Positions 1-64,000 of a stretch of DNA of 64,000 nt are shown here, piece by piece (position 1 is the first letter of the stretch; every line of letters begins with the position of its first letter). The stretch is from Metabacillus halosaccharovorans (GTDB lineage Bacteria > Bacillota > Bacilli > Bacillales > Bacillaceae): contig NZ_KV917371.1 in NCBI RefSeq assembly GCF_002019635.1, forward strand, positions 868,001 to 932,000, given 5' to 3'. The notes under the pieces were generated by a model. That model was not told the origin of the DNA. It worked only from the letters and a program-made list of their open reading frames with translations, and did no database searches. The position numbers and the translations under genes are program-made.

Positions 1-555
1 CACATCCTCAATCGAGCTCGCAAATGAATTCTCATGCAATGCCTGGTGAACAACCTTTATATGAGTAGCTGTTGGTTCTAAACCTTTTTTCACTAAGGCA
101 GAAAGAGTTTCAAGCTTTTGTTCTAGTGTTCCATTTTTATCATCCATAAAGGTTTGGATTTGTTGAAAGGTATCTTTATTAAGGGGGATTCCTTTTGAAT
201 GAAGGAAGTCGACAGCTGATTGTGTTTCATTAGAAACAAGTGCTCCACCATTTAATTGTCTCGCTAAAGCATTTGTGCTATTTAACGAGTTTATCTTTTC
301 CGTAGTAGACAAAGAGATTTCTTTAACTTGTGGTACTTCCTGTTTACCGCTTGTTATTTCAACTGTCACTTGGTTTTGCTTAGGAGGCTCTCCTTCGAAC
401 TTTACTTTTACGTCCTGGCCCTTTATTTGTAGAATGGCTTCATTTTGAGGCAATCTTTCTTTGACGAGCGCACTGTATATATCTCCTTCTTTTAATTGTA
501 CTAATTTTGTAGAAGGGATTTGAGAAGAGACTTTAAGCTCTTGATTAATTTGCAC
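1..555 (-). CDS. Flagellar-locus protein of unknown function, 3' end outside window
   Basis: An open frame runs from a GTG at 555 to the window edge without a stop (185 codons seen), so the C-terminus is missing. A GGAG element lies about 11 bases upstream of the GTG. The product is hydrophilic, rich in Gln, Lys and Glu, with no signal peptide or membrane segment. Its last 70 residues look helical, with repeated Leu-rich turns (SAVDFLHSKG, LEQKLETLSALVKKG). It lies 94 bp after flgM on the same strand, where B. subtilis has flgN and flgK, so a flagellar role is likely. The sequence does not look like FlgN. The helical part reminds me of FliK/YlqG-type hook-length-related proteins, but this is weak. 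The coding call is firmer than any function. Confidence 0.6.
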   Translation of the reverse strand, partial: MQINQELKVSSQIPSTKLVQLKEGDIYSALVKERLPQNEAILQIKGQDVKVKFEGEPPKQNQVTVEITSGKQEVPQVKEISLSTTEKINSLNSTNALARQLNGGALVSNETQSAVDFLHSKGIPLNKDTFQQIQTFMDDKNGTLEQKLETLSALVKKGLEPTATHIKVVHQALHENSFASSIEDV

Positions 556-649
556 TTTTTCTCACTCTCCACAATTTTTGAATGTTTTGGGTACGCTCGT
601 CCTTGAGCTATAGTAAACATCCTTGTTTTAAAGAAAAATATTAATAGAT

Positions 650-913
650 TTATTTTTTATAAAAGTCTAGCAATCCCTTCGCAATCGCCTGCGGATCAAT
701 CGTATACGTCCCATTCTCTACTTGAGTTTTAATTGCTTGTACTTTTTCCTGTCTTGCTTTAACCAAATCATTTGATTGCTGTAAATCTTTCGCTTTTGAA
801 GAGATCTCCACTTTATCTTCTCTTGATTGTGCTTTTGATGGTGTTGCTATATTTTTGTCGATGCTTTTTTTATATGGATTCACACCCATTGAACCTATAT
901 TATTTATTTTCAT
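650..913 (-). CDS. flgM: Anti-sigma-D factor FlgM
   Basis: FlgM binds sigma-D in the cytoplasm and holds back late flagellar and autolysin genes until the hook-basal body is complete. The 87-residue product has the family layout: a disordered N-terminus beginning MKINN, a middle VEISSKAKDLQQ segment, and a C-terminal helical sigma-binding region ending LLDFYKK. Length matches the family. The ATG at 913 is preceded by GAGGATTACTT. It sits directly after yvyF, as in B. subtilis, and a sigma-D-type promoter lies just upstream, giving the usual feedback control by its own target sigma factor. Confidence 0.93.
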   Translation of the reverse strand: MKINNIGSMGVNPYKKSIDKNIATPSKAQSREDKVEISSKAKDLQQSNDLVKARQEKVQAIKTQVENGTYTIDPQAIAKGLLDFYKK

Positions 914-958
914 AAGTAATCCTCACTTTCAAAGAGAACATGCTTTGTCATAATATTA

Positions 959-985
959 GTATCGGTATCTTTATTAAAACCTTAA
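959..985 (-). promoter_or_regulatory. Candidate sigma-D promoter for flgM
   Basis: On the minus strand, TTAA is followed by exactly 15 bases and then ACCGATAC. This is close to the Bacillus sigma-D consensus TAAA-N15-GCCGATAT (7 of the 8 -10 bases in the best alignment are close or identical). It lies between the yvyF stop and the flgM start, where a separate flgM promoter would be expected. Flagellar context supports it. Confidence 0.65.
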
Positions 986-993
986 GCATTTTA

Positions 994-1413
994 TCATTTT
1001 TTAGGACTTTGGGAGTAGAAGGTCGTTTCTCTTGCTGTGTGTTTATTTCGATCACTAATCATTTTTTCCTGTTCCAATTGGTGGATTTGTTTGTGTATTC
1101 CATCTTTGCATTCCTCACATAACCGATCCTCTCTAATTGCTTTCCCACATTTTTCGCATGGATAGCCCAGGTTAGGAAAGTTAATTAACTGTATTCTTCC
1201 TTGACGTATAAATTTAAGAATTAAATCTTTTGAAACACCAGTCTCGTCAACAACTTCATCTAATTGCGCTTTTCGATTTTCACGCTTTCTTAAAAATTTA
1301 TAGACTGTTTCATAAGCCTGTTCTTCTTCTTTAAAACACTTATCACAGACAGTCCTAAACTGACTTTGAACAAATAATACATTACACTTCGGACAATTTG
1401 CTAATTCACCCAT
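994..1413 (-). CDS. yvyF: YvyF, flagellar operon zinc-finger protein
   Basis: A 139-residue product of the YvyF family, found between comFC and flgM in Bacillaceae. The N-terminus has CPKCNVLFV and CDKCF, and the middle has CEKCG and CEEC, so two or more CxxC pairs suggest zinc binding. Between them is a short helix-turn-helix-like stretch (VSKDLILKFIRQGRI). The ATG at 1413 follows AGGAGAAATAACA. It lies 58 bp after comFC and 80 bp before flgM and is probably co-transcribed with both. The role is thought to be in flagellar regulation; no biochemical function is obvious from the sequence. Confidence 0.88.
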   Translation of the reverse strand: MGELANCPKCNVLFVQSQFRTVCDKCFKEEEQAYETVYKFLRKRENRKAQLDEVVDETGVSKDLILKFIRQGRIQLINFPNLGYPCEKCGKAIREDRLCEECKDGIHKQIHQLEQEKMISDRNKHTARETTFYSQSPKK

Positions 1414-1471
1414 TGTTATTTCTCCTATCGATTCGTTTTCTACTTATTATATCGGCTAGGATTTCTTCTTT

Positions 1472-2164
1472 TTAACTTCTAATTAATGTTAAAGAAGAGA
1501 TGGATGTTGCACCAGAGTCTCTTAGACGTTTGGCTGCGTGTCTTAGTGTGGTTCCTGTTGTATAAATGTCATCGATTAATAAAATGTTTTTCCCTTCTAT
1601 TATACTATGGTCGATAATAGAAAACACGTTTGAAGAAGTTAGTCGTTCATGACGGGATTTTTTGGATTGTTTTTCATGATGGGTTCGCTCGAGGACGTCC
1701 AACTGTGGGAGAGGAAGAAAGTCTGCTAAGAGTTTTGCTTGGTTAAAGCCGCGTTCGTAGAGCCGTTCAGGACTTAGTGGGATTGGGATAGTTGCATCGA
1801 ACTTTATCTTCTTGAAGTTTGTTTTGTAGCTTGTTTTGAGGTCTTTTTGGAAAACAGCTGCCAGGGCTGCATCCCCGCGGAATTTAAATGTTGAGAGAAT
1901 GTCCTTCATTGCGTCATTGTATTCATAGACAGATACATTACGCTCTAGAACCCCTTTCCATTTAGGGTCATTTTCCCAAGATTGGCAGTCTGAGCAATAA
2001 TCCTGGTTATTTTGTGGTCGAAAACAGACTGGACAGGTTGGTGTGTTAATTTTTACCAGAGTTTCATAACAAGAGGTACAGGTAGTTGTTTCCGAACCTG
2101 GTAATAGGCTTTTCCAAGTAATTTGAGCATTTACCAGTTCCTTGCAAATTAAACAATATGTAAT
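1472..2164 (-). CDS. comFC: ComFC competence protein, probable ATT start
   Basis: ComFC is a cytoplasmic phosphoribosyltransferase-fold protein needed for transformation; it works with ComFA during DNA uptake and processing. The C-terminal half carries the PRPP-type loop ILLIDDIYTTGTT and ends FTLIRS-like (LTLIRS), as in B. subtilis ComFC. The first in-frame ATG is at 1909, but the frame stays open upstream to the comFB stop at 2180. That extension encodes the family's N-terminal zinc finger with eight cysteines (C4, C7, C29, C32, C44, C47, C57, C60 counted from the ATT). No ATG, GTG or TTG occurs in the extension. The only well-placed start is ATT at 2162-2164, 5 bases after GGGGGGAGG. This gives 230 residues against about 240 in B. 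subtilis. A sequencing error or very weak initiation elsewhere are the alternatives. Confidence 0.85.
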   Translation of the reverse strand: MTYCLICKELVNAQITWKSLLPGSETTTCTSCYETLVKINTPTCPVCFRPQNNQDYCSDCQSWENDPKWKGVLERNVSVYEYNDAMKDILSTFKFRGDAALAAVFQKDLKTSYKTNFKKIKFDATIPIPLSPERLYERGFNQAKLLADFLPLPQLDVLERTHHEKQSKKSRHERLTSSNVFSIIDHSIIEGKNILLIDDIYTTGTTLRHAAKRLRDSGATSISSLTLIRS

Positions 2165-2179
2165 AGCAACCTCCCCCCT
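2162..2179 (-). promoter_or_regulatory. Ribosome binding site and ATT initiation codon of comFC
   Basis: On the minus strand the order is comFB stop TAA, AGGGGGGAGG, five bases (TTGCT), ATT. The TTG in the spacer is out of frame with comFC. The in-frame codons between the comFB stop and the first cysteine pair contain no standard start. The strong Shine-Dalgarno sequence fixes ATT as the best start. AUU starts are known for infC and pcnB in Escherichia coli, where they limit expression. Confidence 0.7.
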
Positions 2180-2452
2180 TTATCGGTAGTTCTCACACGT
2201 TGGATTATCAGAAACAATTTTTGCACATTCGGCTAGTTTCACTAATAATGATGTCATTTCCTGCTTATCTATAAATTCAGCTTTAATATACATCGCTTTA
2301 TCTATATTTGTTACGTAGCGAGGAGTGGTTTTGTTAAGGCTCAATGCCAGAATATCGTCAAGGCACGTACTGCATGTGCAACTTAATTGTAGACGATCTT
2401 TATATTCATCTAGTAAATCCTTCATAATTTGTTCCATTGCGTTAATGACCAT
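2180..2452 (-). CDS. comFB: ComFB late competence protein
   Basis: A 90-residue small cytoplasmic protein. The central CTCSTCLDDILALSLN segment, followed by PPRY-like TPRYV, matches ComFB of B. subtilis, a zinc-binding protein encoded between comFA and comFC. In several bacteria the ComFB family binds cyclic dinucleotides, but here only family membership can be claimed. Cysteines at about 25, 27, 30, 76 and 85 could bind metal. The ATG at 2452 follows AAGGAG at a 10-base spacing. Its stop codon is in the same frame as comFC and lies only 15 bases before the comFC ATT start, so translation is probably coupled. Confidence 0.9.
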   Translation of the reverse strand: MVINAMEQIMKDLLDEYKDRLQLSCTCSTCLDDILALSLNKTTPRYVTNIDKAMYIKAEFIDKQEMTSLLVKLAECAKIVSDNPTCENYR

Positions 2453-2521
2453 CTACCATGCTCTCCTTGTTCACTCAGATAATACTATATTATGCCATAG
2501 AGTGCCGATTTCTAAAAGTAT

Positions 2522-4009
2522 CTATACTTTTAGGAAGCCACCATGCTTTGCTTCATCATTCATTTTCAAAATATGCTTTCTGGCTTCTACCATTGCTTGT
2601 GTTTTGCCATAATGAAAAAACGTAACATTCCCGGTTGGATAGCTTGCACTTCTCCCAACCCTTCCAGAAATTTGCACAAGGGCACTTTCTGTAAAGATAT
2701 CATCTTCACTACCGAGAACAGCAACGTCACTGTTCGGGATCGTGACTCCTCTTTCCAGAATGGTAGAAGTGATAATGACAGGCATGCTGCCACTTCGGAA
2801 TTTTTTCACCTTTTCGCGCCGCTCAGGGTCTTCTGCGTGGACACCTTCGATTCTTTCGTCTAGTTTTCTGCATTTCTTTACAACATCTTCAATAATTGAG
2901 ATGGAAGGAACAAAAAGAAATGCCTGCTTATTGGCTGTGATTCTCACTTTTAGCCACTTTATTACTTTTGAAGGTAATCTTCCTTTTTCAAGCTGCTTTT
3001 TCCAATTCCCTACCCAAACAAGTTCAGGAACAGGCAACGGATGACCATGGTAACGAGCTGGAATTCTAACGGCTTTACGCTTATTTTGCTGAACTTCATT
3101 TTTCCATTTTTTATTGGGAGTTGCAGTCAGATAGATAAGAGAGCTTTTGTCTTTACGGGATTTTTGTACAGCAAATTGGAGTGAGGTATCTGCTGAATAT
3201 GGAAAGGCGTCAACTTCATCGACAATGATGCAATCAAACGTTTGTTTAAAGCGGAGAAGCTGGTGTGTTGTTGATATGGTGAGGGTTGCATGTTTGTGGC
3301 GATCTTCGCTGCCTCCATATAATGCAGAAACTGATACGTAAGGAAATACTTTTTGAAGGCGTGGCGCTAATTCTAAGACGACATCTGTACGTGGGGTTGC
3401 AATGCAGATTTTTTTATTATCGGAGAGGGCCTGCTCAATTCCTTTGAATAGAACTTCTGTTTTTCCGGCGCCACAGACTGCCCAGACCAGCAGCTCTGAA
3501 TGGTCTATTACAGCTTTGACAACTTGATCTGATGCAAGCGCTTGTCCCTTTGATAACTCACCTTCCCAGTCTAAACCGGAGGATGGAGGTACCTGAACCT
3601 TTGGGCCACTCCAGCTATAAAGTGGTGTACACTCACTGACCCGTCCCATCATGATGCAGTTTCTGCAGTAATGGCAGCTCTGTTCCCCACATTTCGAACA
3701 TGAAAATGAAGCGAATAATGAAGAGTTAGAATTTCCACAGCGATTACATAGTAAGCCCTTTTGTTTTTTTCCGACTCCAACTGTTAATTTCACATAGCCT
3801 TGCTCATAGTGAGTTTGCAATGTTTCAAGTGGAAAAGGAACTTCCGTTAAAAGTAACTCTTTTCCATTAAGATGTTTTTGGAGTTCAGGTAAATATGAAA
3901 AATGTGGATTAGGTGTAATCTCAGGTAGTTGATGATGGTGTGATATTGGCAGACCTTCTTCTTGGGAGAAAGTTGGAGTTAGGGAACCATTTACCAAGTG
4001 AAACCTCAT
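2522..4009 (-). CDS. comFA: ComFA, DEAD-box ATPase for DNA uptake
   Basis: ComFA is a membrane-associated ATPase that helps drive single-stranded DNA through the ComEC channel during transformation. Counting from the ATG at 4009 (495 residues), a zinc-finger region has CNRCG (88-92), CSKC (104-107) and further CxxC pairs to 118. Walker A GAGKT is at 180-184, DEVD at 264-267 and LTATP follows. The C-terminal helicase half has the ILERGVT and QISGRVGR motifs. An upstream in-frame ATG at 4033 has no ribosome binding site. The ATG at 4009 overlaps the stop of the preceding gene as ATGA and is preceded by AGGTGG, so it is preferred. It leads comFB and comFC. Confidence 0.95.
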   Translation of the reverse strand: MRFHLVNGSLTPTFSQEEGLPISHHHQLPEITPNPHFSYLPELQKHLNGKELLLTEVPFPLETLQTHYEQGYVKLTVGVGKKQKGLLCNRCGNSNSSLFASFSCSKCGEQSCHYCRNCIMMGRVSECTPLYSWSGPKVQVPPSSGLDWEGELSKGQALASDQVVKAVIDHSELLVWAVCGAGKTEVLFKGIEQALSDNKKICIATPRTDVVLELAPRLQKVFPYVSVSALYGGSEDRHKHATLTISTTHQLLRFKQTFDCIIVDEVDAFPYSADTSLQFAVQKSRKDKSSLIYLTATPNKKWKNEVQQNKRKAVRIPARYHGHPLPVPELVWVGNWKKQLEKGRLPSKVIKWLKVRITANKQAFLFVPSISIIEDVVKKCRKLDERIEGVHAEDPERREKVKKFRSGSMPVIITSTILERGVTIPNSDVAVLGSEDDIFTESALVQISGRVGRSASYPTGNVTFFHYGKTQAMVEARKHILKMNDEAKHGGFLKV

Positions 4010-4215
4010 GATCCACCTAAATAGGTTTGGCATATTTTTCGATAACGCTTTTCAACACTGATTGGTGTTCGTGATAATTGTTCTGCGATATGTCTGAATC
4101 TCATTCCGCTTTGACGCAATTCTAATAGTTTTCGGTCCTCAAGGGTTGTCCAATGACGATATGTACGTTTTTTTTCTTCGTTTTCTTGCATTGTTTGATT
4201 TGTGTATTCACTCAA
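4006..4215 (-). CDS. Small SANT/Myb-like DNA-binding protein preceding comFA
   Basis: A 69-residue product. Residues about 20-60 form a Myb/SANT-like three-helix domain: YRHWTTLEDRKLLELRQSG, then FRHIAEQLSRTPISVEKRYRK. The W and the VEKRYRK recognition helix are typical, so it probably binds DNA. I prefer a TTG start at 4215, ten bases after AAGGAGG; a further upstream in-frame TTG lies inside that ribosome binding site region. Its stop overlaps the comFA start (ATGA), which implies translational coupling. It is not part of the B. subtilis comF operon. It could be a regulator of competence genes or bind incoming DNA; its target is unknown. Confidence 0.75.
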   Translation of the reverse strand: MSEYTNQTMQENEEKKRTYRHWTTLEDRKLLELRQSGMRFRHIAEQLSRTPISVEKRYRKICQTYLGGS

Positions 4216-4291
4216 TTTTTTATGACCTCCTTGCAATTTCTATACATAGTATGAGGCAATAATAACCAAATGTCCATGATTAGACACGAAT

Positions 4292-4333
4292 ATGAGAGGT
4301 TAGCACTATGTATAACTAGTACTTTCCTCTCAT
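4292..4333. terminator. Inverted repeat downstream of degV
   Basis: ATGAGAGG pairs with CCTCTCAT, and the interior TTAGCACTA pairs with TAGTACTTT with one mismatch, giving a long stem around an 8-base loop. It starts just after the degV stop in the direction of degV transcription. There is no clear T tract on either strand, so it is either an imperfect terminator or an RNA-stability/operator element. Confidence 0.45.
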
Positions 4334-4339
4334 AAACAT

Positions 4340-5182
4340 TCACTTTTTATACCAGCCAACCCCAACTGCACCTTCACCAAGATGGGTACCGATTACTGGA
4401 CCAAAATAACTGACCATGCATTCAATATTAGGATACTTCGCTGAAAGCTCTTGTTGCATCTTTTCCGCTTCTTCAGATCGGTTTGCATGGATCACAACGA
4501 CACGCATCGGTTCGTTTTGGCTTGCTACTTCATCAAGAAGTTCAAACACCCGATTTAACGCTTTTTTACGGGTACGTACTTTTTCAAACGGAACAATGAC
4601 TTTGTCTTCAAAGTGAAGAATTGGCTTTACCTGAAGCAAGCTGCCGATCAAGGCTTGGGCTCCGCTTAATCGTCCACCTTTTTGCAGATTGCTTAAATCA
4701 TCGACCATAAAATAGGCATTGATTGTTTTTTTCATTTCATCCATCCGGGCCAATATATCCTTTGGTTCAGCACCTTTATGAGCCATTTCTGCTGCTTCAA
4801 GTGCATAGAAGCCTTGAACCATACAGCTAATTTCGGAATCATATGCATAAACTTTAATGTTTTCAACCATGTCTCCTGCAGTTGCCGCACCGTTGTATGT
4901 CCCACTAATACCGCTGGAGAGGTGGATCGAAATCACTGCGTCATATTCTTTGGAAAGTGTTTCAAATAGTTCAACAAACTTTCCTACCGGTGGCTGTGAT
5001 GTGGTTGGAAGTTGTTGCTGTCCTCGCATTTTTTCAAAAAATTGTTCTGAGGTGATTTCGACTTCTTCCTGGTAGGTTTCATTTCTGAAGTTTACGCTTA
5101 AGGGAATCATATGTATGTTATACTTTTCACGAATTTGTTCAGGGATATAGGCCGTACTATCTGTGACAATCGCCGTTTTCAT
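4340..5182 (-). CDS. degV: DegV family fatty-acid-binding protein
   Basis: DegV proteins are cytoplasmic fatty-acid-binding proteins; related FakB proteins present the fatty acid to the FakA kinase. The 280-residue product starts MKTAIVTDSTAYI, the typical DegV opening. It has the TTSQPP segment (phosphate/fatty-acid carboxylate loop) and HLSSGISGTYNGA, and ends with the GxHxGxGAVGVGW-type motif (THLGEGAVGVGWY). The ATG at 5182 is ten bases after AAGGAAGG, so I prefer it over an ATG 24 bases upstream. It sits next to degU as in B. subtilis. It is separated from degU by a 600-base repeat-bearing gap and from the comF operon by an inverted repeat. Confidence 0.92.
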   Translation of the reverse strand: MKTAIVTDSTAYIPEQIREKYNIHMIPLSVNFRNETYQEEVEITSEQFFEKMRGQQQLPTTSQPPVGKFVELFETLSKEYDAVISIHLSSGISGTYNGAATAGDMVENIKVYAYDSEISCMVQGFYALEAAEMAHKGAEPKDILARMDEMKKTINAYFMVDDLSNLQKGGRLSGAQALIGSLLQVKPILHFEDKVIVPFEKVRTRKKALNRVFELLDEVASQNEPMRVVVIHANRSEEAEKMQQELSAKYPNIECMVSYFGPVIGTHLGEGAVGVGWYKK

Positions 5183-5329
5183 AAGTTTTATTCCTTCCTT
5201 GTCCATGTTATTATCACCATTTTAACGGATAAGCCTTAAAATTTCACTATTCGTTTAGTATATGGGTTAAGTTTGGATTATTATGACAGTTTATATTTGG
5301 TGTTCCACAGACTTTGACTCTCTGTAACA

Positions 5330-5562
5330 AGTGTTCGTGGTGGTTGATTAAAGCTCCAGGTTGCTCGCTTTCCGTGGGGCGTGCGGTGAGCTTCCTCCTT
5401 GCTGCGCGCCTGTGGGATCTCACCTGCCACGCAGCTCCCGTGTCTAGCTCCAGCGCCTAGCCCCTCGAGGTCATAAGCCAATTTGGAATTGAAGGCAAAG
5501 AACACCTTCTATTCCAAACGTCTTATGCTTGTCGGGGCTGATCAAGGCGCTTCCGCTTCAAT
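5330..5562. repeat. GC-rich intergenic element with nested hairpins
   Basis: This stretch is much richer in G and C than its surroundings. Block 1 (about 5375-5439) pairs GGGGCGTGCGGTGAG with CTCACCTGCCACGCAGCTCC imperfectly. Block 2 (5446-5558) is a long nested stem: AGCGCCT with AAGGCGCTT, CATAAG with CTTATG, and an inner TTTGGAATTGAAGG with CCTTCTATTCCAAA (5483-5516). Open frames here are by-products of the composition. From memory, segments like GTCTAGCTCCAGCGCCTAG and GGCGCTTCCGCTT recur between genes in many Bacillaceae genomes, so I call it a dispersed non-coding repeat, probably non-autonomous. The rest of the 5183-5757 gap shows nothing clear. Confidence 0.7.
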
Positions 5563-5757
5563 CAACCTAAATTTAGTTTTGCACAATAAAATTTACTTTT
5601 TTATAATTGTAAATAGTTCATATATAAAGCAGCATAAAAAGACTTGTCGACTGAGAAGCCCAAGTGCGAAGATGTCGTTGCATATATACTTGCTCTAGTT
5701 AAATTAGACATTACGCTGACTACTATTCCTCAACCGCAGTTTAAACTTTTTCACGTA

Positions 5758-5789
5758 CAAAAAGCCAGAACCTAAAAAGATCCTGACTC
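5758..5789 (-). terminator. Terminator of degSU
   Basis: On the minus strand GTCAGGATC pairs with GGTTCTGGC (some G-U pairs) around a TTTTTA loop and is followed by TTTTTG. It lies just after the degU stop and fits an intrinsic terminator. Confidence 0.75.
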
Positions 5790-5800
5790 CTGTTCGTTCC

Positions 5801-6487
5801 TTATTTCACTTCAACCCAACCATTTTTAATCGCGACAACAACCGCTTGTGTACGGTCGTTTACGTTCATTTTTTGTAAGATATTACTTACATGGTTTTTA
5901 ACAGTTTTTTCACTGATAAACAATGCTTCTCCAATGCCGCGGTTGCTTTTACCGTCTGCAAGCATTTGAAGAACTTCGCATTCGCGACGTGTTAAGATAT
6001 GTAGTGGTCGACGAATTTCTGGTTGTAGCGGCTGCATGGTTGCAGCTTGTCCATTTGCTGCGGCAAGTCGTCTAAATTCGTTTACTAAGTTATGTGTTAC
6101 TTTTGGATGTAGATATGAACCGCCGTCTGCAACAACCTTGACAGCTTCAATTAATGTATCAGCATCCATTTCTTTTAATAGGTAACCTCTTGCACCTGTT
6201 TTTAACGCATGTGTTACATAGTTTTCATCATCATGTATCGATAAAATAATGACTTTTGTGTCTTCGTTTGCTTCAATCAATTGCTTCGTTGCTTCTACAC
6301 CATTTACTTTCGGCATGTTGATGTCCATGATGACAACGTCCGGTTTATGAGCATCAACCAGTGTTAATGCATCCTCCCCGTCATCACCTTCTGCAATTAC
6401 CTCAAAGCTTGGCTCGAAATCCAATATGCGTTTTACACCTTCACGAAATAATTGATGATCATCTATAATAACAATTTTCGTCTTCAT
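5801..6487 (-). CDS. degU: Response regulator DegU
   Basis: DegU is the cytoplasmic response regulator that controls exoenzymes, motility, competence and biofilm genes. The 228-residue product has a receiver domain (residues 1-120) with IIDDH near the N-terminus and the phospho-acceptor aspartate D55 in VIMDINMP. The C-terminal LuxR-type helix-turn-helix covers about 160-225 ([32 protein letters not shown]). Length and sequence match B. subtilis DegU closely. It lies 82 bp after degS on the same strand, so the pair forms one two-component operon, with a terminator after it. Many of the secreted enzymes in this window are of the kind DegU regulates, but no DegU site was identified. Confidence 0.97.
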
Positions 6488-6568
6488 GCTTACGCCTCCC
6501 CATTATCTCTTTTAGTCTAGTTGCCAGTTCATTCCTACGTCAATATGCCTATAGTCATGCAACCCGGC

Positions 6569-7735
6569 TTAATTTCCATTAAACGGAACCTGAAACATGA
6601 TAAAAGTCCCTAAATCAATTTTGGAGTTAATTGTCATTTTTCCTCCTAACAAATCGATTCGCTCCTTCATGCCAATAAGCCCAAATGATTTCTTATCTTT
6701 ATTTCCTTTAGCTTCTTTAATATTAAACCCTTTTCCATTATCTTTTATAACCATCGTTATACTTTGACAGGTGACCTCTACCTTCACAGATATCTCTCCT
6801 GCCTCCGCATGCTTTAACGCATTTGTGACTGCTTCCTGTGCAAGACGGAATAGAGCCACTTCAAAGCGTGGTGGAAGTCGCTTTTCTTCAATTTTACCTA
6901 TGCTTTGGAAAAGAATCTTAGTTTTACCATTATATTCTTCGATTGTATCCATATATTTTCTGAGGGTTGGGATGAGTCCTAAGTCATCCAGCGCCATTGG
7001 CCTTAGGTCATAAATAATTCGCCTTACTTCATATAAAGCATTTCGTACATTTACCTTTAAACTCTTAATTTCCTTAAAGCCCTCCTCAGTACCACGCTCA
7101 CGGAAAATTCGTTCGATTAACTCCGAGCGCATCATCACACTCGCAAGCATTTGTGCAGGTCCGTCATGAATCTCCCGTGACACACGTTTTCTTTCTTCCT
7201 CCTGTGCCTCAATGATACGCAATCCAAAATCCTGCTTTTGCTGAGCATCCTCCAATAGCATTCCAACCTGACGTAAATCACTATTTAAGTAATTTAACAC
7301 GACCGAAATTTGCCCAACAAGTGCCTCTGATCGTTCAATGATTTCCTGAAGTCCTAAAAGACGTCTTTCCAAATCATCACGGCGATCGCGAAGCTGTTTT
7401 TCGTGCTGCTGAAGCATGGTGTGCTCAACCTGAAGTCCATGTGCCTTTTCATACGCTTCCCTAATTTCATCCTCAGAAAATTCTCTGAAATTCTTGCTCA
7501 CTTGTGAGAGACGATTACGAGCAAGACGTGCCTGAGCCTCAAGCTTATCTCCCTCTTCAATCACTATGCTTACTTGCATTTTGATGTCTTTTAACTCTTC
7601 AACCAATGATTCATACTGTTGCCGGGAGTGTTCACCAATTTTAAAAATTTCATCTTTGCTTCCGGCAACCGTACCAATCATCTTATCTAATATCAGATCA
7701 AGCATTTCGCTATCTAACTTTTTAAAGGAGTTCAC
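6569..7735 (-). CDS. degS: Sensor histidine kinase DegS
   Basis: DegS is a soluble kinase that phosphorylates DegU in response to flagellar and cell-envelope signals. The 388-residue product has no membrane segment. Residues 1-180 form a long coiled-coil sensor region. The HisKA_3 box REIHDGPAQ places the phosphorylated histidine at H190, and the ATP-binding domain follows with the DNGKGF motif near the C-terminus. A GTG start at 7735 follows AGGG. It is divergent from yvyE with about 130 bp between them. Confidence 0.96.
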   Translation of the reverse strand: MNSFKKLDSEMLDLILDKMIGTVAGSKDEIFKIGEHSRQQYESLVEELKDIKMQVSIVIEEGDKLEAQARLARNRLSQVSKNFREFSEDEIREAYEKAHGLQVEHTMLQQHEKQLRDRRDDLERRLLGLQEIIERSEALVGQISVVLNYLNSDLRQVGMLLEDAQQKQDFGLRIIEAQEEERKRVSREIHDGPAQMLASVMMRSELIERIFRERGTEEGFKEIKSLKVNVRNALYEVRRIIYDLRPMALDDLGLIPTLRKYMDTIEEYNGKTKILFQSIGKIEEKRLPPRFEVALFRLAQEAVTNALKHAEAGEISVKVEVTCQSITMVIKDNGKGFNIKEAKGNKDKKSFGLIGMKERIDLLGGKMTINSKIDLGTFIMFQVPFNGN

Positions 7736-7789
7736 ACTTATCCCTCCGTTTTTTCGACAGATATTTTTAGTTTGTCACATTTTTTACGA

Positions 7790-7818
7790 TTGAAGTAAAA
7801 ATTATGTCGTTTTATAAT
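7790..7818 (+). promoter_or_regulatory. Sigma-A promoter for yvyE-tagV
   Basis: TTGAAG, a 17-base spacer and a perfect TATAAT lie 51 bases upstream of the yvyE start. The spacing is ideal for sigma-A. It is in the degS/yvyE divergent region. Confidence 0.75.
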
Positions 7819-7868
7819 AAAAGAATGCGCTATTTTCATTTTGCTTGCTTGTCAGGAGGTGAACAAGC

Positions 7869-8510
7869 ATGCTTTCACATTATTATACCGTAAAAGGCTA
7901 TGGAGAGCATGAGATAATTATCCAAAAATCGCGTTTTATTTGCTATGTAGAACGTGTCACAACAGAAGAAGAAGCAATCGAGTTCATTCAAAAAATAAAA
8001 AAGAAGCATAAAGATGCAAATCATAATTGCTCAGCCTATTTAATCGGGGAAAATGACCAAATCCAAAAAGCAAATGATGATGGTGAACCAAGTGGTACCG
8101 CTGGAGTGCCAATGCTTGAGGTCTTAAAGAAAAAAAAACTAAAAGACACCGTTGTCGTTGTTACACGCTATTTTGGCGGTATAAAGCTTGGGACAGGCGG
8201 GTTAATCCGTGCCTACGGTAAATCTGTCTCAGAAGGGTTAGGCATAATTGGTATTGTTGAGAGAAAACTAATGAGAGTTCTTCATACCAAAATTGATTAT
8301 ACATGGCTAGGCAAAATTGAAAACGAATTAAGATCTTCAATTTATATGTTAAAAGAAATTCATTACCTTGAACAAGTGGAAATCGAAACATTCGTAGAGG
8401 AATCACAAGTGCCTGATTTCATAAAATGGATGACAGAGCTAACAAATGGGCAATGTTACAATATAGAGGGTGAAAATCTGTATTTAGAACAACTAATTGA
8501 CACTAACTAA
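7869..8510 (+). CDS. yvyE: YigZ/IMPACT family protein
   Basis: A 213-residue cytoplasmic protein of the YigZ/IMPACT family. The N-terminal UPF0029 domain carries HNCSAYLIG, DDGEPSGTAG and VVTRYFGGIKLGTGGLIRAY, the family's most conserved motifs. The C-terminal DUF1949 domain covers about 140-205. The ATG follows AGGAGGTGAACAAGC. IMPACT proteins are linked to translation control in eukaryotes; the bacterial role is not settled. It sits between degS and an LCP gene as in B. subtilis and is followed after 14 bases by tagV. Confidence 0.93.
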   Translation: MLSHYYTVKGYGEHEIIIQKSRFICYVERVTTEEEAIEFIQKIKKKHKDANHNCSAYLIGENDQIQKANDDGEPSGTAGVPMLEVLKKKKLKDTVVVVTRYFGGIKLGTGGLIRAYGKSVSEGLGIIGIVERKLMRVLHTKIDYTWLGKIENELRSSIYMLKEIHYLEQVEIETFVEESQVPDFIKWMTELTNGQCYNIEGENLYLEQLIDTN

Positions 8511-8524
8511 AATGAGGGATTTAA

Positions 8525-9490
8525 GTGGCGAAAAGATATACGGGTAAAAAGCAGAAGAAAAAGAAGAAATTATGGAAACGCGTCCTTTTTTTTCTCCTGC
8601 TTGTTCTTATAGGAGTTGGCAGCTATACAGGATATACAATCTATAAAACGTATGAGGCAGCCAACCAATCGTATCAAGAATTAGATCGAGGCGAAAAGTC
8701 AAAGCTTCGAGAAACTCCCATTAAAGTTAACGAAGATCCATTTTCCATCCTATTGATGGGTCTTGAAGATTATTCTTCGGGAGGAGAAAACGGGAGAACG
8801 GATACATTAATAGTTGCTACAGTTAATCCTACACTTCAAACTATTAAGATGGTAAGTATACCTCGTGACACGTATGTAACAATTCCTGATGAAGATAAGG
8901 AAACAAAAATAAATCATGCTTATGTATACGGTGGTAAAGAGGCTACAATTGAAACAGTTGAAGAACTTTTGGATATTCCAATCGATTATTACGCTTTGGT
9001 AAGTTTCCAAGCATTTAAATCTGTTGTTGATGAATTGGGTGGCGTGACAGTAAATGTCCCATTTGATTTCTATGAGAAAAGTGATGAAGACGGTAGCAGA
9101 ATTTACTTCAAACAAGGAGAATCAGAATTAGATGGCGAAGAAGCACTCGCATATGCAAGGATGCGAAAAAGAGATCCAAGAGGTGATTTCGGTAGAAATG
9201 ACCGACAAAAGGAAATTATTAGTGCTATCATTGACAAAGCCATATCTCCTTCTAACTTATTCAAAATTGATGAACTTGCTGCACACATCGGAAAAAATGT
9301 TGAAACAAATTTTAGAATATCTGAAGCAATTGCATTGCAACGCAAGTATCCCAATATCAATTCTAAAAGTATTGAAAATCTGACAATTGAAGGATCAGAT
9401 GATTATATAAGCGGTATTTACTACTTTATGCCTGATGAAGAACAGCTGGAAACTGTAAAAAGTGATTTGAAAACTCATTTAGAACAATAA
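8525..9490 (+). CDS. tagV: LCP family wall-polymer transferase, TagV-like
   Basis: LytR-CpsA-Psr enzymes work on the outer membrane face and move undecaprenyl-linked anionic polymers onto peptidoglycan. The 321-residue product has a Lys-rich start, one membrane segment at about 17-38, and an external LCP domain with GRTDTLIVAT, SIPRDTYVTIP and RMRKRDPRGDFGRNDRQKEII. These hold the Arg and Asp residues that bind the polyprenyl pyrophosphate. A GTG start is used. In B. subtilis the gene at this position is yvhJ (tagV). A second LCP gene is at 44219-45193. It is followed by a hairpin terminator and then by the autolysin operon. Confidence 0.9.
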   Translation: MAKRYTGKKQKKKKKLWKRVLFFLLLVLIGVGSYTGYTIYKTYEAANQSYQELDRGEKSKLRETPIKVNEDPFSILLMGLEDYSSGGENGRTDTLIVATVNPTLQTIKMVSIPRDTYVTIPDEDKETKINHAYVYGGKEATIETVEELLDIPIDYYALVSFQAFKSVVDELGGVTVNVPFDFYEKSDEDGSRIYFKQGESELDGEEALAYARMRKRDPRGDFGRNDRQKEIISAIIDKAISPSNLFKIDELAAHIGKNVETNFRISEAIALQRKYPNINSKSIENLTIEGSDDYISGIYYFMPDEEQLETVKSDLKTHLEQ

Positions 9491-9590
9491 GACTATTTTA
9501 TTCGACACATTGTTCATACAGTCTTCATAAAAAGACAGATTAAGACAATATTCCCAAAGACAAAGTAATAGAACTTTGTTAGAATATGTA

Positions 9591-9632
9591 TATAATTAAA
9601 CCTCTGAAATTTATCTTCAGGGGTATTTTTTT
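9591..9632 (+). terminator. TATAAT box abutting a terminator hairpin
   Basis: CCTCTGAA pairs with TTCAGGGG and is followed by TATTTTTTT (9601-9632), a good intrinsic terminator for the upstream yvyE-tagV transcript. A perfect TATAAT (9591-9596) lies directly before it. If this box is used, the transcript of the downstream amidase operon would start at or inside the hairpin. No strong -35 was found. Confidence 0.65.
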
Positions 9633-9666
9633 GTGAAAACCACATAGGAGAGGAGAACTAGGAAAA

Positions 9667-12300
9667 TTGAAATGGATCACCACATTGTTTTTTGTCACTA
9701 CCCTGTTTTTTAGCTTTGCTATGCCGCAAGTAAATGCGGAAGCTTCTACCAACTATCCTTTCATTGGACAAGTTGCAACTGAAGATACCCAATTACATAA
9801 GGGGGCTACAGCTAATTATGAAGTTGTATTAACTCTTGCTAAGGGACATGTTGTTGGTGTTATATCAGAGTTTACAAATAATCAGAATGAGAAATGGTTA
9901 AACATATCTGTTAATTCAACAAAAGGTTGGGTTAAACAGGAGCATATCTCACCAATAAAAGATAAACCTTCATCACTTTATGTTAAAAAGAATGCTGCCG
10001 AAATGAGAAAAGGTGCATCTCCTGACTATTTGCTTATTGAACATTTAGAATACGGCCAAAAGGTAACAATTATTGATCAATACGTTAGCAACACTGGTGA
10101 GATTTGGTACCGTATTGATTTAGAGACTGTACAAGGCTGGGTCCACAGTAGTAACCTGTCCACTACCCCAGTTGCTGAAAACCGACAAACAAACCAATCA
10201 GCCACAGTTCATAGTGGAGCCACTGAACAATACAAGATAGTGGCAACCCTTAAAGAAAATGTACAAATCACCGTAGTCAACCAAATCAAAAATGCTGCTG
10301 GTGAGGTTTGGTATCAAATACAGCTTAAAGATGGAGTAAAGGGCTGGATACATTCTGAAATGACAGAGACTATCCAGGAAAATGGCAGCTCACTACAAGA
10401 CTATAAGACTGTATATGTAAGAAATGTTAATTCGAAGGTTCATAGCGGAGCGCTTGACTCTTATCGAGTTATATACCTGCCGAAACAAAATGAAGCTCTC
10501 CAGGTAATTGATGAATTTACAAACAATTTAAATCAAAAATGGTATAGAGTCTCTATTAATGAAGAAACCAAAGGATGGATTCTTGCATCTTCTGTTCAGG
10601 ATTCTCCCCTATCAGAGAATTATATTGTAGGAGATTACGTTTTTGCAAAAAGTAATACGAGTGTTATTAGAAGAGGAGCACTTACTGGTTATTCTATTGC
10701 AGAGAAATTAACCGCAAATGATGACCTAAAAGTAATTGATACTTTTTTTAACCAGAACAATGAATTTTGGATTCGTGTACAAAGTTCCAATAACGTATCC
10801 GGCTGGATACACTCAGAGGATATTATAAAAAGTCCTAAGTTAAATACTACCTATTATCTTAATCAACCAGGCACAGTAAGAAGCGGAGCGCTTGACTCTT
10901 ACCGCCAACTAGCATCATTACCAACCGGATCTGCGATCTATGTTATGGATACATTCACGAACAATAATAAAGAGCTTTGGTATCGAGTGAAACTGGAATC
11001 AGGAGAAACTGGATGGGTCAATGCAGCTTCTGTTACCAGCAAAATCATTAACATTAACAAATCACTACGTGTCGGCACAAATGCCACCTATGCATATAAA
11101 GGTGCAATGTACACTTATTCAAAGGTTACAAAGCTTCCATATAATACTAGCGTAAAAGTACTATACGAATTTATTAACAACCAAAACCAACACTGGTACA
11201 ATGTCCAATTAGCCAATGGAAAAAAGGCATGGGTACCAAAAGCAGAATTGTTTAACAGCTTATCAGATCGACAATTCGTCTATTCAATAAATTCAAATGT
11301 ATTACACAAAAGTGCTGCTTCAAGCTCAGGATATAACACAAAAGTACAGGCTGGTGAACAATTACTGTATTTATGGAGCCATAATGATTGGATTAATGTA
11401 GAAAATTCAAAAGGTGTTCGAGGTTGGATTTTAAAATCCGGAACAAGAGAATTTATTCCTAATGTTCTTCGTAACCCGGTTATCTCTAAATCAGGTAACT
11501 CCTCAACGTTAACTTGGGAAAAGTCACAGAATTTTGGCATAGATAATAAACTCCTCTCAAATGGTGTTGTTCAGCTTACAGGCAGTAAGCTTCATACTGA
11601 ATTACCATCACAATCAATAACCGGCTTAAAGAGTATAACAGCTACAACTTCTGCTATTACATTAACACCACAGCCTGGTTATATGATTCAAGTGCGAAAC
11701 AACTCAAATCAAACACAGGTTAAGGTCATGCCTGTAGGATTGTCAGGTAAAAAAATCATCATTGATGCCGGTCATGGAGATAATGATCCAGGTGCAATTG
11801 GTCCCACTAAGCTTAGAGAGAAAGATGTTACATTAGATGTGTCCAAGAAGCTAAAAGCTGAGCTTGAACGTCAAGGAGCCATTGTTACACTTACACGCAG
11901 CGATGACACGTACTTAACGCTGGAACAACGCACAAAAATTGCAAACTCCTCAGACAGTGATGCATTTATTAGTATTCACGCTAATGCAAGTGTGAGTACA
12001 TCAGCACGAGGAACAGAAACCTATTACAATACAGCCTATAACTTTAATGGTCCAAGAAGTAGTATCCTAGCAAAATATATACAAGATTCATTGGTCGATA
12101 GAATCAATACGTATGACCGTGGTACAAAAACAGCTAATTTCTATGTTATTAAAAATAATGAACTGCCGAGCGCATTAGTGGAATTAGCATTTATATCTAA
12201 CCCAAATGAAGAATCAATGCTAAGAAACAATGTCATTCGCGGCCAAGCTGCGGTTGGAATTGCTGAAGGATTAAAAAAATATTTTAGTGGGGGCTATTAA
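9667..12300 (+). CDS. N-acetylmuramoyl-L-alanine amidase with about eight SH3b repeats
   Basis: A secreted amidase that cleaves the bond between muramic acid and the stem peptide. The 877-residue product has a signal peptide (1-25, ending VNAEA). About eight SH3b repeats of 65-75 residues span 30-595; each opens with an HxGA or RxGA box and closes with a GWV or GWI box. A linker follows, then an Amidase_3 domain at about 697-872. The zinc-site motifs IIDAGHGDNDPGA, REKDVTLDVS and SIHANAS are present, with the C-terminal glutamate in LVELAFISN. The start is TTG, after AGGAGAGGAG. It heads an operon with the next two genes, matching the lytABC autolysin operon, but SH3b repeats replace the CWB2 repeats of B. 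subtilis LytC. Confidence 0.93.
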   Translation: MKWITTLFFVTTLFFSFAMPQVNAEASTNYPFIGQVATEDTQLHKGATANYEVVLTLAKGHVVGVISEFTNNQNEKWLNISVNSTKGWVKQEHISPIKDKPSSLYVKKNAAEMRKGASPDYLLIEHLEYGQKVTIIDQYVSNTGEIWYRIDLETVQGWVHSSNLSTTPVAENRQTNQSATVHSGATEQYKIVATLKENVQITVVNQIKNAAGEVWYQIQLKDGVKGWIHSEMTETIQENGSSLQDYKTVYVRNVNSKVHSGALDSYRVIYLPKQNEALQVIDEFTNNLNQKWYRVSINEETKGWILASSVQDSPLSENYIVGDYVFAKSNTSVIRRGALTGYSIAEKLTANDDLKVIDTFFNQNNEFWIRVQSSNNVSGWIHSEDIIKSPKLNTTYYLNQPGTVRSGALDSYRQLASLPTGSAIYVMDTFTNNNKELWYRVKLESGETGWVNAASVTSKIININKSLRVGTNATYAYKGAMYTYSKVTKLPYNTSVKVLYEFINNQNQHWYNVQLANGKKAWVPKAELFNSLSDRQFVYSINSNVLHKSAASSSGYNTKVQAGEQLLYLWSHNDWINVENSKGVRGWILKSGTREFIPNVLRNPVISKSGNSSTLTWEKSQNFGIDNKLLSNGVVQLTGSKLHTELPSQSITGLKSITATTSAITLTPQPGYMIQVRNNSNQTQVKVMPVGLSGKKIIIDAGHGDNDPGAIGPTKLREKDVTLDVSKKLKAELERQGAIVTLTRSDDTYLTLEQRTKIANSSDSDAFISIHANASVSTSARGTETYYNTAYNFNGPRSSILAKYIQDSLVDRINTYDRGTKTANFYVIKNNELPSALVELAFISNPNEESMLRNNVIRGQAAVGIAEGLKKYFSGGY

Positions 12301-12302
12301 TA

Positions 12303-12947
12303 ATGAAAAAGAAAAGTATGATCGTTATCTCAGCGGTTTTTCTTACTGGATTTCTAGTAGGCAGCTATACTTCACCCAATGTTGGATCAGCAGCTAGCAA
12401 TGTGGTGTTAGCCAGTGTGGAATGGGTTACAAATCAGATAAACCCTCTTCAATCAAGAGTAACAAAGTTGGAAAGTGAAGTGCAAACTCTTCGAAACGCT
12501 ATTAATGATGGTGGTATTGAAGATAGCTTACCTTCTCATGTGTATGTTAACAGTACAAAAGCTACCGTTCATAAAGGAGCTACAAGAGACTACGCAATTG
12601 TAGCAACCTTTACAAAGGGTAAAAAATTGCCTGTAATTGCCGAGCATAATGGGACTGATGGGAAATGGTATCGTGTTGAATACTCAACCGGTAAATACGG
12701 ATGGATATATTCTGGTGACATTTCCACTAAATCTGTTGCAGCTTTATCAACGGTAACGATTACGAACACTACAGATGTACGAAGAGGAGCTACAACTGAT
12801 TATCAAAGTATTACTGTTCTTCAAAAGGGTACAACTGTTAAATATGTTAGCTCATTCACAAATAACAAAAACGAACAATGGTATAACATTGAATTATCTA
12901 ATGGTGTAAGAGGCTGGATCCTAGCAATTCATGGAGAGGTGAAATAA
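12303..12947 (+). CDS. Small secreted protein with coiled coil and two SH3b domains
   Basis: A 214-residue product with a signal peptide or N-terminal membrane anchor at 7-30 (no lipobox). A short coiled coil covers about 45-65 (LQSRVTKLESEVQTLRNAI). SH3b domains cover 75-138 and 147-212, each with the HKGA or RRGA opening and GWI closing. It lies between the amidase (2 bases) and the SpoIID/LytB gene (4 bases), in the operon position of the small lipoprotein LytA, which it does not resemble in sequence. It has no catalytic domain. It probably binds peptidoglycan or scaffolds the two larger partners through the shared SH3b type. Confidence 0.88.
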   Translation: MKKKSMIVISAVFLTGFLVGSYTSPNVGSAASNVVLASVEWVTNQINPLQSRVTKLESEVQTLRNAINDGGIEDSLPSHVYVNSTKATVHKGATRDYAIVATFTKGKKLPVIAEHNGTDGKWYRVEYSTGKYGWIYSGDISTKSVAALSTVTITNTTDVRRGATTDYQSITVLQKGTTVKYVSSFTNNKNEQWYNIELSNGVRGWILAIHGEVK

Positions 12948-12951
12948 TAGT

Positions 12952-14475
12952 ATGGCTGCGCGAAGAGTTATACTAGGTGTACTTCTAACACTTAGCCTAC
13001 TATGGACTCAAGATGCAGCAAATGCAGCATCGATTAAAACCTATTCGAACCCAGTAGCAGTCCAACTTACCGATACTTCAACAAGCACGTTAAAGCTACA
13101 AGGATTCTATGAATTAACCAATAAAGCAAACAATCAAAAAACCTTTTTATTACCTAATCTTACTATCACAATTACCCGAGCTCAAGGCAATGTAAACATT
13201 GATGCGGGTTCCATTTCGTTCTCTTCTTCCAGTGGCTTTGAATTGAAAGAAGTCACGAATGTAAAACAATACGCTCGCTTTACAAGTACAACTGAGCTAA
13301 AAAGCGGTGCAACAGCCGATTACACGACCAAAAAAACATTCGCAAAGGCTGAAACAGCAGAATATATCCAAACCTTTGTGAACAATAAAGGCGAAACCTG
13401 GTATAACGTCCTTGCTGCAGACGGCACAAAAGGCTGGGTTTCAGCTAATTCAACACTAATCGACAACTATTCCATTTCTATTCCAACACTCGTATATGGA
13501 AGTACTTCATACAGAGGTGGAGTTTCCCTTTTACCTAAAACTTCTGGTAAGGTTGCGGTCATGAATAACCTTGACCTGGAGGATTATTTAAAAGGTGTAA
13601 TACCCAATGAAATGCCGGCTTCATGGCATAAAGAAGCTTTAAAGGCCCAAGCAATTGTTGCCCGCAGCTATGCTGCAAATAGTATGTCTCTAAAGAATAC
13701 AACAGCCAGCCAAGTATACAAGGGGTACTCATCCGAGGATTCCAGAACAAATCAGGCTGTTGACGAAACATCAGGGATTCTTGTTAAACATAACGGAAAA
13801 CCTATTCAAACATTTTTTTATTCAACTAGTGGTGGAAGAACCGCCAACGTCGGAGATGTATGGAACTCTAATCAAGCAAGCTTTCCATATTTAATCTCAG
13901 TTGATGATCCATATGAGAGCTCTCCACATAGTAACTGGGAAAACTCTTTTACATCAAGCATGATTTTAAAGAGCTTTGGATTCGATCCGTCATCAACGAT
14001 CCTATTCGATATTTCTATTAATCCAACCGGTGCTAATGGTGAAGTATCAAGTGTTACGATTGACACATCTGCCGGCCAAAAAACCATTACTGGAAATGAG
14101 CAAACCATTCGTAAGCTTTTTCCTATTGAAGGTAGCTATGGCTTCTTAAGATCAAATTGGTTTACGATAAAAGTCAATAAAGACTTTGCGATACAAACAA
14201 CAACTGGTCAACAATCTCAGCTTGAAGTAACTGGTCAGCAAGTAATGACAGGCTCAAATACTCCTGTCAGCATTTCATCAGAAAAAGTTTCAATTCAAAC
14301 TTCTTCTGGTATCGTTACAAAGTACTCTGATCCTGTATCTATTACAGCAACAGGTAAAGGCTGGGGACATCGAATTGGAATGAGCCAATATGGAGCAAAA
14401 GGATTTGCCGAACATAACTGGAAAGCTATTGATATAGTAAAACATTACTTTCCTAATACAGAAGTATCAAAATAG
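12952..14475 (+). CDS. SpoIID/LytB domain protein with SH3b domain
   Basis: A 507-residue secreted protein. A signal peptide (1-26, ending ANAAS) is followed by an N-terminal beta-rich region, an SH3b domain at about 108-168, and the SpoIID/LytB domain from 175 to the C-terminus. Diagnostic motifs are LEDYLKGVIPNEMP, ALKAQAIVARSYA, FFYSTSGGRTA and GKGWGHRIGMSQYGAKG. In B. subtilis LytB stimulates the amidase LytC; SpoIID is a lytic transglycosylase whose key glutamate lies in the NEMP motif, also present here. The adjacent amidase and the shared SH3b modules support a LytB-like partner role. A strong terminator follows the gene. Confidence 0.92.
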   Translation: MAARRVILGVLLTLSLLWTQDAANAASIKTYSNPVAVQLTDTSTSTLKLQGFYELTNKANNQKTFLLPNLTITITRAQGNVNIDAGSISFSSSSGFELKEVTNVKQYARFTSTTELKSGATADYTTKKTFAKAETAEYIQTFVNNKGETWYNVLAADGTKGWVSANSTLIDNYSISIPTLVYGSTSYRGGVSLLPKTSGKVAVMNNLDLEDYLKGVIPNEMPASWHKEALKAQAIVARSYAANSMSLKNTTASQVYKGYSSEDSRTNQAVDETSGILVKHNGKPIQTFFYSTSGGRTANVGDVWNSNQASFPYLISVDDPYESSPHSNWENSFTSSMILKSFGFDPSSTILFDISINPTGANGEVSSVTIDTSAGQKTITGNEQTIRKLFPIEGSYGFLRSNWFTIKVNKDFAIQTTTGQQSQLEVTGQQVMTGSNTPVSISSEKVSIQTSSGIVTKYSDPVSITATGKGWGHRIGMSQYGAKGFAEHNWKAIDIVKHYFPNTEVSK

Positions 14476-14486
14476 CCCTTTAACAT

Positions 14487-14524
14487 AAAAGCAGGTAACG
14501 AAACAATGTTGCCTGCTTTTTATT
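14487..14524 (+). terminator. Terminator of the amidase operon
   Basis: AAAAGCAGGTAAC and GTTGCCTGCTTTT form a long stem followed by TATTTT. Confidence 0.88.
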
Positions 14525-14554
14525 TTAGCCTAATTTACGATTTATGGAAAAAAG

Positions 14555-14582
14555 TGAACCTATTTCTCAGCTGTCCCACGTC
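14555..14582 (+). promoter_or_regulatory. Candidate ECF-type promoter before the sigma factor gene
   Basis: TGAACC, an 18-base spacer and CGTC lie 25 bases upstream of the sigma gene start. The AAC and CGT cores are typical of ECF promoters, which are often autoregulated. The spacer is one or two bases longer than in most Bacillus ECF promoters. Confidence 0.5.
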
Positions 14583-14606
14583 TAATAATTGGAAAGGAGG
14601 AAAAAT

Positions 14607-15173
14607 ATGAAATCTAAAGGAGAAGTGTACTATCAAGATTTAAACAATACACATGCTGACGACCTGGATCTAATCTTAAACGAATTAATGGAACAGCACG
14701 GAACCGAACTAACTAGACTTGCCTTTACTTACACAAAAAATGCAGAAACAGCAAAAGACATCGTTCAAAATGTATTTATTAAATGTTATAAAAATCTACA
14801 TACGTTTAAAGGAAACGCTACAATTAAAACCTGGTTATACAGCATTACGATCAACCAATGTAAAGACTACTTAAGATCGTCCTACTTCCGTAGAGTTGTT
14901 CCGATTGGAATGAGACATACAGATAACCCCAAGAGTAGTAGTACTGAAAAAATTGTCCTTCAGAATAACACGAAGCAGCAAGTGGATGAGTGTATTAACA
15001 AATTATCAGCTAAATACAAAGATGTCATCTATTTGTATTATGTACAAGAGCTAAGCCTAAAAGAAACAGGTGCTATTTTAGGTCTATCGATTGACACAGT
15101 AAAAACCAGGTTAAGAAGAGCAAAAGAAAAACTAAAGCCAATCTTGCAAAAGGAGGATGTGTTCTATGACTAG
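14607..15173 (+). CDS. ECF-type RNA polymerase sigma factor
   Basis: A 188-residue sigma-70 family ECF factor. Region 2 (about 35-100) has LTRLAFTYTKNAETAKDIVQNVF and FKGNATIKTWLYSI. Region 4 (about 125-180) has LSAKYKDVIYLYYVQELSLKETG and DTVKTRLRRAKEKL. The ATG at 14607 is six bases after GGAGG and is preferred over an upstream TTG. The stop overlaps the start of the next gene, an anti-sigma-like membrane protein, so the pair is translationally coupled. Target genes are unknown; the surrounding wall-enzyme genes make a cell-envelope stress role plausible. Confidence 0.92.
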   Translation: MKSKGEVYYQDLNNTHADDLDLILNELMEQHGTELTRLAFTYTKNAETAKDIVQNVFIKCYKNLHTFKGNATIKTWLYSITINQCKDYLRSSYFRRVVPIGMRHTDNPKSSSTEKIVLQNNTKQQVDECINKLSAKYKDVIYLYYVQELSLKETGAILGLSIDTVKTRLRRAKEKLKPILQKEDVFYD

Positions 15174-16485
15174 TAAATTAAATACGTTGAAGGATTTACT
15201 TCTTGAAGATGAGATTAGCAAAGACTTGGAATTTACAAAAGAAGATCGACAGAAAGTGTTACGTGAGATCCATCATCAGCAAGGAAAATCTAAAAGACGC
15301 TTCAACTTTCCTGTCATAATAGCCTCCTCTTTATCTGTTGCATTGATTTTTGTACTAATCATCACTTCACCTTGGAAGCCAGTTGAAGAGTCAAATCCTG
15401 CAGATCAGAAGCAAATTGAATATATAGATGAATCAAGCCTGTACTCACCCTTAAATATGACAGTGGTAGATAACGGTATAAAGGTAACGGTTAATCAAAT
15501 TATGTATGACGGCTCTCGAATATTAGTTGGATATGAAGCTATGTCTACCACGGATGAAGAACTAGACAGTGTAACTGGAGGATATCGTGTGACAATCGAC
15601 GGAGAAAATAAAGGTCCTGATTTAACTCTTATATCTCATGACGGCGATAAAAAAGGGACTGCAGTAGTAGCAATTGAATTATATAAGGAATTCCCAGACG
15701 AGTTTGAACTTGGATTACAAATTAGACAAATTCAAGAACAAAAAGGAAACTGGAATTTCACCATCCCCGTTAAGAAGATTCCTGGTGATATAAAAAGATT
15801 TAATCCGGAAACTGTTGTGAAAAAAGATCATCTACAATTATCGATTAAGGAAGTAATAGCGTCACAAAGCGCACTTAAGTTCAGGTATGAAGAAGGTTCA
15901 AATGAAGAGGTTGACAGAGCATCTCCTTTATATAATAAAGGTGTAATTTTCGAATTACTCGATCCAAAAGGAAATGAAATTCTTCCTCTAAATTCGTATG
16001 GTATAGGTTTAGATAGTTATAGTGGAACTCATAAACATTCATCAACTAGTTGGTTTCATTCACCAAAAGTTTTACCCGAGTATCTCCTACTAAAAGCATA
16101 TATTCCAGCTGAGACTACAGGTATGGTAAGAATTAAAAAACCTATTAATAATTCCTTTCCAATTGAATTAATTCAAGATGGTGAGAATAAACTCATTATT
16201 TCAAAGGTTGAAGAAAAACAAAATCAAGTCTGGGTACATTATTCAATTGATGGAAATCTTAAGCAATTACGTAACAGTCTTATGTTAAAGGTAGAGAAAG
16301 ATGGAGAAGAACAATATTTCCAACCAAGTACTTATTTAAATTACAAACCAGGTAAAGATAACATTGCGAAATTTGATGTTGAATACTCGGATGATCTATA
16401 TGTTGTAACAGATAAAATCCAATATGAGGAATTCAAAGAACTAAACGCAAAAATTCCTTTAACAAATCCTGAGCAATCAAACTAG
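15166..16485 (+). CDS. Membrane anti-sigma factor with DUF4179-like domain
   Basis: A 439-residue single-pass protein. Residues 1-40 are a short cytoplasmic segment likely to bind the sigma factor, and one membrane helix lies at about 47-67 (FPVIIASSLSVALIFVLII). The remaining 370 residues lie outside. The first external part (ESSLYSPLNMTVVDNGIKVTVNQI onward) has the pattern of DUF4179 domains, which occur in ECF-linked anti-sigma proteins; the rest resembles DUF5643-type beta domains. The ATG at 15166 overlaps the sigma stop codon and follows AAGGAGGATGTGTTCT. It is probably cut or altered on envelope stress to release sigma; this is inferred from the family. Confidence 0.85.
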   Translation: MTSKLNTLKDLLLEDEISKDLEFTKEDRQKVLREIHHQQGKSKRRFNFPVIIASSLSVALIFVLIITSPWKPVEESNPADQKQIEYIDESSLYSPLNMTVVDNGIKVTVNQIMYDGSRILVGYEAMSTTDEELDSVTGGYRVTIDGENKGPDLTLISHDGDKKGTAVVAIELYKEFPDEFELGLQIRQIQEQKGNWNFTIPVKKIPGDIKRFNPETVVKKDHLQLSIKEVIASQSALKFRYEEGSNEEVDRASPLYNKGVIFELLDPKGNEILPLNSYGIGLDSYSGTHKHSSTSWFHSPKVLPEYLLLKAYIPAETTGMVRIKKPINNSFPIELIQDGENKLIISKVEEKQNQVWVHYSIDGNLKQLRNSLMLKVEKDGEEQYFQPSTYLNYKPGKDNIAKFDVEYSDDLYVVTDKIQYEEFKELNAKIPLTNPEQSN

Positions 16486-16508
16486 GGACATAACTAGATT
16501 CAGATAGT

Positions 16509-16556
16509 GAGAAAGATGAATTTGAGGGTACTCAAGTTCACCTTTCTCTATTTTTA
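16509..16556 (+). terminator. Terminator after the sigma/anti-sigma operon
   Basis: GAGAAAGATGAATTTGAG pairs with CTCAAGTTCACCTTTCTC, with a GGTA loop, followed by TATTTTTATT. Confidence 0.85.
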
Positions 16557-16688
16557 TTATCCGAAAAAAATAAGGCTCACTTCTGCATTATAGTGAACAT
16601 CCAAAAAAATTCTTACCTTTAATTAATACTAGTGAAAATTTCAAAAATCCTACCGATATTATTAATAAGGACAAATAGGAGGAAAGAC

Positions 16689-16832
16689 ATGGGTATAGGA
16701 AAATCACAAAATCAATTCATTCCATATTTAAAGATTATCTGCCATATGAACAATGTGTTGAAAGGTATACATAATGGAAAATGCCCAGAATTAATATGGC
16801 CATATTATATATCCAGAATGTATAGAGGATAA
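16689..16832 (+). CDS. Hypothetical 47-residue protein
   Basis: The ATG at 16689 is six bases after a perfect AGGAGG, and the next gene starts one base after its stop, which supports real translation. The product (MGIGKSQNQFIPYLK..., ending YYISRMYRG) is basic, with two cysteines and no clear membrane segment. I do not recognise it. It might be a degraded copy of a longer gene. Confidence 0.45.
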   Translation: MGIGKSQNQFIPYLKIICHMNNVLKGIHNGKCPELIWPYYISRMYRG

Positions 16833-16833
16833 A

Positions 16834-17064
16834 ATGAACGATTTAGATCAACATCCTATTAAAATACTAATTGATGATTTCTCATTTCAATTTATTGGTT
16901 GGATTGCAATTTGTACAAGTGCTTATATCTTTGGATTATTTATTTTCCGCCTCATTAAAATCCCTGACAGACTAACAAACATTTTTGCTACAGTCGTATT
17001 CTTAATTGCGATGTATTATTCATTTATAAATGGATTTATCCCTGGTTCTGAAGGGACTCAGTAA
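16834..17064 (+). CDS. Small two-helix membrane protein
   Basis: A 76-residue product with two predicted membrane helices, about 17-38 (FQFIGWIAICTSAYIFGLFIF) and 46-66 (LTNIFATVVFLIAMYYSFING). The start ATG follows AGAGG at close spacing, and the gene is one base after the preceding small gene. Family unknown. It has no charged catalytic motif. A perfect 14-base palindrome (ATAGCCCGGGCTAT, 17080-17093) lies shortly after the stop. Confidence 0.6.
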   Translation: MNDLDQHPIKILIDDFSFQFIGWIAICTSAYIFGLFIFRLIKIPDRLTNIFATVVFLIAMYYSFINGFIPGSEGTQ

Positions 17065-17118
17065 TAAGCTTTTATAATTATAGCCCGGGCTATCTCATCA
17101 AGTTTGAATTATGCACAA

Positions 17119-17145
17119 AAAACCTTCTCTGCAATTAGAGAAGGT
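17119..17145 (-). terminator. Minus-strand terminator with no large gene upstream
   Basis: On the minus strand CCTTCTCT pairs with AGAGAAGG and is followed by TTTTTTG. No long minus-strand gene precedes it, only the 16-residue frame at 17135-17185. Confidence 0.6.
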
Positions 17146-17185
17146 AACGGCAACAATAAAAGTTGAAGGTTGTTAAACACATCAT
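17135..17185 (-). CDS. Candidate 16-residue peptide ORF ending in a terminator
   Basis: On the minus strand GGAGG is followed by TAGT and tandem ATG ATG, then a 16-codon frame, MMCLTTFNFYCCRYLL, whose TAA lies inside the terminator stem. The peptide is hydrophobic with three cysteines. A real ribosome binding site directly joined to a terminator suggests a small transcript (leader peptide, toxin-like peptide or regulatory RNA). No convincing promoter was found. The rest of the 17065-17395 gap is AT-rich and holds only the promoter of the next plus-strand gene. Confidence 0.3.
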   Translation of the reverse strand: MMCLTTFNFYCCRYLL

Positions 17186-17344
17186 ACTACCTCCAGATCA
17201 TAATATCTATGGTAACTTTAAGGGAAATTAACAATTATCTCCTTACAGCTAGCTTCAGTAAAACTTATAAATTTATACAAATGTCATATATTCCTAGAAA
17301 ATTTGTTTTTTTTACCAGAATCATATTACTACTTATCTAGTATT

Positions 17345-17353
17345 TGTTATAAT
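17345..17353 (+). promoter_or_regulatory. Extended -10 promoter of the glucosaminidase gene
   Basis: TGTTATAAT (TG-n-TATAAT) lies 43 bases before the start codon. No good -35 is visible, which is acceptable for an extended -10 promoter. Confidence 0.6.
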
Positions 17354-17395
17354 ATGTCATGTTGTATCTAAAATCGGAAAAAGGAGATAAAAAAC

Positions 17396-18544
17396 ATGCG
17401 AAAAGACATCCGTCTTTATTCCCTATCTTTTGTTATTGTTTTACTTTTGAGTTTCTCACTTCAACATATCCCTACTAAAGCAGCATCTACTACAATTATG
17501 GGGCCCTCCAAGCTAACTTCAAAGCAAATGGGTGATTATGTTCTCTTGAATGAAGTAAATCCTAGAATTACAAACCTATCGATCTATCAGCTTGCTGAGC
17601 TATATTTAGAAATAGGAAGAATTGAAGGAGTGCGTGGTGATATTGCATTTGCTCAAGCAATTCATGAAACTGGCTTTTTCAGATTTGGTGGAGATGTGAT
17701 TCCAGCACAAAACAATTATGCAGGAATTGGAACAACCGGCGGTGGAGTGAAAGGAGCATATTTTGCAACTCCTGAAGAAGGAGTTCGAGCACACATTCAA
17801 CATTTAAAAGCATACGCTAGTAAAGAGCCACTAAATACAGTGCTTAACGATCCAAGATTTCATTTAGTGACAAGAGGTATTGCTCCTTTATGGACAGACC
17901 TAAACGGAAGATGGGCAGTACCTGGAAAAGGATATGGAGAGAAGATTCTTCAGCTTTATTCCAATATGTCCAAGATGACATTAACAATTCCTAAGGTTGA
18001 TCTACAATCTGTACATAAGCTTCCAGTAGCAAAATTAATCATACAAGCTGATGTTCCTATGCTTGCACCAAATGGCTCACTACATAGAACGATTAAAAAA
18101 GGTGAACAAATAAGAGTGTATGGAGTTTTAGGAAATAGCTATGATGTTGGTGGCGGCTATTTGGTTGAAGCCAATAGCAGTAAAATGAGTATTTATATAG
18201 GAAGAATTTTAATAAAGGATTCTAAAACAAACATGTACAAGCCTGACGGAACTGTTTACCGCACCTTTAAGAAGGGTGAAGCACTTAGAGTCTATGATTA
18301 TGATTCAAATACCTATCAGGTAGGTGGCGGCTATTATGTAAAAACATCTGATAAGCCTATTTATCACGTTGGCCGACTAGAATTCAAAAAAGATACTGTC
18401 ATGTATAGCCCTACTGGTACACCTTACAGTACGTTAAAAAAAGGAAGTACTTACCGAGTTTACACTATTAATGGTGATCAACTCGATATGGGCGGCGGTT
18501 ATACAATAAAGTATAATAAGAATGAAATGGTTTATATCAATTAA
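17396..18544 (+). CDS. GH73 N-acetylglucosaminidase with C-terminal SlpA-like triple repeat
   Basis: A secreted 382-residue peptidoglycan hydrolase. Signal peptide 1-30 (ending TKAAS). The glucosaminidase domain covers about 60-195, with AFAQAIHETGFFRFGGD (likely catalytic E91), NNYAGIGTTGGG, TPEEGVRAHIQHLKAY and GKGYGEKIL. This is the LytG/FlgJ type, cutting GlcNAc-MurNAc. The C-terminus (212-382) is three repeats of about 57 residues, each with a YKPDG-like box, KKGExxRVY and a VGGGYY-type end. The same triple repeat ends four other proteins in this window and looks like an SlpA-type wall-binding module. A strong RBS (AAAGGAG) and an extended -10 promoter precede it, and a bidirectional terminator follows. 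Confidence 0.9.
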   Translation: MRKDIRLYSLSFVIVLLLSFSLQHIPTKAASTTIMGPSKLTSKQMGDYVLLNEVNPRITNLSIYQLAELYLEIGRIEGVRGDIAFAQAIHETGFFRFGGDVIPAQNNYAGIGTTGGGVKGAYFATPEEGVRAHIQHLKAYASKEPLNTVLNDPRFHLVTRGIAPLWTDLNGRWAVPGKGYGEKILQLYSNMSKMTLTIPKVDLQSVHKLPVAKLIIQADVPMLAPNGSLHRTIKKGEQIRVYGVLGNSYDVGGGYLVEANSSKMSIYIGRILIKDSKTNMYKPDGTVYRTFKKGEALRVYDYDSNTYQVGGGYYVKTSDKPIYHVGRLEFKKDTVMYSPTGTPYSTLKKGSTYRVYTINGDQLDMGGGYTIKYNKNEMVYIN

Positions 18545-18546
18545 CC

Positions 18547-18587
18547 GAAAAAAAATCAGACAGCACTTTGCTGTCTGATTTTTTTAT
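18547..18587. terminator. Bidirectional terminator between convergent genes
   Basis: An A8 tract, ATCAGACAGC/GCTGTCTGAT stem, ACTTT-like loop and T7 tract. It can stop transcription from the glucosaminidase gene and from the polymerase gene on the opposite strand. Confidence 0.9.
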
Positions 18588-18598
18588 CATTCACTTTT

Positions 18599-19999
18599 TT
18601 AAACAAGCGTTTGTTTTTTTGATCGATTCCTTAGCATCTCCAACAATTTAACAAATACAAAAGGAGATACAAGCACAATAACTAGCGCTACCCATAACGT
18701 GTTTAAAAGAAAGTCTGTAAAGCCCCCTACAACTACTCGCGGTATATTTACTGTAAAGTAAATAAACAATGAGATGAACAGAGGATTCTTTTGTAATCTT
18801 AGAAAGATGATGTAAATTAATTGAATATAAATTCCAACATATATGGTACCTATTAGTAAGCCAATATAACCGAAGTTTGCAAATGCCTCGCCGGCAAATA
18901 ATGTATTTAGAACACCGGCTGTCCCTGCTTCAACCCGATCTGGAAAATAGGTTTCCATGGCAAGACGTGCAGAACGTATTTGCTCAATATCATATAGTCC
19001 TATAATTGAGGAAGGCATACTTTTTCCCAGTAATAACGGTAAACGGTCTGAAAATAACTCCAAATGCATATAGTAACCAGCGATTTGAGTTAAAATCAAA
19101 CGTCCTGCAGGTCCCCTATTATAGTCTGTAAATTGCTCCAGCCCTACTCCTTGTATAAAGACATACATGATCACAATTAGTGACACACCCAAGGACCCTA
19201 GGATGAAAACACGTGTCCACGTAAGCTTTATGATGTTTAAGTATAGAAGTAAAAGGATAAACATGAGTGTATAGAAAAAGATTGGACCCTTTGCAAGGTC
19301 ATACACTTGAATAAATACACTACAGGGAAATGTAATTAAAAATAGAATCCACCACTTCAGCTTCCTTGTTTTATAGCCATAGATAAAGGTTATCATTGAT
19401 AAGATCGGTGTTAGCCCCAAGGCAAAAATATTTCGAATAAGTGTATTTCCACCAAAATTATGAGAAGCCTCAATACGTAATTCAGCCAGATTATTACTCC
19501 CCAATAACAGCTCGATAATTGGAATCGCTTTTAAATAATATATAGTATAGGCAACCGAAAGAATTCCAATGAATGTTAATCCAACATATATCAAATACGT
19601 TAATGCATCTGTATCAACACGAACAGGTTTTTTAAGATAATCATTGAACTCCTTTTCTGGTTGAAAACCGAGAAGTTTTGAAACAAATAACATAGATAAT
19701 GGCAGCATCACCATAACAAAACATATCGTATAAAAGCCAATAGATCTAAATCGATCATCAGCCAGCAGGTTGATCATATAATGTTCATCAATATTAAGTG
19801 CTATTAAAAGGCTACCAATAAAAGAAGAAATAAATAAAGAATAATAGAAAACAATAGATAAGACATTTGGTTTTAAAATTGACATTGTTCCTGCTGACTT
19901 TTTGAATAACCAAAAAGACAATACACCAACAATCAGCCAAATAGTAAGATAAAACACTTGGACTAGACCTCCATATTGGGTGTTTTCATAATAGTACAT
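18599..19999 (-). CDS. Wzy-like polysaccharide polymerase
   Basis: A 466-residue integral membrane protein with about 11-12 hydrophobic helices and a longer external loop near 290-350 (YNRGPAGRLILTQIAGYYMHLELFSDRLP). This architecture fits oligosaccharide repeat-unit polymerases (O-antigen polymerase family), which join lipid-linked repeat units outside the membrane. Sequence identity in this family is low, so the call rests on topology and context. It follows the sugar-nucleotide operon, after a terminator and a 165-base gap, and may have its own promoter. Confidence 0.75.
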   Translation of the reverse strand: MYYYENTQYGGLVQVFYLTIWLIVGVLSFWLFKKSAGTMSILKPNVLSIVFYYSLFISSFIGSLLIALNIDEHYMINLLADDRFRSIGFYTICFVMVMLPLSMLFVSKLLGFQPEKEFNDYLKKPVRVDTDALTYLIYVGLTFIGILSVAYTIYYLKAIPIIELLLGSNNLAELRIEASHNFGGNTLIRNIFALGLTPILSMITFIYGYKTRKLKWWILFLITFPCSVFIQVYDLAKGPIFFYTLMFILLLLYLNIIKLTWTRVFILGSLGVSLIVIMYVFIQGVGLEQFTDYNRGPAGRLILTQIAGYYMHLELFSDRLPLLLGKSMPSSIIGLYDIEQIRSARLAMETYFPDRVEAGTAGVLNTLFAGEAFANFGYIGLLIGTIYVGIYIQLIYIIFLRLQKNPLFISLFIYFTVNIPRVVVGGFTDFLLNTLWVALVIVLVSPFVFVKLLEMLRNRSKKQTLV

Positions 20000-20127
20000 G
20001 GAGCCAAGGATAAGACGTATAGGAATAGAAGGAGTTCCTTTCCCCTTCCATTCCTATTTGACTTATAACCTTCTGGCGAGCAACACTAATATTTCTCGAA
20101 TAATTCTCCTTGCACTTTATCCATTTA

Positions 20128-20157
20128 AGAAAAAGGGCGACTAGTCATAACCGCCCG
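20128..20157 (-). terminator. Terminator of the main polysaccharide operon
   Basis: On the minus strand GGGCG pairs with CGCCC around a 14-base loop and is followed by TTTTTCTT. It lies just after the epimerase stop. The neighbouring 20000-20127 stretch has an imperfect inverted repeat (GGAATAGAAGGAG with CCCTTCCATTCC) in the leader of the polymerase gene. Confidence 0.7.
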
Positions 20158-20163
20158 TTTCAC

Positions 20164-21222
20164 TTATTTTGCTTCAGACAATAGTTTAACAATCTTCTCC
20201 GATGTATTTCCATCCCCAAATATTGGCGGATAATTTGATTCACAAAGAGATTGAACAGCTTCAACGATTCTTTTTGAATCCGCACCAACCAAAATATTCG
20301 CTCCTTGTTCGACTGTTTCCACCCACTCTGTTTCATCACGGAGTGTAACACATGGAGTTTTGACAAAATAGGCCTCTTTTTGAACACCACCTGAATCAGT
20401 CAGGATCTTCTTAGCATTTTTCTCTAGTGCAAGCATGTCCAAATACCCAATCGGCTCAATAACCTTTAAGCCGGGAATTGACTCAAGATTGATTCCGTAT
20501 GAAGCAAGCTTGTTCTTGGTTCTTGGGTGAATCGGCCATACCTTTGTTCCCTCCACTTTCGCAAATGCATCAAGAATACCTGTGATACGATCACGGTCTT
20601 CTGTGTTTTCAGCACGATGAACTGTAATCAAATAATAGTCATCCTTCGTTAAGCCTAATTCACTTAATAAAGTAGAAGAGTCAGCTATATCCTGATTATA
20701 TATAACTGCATCATACATGACGTCTCCGACATTAAAAACGTTATGTGTAATGTTTTCGTCTTTCAGGTTTTTCACCGCTGTATCTGTTGGACAGAATAAA
20801 AACTCTGAAACGTGATCAGTTAAAATACGGTTTACTTCTTCCGGCATCTTCTTGTTAAAGCTTCGTAATCCAGCTTCTATATGAACGATCGGAATATGCA
20901 GCTTTGATGCTGCAAGTGATCCCGCTAATGTCGAGTTGGTATCACCATATACAAGCACATAGTCAGGCTTTTCTTTTAATATGATCTCTTCAATGCTGAT
21001 AAGCATGTTTGCTGTCTGTACACCATGTGAACCAGAACCAACATTTAAATGATAATCAGGTTTTGGAATATTTAATTCTTCAAAGAAAATATCAGACATA
21101 TTTGCATCATAATGTTGTCCAGTGTGAATAATAATTTCCTGATGCTTTTTTCTGATTTCACGTGATACAGGACCTGCTTTTATGAATTGAGGTCTTGCAC
21201 CTAATATAGTAATGATTTTCAT
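20164..21222 (-). CDS. Non-hydrolysing UDP-GlcNAc 2-epimerase family (WecB/WbpI)
   Basis: A 352-residue cytoplasmic enzyme of the UDP-sugar 2-epimerase family. Motifs are the N-terminal GARPQFIKAGP, HTGQHYD, VYGDTNSTLAG, HIEAGLRSF and a C-terminal TDSGGVQKEA with RDETEWVE. The usual reaction turns UDP-GlcNAc into UDP-ManNAc. In this operon four partner enzymes would supply UDP-GlcNAc(3NAc)A, so the WbpI-type reaction giving UDP-ManNAc(3NAc)A is more likely. Substrate choice cannot be decided from sequence by eye. It is the last gene of the operon, 33 bp after the flippase, and is followed by a terminator. Confidence 0.9.
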   Translation of the reverse strand: MKIITILGARPQFIKAGPVSREIRKKHQEIIIHTGQHYDANMSDIFFEELNIPKPDYHLNVGSGSHGVQTANMLISIEEIILKEKPDYVLVYGDTNSTLAGSLAASKLHIPIVHIEAGLRSFNKKMPEEVNRILTDHVSEFLFCPTDTAVKNLKDENITHNVFNVGDVMYDAVIYNQDIADSSTLLSELGLTKDDYYLITVHRAENTEDRDRITGILDAFAKVEGTKVWPIHPRTKNKLASYGINLESIPGLKVIEPIGYLDMLALEKNAKKILTDSGGVQKEAYFVKTPCVTLRDETEWVETVEQGANILVGADSKRIVEAVQSLCESNYPPIFGDGNTSEKIVKLLSEAK

Positions 21223-21255
21223 GTGATCAACCCTTTTAATGATATTTCCAGCTTC

Positions 21256-22689
21256 TTAAGCAGGTTCAGTTGCTTCAACGGTTTTCTTTCTTAACTCTTT
21301 GTCAATTCTGGTTGCACCGATTGATAATAGGAATGCACCCCAAATCGCAGCAACATACCATAGTGATAATTGATTTTCCTGAACATATGTAATCCCGATT
21401 ACACCTGCAATCATCACAATGAAAAGCAATCCCACTTTAATTGATGGAAATGGGATATAGTAGAGCTTTTGACTTTTTCTGAAAATAAACACAATCGCAA
21501 ACGTGTATGAAATTAACGTAGCTGCCACAACACCCCATATTGAGAAAGCAGGGACTAAAATGAAATTCAATACAATGCTAAGACCGGCAGCAATTGCAAA
21601 GATATACGAAATGACCTTTGTTTCCTTCGTAAAGAAAATACCGATGGAAATAATTAAGTAATAAAAATTCAAAAACGTAGCCGCAGAAATTAAAGCCACA
21701 TATTTATAAGCTGAATGATAGGAATCCTCCATCAGCAAAATAACGTACGGCATAATGGTTGCCACAACGAATACCCCTATTATTCCTAATAAAAAGATAA
21801 TGATGTAAATTTTTGAAAACAATTCCTTGTTGTTTGGTTTATCTTTAATAGACATGGAATAAGGACGCCAAGCCATTTGGATCCCGCTTGTCACAAGAGT
21901 AATCAAAGCCGCAAATTTGGCAGCAGCCCCGTAAATCCCAACTTCTTCAGGTGACTTCATTGTTGCTAAGAAAAAGGAGCTTGAATTCAGGATTATCCAA
22001 AATGCCAGTGATGCAGGTACAAGCGGAAGACCATATTTGATTAAATCCTTGAGTACCTCTCGATTAAGCTTGAAGGTAACAACCTTTGATAAAGGCTTTA
22101 AGATAAGCAAAAAGATCAGTAACCCTGTTAAGATTCTTGCATACATAATTCCTTCAACAGACTGAACGACTAGTTTTAAGAAAAGATAAGAGCCAACGGC
22201 AATCAACAGCATCTTTGTAACAGTCAAAACAACAACTTTAACTGTCTTAAACTCAAAACGCATAACCGTTAAGACAAGGGCAGTAATTGTATCAAAAAAT
22301 AAGACCCCTATACTTAACAATAAAAGGTAAACTCCATTTTCAGCAGGAAGAATACTGCTTGCTACCAAAGGTCCTATCAGAAGAACCAATAAGAAGATAA
22401 CAAGGACCATCGCTAATCTAATCACAAATACATTTTGGGAGTAAATTTTTCTACGTTTTTCATCTTTCGTATCAAAATAATAGAAAGCAAGAGCCGAATC
22501 TGTCCCTAAAAAGACTAAGAACGTTAACATCGTCGTCCAACGGTCTATAATATCGATATATCCAAACTCACCAAGAGGTAATAAATAGGAGTATATCGGC
22601 ATCATAATGAATGCGATTAACTTTGTTCCCACATTCATTAAAGCATAAAGGAGGGAATCCCCTCCTAGACGTTTTAAGTTCTTTAACAA
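21256..22689 (-). CDS. Wzx-like polysaccharide flippase
   Basis: A 477-residue membrane protein with 12-14 helices of the MOP/MVF flippase superfamily (polysaccharide biosynthesis family). The opening LKRLGGDSLLYALMNVGTKLIAF and the GLPLVPASLAFWIL segment around the middle are typical. Such proteins move undecaprenyl-linked repeat units to the outer leaflet for the polymerase. The start abuts the stop of the acetyltransferase gene. Confidence 0.9.
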   Translation of the reverse strand: MLKNLKRLGGDSLLYALMNVGTKLIAFIMMPIYSYLLPLGEFGYIDIIDRWTTMLTFLVFLGTDSALAFYYFDTKDEKRRKIYSQNVFVIRLAMVLVIFLLVLLIGPLVASSILPAENGVYLLLLSIGVLFFDTITALVLTVMRFEFKTVKVVVLTVTKMLLIAVGSYLFLKLVVQSVEGIMYARILTGLLIFLLILKPLSKVVTFKLNREVLKDLIKYGLPLVPASLAFWIILNSSSFFLATMKSPEEVGIYGAAAKFAALITLVTSGIQMAWRPYSMSIKDKPNNKELFSKIYIIIFLLGIIGVFVVATIMPYVILLMEDSYHSAYKYVALISAATFLNFYYLIISIGIFFTKETKVISYIFAIAAGLSIVLNFILVPAFSIWGVVAATLISYTFAIVFIFRKSQKLYYIPFPSIKVGLLFIVMIAGVIGITYVQENQLSLWYVAAIWGAFLLSIGATRIDKELRKKTVEATEPA

Positions 22690-23421
22690 CTATAACAGCT
22701 CCCGTTCCTCAACCATTCTTACAGGTTTAGCCGGGAACCCTTTAACAACCGTTTTTTGATCCGTATCTTTTGTGACTAAAGCCCCTGCTGCAACAAATGT
22801 TTCTTCTTCCACAACAACGCCAGGTAAGAGAATCGATGCTCCACCTACACGTGCTGCTCGCTTCACGACCGCTCCTTTAATTTTATCGAAGCGTTCTTCT
22901 GTACGTCCCATAAAGTTATCATTTGTTGTTGTCACACATGGTGCAATAAAGACGAAATCTTCAAGCGTTGTGTATGCTGTGATATATGCATTTGATTGCA
23001 TTTTGACTCTGCGACCGATTTTCACAAAGTTCTCAACCGTCACCCCTCTACCAACAATACACTCAGGTCCGATTTCAACATTTTCACGGACACTTGCTAA
23101 ATCTGCAACAAGTGTTGAAGATCCAATTGTTGAACCAGCATAAAGCACCGCATTCGTACCGATTGTTACGTCGTTTCCGAGTTGAAGAGGTGCAACTGCC
23201 CCTGAAAGCTTCACAGTTGATGTTTTCCCCGGTGATGGGTGTTTCCCAAGCACAGCTCCGTCTGCAATTCGAACACCGTCACCAACCACTGTTCCTTCAT
23301 AAATTGTCACATGGTTACCAATTGTTACGTTCTCACCAATCTTTACATTTTCACCAATGACATTAAAGTGACCGATTGTAATTGAATCATGAACAACTAC
23401 TGTTGAATGGATACTATTCAT
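22690..23421 (-). CDS. Hexapeptide-repeat N-acetyltransferase (WbpD-like role)
   Basis: A 243-residue left-handed beta-helix protein with many [IV]GxxVxI hexapeptide repeats from residue 13 to about 215. It has a loop carrying the probable active-site region (FIAPCVTTTNDNF, likely catalytic residue nearby) and the closing VVKGFPAKPVR motif. Members transfer acetyl groups from acetyl-CoA to sugar amines. Next to a WbpB/WbpE/WbpA set, the likely step is N-acetylation of the 3-amino group of UDP-GlcNAc3NA. It is longer than WbpD (about 190) because of extra N-terminal repeats. It lies between the dehydrogenase and flippase genes. Confidence 0.85.
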   Translation of the reverse strand: MNSIHSTVVVHDSITIGHFNVIGENVKIGENVTIGNHVTIYEGTVVGDGVRIADGAVLGKHPSPGKTSTVKLSGAVAPLQLGNDVTIGTNAVLYAGSTIGSSTLVADLASVRENVEIGPECIVGRGVTVENFVKIGRRVKMQSNAYITAYTTLEDFVFIAPCVTTTNDNFMGRTEERFDKIKGAVVKRAARVGGASILLPGVVVEEETFVAAGALVTKDTDQKTVVKGFPAKPVRMVEERELL

Positions 23422-23441
23422 ACGATCCGCTCCCGTCTTAA

Positions 23442-24758
23442 TTACAGTTTGATATATCTCTCTGGCTTTTTCGCAACATCTTTTAATGCATTACGAGTAT
23501 CGAATACAACACGGCTGCTGCTTGCAATCATGTCATAATCAAATGTTGTATGGTCTGTCGCAAGTAACACTAAGTCAGCTGAAGATAATAGTTCCTCAGT
23601 TAATTCTACTGTTTCAACCTGCTTATCAATTAATCGGAATGCCGGTACAAATGGATCAACCACTTGATAGTCCGCACCCTCTTTTTCTAATATCGTTAAA
23701 ATATCTAAAACTGGTGATTCACGGACATCATCTATATCTTTCTTATAAGCAACACCAAGAACAGCAACCTTTGCTCCGCGAAGTGCTTTTCCATCATGGT
23801 TTAGAATGCGCATCATGCGATCAACAACTAGCTCAGGCATTGAGTTATTGATTTCACCAGCTAGCTCAATTAAACGAGTGTGATAGTTGTATTCACGAGC
23901 CTTCCACGTTAAGTAAAATGGATCGATTGGAATACAGTGACCGCCAAGACCAGGACCTGGGTAGAACGCCATAAAGCCATATGGTTTTGTTTTTGCTGCA
24001 TCAATCATTTCCCATACATCAATCCCCATTTTTTCACATAGAATCGCCATTTCGTTTGCTAACGCGATATTAATGTGACGGAATGTGTTTTCAAAGATTT
24101 TTTCCATTTCCGCAACAGCCGGGCTTGATACTTCAAACACATCACCTTCAAGAACAGCGCGGTATAATGCAGACGCAACTTTTGTACAATTTTCTGTTAC
24201 ACCACCAACAACTTTTGGTGTGTTCTTTGTTTTGAATTGTTTGTTACCCGGATCAACACGCTCTGGAGAATACGCAACAAATACTGTTTCTCCACAAACT
24301 AAGCCTTTTTCCTCTAAGGCCGGTACAACGATTTCTTCAGTTGTACCAGGGTAAGTAGTTGATTCTAAAACAACTAACATACCTTCACGTGCATACTTTG
24401 CAATTTCTTTTGAAGAGCTTTCTACATAAGATGTATCAGGCTGTTGGTGATGATCAAGTGGTGTAGGTACACAAATTGCCACAGCATCTACTTCTGTAAT
24501 ACGGTTATAATCTGTTGTGGCTTCAAGCATACCAGACTTAATAATTTCTTCTAAATCTTCGTTTACAACGTCACCAATATAGTTTTGAGCATTGTTTACT
24601 TGATCAACACGGCTTTGTTGTACGTCAAAACCGATAACTTTAAAGCCAGCTTTTGCTTTTTCAACCGCTAATGGTAAACCTACATATCCTAAACCAACAA
24701 CTCCAACAACTGCTTGTTTATTTTCAATTTTTGATAAAATCGAATCTAAATGAGACAT
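23442..24758 (-). CDS. UDP-N-acetylglucosamine 6-dehydrogenase (WbpA-like)
   Basis: A 438-residue nucleotide-sugar dehydrogenase, NAD-dependent, oxidising C6 to the uronic acid. The Rossmann motif GVVGLGYVGLPLA is at the N-terminus, followed by ESTTYPGTTEE, YSPERVDPGN and the signature GPGLGGHCIPIDPFYLTWKA with the catalytic cysteine. This signature fits the WbpA group acting on UDP-GlcNAc rather than UDP-glucose dehydrogenases. I prefer the ATG at 24758, eight bases after AAGGAG, over a GTG nine bases upstream. It lies 13 bp after the Gfo/Idh gene. The assigned role is the first step of the UDP-ManNAc(3NAc)A route. Confidence 0.9.
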   Translation of the reverse strand: MSHLDSILSKIENKQAVVGVVGLGYVGLPLAVEKAKAGFKVIGFDVQQSRVDQVNNAQNYIGDVVNEDLEEIIKSGMLEATTDYNRITEVDAVAICVPTPLDHHQQPDTSYVESSSKEIAKYAREGMLVVLESTTYPGTTEEIVVPALEEKGLVCGETVFVAYSPERVDPGNKQFKTKNTPKVVGGVTENCTKVASALYRAVLEGDVFEVSSPAVAEMEKIFENTFRHINIALANEMAILCEKMGIDVWEMIDAAKTKPYGFMAFYPGPGLGGHCIPIDPFYLTWKAREYNYHTRLIELAGEINNSMPELVVDRMMRILNHDGKALRGAKVAVLGVAYKKDIDDVRESPVLDILTILEKEGADYQVVDPFVPAFRLIDKQVETVELTEELLSSADLVLLATDHTTFDYDMIASSSRVVFDTRNALKDVAKKPERYIKL

Positions 24759-24771
24759 TACGTTCACTCCT

Positions 24772-25785
24772 TTATTGTAAAAAGACTTTCTTTCCTGTTT
24801 CGGCTGATTCTAAAAACGCCTCAATAAGCTTGACAGGTGCCAGTCCATCTTTACCAGTTACAACTGGTTCTGTATTTGTTTTAACTGCTCGAACCATATC
24901 TTCAATAATCCACTGATGACCAGGTTTTCCAAATGGGTCTTCTTTGATTGTTTCGATTAGTTTGTTCTTTTCTTCTTCATTTATATCACTTACATTTAAT
25001 GTTTCTAAATAAATTGCGTTCGGACCGCCTACTTTTACTGTTCCAGCTTCACCGAAAATCGATAGTGATTCTTCAAGGTTTTTAGGATAAATGGTTGTTG
25101 CCGCTTCAATGACACCTAAAGCGCCGCTTTCAAATTCAACAACACCAACTGCTACATCTTCTGTTTCAATGTTTCGAAGACGAGTCGCTGCCATCGCTTG
25201 AACTGATTTAACCGGTCCCATGAACCAAATTAAAAGATCTAAATTATGAATTGCCTGGTTCATTAGTACGCCGCCGTCAAATTCCTTTGTACCTCTCCAA
25301 GCAGCTTGATCATAATACTCTTGACCGCGATTCCAGCGCACAGTAGCATTTGCATGGCTAAGCTTGCCAAATAAGCCCTTTGATTTAATATCTTGAAGAG
25401 CTCGAATTGCCGGACGGAAGCGATTTGGGTGAACAACAGAAAGCTTAATATTAGCTTCTTCAGCAAGCTGAATGATTTTCTCGGAATCACTGCTCGTTAA
25501 TGCCATTGGCTTTTCCATGACAATATGCTTGCCTTTAGCAGCAATGATCTCCGCAAGCTTGAAATGAAGACCAGATGGCACACAAATGTTGACAACATCA
25601 ATATCTGCTTGCTGCTCCAGCATTTCATTTAAGTCTGTATAGACATTACATAGACCTTTATATTCCTCAAGACGCTGTTCGTTCGTGTCACAGACTGCAA
25701 CAAGATTTGCCCCTTCAGCATTTTTAATGGCATCGATATGTTTTTGGGCAATAAACCCTGCCCCTACTATCGCAAAATTAATCAT
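24772..25785 (-). CDS. Gfo/Idh-family sugar 3-dehydrogenase (WbpB/WlbA-like)
   Basis: A 337-residue NAD-dependent oxidoreductase. The N-terminal Rossmann motif AIVGAGFIAQKHIDAI, the EKPMAL motif (Lys in the active site), AAWRGTKEFDGGVLMNQAIHNLDLL and the C-terminal beta-sheet domain match the WlbA/WbpB branch. In the pathway it oxidises C3 of UDP-GlcNAcA to give the substrate of the aminotransferase. The ATG follows GGAGGGCTTTAA and overlaps the end of the chain-length gene by 8 bases. Confidence 0.9.
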   Translation of the reverse strand: MINFAIVGAGFIAQKHIDAIKNAEGANLVAVCDTNEQRLEEYKGLCNVYTDLNEMLEQQADIDVVNICVPSGLHFKLAEIIAAKGKHIVMEKPMALTSSDSEKIIQLAEEANIKLSVVHPNRFRPAIRALQDIKSKGLFGKLSHANATVRWNRGQEYYDQAAWRGTKEFDGGVLMNQAIHNLDLLIWFMGPVKSVQAMAATRLRNIETEDVAVGVVEFESGALGVIEAATTIYPKNLEESLSIFGEAGTVKVGGPNAIYLETLNVSDINEEEKNKLIETIKEDPFGKPGHQWIIEDMVRAVKTNTEPVVTGKDGLAPVKLIEAFLESAETGKKVFLQ

Positions 25786-26533
25786 TTAAAGCCCTCCTAG
25801 CTTCACGAATGTATCTCCAAAGCATGATTCCGATAAGTGTTAAGAAGAAGCTTAGTGCAAAAGAGATGAACATGTTTTGAACGAGATAGTTATCTGATTC
25901 TGTGATTTCTTCACTGAGTAATTTAGGCTCTACGAAATCTTCTAAATCTACATTCTTTCGATAAGCTCCATTCTCATACTCTAAAACAATCTCTTCCATG
26001 GTTATAGATCTACTAAGCAGTTCTAAATAGTTTTCTGAAACTATTTGATCTTCCAGTTCTTCTGATGCTTCCTCGATTTCTTTATCGATTAAATCATCTT
26101 TTGCCTTAACATCTTCTTTATTTTGTTCATAGAATTTTAGTGAATTCTCTGTTTGTTCGTATCTGATTTTATAATTTTCTTGTAAGTCTTCAAAGTATTG
26201 TGCTCCGAGTAATGTTAACTCGTTTTGTACGTCTTCTTTATTCTCTCCAACTACTCTTATCTGAACGTTTCCTCTTGATACAACCGAAAAATTAGCTTTT
26301 AGATTTTCTTTTTCTGTTATGTATTTCTCTTTCAATAATAACGGATTTGTCAGATCATCCTTATCAAGAGTGGAAGTATAATAAACAGCCTTCCCCACAT
26401 ACTCACGACTACCAAAAAACGAAAACGCGGACACAATAAGAGCAATAATAATCGGAATAATTAAGAGAATCCATTTTTTACTCCATATAAATACTAGGTT
26501 TTTATAAAATAAATATTCTTTTTGATCAGTCAT
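25778..26533 (-). CDS. Wzz-like polysaccharide co-polymerase
   Basis: A 251-residue protein with two membrane helices, about 20-40 and 220-242, flanking an external segment rich in Glu and Lys and predicted as coiled coil (110-175). This is the Wzz layout for proteins that set polysaccharide chain length together with the polymerase. No kinase domain is attached or adjacent, unlike CpsC/D systems. It overlaps the downstream dehydrogenase gene by 8 bases. Confidence 0.8.
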   Translation of the reverse strand: MTDQKEYLFYKNLVFIWSKKWILLIIPIIIALIVSAFSFFGSREYVGKAVYYTSTLDKDDLTNPLLLKEKYITEKENLKANFSVVSRGNVQIRVVGENKEDVQNELTLLGAQYFEDLQENYKIRYEQTENSLKFYEQNKEDVKAKDDLIDKEIEEASEELEDQIVSENYLELLSRSITMEEIVLEYENGAYRKNVDLEDFVEPKLLSEEITESDNYLVQNMFISFALSFFLTLIGIMLWRYIREARRALND

Positions 26534-26599
26534 ACAAATACCCTTTCTTCCGAGATTGGATAGAACTGAGTCTAATATTTTAAAAAAAAACGGAAATAA

Positions 26600-26615
26600 C
26601 TCGCCTAGTGGCGAG
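26600..26615 (-). terminator. Short hairpin between aminotransferase and chain-length genes
   Basis: CTCGCC and GGCGAG form a 6-bp stem with a TAGT loop. On the minus strand it is followed by TTATTTCCG and a T9 tract. It could partly terminate the transcript after the aminotransferase gene and lower expression of the later genes. Confidence 0.5.
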
Positions 26616-26645
26616 CCTTATCCTTCTATCAAAACAAACACTCCA

Positions 26646-27755
26646 TTATTGATAGAATTTTGTAATACATTCTACAACATAGTTCTGTTGTTCTTCGCTC
26701 AATTCAGGGAACATAGGCAATGAGATAGCTTCCTTCGTTGCCTTTTCCGTCACAGGGAAATCCCCTTCTTTGTAGTCTAATTCTTTAAACACAGGCTGTA
26801 AATGAAGTGGTTGTGGGTAGTAAATCATTGTTGAAACTCCCTGTTCTGCTAAGAACTTTTGCAGCTCGTCTCTTTTTTCTACACGAATCGTGTATTGGTG
26901 GAACACATGATAGTTTCCTTCAGCCTCTACAGGTGTCACAACTTGATCACCAAGAGCAGCAGTAAGCATTTCTGAATAACGATTTGCATGTGCACGGCGC
27001 TTTTTACTCCACTCATTTAAGTGAGGGAATTTCACATTTAAAATAGCAGCCTGCATTTCATCAAGACGGCTGTTATAGCCCAAAACATGATGATAATATT
27101 TCGGCTTGCTACCATGAACACGAATAACACGCATTTTTTCAGCAAGATCTTCATGTTTTGTTACGATCATACCAGCATCGCCGTATGCCCCTAGATTTTT
27201 CGTTGGGAAGAAGCTGTATGTGGCCGCATCAGCCAGCTCACCTACTGTTTTCCCTTTATATGTAGCACCGATTGCTTGGGCAGCATCTTCTAAAACGAAT
27301 ATATTATGTTTCTTAGCTACTTCCATAATTCCATCCATATCTGATACTTGTCCATAAAGATGTACGGGAATGATAGCCTTTGTTTTGTCTGTAATTTTTT
27401 CTTCAATCTTACTAGGGTCGATATTAAATGTAACAGGATCAATATCAACGAAAACCGGTGTTGCATTACATCTTGCAATTGCACCTGCAGTTGCAAAGAA
27501 TGTAAATGGTGTTGTGATGACTTCGTCGCCTGCTGTTACACCATGTGCTTGAAGTGCAATATGAAGAGCATCACTTCCATTTGCTACTCCAATTCCATAT
27601 GGTACATTACTATATGCAGCAACATCTTGCTCTAATTTTTTGACATTATCACCTAAAATAAAACGTGAGGATTTCATCACCTCATCTAATACTTGAAGCA
27701 TATCATCTCTCAAAGATAAATATTGCTCTGACAAATCGAGCATAGGTACTTTCAT
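26646..27755 (-). CDS. DegT/DnrJ/EryC1 sugar aminotransferase (WbpE-like)
   Basis: A 369-residue PLP-dependent aminotransferase. Motifs are GVANGSDALHIAL (cofactor phosphate), VITTPFTFFAT, VLEDAAQAIGATY with the PLP-nitrogen Asp, and SFFPTKNLGAYGDAG with the Schiff-base lysine. It matches the WbpE/WlbC subgroup that aminates UDP-3-keto-GlcNAcA at C3. It is the first gene of the operon, with an AAAGGAG ribosome binding site and an extended -10 promoter about 50 bases upstream. Confidence 0.92.
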   Translation of the reverse strand: MKVPMLDLSEQYLSLRDDMLQVLDEVMKSSRFILGDNVKKLEQDVAAYSNVPYGIGVANGSDALHIALQAHGVTAGDEVITTPFTFFATAGAIARCNATPVFVDIDPVTFNIDPSKIEEKITDKTKAIIPVHLYGQVSDMDGIMEVAKKHNIFVLEDAAQAIGATYKGKTVGELADAATYSFFPTKNLGAYGDAGMIVTKHEDLAEKMRVIRVHGSKPKYYHHVLGYNSRLDEMQAAILNVKFPHLNEWSKKRRAHANRYSEMLTAALGDQVVTPVEAEGNYHVFHQYTIRVEKRDELQKFLAEQGVSTMIYYPQPLHLQPVFKELDYKEGDFPVTEKATKEAISLPMFPELSEEQQNYVVECITKFYQ

Positions 27756-27803
27756 AAAAGAATCGTCTCCTTTATTTCTGTGAAGATTAGTATAACCTAT
27801 GAT

Positions 27804-27812
27804 ATTCTACCA
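27804..27812 (-). promoter_or_regulatory. Extended -10 promoter of the polysaccharide operon
   Basis: On the minus strand TGGTAGAAT (TG-n-TAGAAT) lies about 50 bases before the aminotransferase start, with GTGACA 19 bases further upstream as a possible -35. The 27756-28079 gap is a divergent promoter region with nothing else recognisable. Confidence 0.5.
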
Positions 27813-28033
27813 CAATTCACCATAACTTTGTCACTACCTGTCGTTTAATTTGTCAATGTAATAATTGTAATGTAATTATTTCGACATTTTTTACTATTCC
27901 CCAATAAAGCATATTTTACAAAAAATCCCCTTTATAATTAAGTTTTTTCTAAACCGATGTTGCTGATAAAGGATTATACATTACCCCTTCCTAGATTTAT
28001 ACAGTATATGGTAAAGAATACAAAAAAAATTTA

Positions 28034-28042
28034 TGGTATAAT
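28034..28042 (+). promoter_or_regulatory. Extended -10 promoter of secA2-slaP
   Basis: TGGTATAAT (TG-n-TATAAT) lies 38 bases before the secA2 start and points away from the polysaccharide operon. An A-rich tract precedes it. Confidence 0.6.
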
Positions 28043-28079
28043 TGTCCTTGAAAATCAGGCTGAAAATGGGGAATAAAAA

Positions 28080-30452
28080 ATGTCGGTTATGCTCAATCAA
28101 TATACAAAAATGAAATCTCGTAGTGAAATAACTAAACTACAAAAAATTGTCAAACAAATTAATGATCTTGAAACAACTCTTCTTTACTATACAGATGAAG
28201 AATTACGCAATAAAACAATTGAATTTAAAGAAGCAATAAAAAATGGTAAAACGTTAAATCAAATTCGGGTTGAGGCTTTTGCTGTCGTAAAGGAAGCTGC
28301 TTCACGTGTAATTAACCAACGTCATTATGATGTCCAGTTACTGGGAGGACTTGTCTTAACTGACGGAAACATCGGCCAAATGCAAACTGGTGAAGGGAAA
28401 ACTTTGATGGCTTCTTTACCGAGTTATTTATATGCACTAGAAGGAAAGGGTGTCCATGTCATCACGTCTAATGAATATTTAGCACGTCGTGACTATGAAC
28501 TAATTGGACAAATTCATCAATTTCTAGGACTTGAAGTAGGACTTAATGTGGCTGAAATTTCACCACAAGAAAAACAGCTGGCTTATTCAGCAGACATCAC
28601 TTATGGAACAGGTACTGAATTTGGCTTTGACTACTTACGGGACCATATGGTGATGAGCGAAGCTGAAAAAGTGCAGCGCGGCCACCATTTTGCAATCATT
28701 GACGAAATTGATAATACATTAATCGATGAAGCGAGGACACCTTTAATCATCGCCAACAAGTCATCACTTTCTTCGGAACTATTTATGATCACATCGATGA
28801 TTGTCAAATCATTTAAAAAAGATGAGGATTATGAATTAAACCTTTCTCATCGCCAGGTCCATTTAACAGAACAAGGTGCAAAAAAGATTGAGGCAGCCTT
28901 TGGAATCGATAATATCTATAACGCCGATGACCAGATTCTTCTTCATTTTATTACGCAATCTTTGCAGGCTCATTTTATATTCAAAAAAGATAAGGACTAT
29001 ATTATTCGTGATGGAAAAATTGAATTGGTCGATGCCTTTACAGGTCGTGTTATGGAAGGCAGAAGTCTCAGCCATGGACTTCACCAAGCAATAGAAGCGA
29101 AAGAAGGCTTGGAAATTAATGAAGAAAACATTACCCAAGCAGCTGTGACGATTCAAAACTATTTTAGAATGTATGCAGCATTATGCGGAATGACAGGAAG
29201 TGCATTACCTGCACAAAAGGAATTTCTTGAAACATACGGTATGGACGTAATCAGTGTACCGACAAATCGCCCGAATCAACGGGTTGACCAAGAAGATCTA
29301 ATTTTTAAAGATCTTAAAAGTAAATACGTGAAGATGGTGCAGCTGGTAAAAGAGGTTCATTCAACAGGAAGACCTATCCTAATTGGGACAACTTCAATTG
29401 AACAGTCAGAGACTATTTCAAGCATTTTGAAAGAACAAACTATTAGCCATCAATTATTAAATGCAAAAAGTGCTGAAGAAGAAGCAAAAATGATCTCTAT
29501 TGCCGGTCAAAAGGATATGGTTACAATTGCTACGAATATGGCAGGCCGCGGAACAGATATTTTACTTGGTGAAGGTGTAGCAGATTTAGGTGGGCTTTAT
29601 ATAATTGGCACAGAACGTCACGAAAGCCTTAGAATTGATATGCAAATGCGGGGCCGTGCCGGTAGACAAGGTGATCCTGGTACAACACAATTCATTGTGT
29701 CCTTAGAAGATAACCTTATGCATCAATTCGATGAAGAAGAGCTTGAAAAATACCAAAAGAAAATTAAATGCAATGAAGAGGGCTTAATCTTAAGTCCAAA
29801 TCCAAATAAATTCTTCAAAATTGTGCAGGACGCGATTGAAAATAGTCATTATTCTTCAAGATTACATCTTTTAAAGCTTGATGATACACTGGATCAACAA
29901 CGTAAAGTCATCTATAGCAAGCGCAACAATCTTCTAACTACAGATGACATCCTGGCAGAACTAGAAAAAGAGGTAAACGATTATATCGGCAAGCTTATCT
30001 CTCACTCTATTCATGGTACAGATAGACTTGAAGATGATCGTCAAGAATACTTTATTTATCAAATTCAAGAGCTGCTTGGATTATCACTTACAAAAAAACA
30101 ATTAGAAGATCTTGAAGAGGACGAACTGTTAGCCTTAGTGACTCCTTCTATGAAAGAATATTTCTCTACACTAGCTGAGCTTATGAAAGATGATTCAATG
30201 ATTATTCAAGTTCGTAGTATTTTGTTGAGAGCCCTTGATCAAGTGTGGCTGGAGCATATGGATAAAATGGAAACTCTAAAAGAAGGAATTCACTTAAGAG
30301 GATACGCACAGGAAGATCCTTATCGATTATATACATTGGAAGGCTTTGAATTATTTAACCAAAGCATGGAGACATATCAACATAGTGTTACATCAAAGGT
30401 ATTTGCCTTTATGAAAAGTTTAAAAAAGGAGGATGAACAAAATGACAACTAA
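28080..30452 (+). CDS. secA2: Accessory preprotein translocase ATPase SecA2
   Basis: A 790-residue SecA-family motor that pushes selected preproteins through the SecYEG channel. Walker A is at MQTGEGKT (101-108), DEID near 208-211 with TLIDEARTPLI, and the helicase motif TNMAGRGTDI with QMRGRAGRQGDPG in the second nucleotide domain. It is shorter than housekeeping SecA (about 840). It ends without the C-terminal cysteine-rich zinc motif, which is typical of SecA2. The next gene, overlapping by 11 bases, is slaP; this pair is known from S-layer protein export in Bacillus anthracis. Its position beside many surface-protein genes supports an accessory export role here. Confidence 0.93.
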   Translation: MSVMLNQYTKMKSRSEITKLQKIVKQINDLETTLLYYTDEELRNKTIEFKEAIKNGKTLNQIRVEAFAVVKEAASRVINQRHYDVQLLGGLVLTDGNIGQMQTGEGKTLMASLPSYLYALEGKGVHVITSNEYLARRDYELIGQIHQFLGLEVGLNVAEISPQEKQLAYSADITYGTGTEFGFDYLRDHMVMSEAEKVQRGHHFAIIDEIDNTLIDEARTPLIIANKSSLSSELFMITSMIVKSFKKDEDYELNLSHRQVHLTEQGAKKIEAAFGIDNIYNADDQILLHFITQSLQAHFIFKKDKDYIIRDGKIELVDAFTGRVMEGRSLSHGLHQAIEAKEGLEINEENITQAAVTIQNYFRMYAALCGMTGSALPAQKEFLETYGMDVISVPTNRPNQRVDQEDLIFKDLKSKYVKMVQLVKEVHSTGRPILIGTTSIEQSETISSILKEQTISHQLLNAKSAEEEAKMISIAGQKDMVTIATNMAGRGTDILLGEGVADLGGLYIIGTERHESLRIDMQMRGRAGRQGDPGTTQFIVSLEDNLMHQFDEEELEKYQKKIKCNEEGLILSPNPNKFFKIVQDAIENSHYSSRLHLLKLDDTLDQQRKVIYSKRNNLLTTDDILAELEKEVNDYIGKLISHSIHGTDRLEDDRQEYFIYQIQELLGLSLTKKQLEDLEEDELLALVTPSMKEYFSTLAELMKDDSMIIQVRSILLRALDQVWLEHMDKMETLKEGIHLRGYAQEDPYRLYTLEGFELFNQSMETYQHSVTSKVFAFMKSLKKEDEQNDN

Positions 30453-31281
30453 TACGGTTGAAACAACATTGTCTATTCATCCCAGCTGGAATATCACTAA
30501 ACAAGAACAATACATCTATCAATTTCATTTAAACCAGCTTGAATCTTTAAAAGAAAACCAAATCTCAATTGCCGGGATTAAATTAGAAGAATTTGATGAG
30601 CTAATCTATGTCACAGCACTCATACGCAATACACTGTCAAAAGCAATCAAATTTGAAATGCTCGATCTTCTCATTCTAGATGAAGAGAAAAAGGTTATTG
30701 CAAAGGAAACCTTTGATATGGACGAATTCGGGGAAATGCCTGCCCTCAGCTGCAGGCCTTGGTCCTTCGTCTTCCAAAAATCAGCTTGGCAAAACGATGA
30801 AATTCAAGAACCAACTTCATTAAAAAATTGGCAAATTGCTTTTGAGCTAAAGAAGAAACCTTCGGATACACATCAATTACAGCTTGAACCAAGCTGGGAG
30901 GAAAATCTTTCTCAAGAGCGAAAAGATCACTTAAAGCAGCTCGTTGAGAAAATGCCTCCTCTAACACAAAATGAAGTAAATATAATGGGGCTTGAAGCAA
31001 AAATGAATGAAGAAAACAACTTGGTTGTTACTCTCCTTATTCGAAATGGCAGTCTCAATAATATTAATATTGAACAGCTGCCGCTTCTTGTAGAGGATGC
31101 TTCAAAAGAAGTAGTGGCAAAAGGGGTATTTACCTTAAATAACTTAGAGATACTTGCAAATACAAGTAAACCATGGTCCTTTATTTTTCCAAGTCAGCTA
31201 CTATCTACTCATAAGCCGGACCTCTCTACATGGAAAGTGTATCCTTTAACTAACCAAGCAGCTAATTCGGTTGGGGAATAG
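30442..31281 (+). CDS. slaP: Accessory Sec S-layer assembly protein SlaP
   Basis: A 279-residue cytoplasmic protein without signal peptide or membrane helix. It consists of two copies of the SLAP-type domain. Copy one (about 10-125) opens with LSIHPSWNITKQEQYIY and contains DELIYVTALIRNTLSK and RPWSFVF. Copy two (about 150-270) opens with LEPSWEENLS and has LVVTLLIRNGSL and KPWSFIF. This duplicated layout is that of SlaP, which works with SecA2 in S-layer secretion. The ATG at 30442 is nine bases after GGAGG and overlaps the secA2 stop, so it is preferred over an ATG at 30433. Three hairpins follow. Confidence 0.9.
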   Translation: MTTNTVETTLSIHPSWNITKQEQYIYQFHLNQLESLKENQISIAGIKLEEFDELIYVTALIRNTLSKAIKFEMLDLLILDEEKKVIAKETFDMDEFGEMPALSCRPWSFVFQKSAWQNDEIQEPTSLKNWQIAFELKKKPSDTHQLQLEPSWEENLSQERKDHLKQLVEKMPPLTQNEVNIMGLEAKMNEENNLVVTLLIRNGSLNNINIEQLPLLVEDASKEVVAKGVFTLNNLEILANTSKPWSFIFPSQLLSTHKPDLSTWKVYPLTNQAANSVGE

Positions 31282-31285
31282 ACTC

Positions 31286-31406
31286 GGAGTGCATCGCCAT
31301 GGCACTCCTTGGAATATAAATAAGCCTTTGGCATAGGAATTTCACCAAAGGCTTCAATTACTCCTAAAAGAAAAGGGATGAAATCTTATTGAATTTCATC
31401 CCTTTT
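31286..31406. terminator. Three successive hairpins between slaP and a convergent gene
   Basis: GGAGTGC/GGCACTCC (31286-31308), AAGCCTTTGG/CCAAAGGCTT (31322-31354) and AAAAGGGATGAAAT/ATTTCATCCCTTTT (31371-31406). The last works as a bidirectional terminator. Confidence 0.8.
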
Positions 31407-31408
31407 AC

Positions 31409-32941
31409 TTATAGTGACGAATAGTTTACAACACCACTATTATCATAAAATACGTAGTATCCTCCACCTACATCTAAATGTCTACCATCTATTCCATAAA
31501 CCCAAACACGTTGTCCTGCTTTAAGTGTCTTATGAACAGTACCGTTAGGCTTGTACATAGTGATATCCTTCTTAGGTGTAATAAAACCTTTTACTAGTTT
31601 TACAGCAGCATCTCTTTTCAAAACATGTTTTCCTGTTTTATCAGAACCAACATATAAATAACGATCATCATAATCATATACTCTTAAGTATTCACCAGTT
31701 TTGTACGTGATTTGACTTGGATGCTCAGAAAGCTTATTGTCACTAGTTAAGCGATATAGTTTAGTAGGCTTCTCGATATATGCACGTCCGATCATGATAT
31801 TCATATCAGTCTCAGAGTTTTTAATATAGTATCCACCACCAACATGGAAGTAATCTCCCATCACACCGTAAAGACGGATCATTTCGCCACGATTAAAATT
31901 AGGGTTGCTGTTACTTCTTTTCAAAACTGTGAATGTCCCATCTTCATTGCTTTTCAAAAACGGAACATTGTTCGTTTTGATCACGACTCTTCCCACCGGT
32001 TGATTATGATTCGTTGGAAATTCCGTATGTGGAACTGTCACAGTAGGTATTGAGCTTTGTAGGTTTGAGGATTCAAGATATCCTTCTTTTCCATTTACAC
32101 TAACTTTATAAAAAGAAAACAGATTTGCTTTTACTCCTGATTCGTATGGACCAGATATAATTTTCACTCGGCTGTATGGCAATACTGTTGAAATAACTTT
32201 AGATGGTGATAGTGTGTCTGGTATATCACGAAGGTTTGAAACTCCATTTACCAGGGTACTATAAGAAGTATAAACAATATCCCCACTTTTCAGGCTTTGC
32301 ATAGAAGAAGTATCCCATTCTTTAATAGAATAGTGTTTTTTTGTGAAAATCAAAGTTCCATTACTAGTGGTTGAAGCTTCAATTTTTGGTGCTGGTGTGA
32401 TTGGTATGTTTCCCCAGTTTCTAATATAATTAAACACCTTTTCCTGATAAGGAACAGGATTTGTTTCACTTGGCAGGTTGCGAATGGATAGACCATTATA
32501 CGCCCAAACAGCAAAATACCAGTGTTCAATTTTACTTCTGTCACGGTCATTAATTGTTGGAATATCATAATTCCACTTACTGCTGAGAATCTTTGCACCT
32601 TGCTTGATATTATAGGCAGTATCGTACTTAAGTCTATTTTCATCAATACCTTGTGCTTCCATTTCTTCTTCAGACATGGTGACCTGCATCATTCCAATTC
32701 CACCATCATTGTTCTTATTCATTACTGGTTCACCATTTGCTTCGTACTGCATCATTCCTGTCTCTGCCATGGCAATTGCCTTTAATACTTCTGGTGGTAT
32801 GTTTTCTTCCAGAGCTATTTTTGTGATGAGTTCTTTTTTCTCTTTAAAACTCAATTCTGTCTCTGCGGCATTAGCAGTTGATAGATTTGTAGAAAATATA
32901 AGTGTAACTATCAATAGAACGCTTAAACTTAAATTTCTCAT
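31409..32941 (-). CDS. Lytic transglycosylase-type protein with C-terminal SlpA-like triple repeat
   Basis: A 510-residue secreted protein. Signal peptide 1-25 (ending NAAE). The SLT/lysozyme-like domain covers about 33-180, with PPEVLKAIAMAETGM (likely catalytic E60), GGIGMMQVT and AVWAYNG. An SH3-like segment follows at 195-300 (VYTSYSTLVNGVSNLRDIP...). The C-terminus (303-510) opens with the shared linker PTNHNQPVGR and has three repeats with RLYGVMG...VGGGYY and RVWVYG...VGGGYY; the middle copy is degenerate (YVGSDKTGKH). It starts 11 bases after the NlpC/P60 stop, and its RBS overlaps that stop, so the two hydrolases share an operon. Confidence 0.88.
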   Translation of the reverse strand: MRNLSLSVLLIVTLIFSTNLSTANAAETELSFKEKKELITKIALEENIPPEVLKAIAMAETGMMQYEANGEPVMNKNNDGGIGMMQVTMSEEEMEAQGIDENRLKYDTAYNIKQGAKILSSKWNYDIPTINDRDRSKIEHWYFAVWAYNGLSIRNLPSETNPVPYQEKVFNYIRNWGNIPITPAPKIEASTTSNGTLIFTKKHYSIKEWDTSSMQSLKSGDIVYTSYSTLVNGVSNLRDIPDTLSPSKVISTVLPYSRVKIISGPYESGVKANLFSFYKVSVNGKEGYLESSNLQSSIPTVTVPHTEFPTNHNQPVGRVVIKTNNVPFLKSNEDGTFTVLKRSNSNPNFNRGEMIRLYGVMGDYFHVGGGYYIKNSETDMNIMIGRAYIEKPTKLYRLTSDNKLSEHPSQITYKTGEYLRVYDYDDRYLYVGSDKTGKHVLKRDAAVKLVKGFITPKKDITMYKPNGTVHKTLKAGQRVWVYGIDGRHLDVGGGYYVFYDNSGVVNYSSL

Positions 32942-32952
32942 GTCTCTCCTCC

Positions 32953-34062
32953 TTATCTGCCTGTTTGTAATTCTGCCTGCAATCTCCCTTTTTCTTCTTG
33001 TAACTGTCGATGAATTCTATCAAGATTTTGATAAGCATTTGCATGTAATGAATTACCCAGCACTTTTATTTCTATTGCACGTCTTTCAAGTCTATCATAT
33101 TTTTCCAGTAGATTACGAGCTTCCTCAAGATTCCCTTGATTTTTTGTGTTGTTAATTGTGTCTAGTAATAGATACATAGAGACTTCATAAATAACTGTTT
33201 CTTTTGCTATTTTTGCTGGCGTAACCGATTCTTTATTAAACCGATTTCTCATATCAGGACCATACAAGCGGCTGTATACCCTTTCACTCTTTCTGATATC
33301 TGCTGATTGTTCCTGGTAAAGAGTGACTGTTTCATCTGTCAGTTCCTGGTTAGCAATCATCTTGTCTGCTAACTGATTTGTTGTGCCCGATAATGTATTT
33401 GCTAATTTAGTAGAATCGATTAGATTGGCTGTTCTCAATAAATGTTCTCCAGCAACAGTGTTACTATCTAACTTCACTTGGCCTCGTAATAGATTATATA
33501 AACCTACTAATTCCTGATTTTGATTCGTTACGGACGAATTCAAATAATAGTTTGAGGCTTTTTGCCATAGCTTCTTTGCTTCTGCATCTGTTGAAAAGCT
33601 TAAATCGCTTGAAAGTTCATTATGTCGTTTTGCCCCAAGGTATCTCTTATTCCAATAGGATTCTTCTAGTTTGCTAACGGTAACGCCTTTTGAAGAAGAT
33701 GCGTGAATAAATTCATTGTTTCCAACATAAATTCCGGCATGTGAAGCTCCCGGCTTGTATGTAGAAAAAAACATAATGTCTCCAACTTTAAGATCTTTAA
33801 CAGGTGAGAGGCTTTTTGAAGCATACATATCAGCACTTGTTCTAGGAAGTGTATAGCCATATTGATTGTAAACATAGTTAATATAACCAGAACAATCAAA
33901 TCCAGATGGTGTAGATCCTCCGTAACGGTATGGTACACCGATGTATTGCTTGGAAAAGCTAATAAATTCACCTTCTTTTGACAACACTGAAGCATGACTT
34001 TTCACTTGAAGTGAAAGCAGAAAGATCGGTAGTAGAAGTAAAATTAGTGCACATTTTTTCAT
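32953..34062 (-). CDS. NlpC/P60 endopeptidase with SbsC-like helical wall-binding domain
   Basis: A 369-residue secreted peptidase that cuts peptide stems of peptidoglycan. Signal peptide 1-24 (ending SHAS). NlpC/P60 domain at 30-140 with C57 (FDCSGY), H108 (ASHAGIYVG) and H120 (FIHASS). From about 155 to the end it is all-helical. The core (VYSRLYGPDMRNRF, TPAKIAKETVIYEVSMYLLL, YDRLERRAIEIK) matches the module A found in five other proteins of the window and resembles the N-terminal polymer-binding part of SbsC. The ATG follows AGGGGTGATATTCT. It is the first gene of an operon with the lytic transglycosylase. Confidence 0.9.
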   Translation of the reverse strand: MKKCALILLLLPIFLLSLQVKSHASVLSKEGEFISFSKQYIGVPYRYGGSTPSGFDCSGYINYVYNQYGYTLPRTSADMYASKSLSPVKDLKVGDIMFFSTYKPGASHAGIYVGNNEFIHASSSKGVTVSKLEESYWNKRYLGAKRHNELSSDLSFSTDAEAKKLWQKASNYYLNSSVTNQNQELVGLYNLLRGQVKLDSNTVAGEHLLRTANLIDSTKLANTLSGTTNQLADKMIANQELTDETVTLYQEQSADIRKSERVYSRLYGPDMRNRFNKESVTPAKIAKETVIYEVSMYLLLDTINNTKNQGNLEEARNLLEKYDRLERRAIEIKVLGNSLHANAYQNLDRIHRQLQEEKGRLQAELQTGR

Positions 34063-34092
34063 AGAATATCACCCCTTTAGTTTCACTCTTGT

Positions 34093-34167
34093 ATTATAAC
34101 AGCAATGTTACACACATTCTGTAACATTACCGTTAAATATGTCGGTTTATGTTACAAAAACATTACA
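34093..34167 (-). promoter_or_regulatory. Promoter region of the P60 operon: extended -10 and a sigma-X-like site
   Basis: On the minus strand TGTTATAAT (34093-34101) is an extended -10 about 30 bases before the start codon. Further upstream TGTAAT, 17 bases and CGAC (34167-34141) fit the ECF sigma-X pattern TGTAAC-N16/17-CGAC. The second site is less certain. Confidence 0.5.
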
Positions 34168-34206
34168 AATTAGAATGATTTTCGACAACTGCTACTTAAT
34201 AAAATG

Positions 34207-34234
34207 TAAAAAGGAGGCTATTTAGCCCCCCCCC
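34207..34234 (-). terminator. Terminator of the M14 peptidase gene
   Basis: On the minus strand GGGGGCTA pairs with TAGCCTCC (one mismatch) and is followed by TTTTTAC. The stem includes a run of nine C on the plus strand. Confidence 0.7.
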
Positions 34235-36388
34235 TTACATATACTTTTCTACTAAAATTGTTTTCTGTGATTGTACAACAATCTCTGAAATAAGTGCTTC
34301 CAACTGTGCTTTTTTGCTATTGTATTGGAATGTTTGTTCTTCATGGGGTTGCCCTAGTTCCTCAAGCTTATCTATTTCAGAAGCAAGCTTTAGTAATTCT
34401 TCTCCCAACAACACGGATTCTTCAAACTTTCTTACTTCCTGAAGCTGAACAATAGCTGTGTTATACTTCGCCTTTGTAACTTCGTCAAGAAGATCTGGTT
34501 TAATCGCAGCTTCTTCAATGAATGCATCTATTTCATGCAATTCTTTAAAAAGAGGAAGATCCTCCGAAAGCTCTGCTATCAGCTGATAGTTTGTATAAAG
34601 CTGCTGAACTTTTGTTATCGTTTCGTTTACAGCTTTGAGATTTGTTATCCCTGCTGCTTCTTCGTACAATGCTACGAGTTTTCCCTTTAATGAAACAAGT
34701 TGTGCTTCTATACCTGGCAAATCAGGATATTTACCGGGATGCAGTTTATTACCATCTGCTTTAATTTGAATAGAACGCTTTTCAAGACGGCCTAACGTAG
34801 CAAGCTTATCTCCAGCTTGTTTATAGTCTTTGTTAGCAATATCTGTTTCTATTTCAGTAAGAAGCTTATAACGAGATATTTCATAGATGACTGCTTCTTT
34901 TGAAATTTTAGCCGGAACAATATATTTCTCTCCGAATAGATTACGATAGGTTCCCCCATATACTCGGCTAATAACCTGTTCTGATTTTTTTATTTGATAG
35001 GAAAGATCGTCATACTCTTTCACAACTGAAGCATTTAAAATACCCTTTTTCACAAGATGATCAAAGCCTTTTTTCTCAACAGAAAGCTTGTCCCCAACCT
35101 TAACAGCATCAATAAATCTTGCAGCCTCCAGCTTACGTTCTTTCGCTTCCTTTATATAAGTTGTTAAGAACGCTCGATCAGAGCTTGTTAATCCTGAAAG
35201 AGATCGTTCAGCAGTCGTAATTAAGCTGCCTGTTTTGTTATAAACATTCATAAAGCTTGTACTTACAGTAACATCACTCACACGTTTAATTTTATTCGTA
35301 TGATATGAACGTAACGACTTGCTTGTTAAAAAAGCGTCATTCACTTTTTTAGTAGCTGCTGATTTCACAGGGCTATATTTTTTCATATATAGCTTATAAC
35401 CTTCATTCGCTGTATAAAGCCCAATCACCTTGTTTTCATTCCATATACTAGGGAAGTAAGAGAGAGGAATACTCGTCTCACCGACATACGGGGCAATTTC
35501 AACTGTAAATGCCGGTCTCTTATAATGAGAAATAAACCAATCAGTTAATCCTCCACCCGATGGATTGGCCTTTGGATAAATGAGTGAATAACCTGTCATT
35601 TTTCCTATCTGTTTGGCCAATGAATGGTCACGATTATACCGCGATCCGGATTGGTGGAAGTTCCAATAAAGTATCTCCCCGCTACTATGATAACTTACAA
35701 CGATTTCAGGTTTTGTTTTATTTATAAAATCCACCATGGCAATCGTTTCTTTTGCATAATTTTGCCTTGGCCCTTTGTAATTTTTAAAATAAGGTCTTCC
35801 AGGGTTACAACAAATGTTCTCCCAATCTGCGTCATACTGTCTATTTAGATCAATTCCTTTTCCATTGGCTTTCCATCTTCGAAAATCCATACTTCCATCA
35901 TTTGCTTTGATCAATGCTTTGTGATCAGAGCTGGGAAACTTCTTTAACCCAAATTGCTGCAATGTGACACCATCGGGGTTGACCATTGGTATAAACCAAA
36001 TGGTGGATTGATTAATGATTGATTTCACATTAAACCCATCGATAGATTTACCATTTTTGTAAGCTTGTGCATACTGTTCGAGCATATTCATGTTCACCAT
36101 CGTGGTCATCCATTCGCGTGCATGATGGGAACCATTAATCTGAACAACAGATGGTCCATTTCCTAATGAAACAGCATAGATATTTCGACCGTATTCACTT
36201 TTACCAATTACTTGGTACTTAATAAGATCCGGATAAGCTTTAGCTAATTCTTTAATATCCTGTTCCATTATTTCATACGTGTAAACCTTGTTGTTGCTAA
36301 CATATGCTGCCGAAGCATCTGAAGGAATTAGGGCTAAACTCCCCAATCCTACTAAAAAAAATAAAATAAATAATAGCTTTTTCGACAA
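34235..36388 (-). CDS. Secreted M14 zinc carboxypeptidase with SbsC-like domain
   Basis: A protein of about 717 residues. Signal peptide at the N-terminus (LLFILFFLVGLGSLALIPSDASAA). The M14 peptidase domain covers about 30-330. Zinc ligands are in NGSHHAREW (HxxE) and a later histidine in VVSYHSSGE; the catalytic Glu lies in PAFTVEIAPY. A helical linker follows, then the SbsC-like core at about 455-575 (VISRVYGGTYRNLFGEKYI, PAKISKEAVIYEISRYKLL, RLEKRSIQIKADGNKLHPGKYP) and another helical stretch to the end. I prefer a TTG start at 36388, eight bases after GGAGG; upstream in-frame ATGs overlap that site. Substrates may be peptidoglycan stem peptides or proteins. Confidence 0.88.
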   Translation of the reverse strand: MSKKLLFILFFLVGLGSLALIPSDASAAYVSNNKVYTYEIMEQDIKELAKAYPDLIKYQVIGKSEYGRNIYAVSLGNGPSVVQINGSHHAREWMTTMVNMNMLEQYAQAYKNGKSIDGFNVKSIINQSTIWFIPMVNPDGVTLQQFGLKKFPSSDHKALIKANDGSMDFRRWKANGKGIDLNRQYDADWENICCNPGRPYFKNYKGPRQNYAKETIAMVDFINKTKPEIVVSYHSSGEILYWNFHQSGSRYNRDHSLAKQIGKMTGYSLIYPKANPSGGGLTDWFISHYKRPAFTVEIAPYVGETSIPLSYFPSIWNENKVIGLYTANEGYKLYMKKYSPVKSAATKKVNDAFLTSKSLRSYHTNKIKRVSDVTVSTSFMNVYNKTGSLITTAERSLSGLTSSDRAFLTTYIKEAKERKLEAARFIDAVKVGDKLSVEKKGFDHLVKKGILNASVVKEYDDLSYQIKKSEQVISRVYGGTYRNLFGEKYIVPAKISKEAVIYEISRYKLLTEIETDIANKDYKQAGDKLATLGRLEKRSIQIKADGNKLHPGKYPDLPGIEAQLVSLKGKLVALYEEAAGITNLKAVNETITKVQQLYTNYQLIAELSEDLPLFKELHEIDAFIEEAAIKPDLLDEVTKAKYNTAIVQLQEVRKFEESVLLGEELLKLASEIDKLEELGQPHEEQTFQYNSKKAQLEALISEIVVQSQKTILVEKYM

Positions 36389-36487
36389 ATACATATCCTC
36401 CATTTCACTTGTTTTCTACGAACCTCTTAATCATATCAAAAAACAGAAAAAAATATGTCGTTTTTTAGGAAATTGTAACTATTTCCT

Positions 36488-36528
36488 AAAAAAATAAAAA
36501 AACCTCTCCAGATAATCTAGAAAGGTTT
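36488..36528 (-). terminator. Terminator of the subtilase gene
   Basis: On the minus strand AACCTTTCTAGA pairs with TCTGGAGAGGTT and is followed by TTTTTTTATTTTTT. Confidence 0.85.
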
Positions 36529-36551
36529 ATACACTTCAACTATTGTGAAAG

Positions 36552-38987
36552 CTAGTTTTTAACAAACTCAAGATCATTTTTATTATCTTTTACATAATAC
36601 CCATTACCTAAGTCAATTTTACCATCACTTATTTTCGATACATAATATAAATTTCCAGCTTTTAAAGTCGAATGTTTAGTTCCTTCAGGTTTGTATAAGG
36701 TAATATTACGCTTCGGCTTCACATAGCCTATTAAATATTTTGTATTATTATCTACTTTAATCGTGTAGCCGCCACCAACTTGGAAGGACTGCTTGTCATA
36801 AGAATATACCCTTATTGCCTCACCAACCTGAAGGATACGCGATATTTTTCCATTCGAATCAAGTAATGCTGTCTGTTTTTTGATAAGAGCTCTACCTATA
36901 AAGGGAGTTGTTTGGTCGTCTTGATGTCTTATATAATAAGCTCCCCCTACATGGTACTGGTGACCTAAAACACCATATACTCTGATCTGCTCACCTTTAG
37001 TTAGATAGCGGTTCAATGTATATGTGTTGTTTGCATTCTTTTTGTATAACCCTATTTTATCGCCACGGATGATAACACGAGCAATTGGATGGCTATGCCC
37101 CGTCGGTAAGGATATAGTTGGAATCTGTATACTATTAAGTTCATAGTTAAAAGTAGAGATCTCACTAACCTTTGAACCATATATAGTCGCTGCCTTTATT
37201 TTAGTTGTTTCATAGATAGGAAGCGGGCTTTTATATACAACTCCGTTGGTTGCAGATGGTGTTGTGCCGTCTAAAGTATAGACAATATTCCCTATCGAAT
37301 TTGTTTTTAAATGAACGTCAAATGCTTTAGTATATGTGCCAGACAACATATTGGATGAAGGGCTGCTTAAAGTAACTTTCTGCTGATCCACACTAATATT
37401 ATAAGGGGTTGCTGACCAATGGCTATAAAAATCAGACACTACTAGATAGTATTCTCCTGCAGATGCAGTAATCGAGTCATTCTCTGCTTCGCCAAACCCA
37501 TTATTGTCAATATACTTAACATTTTTATAGCTTGTTCCCTCTTTTTTATATAGATCTGCATACATATCTATATCCGTAGAAAACCCATTCATCCTTATGT
37601 TAACAGTAGTAAGATCTGAAACCTTAAAATAGTAAACATCAACATCATATGGATGATCCAGTTTTTCAGAAAGAGATTTATTACTCCCAATATCAAACGC
37701 TCCTTCTGGTTCGGGGGAAATATCCTTTTCAAGAGATGGATATGAAGTTTGTAAGCTGCGATAAGCATCCACAATACCGTATCCAGTATCAGGCTTCCAT
37801 TTTCCATTACTGGCTCCAAGACCTAATGCCCATTCCACTTTCATCGGAGAGAGTGTTGGATCTTTACTCTTTAATAAGGACGCAATTCCAGAAACGACAG
37901 GTGCTGAAAATGAAGTCCCGTCCTTAACTGAATATCCTTTATTTAAGTGAAGTGTATACATTTCTTCCCCTGGTGCAGCAACATCAATACCATCTCCCCG
38001 ATTAGAGAAAGATGATAGATTCTTTGCTTTGTTTGTTGATGATACACTAATTACTGGTGTATAGGATGCAGGATAAAATGACTCACTACTTTTATCATTT
38101 CCGGCTGCTGCAATTAATGTAATACCTTGGTCAAACGCATTCCATAATGCTTCATTTTCAATTTCGGAAAAATATAAGCTGCCATAACTCATATTAATAA
38201 TATCGGCGTCCTGTTGAATGGCGTAATGTATTCCTTTGACAGCATTTTCTACTGTTGCTTCCCCTTTGCTATCACTTATTTTGATCGGAATAATTTTAAC
38301 ATTTTGGTTTACTCCAGCTACTCCTGTTGAGTTATTGGAGATTGCGGCAATGATTCCTGCTACACTTGTTCCATGCCCGTTATCGTCCGTCGGATTCGTA
38401 TCATTGTTAACAAAATCATATCCCTTTAGTACTTTGCCTGCCAGATCAGGATGGGAGGCATCCACACCAGAATCAATAACAGCCACTTTAATTTCATTCT
38501 TAAATGAAAATGAATTCCATGCGTTTGGCACATTTACTTCCGGGAGGTACCACTGATTTGCATAATAATAATCGTTAGGGGTCGCAGTTGGTTCAATTCT
38601 ATAGTTTGGTTCAGCAAACTCTACACCTAATAGTTCTTTCACATTTCCTAATGTAGCTTCATAGTTTAATTGATTAGGAATTTTCACTTTATATAACAAG
38701 GAATCAGAATCTGCAAGATTCGTAGTTTCTATTTGTTCCAGGCCTATAGATTCTAAATCTTGAACAGATACCTTTCCCTTAATAATTATCTCCCTGTTTT
38801 CAATCTTATTTAATTGTACATCAGGATTAGACTCGTTAGCTGCTTTTGAATTTTGTGATTTTGTCAATAAGCCACTATCAATTTCTTCACTTGTAACAAC
38901 CTTTAGGTCCTCAGCTGCATAGGCAGACTGTGTAGTGTTACATAATAAGTACATAATTGTGAACCCAAGACCAAGAATTTTCTTCAA
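36552..38987 (-). CDS. Subtilase (S8) with SlpA-like C-terminal triple repeat
   Basis: An 811-residue secreted serine protease. Signal peptide 1-25 (ending AYAAE) and an inhibitor-type propeptide at 60-135. The catalytic domain covers about 140-415 with D172 (VIDSGVD), H205 (GHGTSVAG) and S359 (GTSFSAP). Next come a pre-peptidase C-terminal (PPC) domain near 430-535 (DVDVYYFKV) and a chitobiase-type beta domain near 545-615 (YTLDGTTPS). The last 190 residues open with the shared PTGHSHPIAR linker and carry three repeats (RVYGVLG...VGGAYYI, RVYSYD...VGGGYTI, DLGNGYYVK). The start is TTG, six bases after GGGTGG. It lies 72 bp after the propeller gene and is probably co-transcribed with it. Confidence 0.92.
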   Translation of the reverse strand: MKKILGLGFTIMYLLCNTTQSAYAAEDLKVVTSEEIDSGLLTKSQNSKAANESNPDVQLNKIENREIIIKGKVSVQDLESIGLEQIETTNLADSDSLLYKVKIPNQLNYEATLGNVKELLGVEFAEPNYRIEPTATPNDYYYANQWYLPEVNVPNAWNSFSFKNEIKVAVIDSGVDASHPDLAGKVLKGYDFVNNDTNPTDDNGHGTSVAGIIAAISNNSTGVAGVNQNVKIIPIKISDSKGEATVENAVKGIHYAIQQDADIINMSYGSLYFSEIENEALWNAFDQGITLIAAAGNDKSSESFYPASYTPVISVSSTNKAKNLSSFSNRGDGIDVAAPGEEMYTLHLNKGYSVKDGTSFSAPVVSGIASLLKSKDPTLSPMKVEWALGLGASNGKWKPDTGYGIVDAYRSLQTSYPSLEKDISPEPEGAFDIGSNKSLSEKLDHPYDVDVYYFKVSDLTTVNIRMNGFSTDIDMYADLYKKEGTSYKNVKYIDNNGFGEAENDSITASAGEYYLVVSDFYSHWSATPYNISVDQQKVTLSSPSSNMLSGTYTKAFDVHLKTNSIGNIVYTLDGTTPSATNGVVYKSPLPIYETTKIKAATIYGSKVSEISTFNYELNSIQIPTISLPTGHSHPIARVIIRGDKIGLYKKNANNTYTLNRYLTKGEQIRVYGVLGHQYHVGGAYYIRHQDDQTTPFIGRALIKKQTALLDSNGKISRILQVGEAIRVYSYDKQSFQVGGGYTIKVDNNTKYLIGYVKPKRNITLYKPEGTKHSTLKAGNLYYVSKISDGKIDLGNGYYVKDNKNDLEFVKN

Positions 38988-39059
38988 TTTCGTCCACCCG
39001 TCCTTAAATCGATACTACAAAGGACTAATCCAATAAATGAACCAGTCCCTTGAGTTATG

Positions 39060-41657
39060 TTAGCTTTTATTATATTTCATTATGTTCTTATCATATTCGA
39101 TATAATAACCATTTCCAATATCCATCTTATTTCCATCTGTTCCTGAAATAAAGTATTCTTCCCCGGCAGATAGAGTAAGTACAGGTTCTTCTTCACCATA
39201 TTTATAAAGTGGTGTTTCCTCTAATAAAGTGAGAGATCCAGTATAATAAGTTACTTCTGTTGATTTCTGAACCGTATACATTGAGCCTACATCGTATTTT
39301 TCTTCATCATAATTATACACTCTTATTTCTTCACCAGGCATCATTAATCTAAACAGTTCACCGTCTGGTTTATAAATTGGTGTTGGGATACTAGTAGCTA
39401 CTCTCCCTATATATGGAGTAGTTTTTGAATTTTCATGGAATACATAGTATCCACCACCTGTGTGATAATAGGAGCCTTCAACTCCATACACTCTAAATGC
39501 TTGTTTTGCTCCTAGCGTTTTGACAGGTACCATCCTATTTCCTTGTTTCTGATAGAGCAAAACAGGTCTTTTTGTATAAACACGTGCGATCGGAAATGGT
39601 GATTCCGTGACTGTTACATGTGGTAAATAAAGCTGCGTTGGTGTAATAGCCTTATCACTCGTTAATGAAGATTGTTTTACTCTCCAAAGGTTTGCTCCAC
39701 TATTAAAATAGAAATACCCTTTGTTGTCTTTCACAAGTGTATTTACATCACCTTGTCTAAAGATGTTTATTCGATAGTTTTCAAGATTTACTTTAAATAA
39801 AGTGTTTTGAACAGTTCCATATAGGTAGCCGTCCTCACCCTCTAGCAGGGATTCATTTCTCCCCATTCCTAACACATTCTCCGGAATAATTGGATAGATC
39901 TCAACAGTTTCTGATGCTTTCTCATCTGATGGATTATAGACAATAAACTTGTTGTCAAGAATTCCATATATTTTTCCATTTGGAGTCCATCTCAGAGCTG
40001 ATACCATATTGTGATAGCCACTTAGCACCGTTACTTCTTCCGGCTCCAACGTTTCCTTATTTAAATCAATCTTAAAGATATTTGCACCATCTTCTGTTTT
40101 TACACCTGAGCCGTCATAAACAGATGTCCCTGCATATAAAATATTATTTTGCTCATCATATGTAGCAGATACAACTCGTTGACCCTCTTTTAATGTAAAT
40201 TGTGCGACCTTTTCTTTTTTCTTTACATCGTAAATGACTAATAGTCCTGATTTTTCTCCACGTTTCGGAACAGTACCTATGAAAAGTCGGTTATTTTTTT
40301 TATCTGAAACGATTACTGAAGGTCTTGTTTGTCCATCTTCAGATAACGATAATAACTTTACAGGGTTAGAATTTTTACTCCATCCCGCATTTGGATTGTA
40401 TTCAAATACATTCGCGTCAGGATATGTCCCAAAATAGAGTCTCTCATTTTGCTCAGCAACACTTTCAACTTGCCCTAATCCACTGAATATTTCATTTGTT
40501 GCAGTGATTGGATTGTACCGTGACAGATGTCCTGAAATAAATCCCGAGCTGTATATATCTCCAGATGAACTGCTTCCTATTTTAAACAATTCAACAAACT
40601 GTGGAGGCAGATCTAACAACTTAATAGAAAAGCGATTTTGACTGTAATTATACTCATAAAACCTTCCTAAATTCCCTGCCAAACCAACTATCTTCTGTTC
40701 CCCGGGAAGAATATCCAGTGAAACTGCACTTGAACCATATAAATCTGATTGGATCTTTTTACTGATTTTATCTTCATAATTGTACTCATAAAGAGAGCCA
40801 TTATGGCTGTAAAACACAACTGGTTCATTTGGTTTTTTTTCTGATACTCCTCTGGAATTAGCATCAAAGCGATGAACTGGTCTATCCGATTCTAAATCGT
40901 AATGGAGTATTTCATTTGTGCCTTCCATTTTAGCGAAAAGCTGATCATCAACTAAATTTAAATCATAAACCGATGAGCTTGAGCGGTCGTATTCTAAAAT
41001 ATTTTCTTTTTCATTCGTCGTTAGATTCCATTTAACTAATGCAGCCGGTGAACCCACACCAATATACAATGTATTTTCATTAGAATCATACACAACACTT
41101 CTAGCATATTGCCTCCCGCTCATAACCGGGCCTAGATCCGTAAATCCTTGATTTTGATTGTAATAGAAAACCCGGCCTCCGTATGAGGTAACACCAAATA
41201 ATCGGTCATCCTTCTCATCATATGCCATGTCCCAAATAACCGTATCCGAATTTGTTGTTGCTTTTCCAAGATCGACTAATTCTTTTGTGTTGATATCGTA
41301 CTTATACACATGTTCATTTGGAGTTGTACCTATATAAACGATTCCATTTGGAGTGGATTCAATCGACCAAGCAGCCTTTGCGCCTTCCAATTCGCGCAAA
41401 TCAATTACTTTTTTAGTATTGTAATCAATGACAGCTAACTTCGCAGGTTCACCTTGGAGCAAACTTACATAATAGTTTGTTCCCTGTGAAGATACCATCT
41501 TACCTTTAATGACATTTACATACTCAACTTTTGGCCCTAAATTTTCAAAGATAGAGTCTCCCTCCGATACAGCCTTACCTTCCAATGGGGCTAGAAATGA
41601 AAGACAAAGCAACATAAATATACTTATACTAATAACTTTTGTTATATTAGACACCAT
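39060..41657 (-). CDS. Secreted beta-propeller protein with SlpA-like triple repeat
   Basis: An 865-residue secreted protein. Signal peptide 1-29 (ending GKAVS). Residues 35-670 are a long array of propeller-type blades with recurring YIGTTPNEHVYKYD, VIWDMAYDEKDDRLFGVT and FIGTVPKRG units (NHL/PQQ/WD-like). No catalytic residues are recognisable. The last 190 residues hold three repeats (FRVYGVEG...TGGGYYV, RVYNYD...VGSMYTV, DIGNGYYIEY). The N-terminal 300 residues are clearly paralogous to those of the protein at 46861-49248, which has a different anchor at its other end. Role unknown: adhesion, wall organisation or binding of a partner are possible. The ATG follows GAGGAG at a 7-base spacing. 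Confidence 0.85.
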   Translation of the reverse strand: MVSNITKVISISIFMLLCLSFLAPLEGKAVSEGDSIFENLGPKVEYVNVIKGKMVSSQGTNYYVSLLQGEPAKLAVIDYNTKKVIDLRELEGAKAAWSIESTPNGIVYIGTTPNEHVYKYDINTKELVDLGKATTNSDTVIWDMAYDEKDDRLFGVTSYGGRVFYYNQNQGFTDLGPVMSGRQYARSVVYDSNENTLYIGVGSPAALVKWNLTTNEKENILEYDRSSSSVYDLNLVDDQLFAKMEGTNEILHYDLESDRPVHRFDANSRGVSEKKPNEPVVFYSHNGSLYEYNYEDKISKKIQSDLYGSSAVSLDILPGEQKIVGLAGNLGRFYEYNYSQNRFSIKLLDLPPQFVELFKIGSSSSGDIYSSGFISGHLSRYNPITATNEIFSGLGQVESVAEQNERLYFGTYPDANVFEYNPNAGWSKNSNPVKLLSLSEDGQTRPSVIVSDKKNNRLFIGTVPKRGEKSGLLVIYDVKKKEKVAQFTLKEGQRVVSATYDEQNNILYAGTSVYDGSGVKTEDGANIFKIDLNKETLEPEEVTVLSGYHNMVSALRWTPNGKIYGILDNKFIVYNPSDEKASETVEIYPIIPENVLGMGRNESLLEGEDGYLYGTVQNTLFKVNLENYRINIFRQGDVNTLVKDNKGYFYFNSGANLWRVKQSSLTSDKAITPTQLYLPHVTVTESPFPIARVYTKRPVLLYQKQGNRMVPVKTLGAKQAFRVYGVEGSYYHTGGGYYVFHENSKTTPYIGRVATSIPTPIYKPDGELFRLMMPGEEIRVYNYDEEKYDVGSMYTVQKSTEVTYYTGSLTLLEETPLYKYGEEEPVLTLSAGEEYFISGTDGNKMDIGNGYYIEYDKNIMKYNKS

Positions 41658-41993
41658 ATTTTACTCCTCGACTTTTTTATACATCTATATCCTATCATTT
41701 ATAACTGGTTTAGTCATTATGGACTGAAAAAAATTCCAGTTTTTAGATATTTCCAAATATATTTTTACAAAAAAAACACAACAAGGACTTTAATCCCATT
41801 GATAAGGTGAAACTTTATTCATAAAAAAATGAAAAAATAAATCCATTCCAGTGAAAATGTGGTAAAATAATGTGTGTTCCCGTTATTACATTATTATGGC
41901 AGTAATCCATTTAATTGGTTAAACTTCCATAATTATGTCTAATCATGTAATACATCGTTGGGCTTTTCTTTTAGACAAGTGTATGATGAACAT
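41658..41993. other. AT-rich intergenic region
   Basis: About 340 bases upstream of the propeller gene, with A and T runs and no open frame with a ribosome binding site. AAAACTGG and CCAGTTTT near 41730-41745 could form a weak hairpin in the leader. I see no riboswitch consensus and no clear promoter. Confidence 0.4.
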
Positions 41994-42018
41994 AAAAGCC
42001 TCCTAACAGGAGGCTTTT
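41994..42018. terminator. Bidirectional terminator after the GH18 gene
   Basis: AAAAGCCTCCT and AGGAGGCTTTT pair around an AAC loop, with T tracts on both strands. Confidence 0.88.
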
Positions 42019-42034
42019 GTGTCTAATATGGGCA

Positions 42035-44065
42035 TTAATGTCGAATAAACGTTAATTTTGCTCGATTATTAACAATATAGTAACCTCCACCTACATAAAA
42101 TCGATCTCGGTCAATACTATAAACACGTACAAGTTCATTTTGCTGAATCATTCGATGTACTTTACCACTCGGGTTATATAAGGGGATATTTGCTTTGGGC
42201 CTAATAAACCCTTCATAAAAGGAAACATTTCTTGTCGGCTTGACAAAATAACCTCCGCCTACATCGTATTTTTGTTGATCAAATGTGTAAACTCGAAGTG
42301 CTTCCCCTTTTTTTAGATATCGATGAAATGATCCATCCGGCTTATAAAGGATTTCTTGATCCTTGATTAAAAGACGGCCAATATGTAAGCTCATTTCACT
42401 TGCTTGTTTAATGTAATATCCACCGCCTACATCATATCGATTTCCTAAAACACCATAAACATTTATAACTTCTCCTTTTTTCAACATCTTGTAAGTTATA
42501 AATGAACCATTTGGTTGTCTTTTAACCAATGGAGTATCTTTCTTTAACGTCAGACGCCCAACAATTTGCCCATGATTTGTTGGTATCTCTGTATTTGGAA
42601 TTTGTATTGTGGTATTTTCCTGATTAGGCGTTAGGTACAATAACTGCCCGATATAAATGCTATCCGCAGTTAATGAGTTAAATTGCTTTAATTGATCTAC
42701 AGTAATTCCATTACTCTTTGCTATTCCAGATAAGGTATCTCCACCTCTTACAATATACGTTCTCTCAGAGCTTGAAGTGGTGTCTTCACTCCCTGTTGAA
42801 TAATCACCATTAGGAGTCACATCGGAATGAGTAAGCATCCACGTTTTATAATTTTCCCAAATGGCAGGGTCTTCCTGTCCTAAACTCCAGCTACCTGTCC
42901 CTTTTAGGTTATATTTATGCACTAGATCCACTTTGGCTTTTATTGATCGTGCATCCTCAAACCATACATAATAGGTACCCTCAGTCAATGTCCTTCCTGC
43001 AATCGTTGTTTTGGAATCAGTCGATTTCACTTCAATCGTCAACTTAGGAGATTGCTTTTGTTCATCATAGGTAACTGTTGATTTATATTTATCCATCAGT
43101 TCATTCACACGTATATTGGATATACCATACCCTCCATAGTCTTCACCTTTTTTCCAATATCGACCATAGAATGGCACACCAAGGACAATTTTTTCAGGTG
43201 GAACTCCCTCTCCTAGGGCATATTTAATGGAACCCTCCACAAAATCAAGACTTGCTACCGGTCCCTCTGGACTTCCTTGAAAGCTCTCGTCATAGCCCAT
43301 AATCATTAAATAGCTTGAATACTTAGCAAGCTCCTTATAATTATAAGATCCGTGCCATCCCTTATTCCATCCATATGGATTTGCAGCCACTGCGACAGAT
43401 ACTTCCTTATTTGCAGGAATCTTCTCTCTTAGCAGTCGAACTAAATCTGTGTAGTTGGATTGATCGGTATCTGTTACATTCTCTATATCCACTTGAACAC
43501 CGTCAAGATCGTATTGAGAAATCGCATTAGCTATTTGTGTAGCAAGCTGCTCTCTATTTGCTAAAGCAGCTCTTCCTATATTGCGATCCCAATGATTACT
43601 TAAGAATGGAACAACTTTGATACCTCGATTATGCATCTCAGTTACTAGTGTTGAGCTCACTTGGGATGTTAGCTTCAAACTCCCATCTGCTTGAATATCA
43701 AAAAAACTAGGAGAAACAAGATTAAGGTTTCCATTAGTACGATCAATCTGTTTAATATAACTGCTTGTATTACCAAAATATAAGTATGTCATATTAAAAT
43801 CCGCTTCATGGGCTGATACCTCTACTTCTCCTTTAGCAAAGGAAAAACTAGACACCAATAATAAACCTGAAACAACTTTTATTGTGGCATTTTTTATGTT
43901 CGGGTATCTTGTCTGAACATATTTTTTAGCACTTTCCTGAAGATCCTTCCTCTTCCCCTCATGGCCAAGTTCAGCAGCAAACTCAGTAGCGAATGGATGT
44001 AAATAGAGGATGATGGTGCATTCATTTTCTGATTGTAAAATCTTATGCCGCTCAAATAGCTCCAT
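42035..44065 (-). CDS. GH18 glycosidase with LysM and SlpA-like triple repeat
   Basis: A 676-residue protein. Residues 1-60 are a hydrophilic segment preceding a membrane or signal-anchor helix (63-77, VVSGLLLVSSFSFA), so the export signal is internal. The GH18 domain covers about 87-420. The active-site motif is DGVQVDIE (188-195) with catalytic E195; Q replaces the usual third Asp or Asn. This is the YaaH-like branch, which cuts GlcNAc-containing polymers such as peptidoglycan. LysM lies at about 440-482 (YIVRGGDTLSGIA). The last 188 residues open with PTNHGQIVGR and have three well-kept VGGGYY/VGGGYF repeats. Whether it is released or stays membrane-anchored is unclear. Confidence 0.9.
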   Translation of the reverse strand: MELFERHKILQSENECTIILYLHPFATEFAAELGHEGKRKDLQESAKKYVQTRYPNIKNATIKVVSGLLLVSSFSFAKGEVEVSAHEADFNMTYLYFGNTSSYIKQIDRTNGNLNLVSPSFFDIQADGSLKLTSQVSSTLVTEMHNRGIKVVPFLSNHWDRNIGRAALANREQLATQIANAISQYDLDGVQVDIENVTDTDQSNYTDLVRLLREKIPANKEVSVAVAANPYGWNKGWHGSYNYKELAKYSSYLMIMGYDESFQGSPEGPVASLDFVEGSIKYALGEGVPPEKIVLGVPFYGRYWKKGEDYGGYGISNIRVNELMDKYKSTVTYDEQKQSPKLTIEVKSTDSKTTIAGRTLTEGTYYVWFEDARSIKAKVDLVHKYNLKGTGSWSLGQEDPAIWENYKTWMLTHSDVTPNGDYSTGSEDTTSSSERTYIVRGGDTLSGIAKSNGITVDQLKQFNSLTADSIYIGQLLYLTPNQENTTIQIPNTEIPTNHGQIVGRLTLKKDTPLVKRQPNGSFITYKMLKKGEVINVYGVLGNRYDVGGGYYIKQASEMSLHIGRLLIKDQEILYKPDGSFHRYLKKGEALRVYTFDQQKYDVGGGYFVKPTRNVSFYEGFIRPKANIPLYNPSGKVHRMIQQNELVRVYSIDRDRFYVGGGYYIVNNRAKLTFIRH

Positions 44066-44162
44066 ATTGACACTCCTTAGGACTACTCATATTTCCTAGT
44101 TTGCACAACATAATTGTGATTTATTTTACGATTATCCATATTCATCACTAATTTTGATAAAC

Positions 44163-44201
44163 AAAAAGTACTCAGATCTTTAAAAAATCTGAGCACTTTT
44201 T
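44163..44201. terminator. Terminator after the LCP gene
   Basis: AAAAAGTACTCAGAT and ATCTGAGCACTTTTT form a long stem. It follows the LCP stop on the minus strand and is bidirectional. Confidence 0.85.
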
Positions 44202-44218
44202 CTTCTAGTATTTTTTAT

Positions 44219-45193
44219 TCATTCCTGTTCCGAATCGCTTGTTACAACTGATGAAGGACCATTTAAAAATTCATCAAGAGCTGCTTTATTTTCTTCCATA
44301 TCAATCTCTAACACTGAACCTGCATGGGAATAGCTTTCATTGGTGTATGAACCTTCAACCGGAATTGTCATTGTCTCAATATCCTCTGGTGTGTTGACAA
44401 TAAAGTCTTTTAAAAGACCTAGAACCTCAGAACCACTCACATTTGTTTCAATATATGGTTGGACTGTTCCGACTAATTTAGGAAGCTTTGTTACACCATT
44501 CACACTAATTAACTCATCTTTTAACGCATTAATCACTTCCTGTTGACGTTCTACTCGTCCAAAATCACCCTTTGCATCCGCACGGTATCGTGCATATCCA
44601 AGCAATTCTGCTCCATCAAGCATTTGCACACCAGGCTCTAAGCTTACTCCAATATTTTTTGACATGCTCTGCTGTACATCTATTTCAATTCCATTAGGAG
44701 CTAGAGTATCAACAACCTGTTGGAATCCTTTAAAGTCAACAAGTGCATAATAATGAAGATCAACCCCTAAGTTTTTCTCCAATGTTTCCCTTAATAATTC
44801 AGGACCACCTAGGAAATAGGCTGTGTTTATTTTATAATTTTTATAATCAGGTATCTCAACATACGTATCCCGCATAATGGAAACTAACTTTGCTTTCCCT
44901 TCTTTTGGGTCATATTGAGCAATCATGATCGTATCTGTTCGCGATTTCTCTTCCCCTCTTGAATCAACGCCAAGTAACAGAACATTAATTTTTCCTAGTT
45001 CCCCTACTTCAGCACCGGCAAAATCGGATGCGCCGCTTTTATCAAATCCTTCTCCTGCTGCCTGTAGACCTGTGTAATATTGATAAAATATATAACCACC
45101 AAAACCAATTATCAAAAGTAATAGAAGAAAAAAAACTCTGGCAACCTTTTTCTTTTTTTTCTTTTTATGTCGAACTTGTCTTTGATTCATCAT
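44219..45193 (-). CDS. LCP family wall-polymer transferase (second copy)
   Basis: A 324-residue LytR-CpsA-Psr protein. A very basic start (RQVRHKKKKKKK) precedes one membrane helix (17-38), and the external LCP domain has RTDTIMIAQ, SIMRDTYVEIP, YARYRADAKGDFGRVERQQEVI and the other family residues. It moves undecaprenyl-linked glycopolymers to peptidoglycan. It is a paralogue of the TagV-type gene at 8525. Its place inside the surface-protein island makes it a candidate for attaching the polymer made by the 18.6-27.8 kb operon; that is inference. Two tandem ATGs fit the AGAGG site; the second is better spaced. Confidence 0.92.
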   Translation of the reverse strand: MMNQRQVRHKKKKKKKVARVFFLLLLLIIGFGGYIFYQYYTGLQAAGEGFDKSGASDFAGAEVGELGKINVLLLGVDSRGEEKSRTDTIMIAQYDPKEGKAKLVSIMRDTYVEIPDYKNYKINTAYFLGGPELLRETLEKNLGVDLHYYALVDFKGFQQVVDTLAPNGIEIDVQQSMSKNIGVSLEPGVQMLDGAELLGYARYRADAKGDFGRVERQQEVINALKDELISVNGVTKLPKLVGTVQPYIETNVSGSEVLGLLKDFIVNTPEDIETMTIPVEGSYTNESYSHAGSVLEIDMEENKAALDEFLNGPSSVVTSDSEQE

Positions 45194-45410
45194 TTATCCT
45201 CTTTCATTAGATAGTAGATTACTAATTAGTAATTGTATCATTTTTTTCTCATTTTTAAAGTTAAATTTCAGGGTCATTTGACAAATTTAAACAAAATAAT
45301 CACTCTTGTATTCTTTCATCATTCATTATATTTTGTCTATAGGCCTAATTTTAACAATTTTGTCGAATAACTATTATTTTGTAGAAACATAAAAGAGGAG
45401 GTAACATTTC

Positions 45411-46820
45411 TTGAAAAAAAGTTTAATTCTTTTGCTATCTTTTGTGGTTTGCTTGTCCATCGTACCACAAATTTCTCTCGCAACTAGTCAATTAAATGGA
45501 TTTGAACAATTAAAAGAGATTAGTAACACAAACCAGGTCATCATCGTTAATAACAGTAGGGGAATAGGAGCTGCCGTAACAACATATGAAAGGACCAACG
45601 GCAAATGGAAAATAGCACTTCCTAAAATGGCAGCAGTCGTCGGCAAAAATGGTATTGCAAGTAAACAAAAAGAAGGAGACGGTATAACACCTGCTGGAGT
45701 ATACACACTAGGGACAGCATTTGGCTGGACAAAAAAACCAAATGGTACTAAGCTTCCATACCGCTTAACAACAGCAAATGACTATTGGGTTGATGACCCA
45801 TCTTCTGCTGACTATAACAAATGGGTAACCTATAGTGGAAATCCTAACACACGTTGGAATTCCTATGAAAAATTAAAAAACCCCCTTTACAAGTATGGAG
45901 TAACCATCGATTATAACGTGAACCCTATTGTTAAAGGAAAAGGAAGTGCCATTTTCTTACACGTTTGGAGAAGCTCAATAAGTCCTACCGCTGGATGTGT
46001 GGCCCTTTCAGAACAGAATGTTGCAAAGCTGCTTACTTGGCTTGATCCTGCAAAAAAACCAATTATTGTTATAGGAAAGACGAATCAAATAAATACTCTT
46101 TTAAATGGATATGCTGAAAAAACAGCCAGTCAATTTGTTGCAGACGCTCAAGTAAAATCAAATAAATTAAGAGGTAAATATGATGCAGCATCCATTGCTG
46201 ACATAACGATTACTCATCAATTCAGTAAAGAATATTCCGCAGCAAAAACTGCTGTTTTAAGTGCCCAAGAAAAAATCAACTTCCTTTCAGGTCCTAAAAA
46301 ACAAGAATTACAGCAAGGTTTGGAAGCTGCAAAAACTCACCAAATGAGAGCAGCACGTTTCATTGATTCTGTGAAATTTGGACAAACTGAAGTAACGACT
46401 TCCAAGGATGAAGTATATAAGATTGTGCAAAATGATACTTTTACGACAGAACTGGTCGAATCCTATCATCTATTATCAGCAAAGATAAAGAAGGAAGAGC
46501 AGTTAATAGGGAAGATATATGGTAGTGAAACACGTAAATACATGGCTGATGCACTAGTAAAACAAGCCAAAATTGTTCGTGAAACAGTCATTTATGAGGT
46601 ATCAATCTATGAATTACTAAAAGAAATAAACAACTTAATAGCCCAAAATAACCATACAAAAGCAAAAGAGGAATTAGAAAAGCTCGATCGTTTAAAGAAC
46701 CGGGCCATTGAAATTAAGAAAACAGGAAATCAATTACACCCAGGTAAATACCCTAATTTGCCAGGAATGAAAGCATATTTAGATGATTACGAGTTGGAAA
46801 CAAGAAGTAAATTAGATTAA
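45411..46820 (+). CDS. L,D-transpeptidase with SbsC-like helical domain
   Basis: A 469-residue secreted protein. Signal peptide 1-24 (ending SLAT). The YkuD-type catalytic domain covers about 40-225, with H184 (IFLHVW) and C196 (TAGCVALS). It can form 3-3 crosslinks or attach proteins to peptidoglycan. From about 235 to the end it is helical, with the module A core LIGKIYGSETRKYM, KQAKIVRETVIYEVSIYELL, RLKNRAIEIKKTGNQLHPGKYPNLPG. This arrangement resembles the M14 protein. The start is TTG after AGAGGAGGTAACATTTC. It is divergent from the LCP gene and convergent with the propeller gene. Confidence 0.9.
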   Translation: MKKSLILLLSFVVCLSIVPQISLATSQLNGFEQLKEISNTNQVIIVNNSRGIGAAVTTYERTNGKWKIALPKMAAVVGKNGIASKQKEGDGITPAGVYTLGTAFGWTKKPNGTKLPYRLTTANDYWVDDPSSADYNKWVTYSGNPNTRWNSYEKLKNPLYKYGVTIDYNVNPIVKGKGSAIFLHVWRSSISPTAGCVALSEQNVAKLLTWLDPAKKPIIVIGKTNQINTLLNGYAEKTASQFVADAQVKSNKLRGKYDAASIADITITHQFSKEYSAAKTAVLSAQEKINFLSGPKKQELQQGLEAAKTHQMRAARFIDSVKFGQTEVTTSKDEVYKIVQNDTFTTELVESYHLLSAKIKKEEQLIGKIYGSETRKYMADALVKQAKIVRETVIYEVSIYELLKEINNLIAQNNHTKAKEELEKLDRLKNRAIEIKKTGNQLHPGKYPNLPGMKAYLDDYELETRSKLD

Positions 46821-46826
46821 CTATTA

Positions 46827-46853
46827 AAAGGGCAGCCTATGCAGGCTGCCCTT
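46827..46853. terminator. Bidirectional terminator
   Basis: AAAGGGCAGCCT pairs with AGGCTGCCCTT around ATGC, between two convergent stops. Confidence 0.87.
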
Positions 46854-46860
46854 CATTTTG

Positions 46861-49248
46861 TTAAATAGAATACTTCCAAAGCCGGGCACCATCATGGAAA
46901 TAAATTGTACCGTCAGTATCCTGAATTACTTGTTTTACATCTTTCTTAGTTCGTAAAAACACAAGTTTTTTGTTATTAGGATTTAGTTTAAACATTGTTC
47001 CTTCCACTACTCCATACAAATATCCATCTTTTCCAATAAGTAACGATCCATTTGGTGAATGTCCAGAAACATCTTTTACGATTTTTTTGCTAAAAACAAC
47101 ACCCTTCGCCGGGTCGTATGCATAAAGAATTTCATCAGCCAATCCCCACACCATTCCATTATTGGCAACGGTTATCGCAGAGTAGAAGCGTATATTGCTA
47201 AATGGCATTTTCAACACGACAGGATTAGCATTCGGGTTGTTTGCAGAGACGGTAAACAGCACAGCATTTGTTTTTGACGGATCTACATTTGGCTTTCCGA
47301 AAATGGATGTTCCTCCGTATACCACCTTCTGATGTTTTGAATATGCAAGAGATACAATACTTTGATTTGGAATCAGTTTATTCTTTACAACAGTTTTATT
47401 ATTACTTACGTCCAGGATTGCCAAAGCTCCTCCAGCATATCCAGAGCGAGGAGTTGTTCCAATATACAGCTTGTTTGTACCCGGAACATTGATAACAGCA
47501 GTTGGTCGATCTTGTCCATAGCCTTGCAAATTCAACAGCTCTGTTTTTTGATTAGTTTGTGGCTGATATTCGATAATTTTTGCCTGCGGATAGACTCCCA
47601 AGTACATTTTTCCATTGATTGGAGCAGAGTCTTCCACCTGACCGGTTGTGCCTCTCGTAGTTGTTTCATTTGCATCTGAAGAATACACAGCTAAGCTTCC
47701 ATTTAAAAATCCACTGCTATAAATATTTCCACTATTATCTGTTCCAATATGATGCAATTCTATAGGTTGTGCAGGAAGCGTCATCAAATCATGCTGAAAC
47801 ACATCACTTTTGAAGCTATATGTGAAATAACGCTCGTTGTTTCCAAGCTTTCCAGCTAATGTATAGCCGTTGTTTCCCTCATTTATAAGGCTAAATGATG
47901 TAACCGTACTCGGTACTTTCCCTTTGACAACTTCTTTACTTTCTTTTGTTGTTACATCAAAGGAAAAGATTGAATTTCCATTTCCATAGTAGATAACATT
48001 CCCATGCTTTTCTGAAACACCAAACGAAGTCGCAGGGAATTCTCCTAAATATTTTTTTGAATTAACATCAAAATATAGAATTTTTGCGCTTGGGTTAACC
48101 TTTACGAACAATAAATTATCTACTACATCCAGGGATTGAATCGATTTTTCGCCTTTATACTTGCTTGGTAAAATCGATTGCTTCTTTTTCGTTTTCAAGT
48201 CAAAAGCAATAAGATCAACAGGCGAGCCTATTCCTGCAAACAGTGTATTATTCGAAGCATATGCGACACTCTTGGCATCCTTTTTTCCTGAAACAATTGT
48301 CCCATAATCATAGAATCCTTTTCCTTCTTCGTATTTGAAGGCTTTCCCTTCATTTGAAGTTACACCATAAACAGCTTTCGTTGAAGCAGAATAGTCAAGA
48401 TCCCAGATAACTGTATTATTTATCGACGTTGCTTTGCCGAGCTTTGTCAATTTCTTTGTATTTACATCATATTTATAAAGCATCTCATTTGGTGTTGTTC
48501 CGATATAGTACGTACCTGGGGAGCCTTGTTCAATCGACCACCCAGTCGTTGTATCAGCTAGTGCTTTAACATCTACTAGAGCCTTTGTATAAAGGTTTGT
48601 GACTGCTAAAGTACCAGGCATTCCTTGCAGGACTGAAAGCATTAGCGGTTCACCGTTACTGCTTGTACCAAACGCGGCTGTTGAAACATTGATATTTGTT
48701 AATTGCGGACCTAAATTTTGAACAAGATTTCCTTTTCTTACTCTTTTTTCTGCGTTGGTTAGATAGGCTGAAACCCTTGATGGAAGCTGCGCATAGCCGC
48801 CAGCCTTTTTGATTTCAACCGCTCTTTTTTTCAAGCGGTCAAGTTTCCTCAAATCACTATTTCCTTTAGAGGTGTTACCATCAAAAAAAGATCTCTCAAT
48901 GGATTCTATCAATCTTAATTGGGAGATTTCATAAATTACCCGCTCTTTGGTTATCTTTGAAGGGTTAACATATTTATTTAATAGCTTTGAACGATTTGAG
49001 CTTCCTGATACCTTTCCAATCGCTCTCTCCATTTTCCCAATTGTGTTTGTAAAGTCATTATAAAGCACATCGACTTTTTCTATATCTCCTAAATTAATCG
49101 CTTCTACGACAAGTTGATTTAGTTGAACTAGTTGCTTCCCTGCATTTTCAGCATTCTTATACGCAGCGTTTGCTGCTGAAGCCGGGTTTGACAACAAGAG
49201 AACCTGAACTAGAAGTATAGAAGCTAAAACGATTCTCATTCCTCGCAA
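46861..49248 (-). CDS. SbsC-like domain joined to a secreted beta-propeller
   Basis: A 795-residue secreted protein. Signal peptide 1-25 (ending ASAAN). Module A covers about 35-165, with AIGKVSGSSNRSKLLNKYV, PSKITKERVIYEISQLRLI and RLKKRAVEIKKAGGY. Residues 175-795 are propeller blades (YIGTTPNEMLYKYD, VIWDLDYSASTKAVYGVT, YIGTTPRSGYAGG). The propeller is paralogous to that of the 39060-41657 protein, but the wall module sits at the opposite end and is of the other type. A TTG start at 49248 is eight bases after AGGAGG. No catalytic site is evident. Confidence 0.85.
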   Translation of the reverse strand: MRGMRIVLASILLVQVLLLSNPASAANAAYKNAENAGKQLVQLNQLVVEAINLGDIEKVDVLYNDFTNTIGKMERAIGKVSGSSNRSKLLNKYVNPSKITKERVIYEISQLRLIESIERSFFDGNTSKGNSDLRKLDRLKKRAVEIKKAGGYAQLPSRVSAYLTNAEKRVRKGNLVQNLGPQLTNINVSTAAFGTSSNGEPLMLSVLQGMPGTLAVTNLYTKALVDVKALADTTTGWSIEQGSPGTYYIGTTPNEMLYKYDVNTKKLTKLGKATSINNTVIWDLDYSASTKAVYGVTSNEGKAFKYEEGKGFYDYGTIVSGKKDAKSVAYASNNTLFAGIGSPVDLIAFDLKTKKKQSILPSKYKGEKSIQSLDVVDNLLFVKVNPSAKILYFDVNSKKYLGEFPATSFGVSEKHGNVIYYGNGNSIFSFDVTTKESKEVVKGKVPSTVTSFSLINEGNNGYTLAGKLGNNERYFTYSFKSDVFQHDLMTLPAQPIELHHIGTDNSGNIYSSGFLNGSLAVYSSDANETTTRGTTGQVEDSAPINGKMYLGVYPQAKIIEYQPQTNQKTELLNLQGYGQDRPTAVINVPGTNKLYIGTTPRSGYAGGALAILDVSNNKTVVKNKLIPNQSIVSLAYSKHQKVVYGGTSIFGKPNVDPSKTNAVLFTVSANNPNANPVVLKMPFSNIRFYSAITVANNGMVWGLADEILYAYDPAKGVVFSKKIVKDVSGHSPNGSLLIGKDGYLYGVVEGTMFKLNPNNKKLVFLRTKKDVKQVIQDTDGTIYFHDGARLWKYSI

Positions 49249-49419
49249 GTTATAAACCTCCTATTATTACCTTAAAGTAATATCAATCATAGTTTTGGAC
49301 TAATAAACCCCAACATATTACCTAAAGCTCCTTATTAACATGTAATGTATTTGACAATTCCTTAAACCCTAGGTATATCGTACCACAAAACCCCTAAAAT
49401 TCCCTTCCGAATAAAAATA

Positions 49420-49445
49420 AGCCCCACAACTTTTTTTGTGGGGCT
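49420..49445. terminator. Terminator of the lipoprotein gene
   Basis: AGCCCCACAA pairs with TTGTGGGGCT. On the minus strand TTATTTTT follows. Confidence 0.85.
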
Positions 49446-49450
49446 ACACA

Positions 49451-49921
49451 TTAATTTAATACAGCAATACTCTTTAATATATTTTGACCATTCTCATCAA
49501 TATAATAATCTATATTCACTTTACTACCTTCCTTAATTGAATCAAAATCAACATCTGATTCAAGAGTTTGGAAGATCACCGTTTCTTGGTCTGCTGTCTC
49601 GATTTCAATGCTGTGTGTATCTGCTTGTCCTATGTAGATAGCTTCTGATTCCTTCATGATCTCTGGTTCTTCTGTATTTTCCTCAGCTGTTCCTTCTTCT
49701 GTTGACCCTTCAGTTGTTTCTTCTTCTGTAGGCTCCTCAGTTACCTCTTCTGTATTCTCTTGAGGTTCTTCTGTTTCTGTAACTTCTTCATTATTATCTG
49801 TTGTTTCTTTTTCTTCTACTGCATTTTCTTCCGTTGGTTCGTTCGTATTTTGCGATACATCAGTTCCACATCCTGCAAGGAAAATGGAGGTTAATAAAAA
49901 TAAAGCAGCTAGCATTCTCAT
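49451..49921 (-). CDS. Lipoprotein with acidic Glu/Thr linker
   Basis: A 156-residue protein. The signal peptide ends in the lipobox LAGC (Cys 18), so it is lipid-anchored outside. Residues 25-88 are a low-complexity Glu/Thr-rich stretch, a long acidic tether. The last 65 residues form a small beta-rich domain (YIGQADTHSIEIET...NIDYYIDENGQNILKSI) like OB-type or PepSY-like lipoprotein tails; I do not recognise the family. A good sigma-A promoter precedes it and a terminator follows, so it is monocistronic. Confidence 0.85.
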   Translation of the reverse strand: MRMLAALFLLTSIFLAGCGTDVSQNTNEPTEENAVEEKETTDNNEEVTETEEPQENTEEVTEEPTEEETTEGSTEEGTAEENTEEPEIMKESEAIYIGQADTHSIEIETADQETVIFQTLESDVDFDSIKEGSKVNIDYYIDENGQNILKSIAVLN

Positions 49922-49951
49922 TATATATCACCTCATAATCGTATTAGGAAT

Positions 49952-49980
49952 ATGATAACAACAATGTCGAAAATGGTCAA
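49952..49980 (-). promoter_or_regulatory. Sigma-A promoter of the lipoprotein gene
   Basis: On the minus strand TTGACC, a 17-base spacer and TATCAT lie about 30 bases before the ATG. Confidence 0.72.
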
Positions 49981-50155
49981 AATGACAATTTTTTTAAAAC
50001 AGACAAAAATATTGTGAAACTATGTCGATATAAAAGTATATCCTGACAAATCTATATAAATATTTAGTTAATTCGCTCCACTATTTTACATAATTTTCAA
50101 TGTTCTTTTACTATAATTATTTATAAGGTTCATAACTTAATAGGTGGTGTTTATT

Positions 50156-51523
50156 TTGAAACGAGTGGGCATATTTTTTATTTTATTCATTAGTTTTTTT
50201 GCTTTTTTTCAACAACCTGCGGAAGCTTCAGGTGATCAATTAATCATTATTAACAAAAGCACCAATAAACTGGCTTTTTTTGATGACGGAAAGCTTATCA
50301 AGGTATTTAATGTTGCAACAGGCAGACGTGACTCCTATACTCCAGAGGGGAAATTTAAGATCGTAAACAAAATCAAAAACCGTCCTTACTACAAGGAAAA
50401 TATCCCGGGCGGTGATCCCAGAAACCCTCTTGGTGACAGATGGCTTGGACTAGATGCAAGAGGTACATATGGTACAACATATGCAATCCATGGTAACAGC
50501 AACGAAAGCTCAATAGGGAAGTATGTCAGCTCAGGCTGTGTGAGACTGCATAACAACGAAGTTAGATGGCTTTTTGGTCAGTTAAACCTTTACACAACAG
50601 TCATTATTACTGATTCAGGAGCTTCCTTTGAGAAATTAGCTGTCGAGCATGGGTATCTCGATCAAAACCTGTTAAATAAGCAACTAGCAGAAAAAGCAGG
50701 GAGTAAGTTGCTCAGCGAATTATCAGCCTATAACTCTGCAATAAATTCAGGATCCATTTCAAAGATTAATAGTTTATATGATCGTCTAACATCCCAGCTT
50801 AAAGCAACAGAACTGGCAACCGGAAAGGTTAGTGGAAAAAGCAATCGAGAAATACTTGAAGCAAAATACATCCGGCCTTCCAAAATTGCCATTGAACGTA
50901 CGATTTATGAGGTATCACAATATCGATTACTGAATGACGTGGGGGTACTCATTTCTAAAAATAAAATTAGTACAGCCGAAGATCAATTGTCGAAGCTGGA
51001 AAGACTGAAAAAGCGTTCAATCGCTATTAAAAAGGCAGGAAATTATAAAGCATTACCTGCAAACGTTGATCGGTCACTTCTAGCCTTAAAAGCAACAAAT
51101 GAAGGAAACATTATGAACACAACACTAGCTCAGTTTAATCAAACAATCTCAGCTGGAAAAATCGGAACCATTAACAGCCAATATGATTCCTTCACAAAAA
51201 AATTGCGAGCAACGGAAATCGCAATTGGTCAAGTGTACGGCAGCACCAATCGTAACAATCTCGGCGATATGTATATTACACCTTCAAAGGTGGCAGTTGA
51301 ACGGGTTATTTATGAAGTCTCTATCTATCGTCTATTAAACGAGATTTATTGGTTACTCGATGATAACAAATTAAATCAGGCAAGAAATGAATTTTCAACG
51401 CTTGACCGTCTAAAACGAAGAGCCATCGAAATTAAAAAGAATGGTGGCTATCAATCTGTTCCTGACTCGATTTCAAGAAGTTTATCATCGTTTGAGAATA
51501 GATTAAAAACACAAGTAAAGTAA
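50156..51523 (+). CDS. L,D-transpeptidase with two SbsC-like modules
   Basis: A 455-residue secreted protein. Signal peptide 1-24 (ending PAEAS). YkuD domain at about 27-150, with H112 (YAIHGNS) and C128 (SSGCVRLHN), the classical motif. Two tandem module A copies follow: about 180-300 (TGKVSGKSNREILEAKYI, RPSKIAIERTIYEVSQYRLL) and 310-450 (IGQVYGSTNRNNLGDMYI, TPSKVAVERVIYEVSIYRLL). Each ends with RLKxRxIxIKxxG. It is the only protein here with two copies. I prefer TTG at 50156, eight bases after AGGTGG; two GTG codons upstream overlap that site. A strong terminator follows. Confidence 0.9.
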   Translation: MKRVGIFFILFISFFAFFQQPAEASGDQLIIINKSTNKLAFFDDGKLIKVFNVATGRRDSYTPEGKFKIVNKIKNRPYYKENIPGGDPRNPLGDRWLGLDARGTYGTTYAIHGNSNESSIGKYVSSGCVRLHNNEVRWLFGQLNLYTTVIITDSGASFEKLAVEHGYLDQNLLNKQLAEKAGSKLLSELSAYNSAINSGSISKINSLYDRLTSQLKATELATGKVSGKSNREILEAKYIRPSKIAIERTIYEVSQYRLLNDVGVLISKNKISTAEDQLSKLERLKKRSIAIKKAGNYKALPANVDRSLLALKATNEGNIMNTTLAQFNQTISAGKIGTINSQYDSFTKKLRATEIAIGQVYGSTNRNNLGDMYITPSKVAVERVIYEVSIYRLLNEIYWLLDDNKLNQARNEFSTLDRLKRRAIEIKKNGGYQSVPDSISRSLSSFENRLKTQVK

Positions 51524-51527
51524 GGAT

Positions 51528-51562
51528 AAAAGCTACTCACCTATCGTGTGAGTAGCTTTTTT
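51528..51562 (+). terminator. Terminator after the L,D-transpeptidase gene
   Basis: AAAAGCTACTCAC pairs with GTGAGTAGCTTTTTT around a short loop. Confidence 0.9.
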
Positions 51563-51721
51563 CGTGTTTATTACCTCAGAATAGTGTATTTTCACACCAA
51601 TAAACTTTAATTTATAAAAGTTCTTTAAAAAAGGATGAAACCACATCGATAATCTACTAAATATTTCCGAATTACCACCGATATATATAGTAAAAAAGTC
51701 TGTGAAAGGTTGTTCGTCACC

Positions 51722-52600
51722 ATGTCAAAACTACTACCCTTTCTAGTAATATTCATGACTGTCATTTGTTTTGGAGTATGGTTTACTGTTTTTCTGGTTT
51801 TTTCTGAAAACAAAAAAGAAACTACAGTTGATGAAGTTGATGAAGAAATCTCTGGTATTGTTGAAGATGAAGCCTTAATTGCTGATACATCAAAATTGGA
51901 AACACAACCAGAAGCAACTGAGCCAGCGTTGATTGAAGAAGAACCAATAAAAGAGCCTGCAACTGAACAAAAGTCACCGGAAAAATCAAAAGTAACAAAG
52001 CCCTCAGAACCAACAAAAAAATCTACCGCAGACCCGCCAAAAACATATCGTTTATATGAAACGTTTTTCCCGGATTTTTACGAGTGGTTTGACCAGGTAT
52101 CGGGTACAGATGTGATGCCTCCTGTTTATGAGGACTATGAGCTTGACCAGTATTATATCCAGTTTGTTGAACAGAATTTTCCTGATGTTCAAAATAAGCT
52201 ATTTTCTTTTAATCGCTATTTTCAGTATTTTGGCGAAGAGCTTCCTACAAACGGGACAAGTGTAGAGCCTGACATGTTTGAACTGAAGGAAAAGGCTGAC
52301 ATTCTAACAGATATTACGCTAAGCGGTGTAAGTGAGCCGCATACGTCTTGGCTGACAAAAGAGCTCGGGGAAGCTTATAAAAACTATCTTAATATAGCAG
52401 AAAGATATATGTACCATGTCAGAATTACCATTGATGACGAAGTGTTTGAACCTGTTCATACATATGAATACACCGCGTTTTTCCGGGAGGATTTAACTGA
52501 GCAATCAAATGTTATTCAACAATTACTAGACGAATCTAAAAGGAAACTGGAAGAAGAAAAAAAACGAATAGAAAATGGACAAGTTACGTTCGAGTACTAA
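51722..52600 (+). CDS. Single-pass membrane protein of unknown function
   Basis: A 292-residue product. One membrane helix covers about 5-27 (FLVIFMTVICFGVWFTVFLVF). A Glu/Pro/Lys/Thr-rich spacer covers about 30-105, then an external domain of about 185 residues rich in aromatic and acidic residues (FFPDFYEWFDQVSGTDVMPP, YYIQFVEQNFPDVQNKLFSFNRYFQYF). The C-terminal 30 residues are helical and charged. No catalytic motif or known family is recognised. The ATG at 51722 has only a weak upstream GAAAGG; a TTG 12 bases upstream is the alternative. It lies between two module A protein genes. Confidence 0.75.
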   Translation: MSKLLPFLVIFMTVICFGVWFTVFLVFSENKKETTVDEVDEEISGIVEDEALIADTSKLETQPEATEPALIEEEPIKEPATEQKSPEKSKVTKPSEPTKKSTADPPKTYRLYETFFPDFYEWFDQVSGTDVMPPVYEDYELDQYYIQFVEQNFPDVQNKLFSFNRYFQYFGEELPTNGTSVEPDMFELKEKADILTDITLSGVSEPHTSWLTKELGEAYKNYLNIAERYMYHVRITIDDEVFEPVHTYEYTAFFREDLTEQSNVIQQLLDESKRKLEEEKKRIENGQVTFEY

Positions 52601-52658
52601 TGTGTACAAAATCCAGCAAATGGATTTTTCTATATAAATATATATTTGGGGGAATTTG

Positions 52659-54428
52659 ATGTTTTCAAAAAAAGCACTACTTACGTTTATTTGTGCCTTG
52701 ATTTTCATCTTTATAGGCACCAACGAATCATTTGCTGCATCAGCCACAGCAAACGTAAAAAAACAAGGTAACTCACTTCAAGACAGGCTTACAACATTTA
52801 ACAAGATAATTAATAGTGGTGATATCCAACATATTGATCGTCTGTATGATGACCTTTCAAAACAAATTAAAACAACTGAAGCTGCCATTGGGAAAGTATC
52901 CGGCAAGAAAAACCGCGATGCATTACTAGCGAAATATGTGGTAAACGCAAAGATTGCTAGAGAACGCGTGATTTATGAAGTTTCTCAATATCGCTTACTC
53001 CAAAAGATTGATAACCAGCTTTCACAGCAGCAATTTAATCAAGCAAAAAGTAATTTAGCTAAACTGTCACGCTTAAAGAATCGTGCAGTTGAGATCAAGA
53101 AAACAGGTGGTTACCAAGCTGTTCCTGCAGCCATAGCTTCTACGTTAAATAAATGGGAAGGTAACCTTTCCTCTCAAATAAAAAAAGATAACGAAGGAAT
53201 AACAGAACTATGGCAGCTACAATTTAAGGGAGAGCCTTTGTTTGATAAAACAAATGTACAGGCTGACGGCTCCCTTCAATATGGGAATTACAACATTATC
53301 AATGAAGTTTACCACGCAGACATTATGTCACTAGATGATAGTGGAAAGAAACAGCATTCTTGGAATATTACTGAGGAACAGGTCGATCGTGGTGGCACGG
53401 ATAAAGATCCGAAGGTTCTCACGATTAAGTATTCAGAAGGTATCATCAGCTCATATACAATGGATGGTGACTTAGAATGGACCTATTCCCTAAAGCAACC
53501 GATCGATAAATTCGAACATTATTATGATGTTGACCAAAATGGAACAATCTATATTTTTCTTGACGATCAAATTAAAGCTATTTCGTCTAAAGGAAAACTT
53601 CTTTATTCCATTCCTAAGCCAACAGCTGAATTTAATATAGAATATGCGAATGATGGTTCAGTTTATGTATTGGATATTCAAACAAATAATTGGAAAGAAA
53701 GTACCTTTATTAAATATACAAACACAGGAATAGAAGAATGGCGACAAAGCTTATCTGTTGACCGTGAAGACATTAACACAATTTTTCACTACGACATTGT
53801 TAAGGTAGAAAATAATGCTTATGTTTACATCGGATATGATACAGACGAGTACTTTAATTCTTTAAGAGTCCTTTATTCCTTTGATACATCTGGAGATGTA
53901 AACTGGTCAATCGATTCAATTGGCTACGTATATGAAAATGGAATAAAAGAATACAACAATGAGACACTTGTTCTATCAGGCGCTGATTTTTATGTGATTG
54001 ACTCATCTGGTCATATTAAAAAGGAGTCAGAGGTAATTGCAAAAAATCCATATGGATATAACACTGACGAGATTTATGCAAATTACTTTCTATCAAATGG
54101 AAAGCTAATTTTTAATACATCGAAATTTTTAGCAGCCTTGAATCCAAACGGTGCTTATAGCTGGAAAACAGATATTGCTGATTCCCAATGGTACAGCAGC
54201 ATGAAGCCTATAGACGATATTATTGTGTTAACGTATCACGAGGAAAACCAGACACATATTTACTCAAATACTGGTAAAAAACTCGGAACATACTCATTTG
54301 GAGCTAATGGATCTGCTCAATTATTATCAGGTAGCAATACACATACAAATTCATTATACTTTGTACAAACAAGCTATAATGAAGAAAAAGACGAGAGTCA
54401 TACAATTTTACGTGCTTTAAAATATTAA
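52659..54428 (+). CDS. SbsC-like domain joined to PQQ-type propeller
   Basis: A 589-residue secreted protein. Signal peptide 1-26 (ending SFAAS). Module A covers about 35-170 (IGKVSGKKNRDALLAKYV, NAKIARERVIYEVSQYRLL, RLKNRAVEIKKTGGYQAVP). Residues 180-589 are a beta-propeller with tryptophan-containing blades (LEWTYSLKQP, EWRQSLS, VNWSIDSIG, YSWKTDIADS), closer to PQQ-like propellers than to the other two propeller proteins here. ATG after TTGGGGGAATTTG. No enzyme site is visible; it is a wall-bound binding or scaffold protein by inference. Confidence 0.85.
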   Translation: MFSKKALLTFICALIFIFIGTNESFAASATANVKKQGNSLQDRLTTFNKIINSGDIQHIDRLYDDLSKQIKTTEAAIGKVSGKKNRDALLAKYVVNAKIARERVIYEVSQYRLLQKIDNQLSQQQFNQAKSNLAKLSRLKNRAVEIKKTGGYQAVPAAIASTLNKWEGNLSSQIKKDNEGITELWQLQFKGEPLFDKTNVQADGSLQYGNYNIINEVYHADIMSLDDSGKKQHSWNITEEQVDRGGTDKDPKVLTIKYSEGIISSYTMDGDLEWTYSLKQPIDKFEHYYDVDQNGTIYIFLDDQIKAISSKGKLLYSIPKPTAEFNIEYANDGSVYVLDIQTNNWKESTFIKYTNTGIEEWRQSLSVDREDINTIFHYDIVKVENNAYVYIGYDTDEYFNSLRVLYSFDTSGDVNWSIDSIGYVYENGIKEYNNETLVLSGADFYVIDSSGHIKKESEVIAKNPYGYNTDEIYANYFLSNGKLIFNTSKFLAALNPNGAYSWKTDIADSQWYSSMKPIDDIIVLTYHEENQTHIYSNTGKKLGTYSFGANGSAQLLSGSNTHTNSLYFVQTSYNEEKDESHTILRALKY

Positions 54429-54436
54429 AATGAGTT

Positions 54437-54463
54437 AGAAACAGCCTGCTAAAGTCTGTTTCT
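54437..54463 (+). terminator. Weak terminator
   Basis: AGAAACAG pairs with CTGTTTCT around an 11-base loop, followed by GTCTTTT. Confidence 0.55.
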
Positions 54464-54486
54464 GTCTTTTGTACTAGGTGATGGTT

Positions 54487-56220
54487 ATGAAAATTTTGGT
54501 TTATCTCTTATTTATAATCGGTTTGATCGGGTTTAGTGGATTATATAATCCAGCTCATATTTATCTCTATACGATTCTCCTATTTCCTATCACGGGGTTT
54601 CTTTTATTATTCAAGCTTAAGAAAAAGGTCAAAGTCAATGTACCGATATGGCTACTACCTCTTCCTTTTTTGTCGGTAATGCCTCTTTTATTCCAAGTTG
54701 AATCTGTACAAGGAACACTCGATGAATACCTTGTTTGGTGTGCACTTTTTGCGTTTGGCATACTATTACTACAAATAAATGAGAGAGCTGTTCAACTTCC
54801 TCTACTCCTTTTGGCCATCAACTGGACGACTATAGCTGGGACATATCTAGCACTATTAGGTATTATTTCTGTCCCTCAATTTATACTGTCTTTATCAAAG
54901 GAAGTGTCGGGACTTGGTGAACGACTTGGAGGCTTTTTGCAGTATCCTAATGCGTTTGCCTCCATACTTGGAGCGATGATTCTTTTTCACCTTGTTCTAG
55001 CTGTGGGAGAGCCCAAGAAAAGTTGGGCTTTTTTACATAAGCTACTTCCCTTATTTGCTTGGCCACTGTTTTTATTAACCGAATCACGGGGTGCTTGGTT
55101 AATGTTTATCATCGTTTGGTTTTTCACATTTTATGTGATTTCGAAAAAAACGCATATTCGTTATCTGATCATTTCCGGATTCATTTTTGTATGTGGAACT
55201 ATTGTTTATACATCAATAATTCTTAACGGAACCTCTACTATTAATTGGATATCACTTGTTGTTGTAATTGGCTTCGGTGTTCTTTTATTGTGGGTGGAAA
55301 GAAAAAAAATTTTGACAAGGATCACGGATCCTCGCAGCATTCACCTTGTTCCTCTGACCTTATTAGTAGGATTTATGTTCTTATTCAGTGACCTATATTG
55401 GAAAGGTGCCCTTTATCACATATTGCCAAGTTCCTTACAGCAGCGGTTGTTGTTCAATTTTGATACGATTTCTGAGCGGGCTTTATATTGGAAGGATGCT
55501 TTATTACACTGGGATGAGTTTTCCTTTACGGGTTTAGGTGGAAAGGCATGGCAGATTCTCATGTACCGAATCCAAACTTCTCCGTACTTAACAAGCGAGG
55601 TTCATAACGGCTACCTTGATATTTGGATTGAGATGGGCTTAATTGGGTTGTTTTTTGTTTTATTCCTTCTTATTAAGGTAAGCGTTCAGTTATTCAAAGA
55701 AAGAACTGCATCATTACCGGCATTTCTTTTTCTACTTTTGCACGGATTTTTAGAATTTACATTTTCCTACCCAATCATTCTGTTTTATCTACTTATACTT
55801 AGTCTCTGTCAGATAGAAAAAATCAAACAACCTGCGTCCAAACAACCAGTTCTACTAATCTTAGCATTCATCGTTCTGACAAGTGGTAGTTGGTTTTCCA
55901 TTACGTTTGCAAGGGCAGAAAACGCCTACCATCACGTGCAATCAGCTGAAACAATAAAAGAAGCTGCGGCTGCTGTTCAAGATGCTTATAAACTAAATCC
56001 GTGGCAAACTCAGTATGTACGATTTGCAGTTGAATATCAGCTGCTTTCTCCCGAAGAGCAAACGATTTGGCTGAACAAAGCCATTGAATATGAACCGAAC
56101 CATTCCTGGCTTTTATATCATGCAGCAAAAACTGCTGAAGAAAACGATGAGGTAGAAAGAGCTAAAATCCTTTATCAACGATCAATGGAGACGAATCGGT
56201 TTGAAAACAGGAGTAAATAA
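54487..56220 (+). CDS. O-antigen ligase-like membrane protein with C-terminal TPR-like tail
   Basis: A protein of about 577 residues with some 11-12 membrane helices and the O-antigen ligase/polymerase pattern: LTESRGAWLMFII in the middle, and a large external loop (LYWKDALLHWDEFSFTGLGGKAW... YLTSEVHNGYLDIWIEMG). The final 110 residues are soluble and TPR-like (AAAAVQDAYKLNPWQTQYV, WLNKAIEYEPNHSWLLYHAAKTAEE). It may ligate or polymerise a lipid-linked glycan outside the membrane. It lies 29 kb from the flippase and sugar genes. I prefer ATG 54487, six bases after AGGTG; GTG 54478 is the longest frame. Confidence 0.8.
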   Translation: MKILVYLLFIIGLIGFSGLYNPAHIYLYTILLFPITGFLLLFKLKKKVKVNVPIWLLPLPFLSVMPLLFQVESVQGTLDEYLVWCALFAFGILLLQINERAVQLPLLLLAINWTTIAGTYLALLGIISVPQFILSLSKEVSGLGERLGGFLQYPNAFASILGAMILFHLVLAVGEPKKSWAFLHKLLPLFAWPLFLLTESRGAWLMFIIVWFFTFYVISKKTHIRYLIISGFIFVCGTIVYTSIILNGTSTINWISLVVVIGFGVLLLWVERKKILTRITDPRSIHLVPLTLLVGFMFLFSDLYWKGALYHILPSSLQQRLLFNFDTISERALYWKDALLHWDEFSFTGLGGKAWQILMYRIQTSPYLTSEVHNGYLDIWIEMGLIGLFFVLFLLIKVSVQLFKERTASLPAFLFLLLHGFLEFTFSYPIILFYLLILSLCQIEKIKQPASKQPVLLILAFIVLTSGSWFSITFARAENAYHHVQSAETIKEAAAAVQDAYKLNPWQTQYVRFAVEYQLLSPEEQTIWLNKAIEYEPNHSWLLYHAAKTAEENDEVERAKILYQRSMETNRFENRSK

Positions 56221-56222
56221 TA

Positions 56223-56261
56223 CAATATAACCCCCTTCTGTGACAGAGGGGGGTTATATAT
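56223..56261. terminator. Bidirectional terminator
   Basis: AATATAACCCCC pairs with GGGGGTTATATATT between convergent genes. Confidence 0.85.
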
Positions 56262-56265
56262 TGCA

Positions 56266-59200
56266 TTATTGAAGTGTTAATTGGTACGGTGAAATGCTTG
56301 CCGTGCCATTTTTGTCTTCTACTTTGAAGAAATATGTTCCCTTTTTCAAATTTACATAAAATTCTTCGGAATCACCTAGACCATATACATCTTTTTTAAG
56401 CAATTGTTTTCCTTTTGCTTCATAAAGACTTACCACTCCGTCTAAATCAGAAGGAACGTCTAGTTTAACTTTGTATTTCTTTGATTTATCTTTTATGACA
56501 AGCTTAAAGTAATCCACATCACCTTTTTGGTTTGAAGCATTCATATAGCCTGATCCAGTCAGCTTTCCTTTTTTATCTGATTTTAAAGAAATAGATTTGC
56601 TTGGAACATTGTTTTTAATCACAGATCCTTTGTCTTCATCCACTCTATTACCAGATGCGAAGGTAAACGTATAATTTTGTAAGGAAGCTGTGCCGTAATA
56701 ATCAACTAACACAACAAAATAACCTTTTCCTTTTGAAGCATTAAATGATCCACGTTCTTCATCACCAGAAAGTCCAACATCTGTAATAATTAACTTTCCT
56801 TCTTCCTCCACATCAAGTTCCTTATCACCGTCTGTATCTTCAATAAGTAACACAACCGGATCTAATTCTCTTTTTAATTCCTTTGGTACCTTACTATCGT
56901 ATTTAGTATCCACCGGCTGAATTTGGTATCCGTAAATACCGCTCTTTGTTGGTTTGTAATAGAGTATATCCATGTCCTGCTCCGTAGAGAAGTTACCTGT
57001 TATTTTGCCTTCTTTTAGCTCTGTCGCGTCAGAGTAAACATCATTTGATTCCTGAGAATCCAATGGTGCATCTGTAACAAATTTAGCTGTGAAAGAATAT
57101 TCATTTAGGTTTGGACGATACATTGGGTCTGCTACCTTAATATAGTATGTTTGATCTTCTTTTAAGCCTACATACATTTTTTCCAGTACTGACTCCCCAG
57201 CCATATCAAAGTAGAGATTTGAAGCGATCATACTGAAATCACCTGTTTCAGCATTTTGCTGATATACTTCAATTCCTGATTGAACACCTTGATTGGAAAG
57301 TTCATATACCCCTGTTTTATCAAGCTGAACAGCATACCAGTCCTCGTCACCGCTATATTGGAAGAAGCCTTTTGCATCCTCGTTAACCGTATAAGGCATC
57401 GCAATCTCAGGAACTAGTGAGTAGTAATCTTCCTCTTCACCCAATAAAGCCAGTAAATCTTCTAAAATACCATTTCGAATATTTTCTTTCGTTTTAACAG
57501 CTTGTTCCACATATTCCTCTGTTACTTCATCTGAATAATCATATGAAGCTTCAGGGAACTGATCCTCATCGGCAGATAGTACTGTTTTGTCTATAGTGAC
57601 TTTATAAGGAATCGTTGAAGAGAAGCTTCTATTCAAATCTAACTCCTGCCCCATATCCAGCCACATAAATATTTCTTCTGATAGAGGATTATTTGTTACC
57701 TCAATAACAAACGTTTCACCCGGGGAACCATTAAAGGAAATTGTTTCACCTTTACCATAGCTATTATTATTAACAGAGTCATATTGAACTCTTTCTTCAA
57801 AAACTTCGCCATCCATTTCATACTTTTCAACCATATAGAGATTAATCGTTTCGTCAATTCCAGGAACTCCTGTAGAACTTACCTGATAGGTTTCTGTGCT
57901 TTCACCAGCAGGCACAGTGAAGGTGAAGAAATCACTGTCACCGAATGTAAGGTCATCAATTGGCTGCTCTTCCTCAACCGGTGTTTCTTCTTCAGAAACC
58001 GGAGGAGCTGCTTCTGTAAAGAATAAAGCATCTGAACGGAAAGGGAACTGACTTACAGTTTGCATATTTTCCTCTGTTAAACCATCATCTTGCAGCTCAG
58101 CCGTTTTAGAAGCTGTTAACGTGTACGTTTGCTTCGCAGATTCAACGTATTTTTTCAAAGCATCACTTACACCAATTACAACTGTTCCAGCCTGTGGTGC
58201 TTTATATAGGGAAGCTTCCTCACCACCAACTGTTACATCATTAACCGTTACATGTTCTGCCGCAGCTTCTGTTTCTCCCTCAGGGAAGAAATAAATGTCA
58301 TATTTATAGTCATATGATTTTCTAGAAGGCAGTAAATTTAACTGAACATACTCATTTTCACTAACAGAAAATTGATACCAATCTGTTTGGTACAGCTTTG
58401 TAATTGCACCCTTTTGAACAGAATTCTCTGTTACTTCAATTTTCTTTGCCTTCTCAATCAATTGGTTTTCTTTAAGCTTTTCAACAACTGGTAGTTTTTT
58501 AGCATCATATTTTAATGCATTAACAGGATTAACTAAACCAAAGCCATAAGTCGTATCATAACCTTTGCTACCTAAATCTGTTGCTGTTTTGTTTAGAATA
58601 TATTGAACCTGCTGTGGTGTTAGCTTCGGATTTTTCGATAAAAGTAGTGAAACTGTTCCCGCAACTACCGGAGAAGCCATTGAAGTACCGTCAAGCTTCG
58701 CAAAAGAAGAGCCCCGCTCTGCCTCATAGGTTGAACTGTATATATCTTCTCCTGGTGCCACAACATCTACAGATGGACCATATGTTGAGAATTCAGCTAA
58801 CTTGTTCTCTTTATTGGTCGCACCAACACTAATCACTCCATTAAATGAAGCTGGATATTCCAGCATTTCAGAACCGCTGTTACCTGCAGCTGCAACAACT
58901 GTAATGTTTGCCTCTATCGCTTTGTCAATCGCTTCTTTAATGATTGGAGAAGCAAAAGTAGAACCTAGACTCAAGTTAATCACTTGAACCTTTTGTTTAA
59001 TAGCTTCTAAGATTCCTTCAGCAACTGTGTAGTCACTTGAGGAGAAGGAGCGATTAAACACATCAATTGATACAATTTGCACATTTGGATTAACCCCATA
59101 TCCGCCTACTTCATTGTTTTTCTCTGCAGCGATAATTCCAGCAACATGTGTACCATGTAAATCAGCAGCACCCTTTTTTAACGGATCCATAACATTGTAG

Positions 59201-59772
59201 TTATACACAATCTTATTTTTTAATTCAGGATGATTAGGGTCGATACCTGTATCAACAACCGCCACCTTCACTTTATTTTTACCTGCTAGCTTTGCTGCAT
59301 CATCAATTTTCAAATTATCCAGGTGATACATAGATGATCTCTTTTGATCTGGTAAACCAAGCTTTGAAACCTTAGCACTTTTTGTAACGGATAATACATC
59401 ATCCCGCTTCATATACTCAGCTGCGACCTTTTCAAGATTTTTCTTATTTGTCACCTGAACAACATCATATTGAAGGTCACTAACCTTTTTCACTAATGTT
59501 GTTCCCATTTTTTTATGAGTACTTGTCGAAATCCCCTTCTTATACTTAATAACTAGGAGATTATCATAAAAAACATCTTCATCATCTTTTGATGTTGGGA
59601 GGGATTGTAAGCTGCTTGAGCTCTTAAAGCCTAACCTATTTAATGTTTCCGCATAACTTTTTTGTCCTTGCTCAGGCTCACTCGTTGCATAACTTACTTG
59701 GCCTTGACCGATGGAGGAGAAAACCAAAGCAGCACTAAAAGCCATGATTCCTACCTTCTTAAAAATCTTCAT
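56266..59772 (-). CDS. Large secreted subtilase (S8) with PPC domains
   Basis: A protein of about 1168 residues. Signal peptide 1-30 (ending SYAT) and propeptide at 65-135 (LLVIKYKKGI). The catalytic domain covers 150-430 with D174 (VVDTGID), H206 (LHGTHVAG) and S364 (GTSMASP). The remaining 730 residues hold several pre-peptidase C-terminal-type beta domains, each with a YQFSV, FFTFTV, WYAVQL, DILYYK or DYFKLV core, the last ending at the C-terminus (YFFKVEDKNGTASISPYQL). Neither wall module of this window is present, so it may be shed or bind in another way. ATG 59772 is preferred over 59790, which has no ribosome binding site. Confidence 0.92.
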   Translation of the reverse strand: MKIFKKVGIMAFSAALVFSSIGQGQVSYATSEPEQGQKSYAETLNRLGFKSSSSLQSLPTSKDDEDVFYDNLLVIKYKKGISTSTHKKMGTTLVKKVSDLQYDVVQVTNKKNLEKVAAEYMKRDDVLSVTKSAKVSKLGLPDQKRSSMYHLDNLKIDDAAKLAGKNKVKVAVVDTGIDPNHPELKNKIVYNYNVMDPLKKGAADLHGTHVAGIIAAEKNNEVGGYGVNPNVQIVSIDVFNRSFSSSDYTVAEGILEAIKQKVQVINLSLGSTFASPIIKEAIDKAIEANITVVAAAGNSGSEMLEYPASFNGVISVGATNKENKLAEFSTYGPSVDVVAPGEDIYSSTYEAERGSSFAKLDGTSMASPVVAGTVSLLLSKNPKLTPQQVQYILNKTATDLGSKGYDTTYGFGLVNPVNALKYDAKKLPVVEKLKENQLIEKAKKIEVTENSVQKGAITKLYQTDWYQFSVSENEYVQLNLLPSRKSYDYKYDIYFFPEGETEAAAEHVTVNDVTVGGEEASLYKAPQAGTVVIGVSDALKKYVESAKQTYTLTASKTAELQDDGLTEENMQTVSQFPFRSDALFFTEAAPPVSEEETPVEEEQPIDDLTFGDSDFFTFTVPAGESTETYQVSSTGVPGIDETINLYMVEKYEMDGEVFEERVQYDSVNNNSYGKGETISFNGSPGETFVIEVTNNPLSEEIFMWLDMGQELDLNRSFSSTIPYKVTIDKTVLSADEDQFPEASYDYSDEVTEEYVEQAVKTKENIRNGILEDLLALLGEEEDYYSLVPEIAMPYTVNEDAKGFFQYSGDEDWYAVQLDKTGVYELSNQGVQSGIEVYQQNAETGDFSMIASNLYFDMAGESVLEKMYVGLKEDQTYYIKVADPMYRPNLNEYSFTAKFVTDAPLDSQESNDVYSDATELKEGKITGNFSTEQDMDILYYKPTKSGIYGYQIQPVDTKYDSKVPKELKRELDPVVLLIEDTDGDKELDVEEEGKLIITDVGLSGDEERGSFNASKGKGYFVVLVDYYGTASLQNYTFTFASGNRVDEDKGSVIKNNVPSKSISLKSDKKGKLTGSGYMNASNQKGDVDYFKLVIKDKSKKYKVKLDVPSDLDGVVSLYEAKGKQLLKKDVYGLGDSEEFYVNLKKGTYFFKVEDKNGTASISPYQLTLQ

Positions 59773-60323
59773 TCGACAACCTACTTTCATATTTTTTACA
59801 TACTCTTTGATAATACGATATTATTCCTTTTTTTTCCTCTATTTCCATAAAAATTTTAAAATTTTGTATCTTTTGGCAGAAAGTAAACATATAGTCTCGA
59901 TGGTAGATAGGTTTTTGATCCTTTTTAAACCAACTCTCTTAGTCTTTAAGTCTCATAATTCTAACTGTTATAAATTAAAACTCTCTTTAGCAGGTATAGA
60001 TTTTTTCTACCACGGACATAAATTTTTAAAGTTCTGGGTATAATATATATGTGTGTGTTTTACCTTTCGAGTGCAGATATTTTCGGCACTCTTTTTTTGT
60101 CATTATAAATTTTTATCCTCTATCTAAAACATGGATCTCCGCATAAGTATTATATTGAAACTTCAAAACCATGAAATTTCCCTATTACTCTTTCAGCTAA
60201 AAGATAGAAAACATCTCCTTTTTATCTATTAAAATTCAATTTGCTATCCTCCCACTATTTTACATTCACCAAAAGTAGGTTAGAATAAAGCCTAGACTAA
60301 TAATTTAATAGAGAGGTACACAC
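59773..60323. other. Long intergenic region with promoter-hairpin unit
   Basis: A 550-base AT-rich gap between divergent genes. A perfect TATAAT at 60039-60044 is followed 22 bases later by GAGTGC/GGCACTC with a T7 tract (60067-60098) on the plus strand, so a short RNA of about 50 bases or an attenuated leader could be made. A weak 19-codon frame starting ATGTGTGTG overlaps it. Nothing else is recognisable before the promoter at 60259. Confidence 0.45.
60259..60286 (+). promoter_or_regulatory. Sigma-A promoter of the yknW-yknX-like pair
   Basis: TTTACA, a 16-base spacer and TAGAAT lie 38 bases before the start codon. Confidence 0.6.
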
Positions 60324-60983
60324 ATGATCTACCAAACACAACTATTTAAAGGCCTAACCAAACCACGAATAAGCCTCTATCAATTACAAAAAGCTGAAGC
60401 TGTGAAAAAGGTTGTCCTTAAGATCCTACTTCTATATCTCGCATGCTTCATTATTTTTGCAATCAGCACATATTTCGGAATTGGAACAGAGACATATTCA
60501 GAAAATATTAGTGATTCAATTGGAAAATATGAAGCAGGTAAATTGCTATTATTAGCTGGAAAGCTTATTAGCAGCTTACTTTATCCAACACTTTTTATTT
60601 GGTTTACTGCGTTATTTTTTTGGATTGCTTTGGATATACCATATCTCAAAGCAGTGATCGTACAAATGTTTGCATTGACTGTTCTATTAAGTGGACAACT
60701 CCTTACAATACCCGTTCTTGTTTTACTTGATTTAAACCACGTGAGCAATCCATTCTCATTTGGGGTGATAAGCCAATATGTGATGGATCATGAATATTGG
60801 ACGAATTTTTTCGGGGCGATTACAGTGTTTCATTTCGTCGCGATATGGGTGCAATACTATTATTTTCGTTTTCTTAGTGAGAAAAATAGATTTTACACCC
60901 TATCTATTGTTATATTGTTTTATTTAATTGTTTGGCTGTTAGAAGGATTACTAGCTTTTCTTAAAATTTCGGTACTCTATTAA
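60324..60983 (+). CDS. YIP1-family membrane protein, YknW-like
   Basis: A 219-residue protein with five predicted membrane helices (about 31-51, 70-105, 112-132, 158-178, 192-215), matching the YIP1 domain layout. In B. subtilis YknW is a YIP1 protein needed for assembly of the YknXYZ exporter, which protects against the SdpC toxin. The next gene, 12 bases on, is an adaptor of the YknX type, which supports the call. The ATP-binding and permease subunits YknY and YknZ are not present on this strand after it. Confidence 0.78.
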   Translation: MIYQTQLFKGLTKPRISLYQLQKAEAVKKVVLKILLLYLACFIIFAISTYFGIGTETYSENISDSIGKYEAGKLLLLAGKLISSLLYPTLFIWFTALFFWIALDIPYLKAVIVQMFALTVLLSGQLLTIPVLVLLDLNHVSNPFSFGVISQYVMDHEYWTNFFGAITVFHFVAIWVQYYYFRFLSEKNRFYTLSIVILFYLIVWLLEGLLAFLKISVLY

Positions 60984-60995
60984 GGAGGTGTTTAG

Positions 60996-62237
60996 ATGAA
61001 AAAATGGTTCGTGACAGTACTCGGTATTGTTTTTGTTGGATTCCTTTGTTTAAACGTTTATTTAATTTTTAAGGATGAAAGCAAGGTCGATCGTACGATA
61101 TATGTTAAAGAATGGACGCGTGTGCAAGAGGATGATATTGTGGAAACGATTGAAGCCGACGGTATGATAGTACCGAGAGAAAATCAAGATATTTATCTGC
61201 CATTGGAAAAGATTGATTTTCAACAGTTTCTAGTAAAAGAAGGCGATGAAGTTGTTGCAGGAACTCCTTTATTTGTCTACTCATCACCGGAAATAGATCA
61301 TTTAAAAGAAACGATTGAGCTTGAAATTCAACAGTTAGAAGGTGAAATAGAAGGTGTTGATGACTATATTGACTCATTAATTGCCTATCAATCTTCTGTT
61401 TTATATTCTGACTCTGAAATGGAGATTGACTCAGACTTGGAAGATGGGTTAAATATCGATGTGAACACATCATCTGATATGATCGTGAGTTTAATTGAAC
61501 AAGAGATTTACCGAAACGAGCTGGAAAAACAAAAGTTGGAAGCAGAAATTTCAAAATATCAAACCCAATTGAGTAATATTAATGAACAAGATCAATCAGC
61601 GAAACAAGTAAGTGGAATTGATGGCACTGTTATCAAAGTGAACAAAAAGCTAGAAAACCCTCTTGTGACAATCGCTTCTAATGAGTTAGCCATAGAAGGC
61701 CTTTTTACAGAAAAACAATTATCCAAGGCGGAGGCAGGCATGGAGCTTGTTGCAGAGGCATCTGGTCAAAAGATGGAAGGAACATTGGATAAAATCCACG
61801 CATATCCTGTGAAGGACCCTGCAATCGGCCAGAAGAACGCTTATACATTCACAGCAGGTATCCTGGAACAGCCGGAAGCACTACCAATCGGCACAGAAGC
61901 AGTTGTAACTGTTGTCACCGCACAAGCAACCGGTGTCCCTACACTTAAAGATAAAGCCATTCATGATGGAGAAAAGTCTTTTGTTTATCAATTAAATAAA
62001 AATGGACTGATTACTAAGAATGCGGTTGAAACCGGTTTGAGCTTTGAAAGTGTTCGGGAAATAGTTGATGGAGTAGAAAATGGGGATGTTATTGCAATAG
62101 ATTCTGGAATACCCCTGCATAATAAGACTAATTTTGTAACAGAGATAAAGCCTGGTAAAGTAACGAAATCATCATTGAAAGATTTATCAAAACAAGATAT
62201 GTTGAGATTTTTCTTGACTGGTTTGATTGAGAGATAA
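60996..62237 (+). CDS. Membrane-fusion (adaptor) protein, YknX/MacA-like
   Basis: A 413-residue protein with one N-terminal membrane helix (5-24, FVTVLGIVFVGFLCLNVYLIF). Next come a split lipoyl/barrel-sandwich domain (about 55-90 and 205-235), a coiled-coil hairpin at 95-195 (IELEIQQLEGEIEGV...IYRNELEKQKLEAEI), and beta-barrel and membrane-proximal domains (250-395). This is the HlyD/MacA adaptor design used by ABC exporters. ATG after AAGGAGGTGTTTAG, 12 bases after the YIP1 gene. No ABC subunits follow; a terminator and a convergent gene come next, so the partner must be encoded elsewhere or is missing. Confidence 0.85.
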   Translation: MKKWFVTVLGIVFVGFLCLNVYLIFKDESKVDRTIYVKEWTRVQEDDIVETIEADGMIVPRENQDIYLPLEKIDFQQFLVKEGDEVVAGTPLFVYSSPEIDHLKETIELEIQQLEGEIEGVDDYIDSLIAYQSSVLYSDSEMEIDSDLEDGLNIDVNTSSDMIVSLIEQEIYRNELEKQKLEAEISKYQTQLSNINEQDQSAKQVSGIDGTVIKVNKKLENPLVTIASNELAIEGLFTEKQLSKAEAGMELVAEASGQKMEGTLDKIHAYPVKDPAIGQKNAYTFTAGILEQPEALPIGTEAVVTVVTAQATGVPTLKDKAIHDGEKSFVYQLNKNGLITKNAVETGLSFESVREIVDGVENGDVIAIDSGIPLHNKTNFVTEIKPGKVTKSSLKDLSKQDMLRFFLTGLIER

Positions 62238-62270
62238 TGACTCGATCCCTTTGATACTCAAGCACATAAT

Positions 62271-62306
62271 AAAAATGCTCTATAGATCAATCTATAGAGC
62301 ATTTTT
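62271..62306. terminator. Bidirectional terminator
   Basis: AAAAATGCTCTATAGAT and ATCTATAGAGCATTTTT form a near-perfect stem around CA. Confidence 0.92.
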
Positions 62307-62314
62307 ACGTTTTA

Positions 62315-64000
62315 TTAATTGATGTTTTGAGCTGTTAACACAATATTACTTGTTGCTTTATTTCCATAAACATCTTCAATAAGTACTTCATTTGTATTAA
62401 TAGTTAAGGTATCAACGAATGAACCATCAAACACTCCACCATCACCCTCGGTATCGTCACCAAATTGGACAATAAATATTTGATTATCATCTGTCGTTAC
62501 GTTCACTCCATAAGTTCCAAACTCTTCCGTCATACCTTCCAAAGCTTCTTTTAATTCCAATGCAGAATCACCGCTTAATTCTTCACTAAAGTTTACATAT
62601 AACTCTCCGTTATTTAACTCACCTGGAGTGACATAATTTAGTTCATTTATTTCAGGAGGTGTTAAGTCATTAGGAATTCGTGAATCATTCGCTACCTCTA
62701 TCGCATCATTAATTGCCTGTGTTTCACTTAAGATAGTCTCCGGAGTAAAAGAACCATCTTCTAAGAATCCTCTTGCATCATTAAGTGCAGTTTGTAGCAA
62801 ATCAAGTGATTCCTGAGTGAAATTACCCGGCTCTGTTCCCACTGTTGCACTGTCAACAAGATCTTGCCCTTCGTTTATGGTGTCTACTAATACAGCAACC
62901 ATTTGATCTATTTCGTCGTTTTCGTTTTCATTTTCAAAAGGAACTTGATTCATATATACCTGCTCAATAGCAATTGAAAGATTTTCAGACACCTGCATTA
63001 TTTCCTCTTCAGTGGCATCTGTATTTTCAAGTAATGTTAAAGCAGCATTTAAAGCTGTCTGTAAACCAGTAAAGGATTCTTCTGTATAGTCCCCTGGAAG
63101 AGTTCCTATAGTACCGTTATTCAATATATATTGCGCATCATTTATTAAATATTGCAGTTGTTCAGTTGGATCTATCTCATTTTCAAATGGAGTGTCTTCT
63201 AATAGGTCATTGATTGGTGTAACATCAATATCTTGACCATCATTTGAAACAACCAGTTTAAATACTTCCCAATATCTCTCATTATTTTCACTAGACGGAA
63301 CACTAAATTCCTGTTCAGCAACCAGAGCATTTCCTTTAAATATTTTTACCTTTGCACCAGATTCAGCCAGCGGAGTCTCACCTGAGAAATTATGAACATA
63401 AAATAAGTATTCACCATCCACAAGCTTACGAATCGTTGTTGTTTCCGGCCCATATGAATTTGTATCATCCCAATCTAAGTCTGCATAAGTCGTTCCAGCT
63501 AGAACAAACTCTTTATCAGAATACCAAGTATGATATTGTTCCTCACCATTTGATAGGGTAGCAACTAAATGTGAATCTAAATCTGAAGGATTTTCTCCCC
63601 ATTCAAGCATTATTTTCAATTCATTTGTTGCAGCAGCTCTTATTGCTGTTTCATTTTGATCAACATTAAATGTATCAGTTGGTGCTGTTCCCATCATATA
63701 TGAAGTAACATATCCTTGCTTAGAAAACTCTCCTGTGTAATTGCCTGATGGTAGATTAACAGAATAATAACCAAATTTATCAGTTGTCACTTCAGCAACT
63801 ACTTCACCTTCTGTCGTGCCTGTGCCCTCTCTAAATTTAATCGTCATTCCTTCAATACCAACATTCGCAATGTCAGTAATTCTTCCACTAAAACCAGTGC
63901 CGATTTCAACCGTAGAGCTAATCTCTTGTCCAGTAACCTTAGTAGAACTTTCTGCTGGTTTAACTTTAATAACCAATTCCTTATCAAGGTTTTCTGTTAA
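62315..64000 (-). CDS. C-terminal part of a large surface protein, 5' end outside window
   Basis: The frame is open through the window edge, so the N-terminus is missing; 561 codons are seen. In order: a carboxypeptidase-regulatory-like domain (GRITDIANVGIEGMTIKF ... GYYSVNLPSGNY); a YfaP/DUF2135-type domain (MLEWGENPSDLDSHLV, ADLDWDDTNSYGPETT, FYVHNFSGE); two helical FIVAR-like repeats (TLPGDYTEESFTGLQTALN, TEPGNFTQESLDLLQTALN); and a C-terminal Ig-like domain with calcium-rich acidic turns (DDTEGDGG). All of these are typical of large secreted or S-layer-associated proteins. No module A or B is in the visible part. An in-frame TTG at 63974-63976 has no ribosome binding site and is not the start. 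Confidence 0.85.
   Translation of the reverse strand, partial: LTENLDKELVIKVKPAESSTKVTGQEISSTVEIGTGFSGRITDIANVGIEGMTIKFREGTGTTEGEVVAEVTTDKFGYYSVNLPSGNYTGEFSKQGYVTSYMMGTAPTDTFNVDQNETAIRAAATNELKIMLEWGENPSDLDSHLVATLSNGEEQYHTWYSDKEFVLAGTTYADLDWDDTNSYGPETTTIRKLVDGEYLFYVHNFSGETPLAESGAKVKIFKGNALVAEQEFSVPSSENNERYWEVFKLVVSNDGQDIDVTPINDLLEDTPFENEIDPTEQLQYLINDAQYILNNGTIGTLPGDYTEESFTGLQTALNAALTLLENTDATEEEIMQVSENLSIAIEQVYMNQVPFENENENDEIDQMVAVLVDTINEGQDLVDSATVGTEPGNFTQESLDLLQTALNDARGFLEDGSFTPETILSETQAINDAIEVANDSRIPNDLTPPEINELNYVTPGELNNGELYVNFSEELSGDSALELKEALEGMTEEFGTYGVNVTTDDNQIFIVQFGDDTEGDGGVFDGSFVDTLTINTNEVLIEDVYGNKATSNIVLTAQNIN

Follow-up and report, generated by a model that had tools for sequence, protein, structure and literature searches.

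Gene content of the locus

The window analysed here, a stretch of 64,000 nucleotides from Metabacillus halosaccharovorans, contains a polymer operon (18599-27755), an adjacent secA2-slaP pair and a run of ten module-bearing proteins (31409-54428). This arrangement in one island, which an earlier note on the same DNA had described from the letters alone, was confirmed, as were an LCP ligase inside the island and an eleventh module-bearing protein, of GH73 type, beside it (Table 1). The two-component genes that serve as the left landmark are taken by us to be degU-degS-like from their sequence. The GC content of the window ranged from 0.33 to 0.40 in 4-kb steps.

Table 1. Features of the island and its surroundings, in window coordinates
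Feature	Position	Strand	Evidence
Two-component genes, presumably degU-degS-like	5801..7735	-	Left landmark
GH73 glucosaminidase, C-terminal module B	17396..18544	+	PF01832
Wzy-like oligosaccharide repeat unit polymerase	18599..19999	-	TIGR04370 67.5 bits, cut-off 40
WbpI-like UDP-2,3-diacetamido-glucuronic acid 2-epimerase	20164..21222	-	Best PDB match 8sxv, E 1.3e-119
Wzx-type flippase	21256..22689	-	PF01943 71.4 bits
WbpD-like N-acetyltransferase (hexapeptide)	22690..23421	-	PF00132; PDB QdtC 3fs8 E 8.5e-28, 3mqg E 7.6e-18
WbpA-like nucleotide-sugar dehydrogenase	23442..24767	-	PF03721/00984/03720; TIGR03026 446 bits; PDB Cap5O 1.3e-75
WbpB-like 3-dehydrogenase	24772..25785	-	PDB 3q2k E 1.1e-64, 3o9z 'wbpB' E 6.7e-11
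Wzz-like membrane protein	25778..26533	-	Weak Wzz match, E 0.011
WbpE-like aminotransferase	26646..27755	-	PF01041 446.6 bits; PDB WbpE 3nyu E 7e-81
SecA2, B. anthracis type	28080..30452	+	TIGR04397 1098 bits, cut-off 1085
SlaP accessory Sec S-layer assembly protein	30433..31281	+	TIGR04399 349 bits, cut-off 250
SLT transglycosylase with module B	31409..32941	-	PF01464
NlpC/P60 endopeptidase with module A	32953..34062	-	PF00877; PF18058 40.3 bits
M14 zinc carboxypeptidase with module A	34235..36403	-	PF00246; PF18058 1.1e-26
S8 subtilase with module B	36552..38987	-	PF00082
Beta-propeller-like protein with module B	39060..41657	-	Likeness to protein at 46861
GH18 + LysM protein with module B	42035..44065	-	PF00704, PF01476
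LCP-family glycopolymer transferase	44219..45193	-	PF03816 157.6 bits
L,D-transpeptidase (YkuD) with module A	45411..46820	+	PF03734, PF18058
Beta-propeller-like protein, N-terminal module A	46861..49248	-	PF18058 40.7 bits
L,D-transpeptidase with two module-A copies	50144..51523	+	PF03734; PF18058 71 bits
590-aa secreted-type protein with module A	52656..54428	+	PF18058 41 bits
Wzy_C O-antigen-ligase/polymerase-like membrane protein	54478..56220	+	PF04932 46.5 bits
Module-A protein, C-terminal part (CarboxypepD_reg, FIVAR)	62315..64000	-	PF13620, PF07554

All five enzyme families (WbpA, WbpB, WbpE, WbpD and WbpI) for UDP-diacetamido-mannuronic acid are represented in the operon, which by homology covers the five-step nucleotide-sugar pathway and agrees with the link to this sugar proposed earlier. 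Among the five matches, that of the WbpI-like epimerase is the most specific in sequence comparisons; the enzyme matched UDP-GlcNAc 2-epimerase (1o6c/4fkz) at E 1.6e-43 only, against the far stronger match to 8sxv. The least specific is that of the WbpA-like dehydrogenase, whose sequence leaves the substrate unsettled. For the WbpE-like aminotransferase, PDB entry 7b0d outscored WbpE 3nyu. Homologues of the Wzz-like protein were observed next to wbpE/wbpB in loci L045-L047 and in all of L095-L105, indicating that this gene is conserved in the operon of relatives.

SecA2 and SlaP represent the accessory Sec pair of B. anthracis type, as both passed the curated models and their genes are adjacent, overlapping by 20 bases; two SLAP_DUP stretches are present in SlaP. 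No SLH domain was matched in the whole 5.4-Mb genome (controls were positive in 4 of 14), which extends to the genome the absence of SLH noticed before, and no csaB was seen among the scanned proteins of the window and flank.

Two recurring modules

Module A is carried in the window by the NlpC/P60 and M14 proteins, the first YkuD protein, the propeller-like protein at 46861, the second YkuD protein (two copies) and the 590-aa protein, and PF18058 scored above its cut-off in six window proteins. The module-A profile matched solved SbsC structures (4uj6/2ra1/4uic) at 3.6-3.9e-11, and the YkuD protein at 45411..46820 alone as query found SbsC chain 2ra1 at E 1.6e-5. In a 902-aa SbsC-type protein, PF18058 spans residues 56-192, that is, the N-terminal region. 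By these comparisons module A is homologous to the wall-polymer-binding N-terminal region of Geobacillus SbsC (PF18058), so that the similarity to SbsC-type proteins suspected in the earlier note holds for this module. Judging from the named family, module A would bind the polymer.

Module B is carried by the GH73, SLT, S8, propeller-like and GH18 proteins. BLAST matched each of these five carriers to every other (ten pairs, E 2.8e-13 to 1.7e-46), and profile comparison revealed three like units (unit-versus-unit probabilities 99.35-99.47%). A kinship between modules A and B was also considered and rejected, the profile comparison giving a probability of 0.06%. By sequence, module B is without a clear family. 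A 5-row profile found no convincing match among solved structures (best 5lg9, E 0.39) and picked up no SlpA chain in the PDB. The units are weakly like the Lactobacillus SlpA/SLAP domain (PF03217), with matches in four of 25 members and a best E of 0.046, below any cut-off. The matches to SH3_2 are also weak (four of 25 members), with E 0.0004 in one, and they would fit an SH3b-type module that binds walls or peptidoglycan in general and is not specific to a diacetamido-mannuronate polymer. On the other hand, one type of propeller-like protein bears module B in one gene (39060) and module A in another (46861), the two proteins being 36% identical over 639 aa with different anchors, which speaks against this reading.

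Extent of the island and a lattice-protein candidate

In whole-genome profile searches (E <= 0.001), we obtained 16 module-A matches in 13 proteins and seven module-B matches, all of which fell within C1:885987-962450, one 77-kb stretch of the 5.40-Mb genome. Such clustering exceeds chance. The island continues for ~31 kb beyond the window, with six more module-A proteins entirely outside and one straddling the edge, and partial matches to module B were seen in two further proteins; the observation is thus larger than previously reported. The longest ORF of the straddling protein, which ends at window position 62315, starts at C1:933839, and its module A lies at C1:933045-933509 (PF18058 in L024:2-2839).

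One of the six outside proteins is a lattice-type SbsC protein of 887 aa, located 28 kb beyond the window (C1:960102-962765; PF18058 106 bits). It combines the SbsC N-terminal region with a long downstream part, is of a size expected for such a protein (relatives have 883-912 aa), and contains Ig-like repeats and a signal peptide as judged by eye. We consider it a candidate for the S-layer lattice protein. To the right of its gene are glycosyltransferases, Bac_transf and LCP genes. The view that the clients are mostly wall hydrolases with no single lattice protein fails because of this candidate and because domains typical of wall hydrolases are present in only 5 of the 20 module-bearing proteins.

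Distribution among relatives

Among 80 genomes of the family, SlaP was above the cut-off in 11, all of which have module A (9-36 matches) and module B; overall, module A was found in 13 and module B in 12 of the 80. In the order survey (397 genomes), SlaP was present in 156, of which 108 have SLH only, 25 SbsC-N only, eight both and 15 neither, the SLH class being defined by at least five SLH matches. The closest SbsC match lay at most 50 kb from slaP in 22 of 32 genomes versus 2.6 expected; it was more than 50 kb off in four others, and the slaP contig had none in the remaining six.

The WbpB-like 3-dehydrogenase was used as operon marker, with two thresholds chosen after seeing score gaps. 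At 427 bits or more it was detected in 22 of 33 genomes having both SlaP and SbsC, in 9 of 103 SLH-only genomes, and in none of the 15 with neither anchor or the nine with SbsC and no SlaP. It lies within 20 kb of slaP in 20 of those 22 genomes, and at ~9 kb (G362) and ~39 kb (G377) in two of the nine SLH-only genomes. The 11 SlaP- and SbsC-containing genomes that miss the WbpB class include three (G209, G234 and G444) inside the SlaP clade described below. At 600 bits or more, all 17 genomes have SlaP and SbsC, and all 17 have module B, versus 7 of 143 other tested genomes. This tracking further argues against an SH3b-type general binder, which we regard as doubtful, even though module B occurs in 15 of 364 genomes outside the SlaP- and SbsC-containing class; its matches in other families are in many cases weak and confined to a single unit.

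The co-occurrence anticipated in the earlier note was borne out, as polymer genes, secA2-slaP and SbsC-N/module-B proteins are together and co-located in many relatives, with a common gene order in L045-L047, L055 and L095-L105. In genus g4 the module-bearing genes are dispersed, and confinement to one locus is therefore not general. Most SbsC-type SlaPs, 33 sequences from SbsC genomes, formed one supported clade (bootstrap 100, SH-aLRT 97) that spans eight families and includes G437, whose SbsC N-terminal region is ~90% identical and whose locus reads wbp-secA2-slaP-SbsC-N-module B. The co-occurrence derives mainly from one SlaP clade, and an independent-pairs test of the SbsC-WbpB association on the SlaP tree, with five pairs only, was uninformative. 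An independent re-pairing in G193, indicated by a quick SlaP tree, was dropped: joining G193 to the SbsC clade was not rejected (p-AU 0.818, that tree being the better one), and a careful SlaP tree placed it neither way.

We viewed 20-kb loci from six of the 15 SlaP-containing genomes with neither anchor. In four (G328, G369, G281 and G255) slaP had no called secA2 ORF next to it. In G261 secA2 is present and the 20-kb stretch shows no known anchor, and in G280 secA2 is accompanied by an 806-aa protein that matches nothing in Pfam.

It might be argued that the operon, the accessory Sec pair and duplicated wall genes came together in the degSU-LCP region by history, as in a hot spot for wall-polymer genes, and form no joint system. 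DegU-like and LCP genes indeed share a 20-kb stretch with secA2-slaP in eight relatives (L051, L052, L054, L056, L058, L060, L061 and L063), six of which (L052, L054, L056, L058, L060 and L063) also show an SLH protein; in addition, the clients are paralogous in their anchors, and their clustering could partly stem from local duplication. However, cargo domains are mostly non-homologous, so whole-gene duplication fails to explain the clients. In five mixed-anchor genera (g18, g45, g71, g90 and g77), the WbpB class follows the SbsC members (all in four genera, two of five in g71) and is found in none of the eight SLH-only members, and the two unrelated anchor families track the same 17 genomes of the higher WbpB class. 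We therefore consider co-location by history alone improbable.

Proposed surface-layer system

The genes observed and their homologies, together with their clustering, co-occurrence and linkage, point to a surface-layer locus of a Metabacillus-type bacterium that would use SbsC anchoring chemistry and not SLH, probably an SbsC/diacetamido-mannuronate version of the known SecA2-SlaP S-layer locus; we put the probability of this reading at about three in four. The single SLH-independent system proposed in the earlier note thus stands with regard to the missing SLH, the SbsC-type module A, the sugar pathway and the co-occurrence, and not with regard to hydrolases in place of a lattice protein.

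According to this proposal, the left operon would supply UDP-2,3-diacetamido-2,3-dideoxy-mannuronic acid, from which an acidic secondary wall polymer might be built by Wzx, Wzy and a Wzz-like protein, with the help of an initiating sugar transferase and glycosyltransferases whose genes lie right of the island. LCP enzymes would couple this polymer to peptidoglycan; both its composition and its attachment are predicted from the named families. SecA2 and SlaP would carry out, or assist in, export of the S-layer protein and possibly of further clients. The lattice protein and about twenty others may then hold the polymer non-covalently via module A or module B. Lattice formation, the choice of SecA2-dependent clients and polymer binding by module B are conjectural.

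The B. anthracis/B. cereus S-layer locus comprises slaP, slaQ, secA2, csaA, csaB, sap and eag (PMC9277125). Like it, the present locus brings lattice protein, exporter and polymer genes together, and its SecA2-SlaP pair falls into the same curated families. In contrast, the former uses SLH anchors and the pyruvyl transferase CsaB, whereas here SbsC-N and module B accompany a diacetamido-mannuronate pathway in a genome without SLH. Secretion of S-layer proteins in B. anthracis is reported to be supported by slaP, slaQ and secA2 (PMC9277125), and SecA2-SlaP may accordingly be dedicated to the lattice protein of 887 aa, while the enzymes among the clients would use SecA and share the polymer anchor only. 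The ordinary-looking N-terminal hydrophobic segments of most window clients (that of the GH18 protein is unclear) are in line with this idea, which restricts the system proposed above to fewer exported clients and has in our view a slightly less than even chance.

The Geobacillus SbsC system has its N-terminal binding region in common with the present locus and, to judge from the genes present, also the type of sugar. The SbsC-type S-layer of Geobacillus stearothermophilus sits on a secondary wall polymer containing mannuronic acid. SbsC is described as a lattice protein in a review, the only paper found to mention both SbsC and SecA2, which covers the two separately and ties SecA2 export to SLH proteins (PMC3297441), whereas here the SbsC binding region is also found on a dozen other proteins. 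In the literature searched, which left out most subscription papers, we found no link of Geobacillus SbsC to SecA2-SlaP and no joint occurrence of ManNAc3NAcA and secondary cell wall polymer, both being weak absences. A comparable arrangement is the slpA/cwp locus of Clostridioides difficile, where genes for SecA2, the lattice protein and numerous paralogous anchor proteins that bind an anionic polymer lie together. That locus differs in its CWB2 anchors and its polymer (PSII), and it is not known to include SlaP.

More tentatively, SlaP with SecA2 may be matched to the polymer or anchor, so that the operon, the exporter and both anchor families, themselves unrelated, are passed on and exchanged as one cassette, with module B as a new three-unit binding module for the polymer. 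If so, close species would differ in which of two cassettes they have, one of SLH type or one of diacetamido-mannuronate/SbsC/module-B type that comes with a SlaP lineage of its own. This is possible, with the odds somewhat against it.

About twenty surface proteins of this organism likely bear wall anchors, as predicted from sequence. The SbsC N-terminal region would thereby pass from a few thermophile lattices to a likely general wall anchor of enzymes, and module B may be another anchor for this polymer. SecA2-SlaP export is separated here from SLH anchoring, and the same exporter family alongside clients with unrelated anchors provides a natural comparison for how SecA2 selects S-layer proteins. 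This suggests that the use of the exporter familiar from surface layers of the anthrax type extends to anchors of a very different nature.

Module-bearing proteins of the island

Re-examination of the sequence recovered, at the same positions, all gene runs that the earlier note had described, together with its ten module-bearing proteins at 31.4-54.4 kb: six carry module A (seven copies) and four module B. The GH73 protein is a fifth carrier of module B in the window. Profile searches of the whole 5.40-Mb genome gave 16 module-A and seven module-B matches, every one inside a single island that extends beyond the window (see Table). The island contains an 887-aa protein whose length falls within the 883-912 aa of SbsC-type proteins from five loci of relatives, and domains typical of wall hydrolases (GH73, SLT, NlpC/P60, GH18 and Amidase_3) occur in five of the 20 module-bearing proteins; an L,D-transpeptidase domain occurs in two. 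Therefore, the view that wall hydrolases, not a lattice protein, make up most of the clients was wrong. The position of a c-di-GMP-I riboswitch suggests that part of the surface system is under c-di-GMP control.

Table. Coordinates and properties of the features discussed (C1, contig of the window; L024 and L025, stretches of the island)
Feature	Location	Remark
Window	C1:868001-932000	
Module matches of the island	C1:885987-962450	all 16 module-A and seven module-B matches
S8 subtilase, second large one (1174 aa)	window 56266-59790	in island; no module A or B match
c-di-GMP-I riboswitch	L024:4956-5020 (+), C1:935956-936020	43 bits, cut-off 35; ~120 bases upstream of module-B/PPC surface protein
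Group II intron pieces	L025:1117-2888 (-)	in island
Reverse-transcriptase-like ORF	L025:1199-2473	enclosed by intron pieces; named by eye
tRNA genes Ser, Ala, Thr, Val	L025:4591-4984 (-)	clustered in island
887-aa protein	C1:960102-962765	outside window; SbsC N-terminal region, PF18058 106 bits
Amidase_3 protein	outside window, island	module-bearing
5'-nucleotidase	outside window, island	module-bearing
CAP protein	outside window, island	module-bearing
Metallo-beta-lactamase-fold protein	outside window, island	module-bearing
768-aa protein	outside window, island	module-bearing
Two PPC-type proteins	outside window, island	partial module B
806-aa secreted-looking protein, genome G280	L110:4342-6762 (-)	adjoins secA2-slaP
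slaP-WbpB region, genome G362	C11:71084-80844	

PF18058 exceeded its cut-off in six window proteins, and a profile of the seven module-A copies matched the solved SbsC chains 4uj6, 2ra1 and 4uic (3.6-3.9e-11, chain residues 89/90-200), which confirms that module A is akin to the SbsC N-terminal region. In spite of its Pfam name, SbsC_C, this model covers residues 56-192 of a 902-aa SbsC-type protein and is therefore N-terminal. A passage in one review has the wall polymer bound by this region (PMC3297441). Profile comparison divides module B, about 190 residues long, into three similar units. None of the solved structures fits it and no Pfam or NCBIfam model was over cut-off; below the cut-offs, Pfam gave weak matches to SH3_2 (best E 0.0004), to SlpA (four of 25 members, best E 0.046) and to others that look accidental. 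The two modules look interchangeable, because two related propeller-like proteins of the window (36% identity over 639 residues) carry module A in one case and module B in the other. Net charges were +1 to +18 for the six module-A regions of the window, and +9 to +15 for four module-B regions and -3 for one; a positive charge would fit an acidic polymer and proves nothing.

Polymer genes

Five steps lead to UDP-diacetamido-mannuronic acid. Sequence comparison gave candidate enzymes for all of them, from five enzyme families, in the polymer operon, which upholds the proposed pathway at the gene level, with the polymer itself predicted. The match of the WbpA-like dehydrogenase carries no substrate specificity. 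In the PDB, the WbpB-like protein matched 3q2k (1.1e-64) and 3o9z, "wbpB" (6.7e-11), the WbpE-like protein WbpE 3nyu (7e-81, with 7b0d scoring higher) and the WbpD-like protein 3mqg (7.6e-18, with QdtC scoring higher). The top match of the 2-epimerase was a solved UDP-2,3-diacetamido-glucuronic acid 2-epimerase (1.3e-119, versus 1.6e-43 for the UDP-GlcNAc 2-epimerases 1o6c/4fkz). Wzx and a Wzy-like polymerase round off the left half, and model scans found no glycosyltransferase family in any of the eight left-operon proteins. The gene of the 887-aa S-layer candidate is followed on its right by three proteins of glycosyltransferase families, by an initiating sugar transferase and UDP-sugar enzymes, and by another LCP. 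Judging by its title, a 1999 paper reportedly described a diacetamido-uronic-acid polymer of G. stearothermophilus.

Distribution of SlaP, anchors and the polymer class

Among 80 genomes of the family, SlaP exceeded its cut-off in 11; 13 genomes had module A and 12 had module B, and all 11 SlaP genomes had both modules. Three genomes had a module and no SlaP: G070 (one module-A match), G074 (three) and G068, with weak module-B matches. Among the matches listed, genus g1 has many module copies near slaP and some elsewhere, and those of g4 are scattered; therefore, strict confinement to one stretch is a trait of the M. halosaccharovorans genome.

In 397 genomes evenly drawn from the order, SlaP was found in 156, PF18058 in 42 and SLH in 194, with at least five SLH matches in 135 (match counts are lower bounds, 17 meaning at least 17). 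Of the 156 SlaP genomes, 108 reach five SLH matches without having SbsC, 25 have SbsC and stay below five SLH matches, eight have SbsC together with at least five SLH matches, and 15 show neither anchor. The 241 SlaP-negative genomes include 28 that have SbsC or at least five SLH matches. The co-occurrence in relatives that the earlier note proposed to survey was indeed observed: SlaP was associated with SbsC in the genomes that stay below five SLH matches (25/15/9/213 with both, SlaP only, SbsC only and neither; Fisher p 2e-17, which ignores kinship), and 22 of 32 SlaP- and SbsC-positive genomes (of 33, G313 being left out), from seven families, had their nearest SbsC match no more than 50 kb from slaP, against 2.6 expected. 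In the other ten it was on another contig (six) or 61-600 kb away (four). Module B occurred in 18 of these 33 genomes versus 15 of the other 364, often as weak single units.

In four genomes, G255 (L109), G328 (L111), G369 (L112) and G281 (L113), slaP had no secA2 ORF called beside it; these lack SbsC and stay below five SLH matches. The 806-aa protein of G280, without a match in Pfam or NCBIfam, is possibly a lattice protein whose anchor would be of a third type.

WbpB, the 3-dehydrogenase marking the polymer class, was searched for in 160 genomes, with thresholds placed at gaps observed in the data. At 427 bits or more it was present in 22 of 33 SlaP- and SbsC-positive genomes (20 genes within 20 kb of slaP, two on another contig), 0 of 15 with neither anchor, 0 of nine with SbsC and no SlaP and nine of 103 (of the 108) with SLH only; two of these nine, G362 and G377, had it within 50 kb of slaP (G116 left out of the distances). 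All 17 genomes reaching 600 bits were SlaP- and SbsC-positive, and all 17 had module B, versus seven of the other 143. Both anchor types occur within five genera (g18, g45, g71, g90 and g77); in g45 and g90, the SbsC members additionally reach at least five SLH matches. The WbpB class was found among SbsC members of all five (in g71, two of five members) and in 0 of eight SLH-only members (two-sided sign test 0.0625, genera picked after the fact); g51 and g79 are ties without it. A pair test of the SbsC-WbpB association on the SlaP tree, made to correct for kinship, had too few pairs.

Synteny and SlaP phylogeny

The genes wbpE, Wzz-like, wbpB, wbpA and wbpD/wzx adjoin secA2-slaP, complete or cut by the stretch edge, in loci L045-L047, where module-A and module-B genes lie beside them, and in Rossellomorea L055, which has one weak module-B protein and no module A within the stretch. 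The same neighbourhood recurs 11 more times, in families f13, f47, f3, f20, f40 and f42; every one of these loci has module-A or module-B genes (f40 and f42 module B only; f40 also has an SLH protein). Three f30 loci have wbpB and wbpA near slaP in a different operon, and no module matches in the stretch.

In a tree of 91 SlaPs, 33 sequences that come from SbsC genomes and represent eight families formed one clade (bootstrap 100, SH-aLRT 97), with bootstrap not fully settled. WbpB was present in 21 of 24 clade members tested (absent in G209, G234 and G444), and seven SbsC-positive genomes outside the clade lack it (G108, G198, G215, G224, G365, G415 and G423); G193 has WbpB, and the tree did not settle the placement of its SlaP. 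The sister of the clade (95/94) was the SlaP of G362, an SLH genome with WbpB about 9 kb from slaP and a possible intermediate in which the polymer was acquired before the anchor. In each of the genera g18, g45, g71 and g90, some SlaPs belong to the clade and others do not, a pattern suggesting that the whole cassette was exchanged.

Relation to known S-layer loci

Residues 32-291 of a 902-aa protein of G437 matched SbsC chain 2ra1 at 3.1e-132, with about 20 differences in the first 206 aligned residues (counted by eye), and this genome is thus probably a Geobacillus. About 40 kb separate this gene from a slaP that has on its flanks the wbp operon together with an SbsC-N gene and genes carrying module B. 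According to PMC2571106, the wall receptors of these Geobacillus S-layers contain mannuronic acid. In B. anthracis, slaP, slaQ, secA2, csaAB and the lattice genes form one locus (PMC9277125). In our judgement, its genes make the island a candidate S-layer locus that would work like the one of B. anthracis, with anchor and polymer exchanged. SecA2/SlaP and SbsC-N passed sequence tests of family membership, SLH did not, and module B is without family assignment. The component parts are of already known kinds; as far as the literature searched shows, what is new is their combination, its spread and module B.
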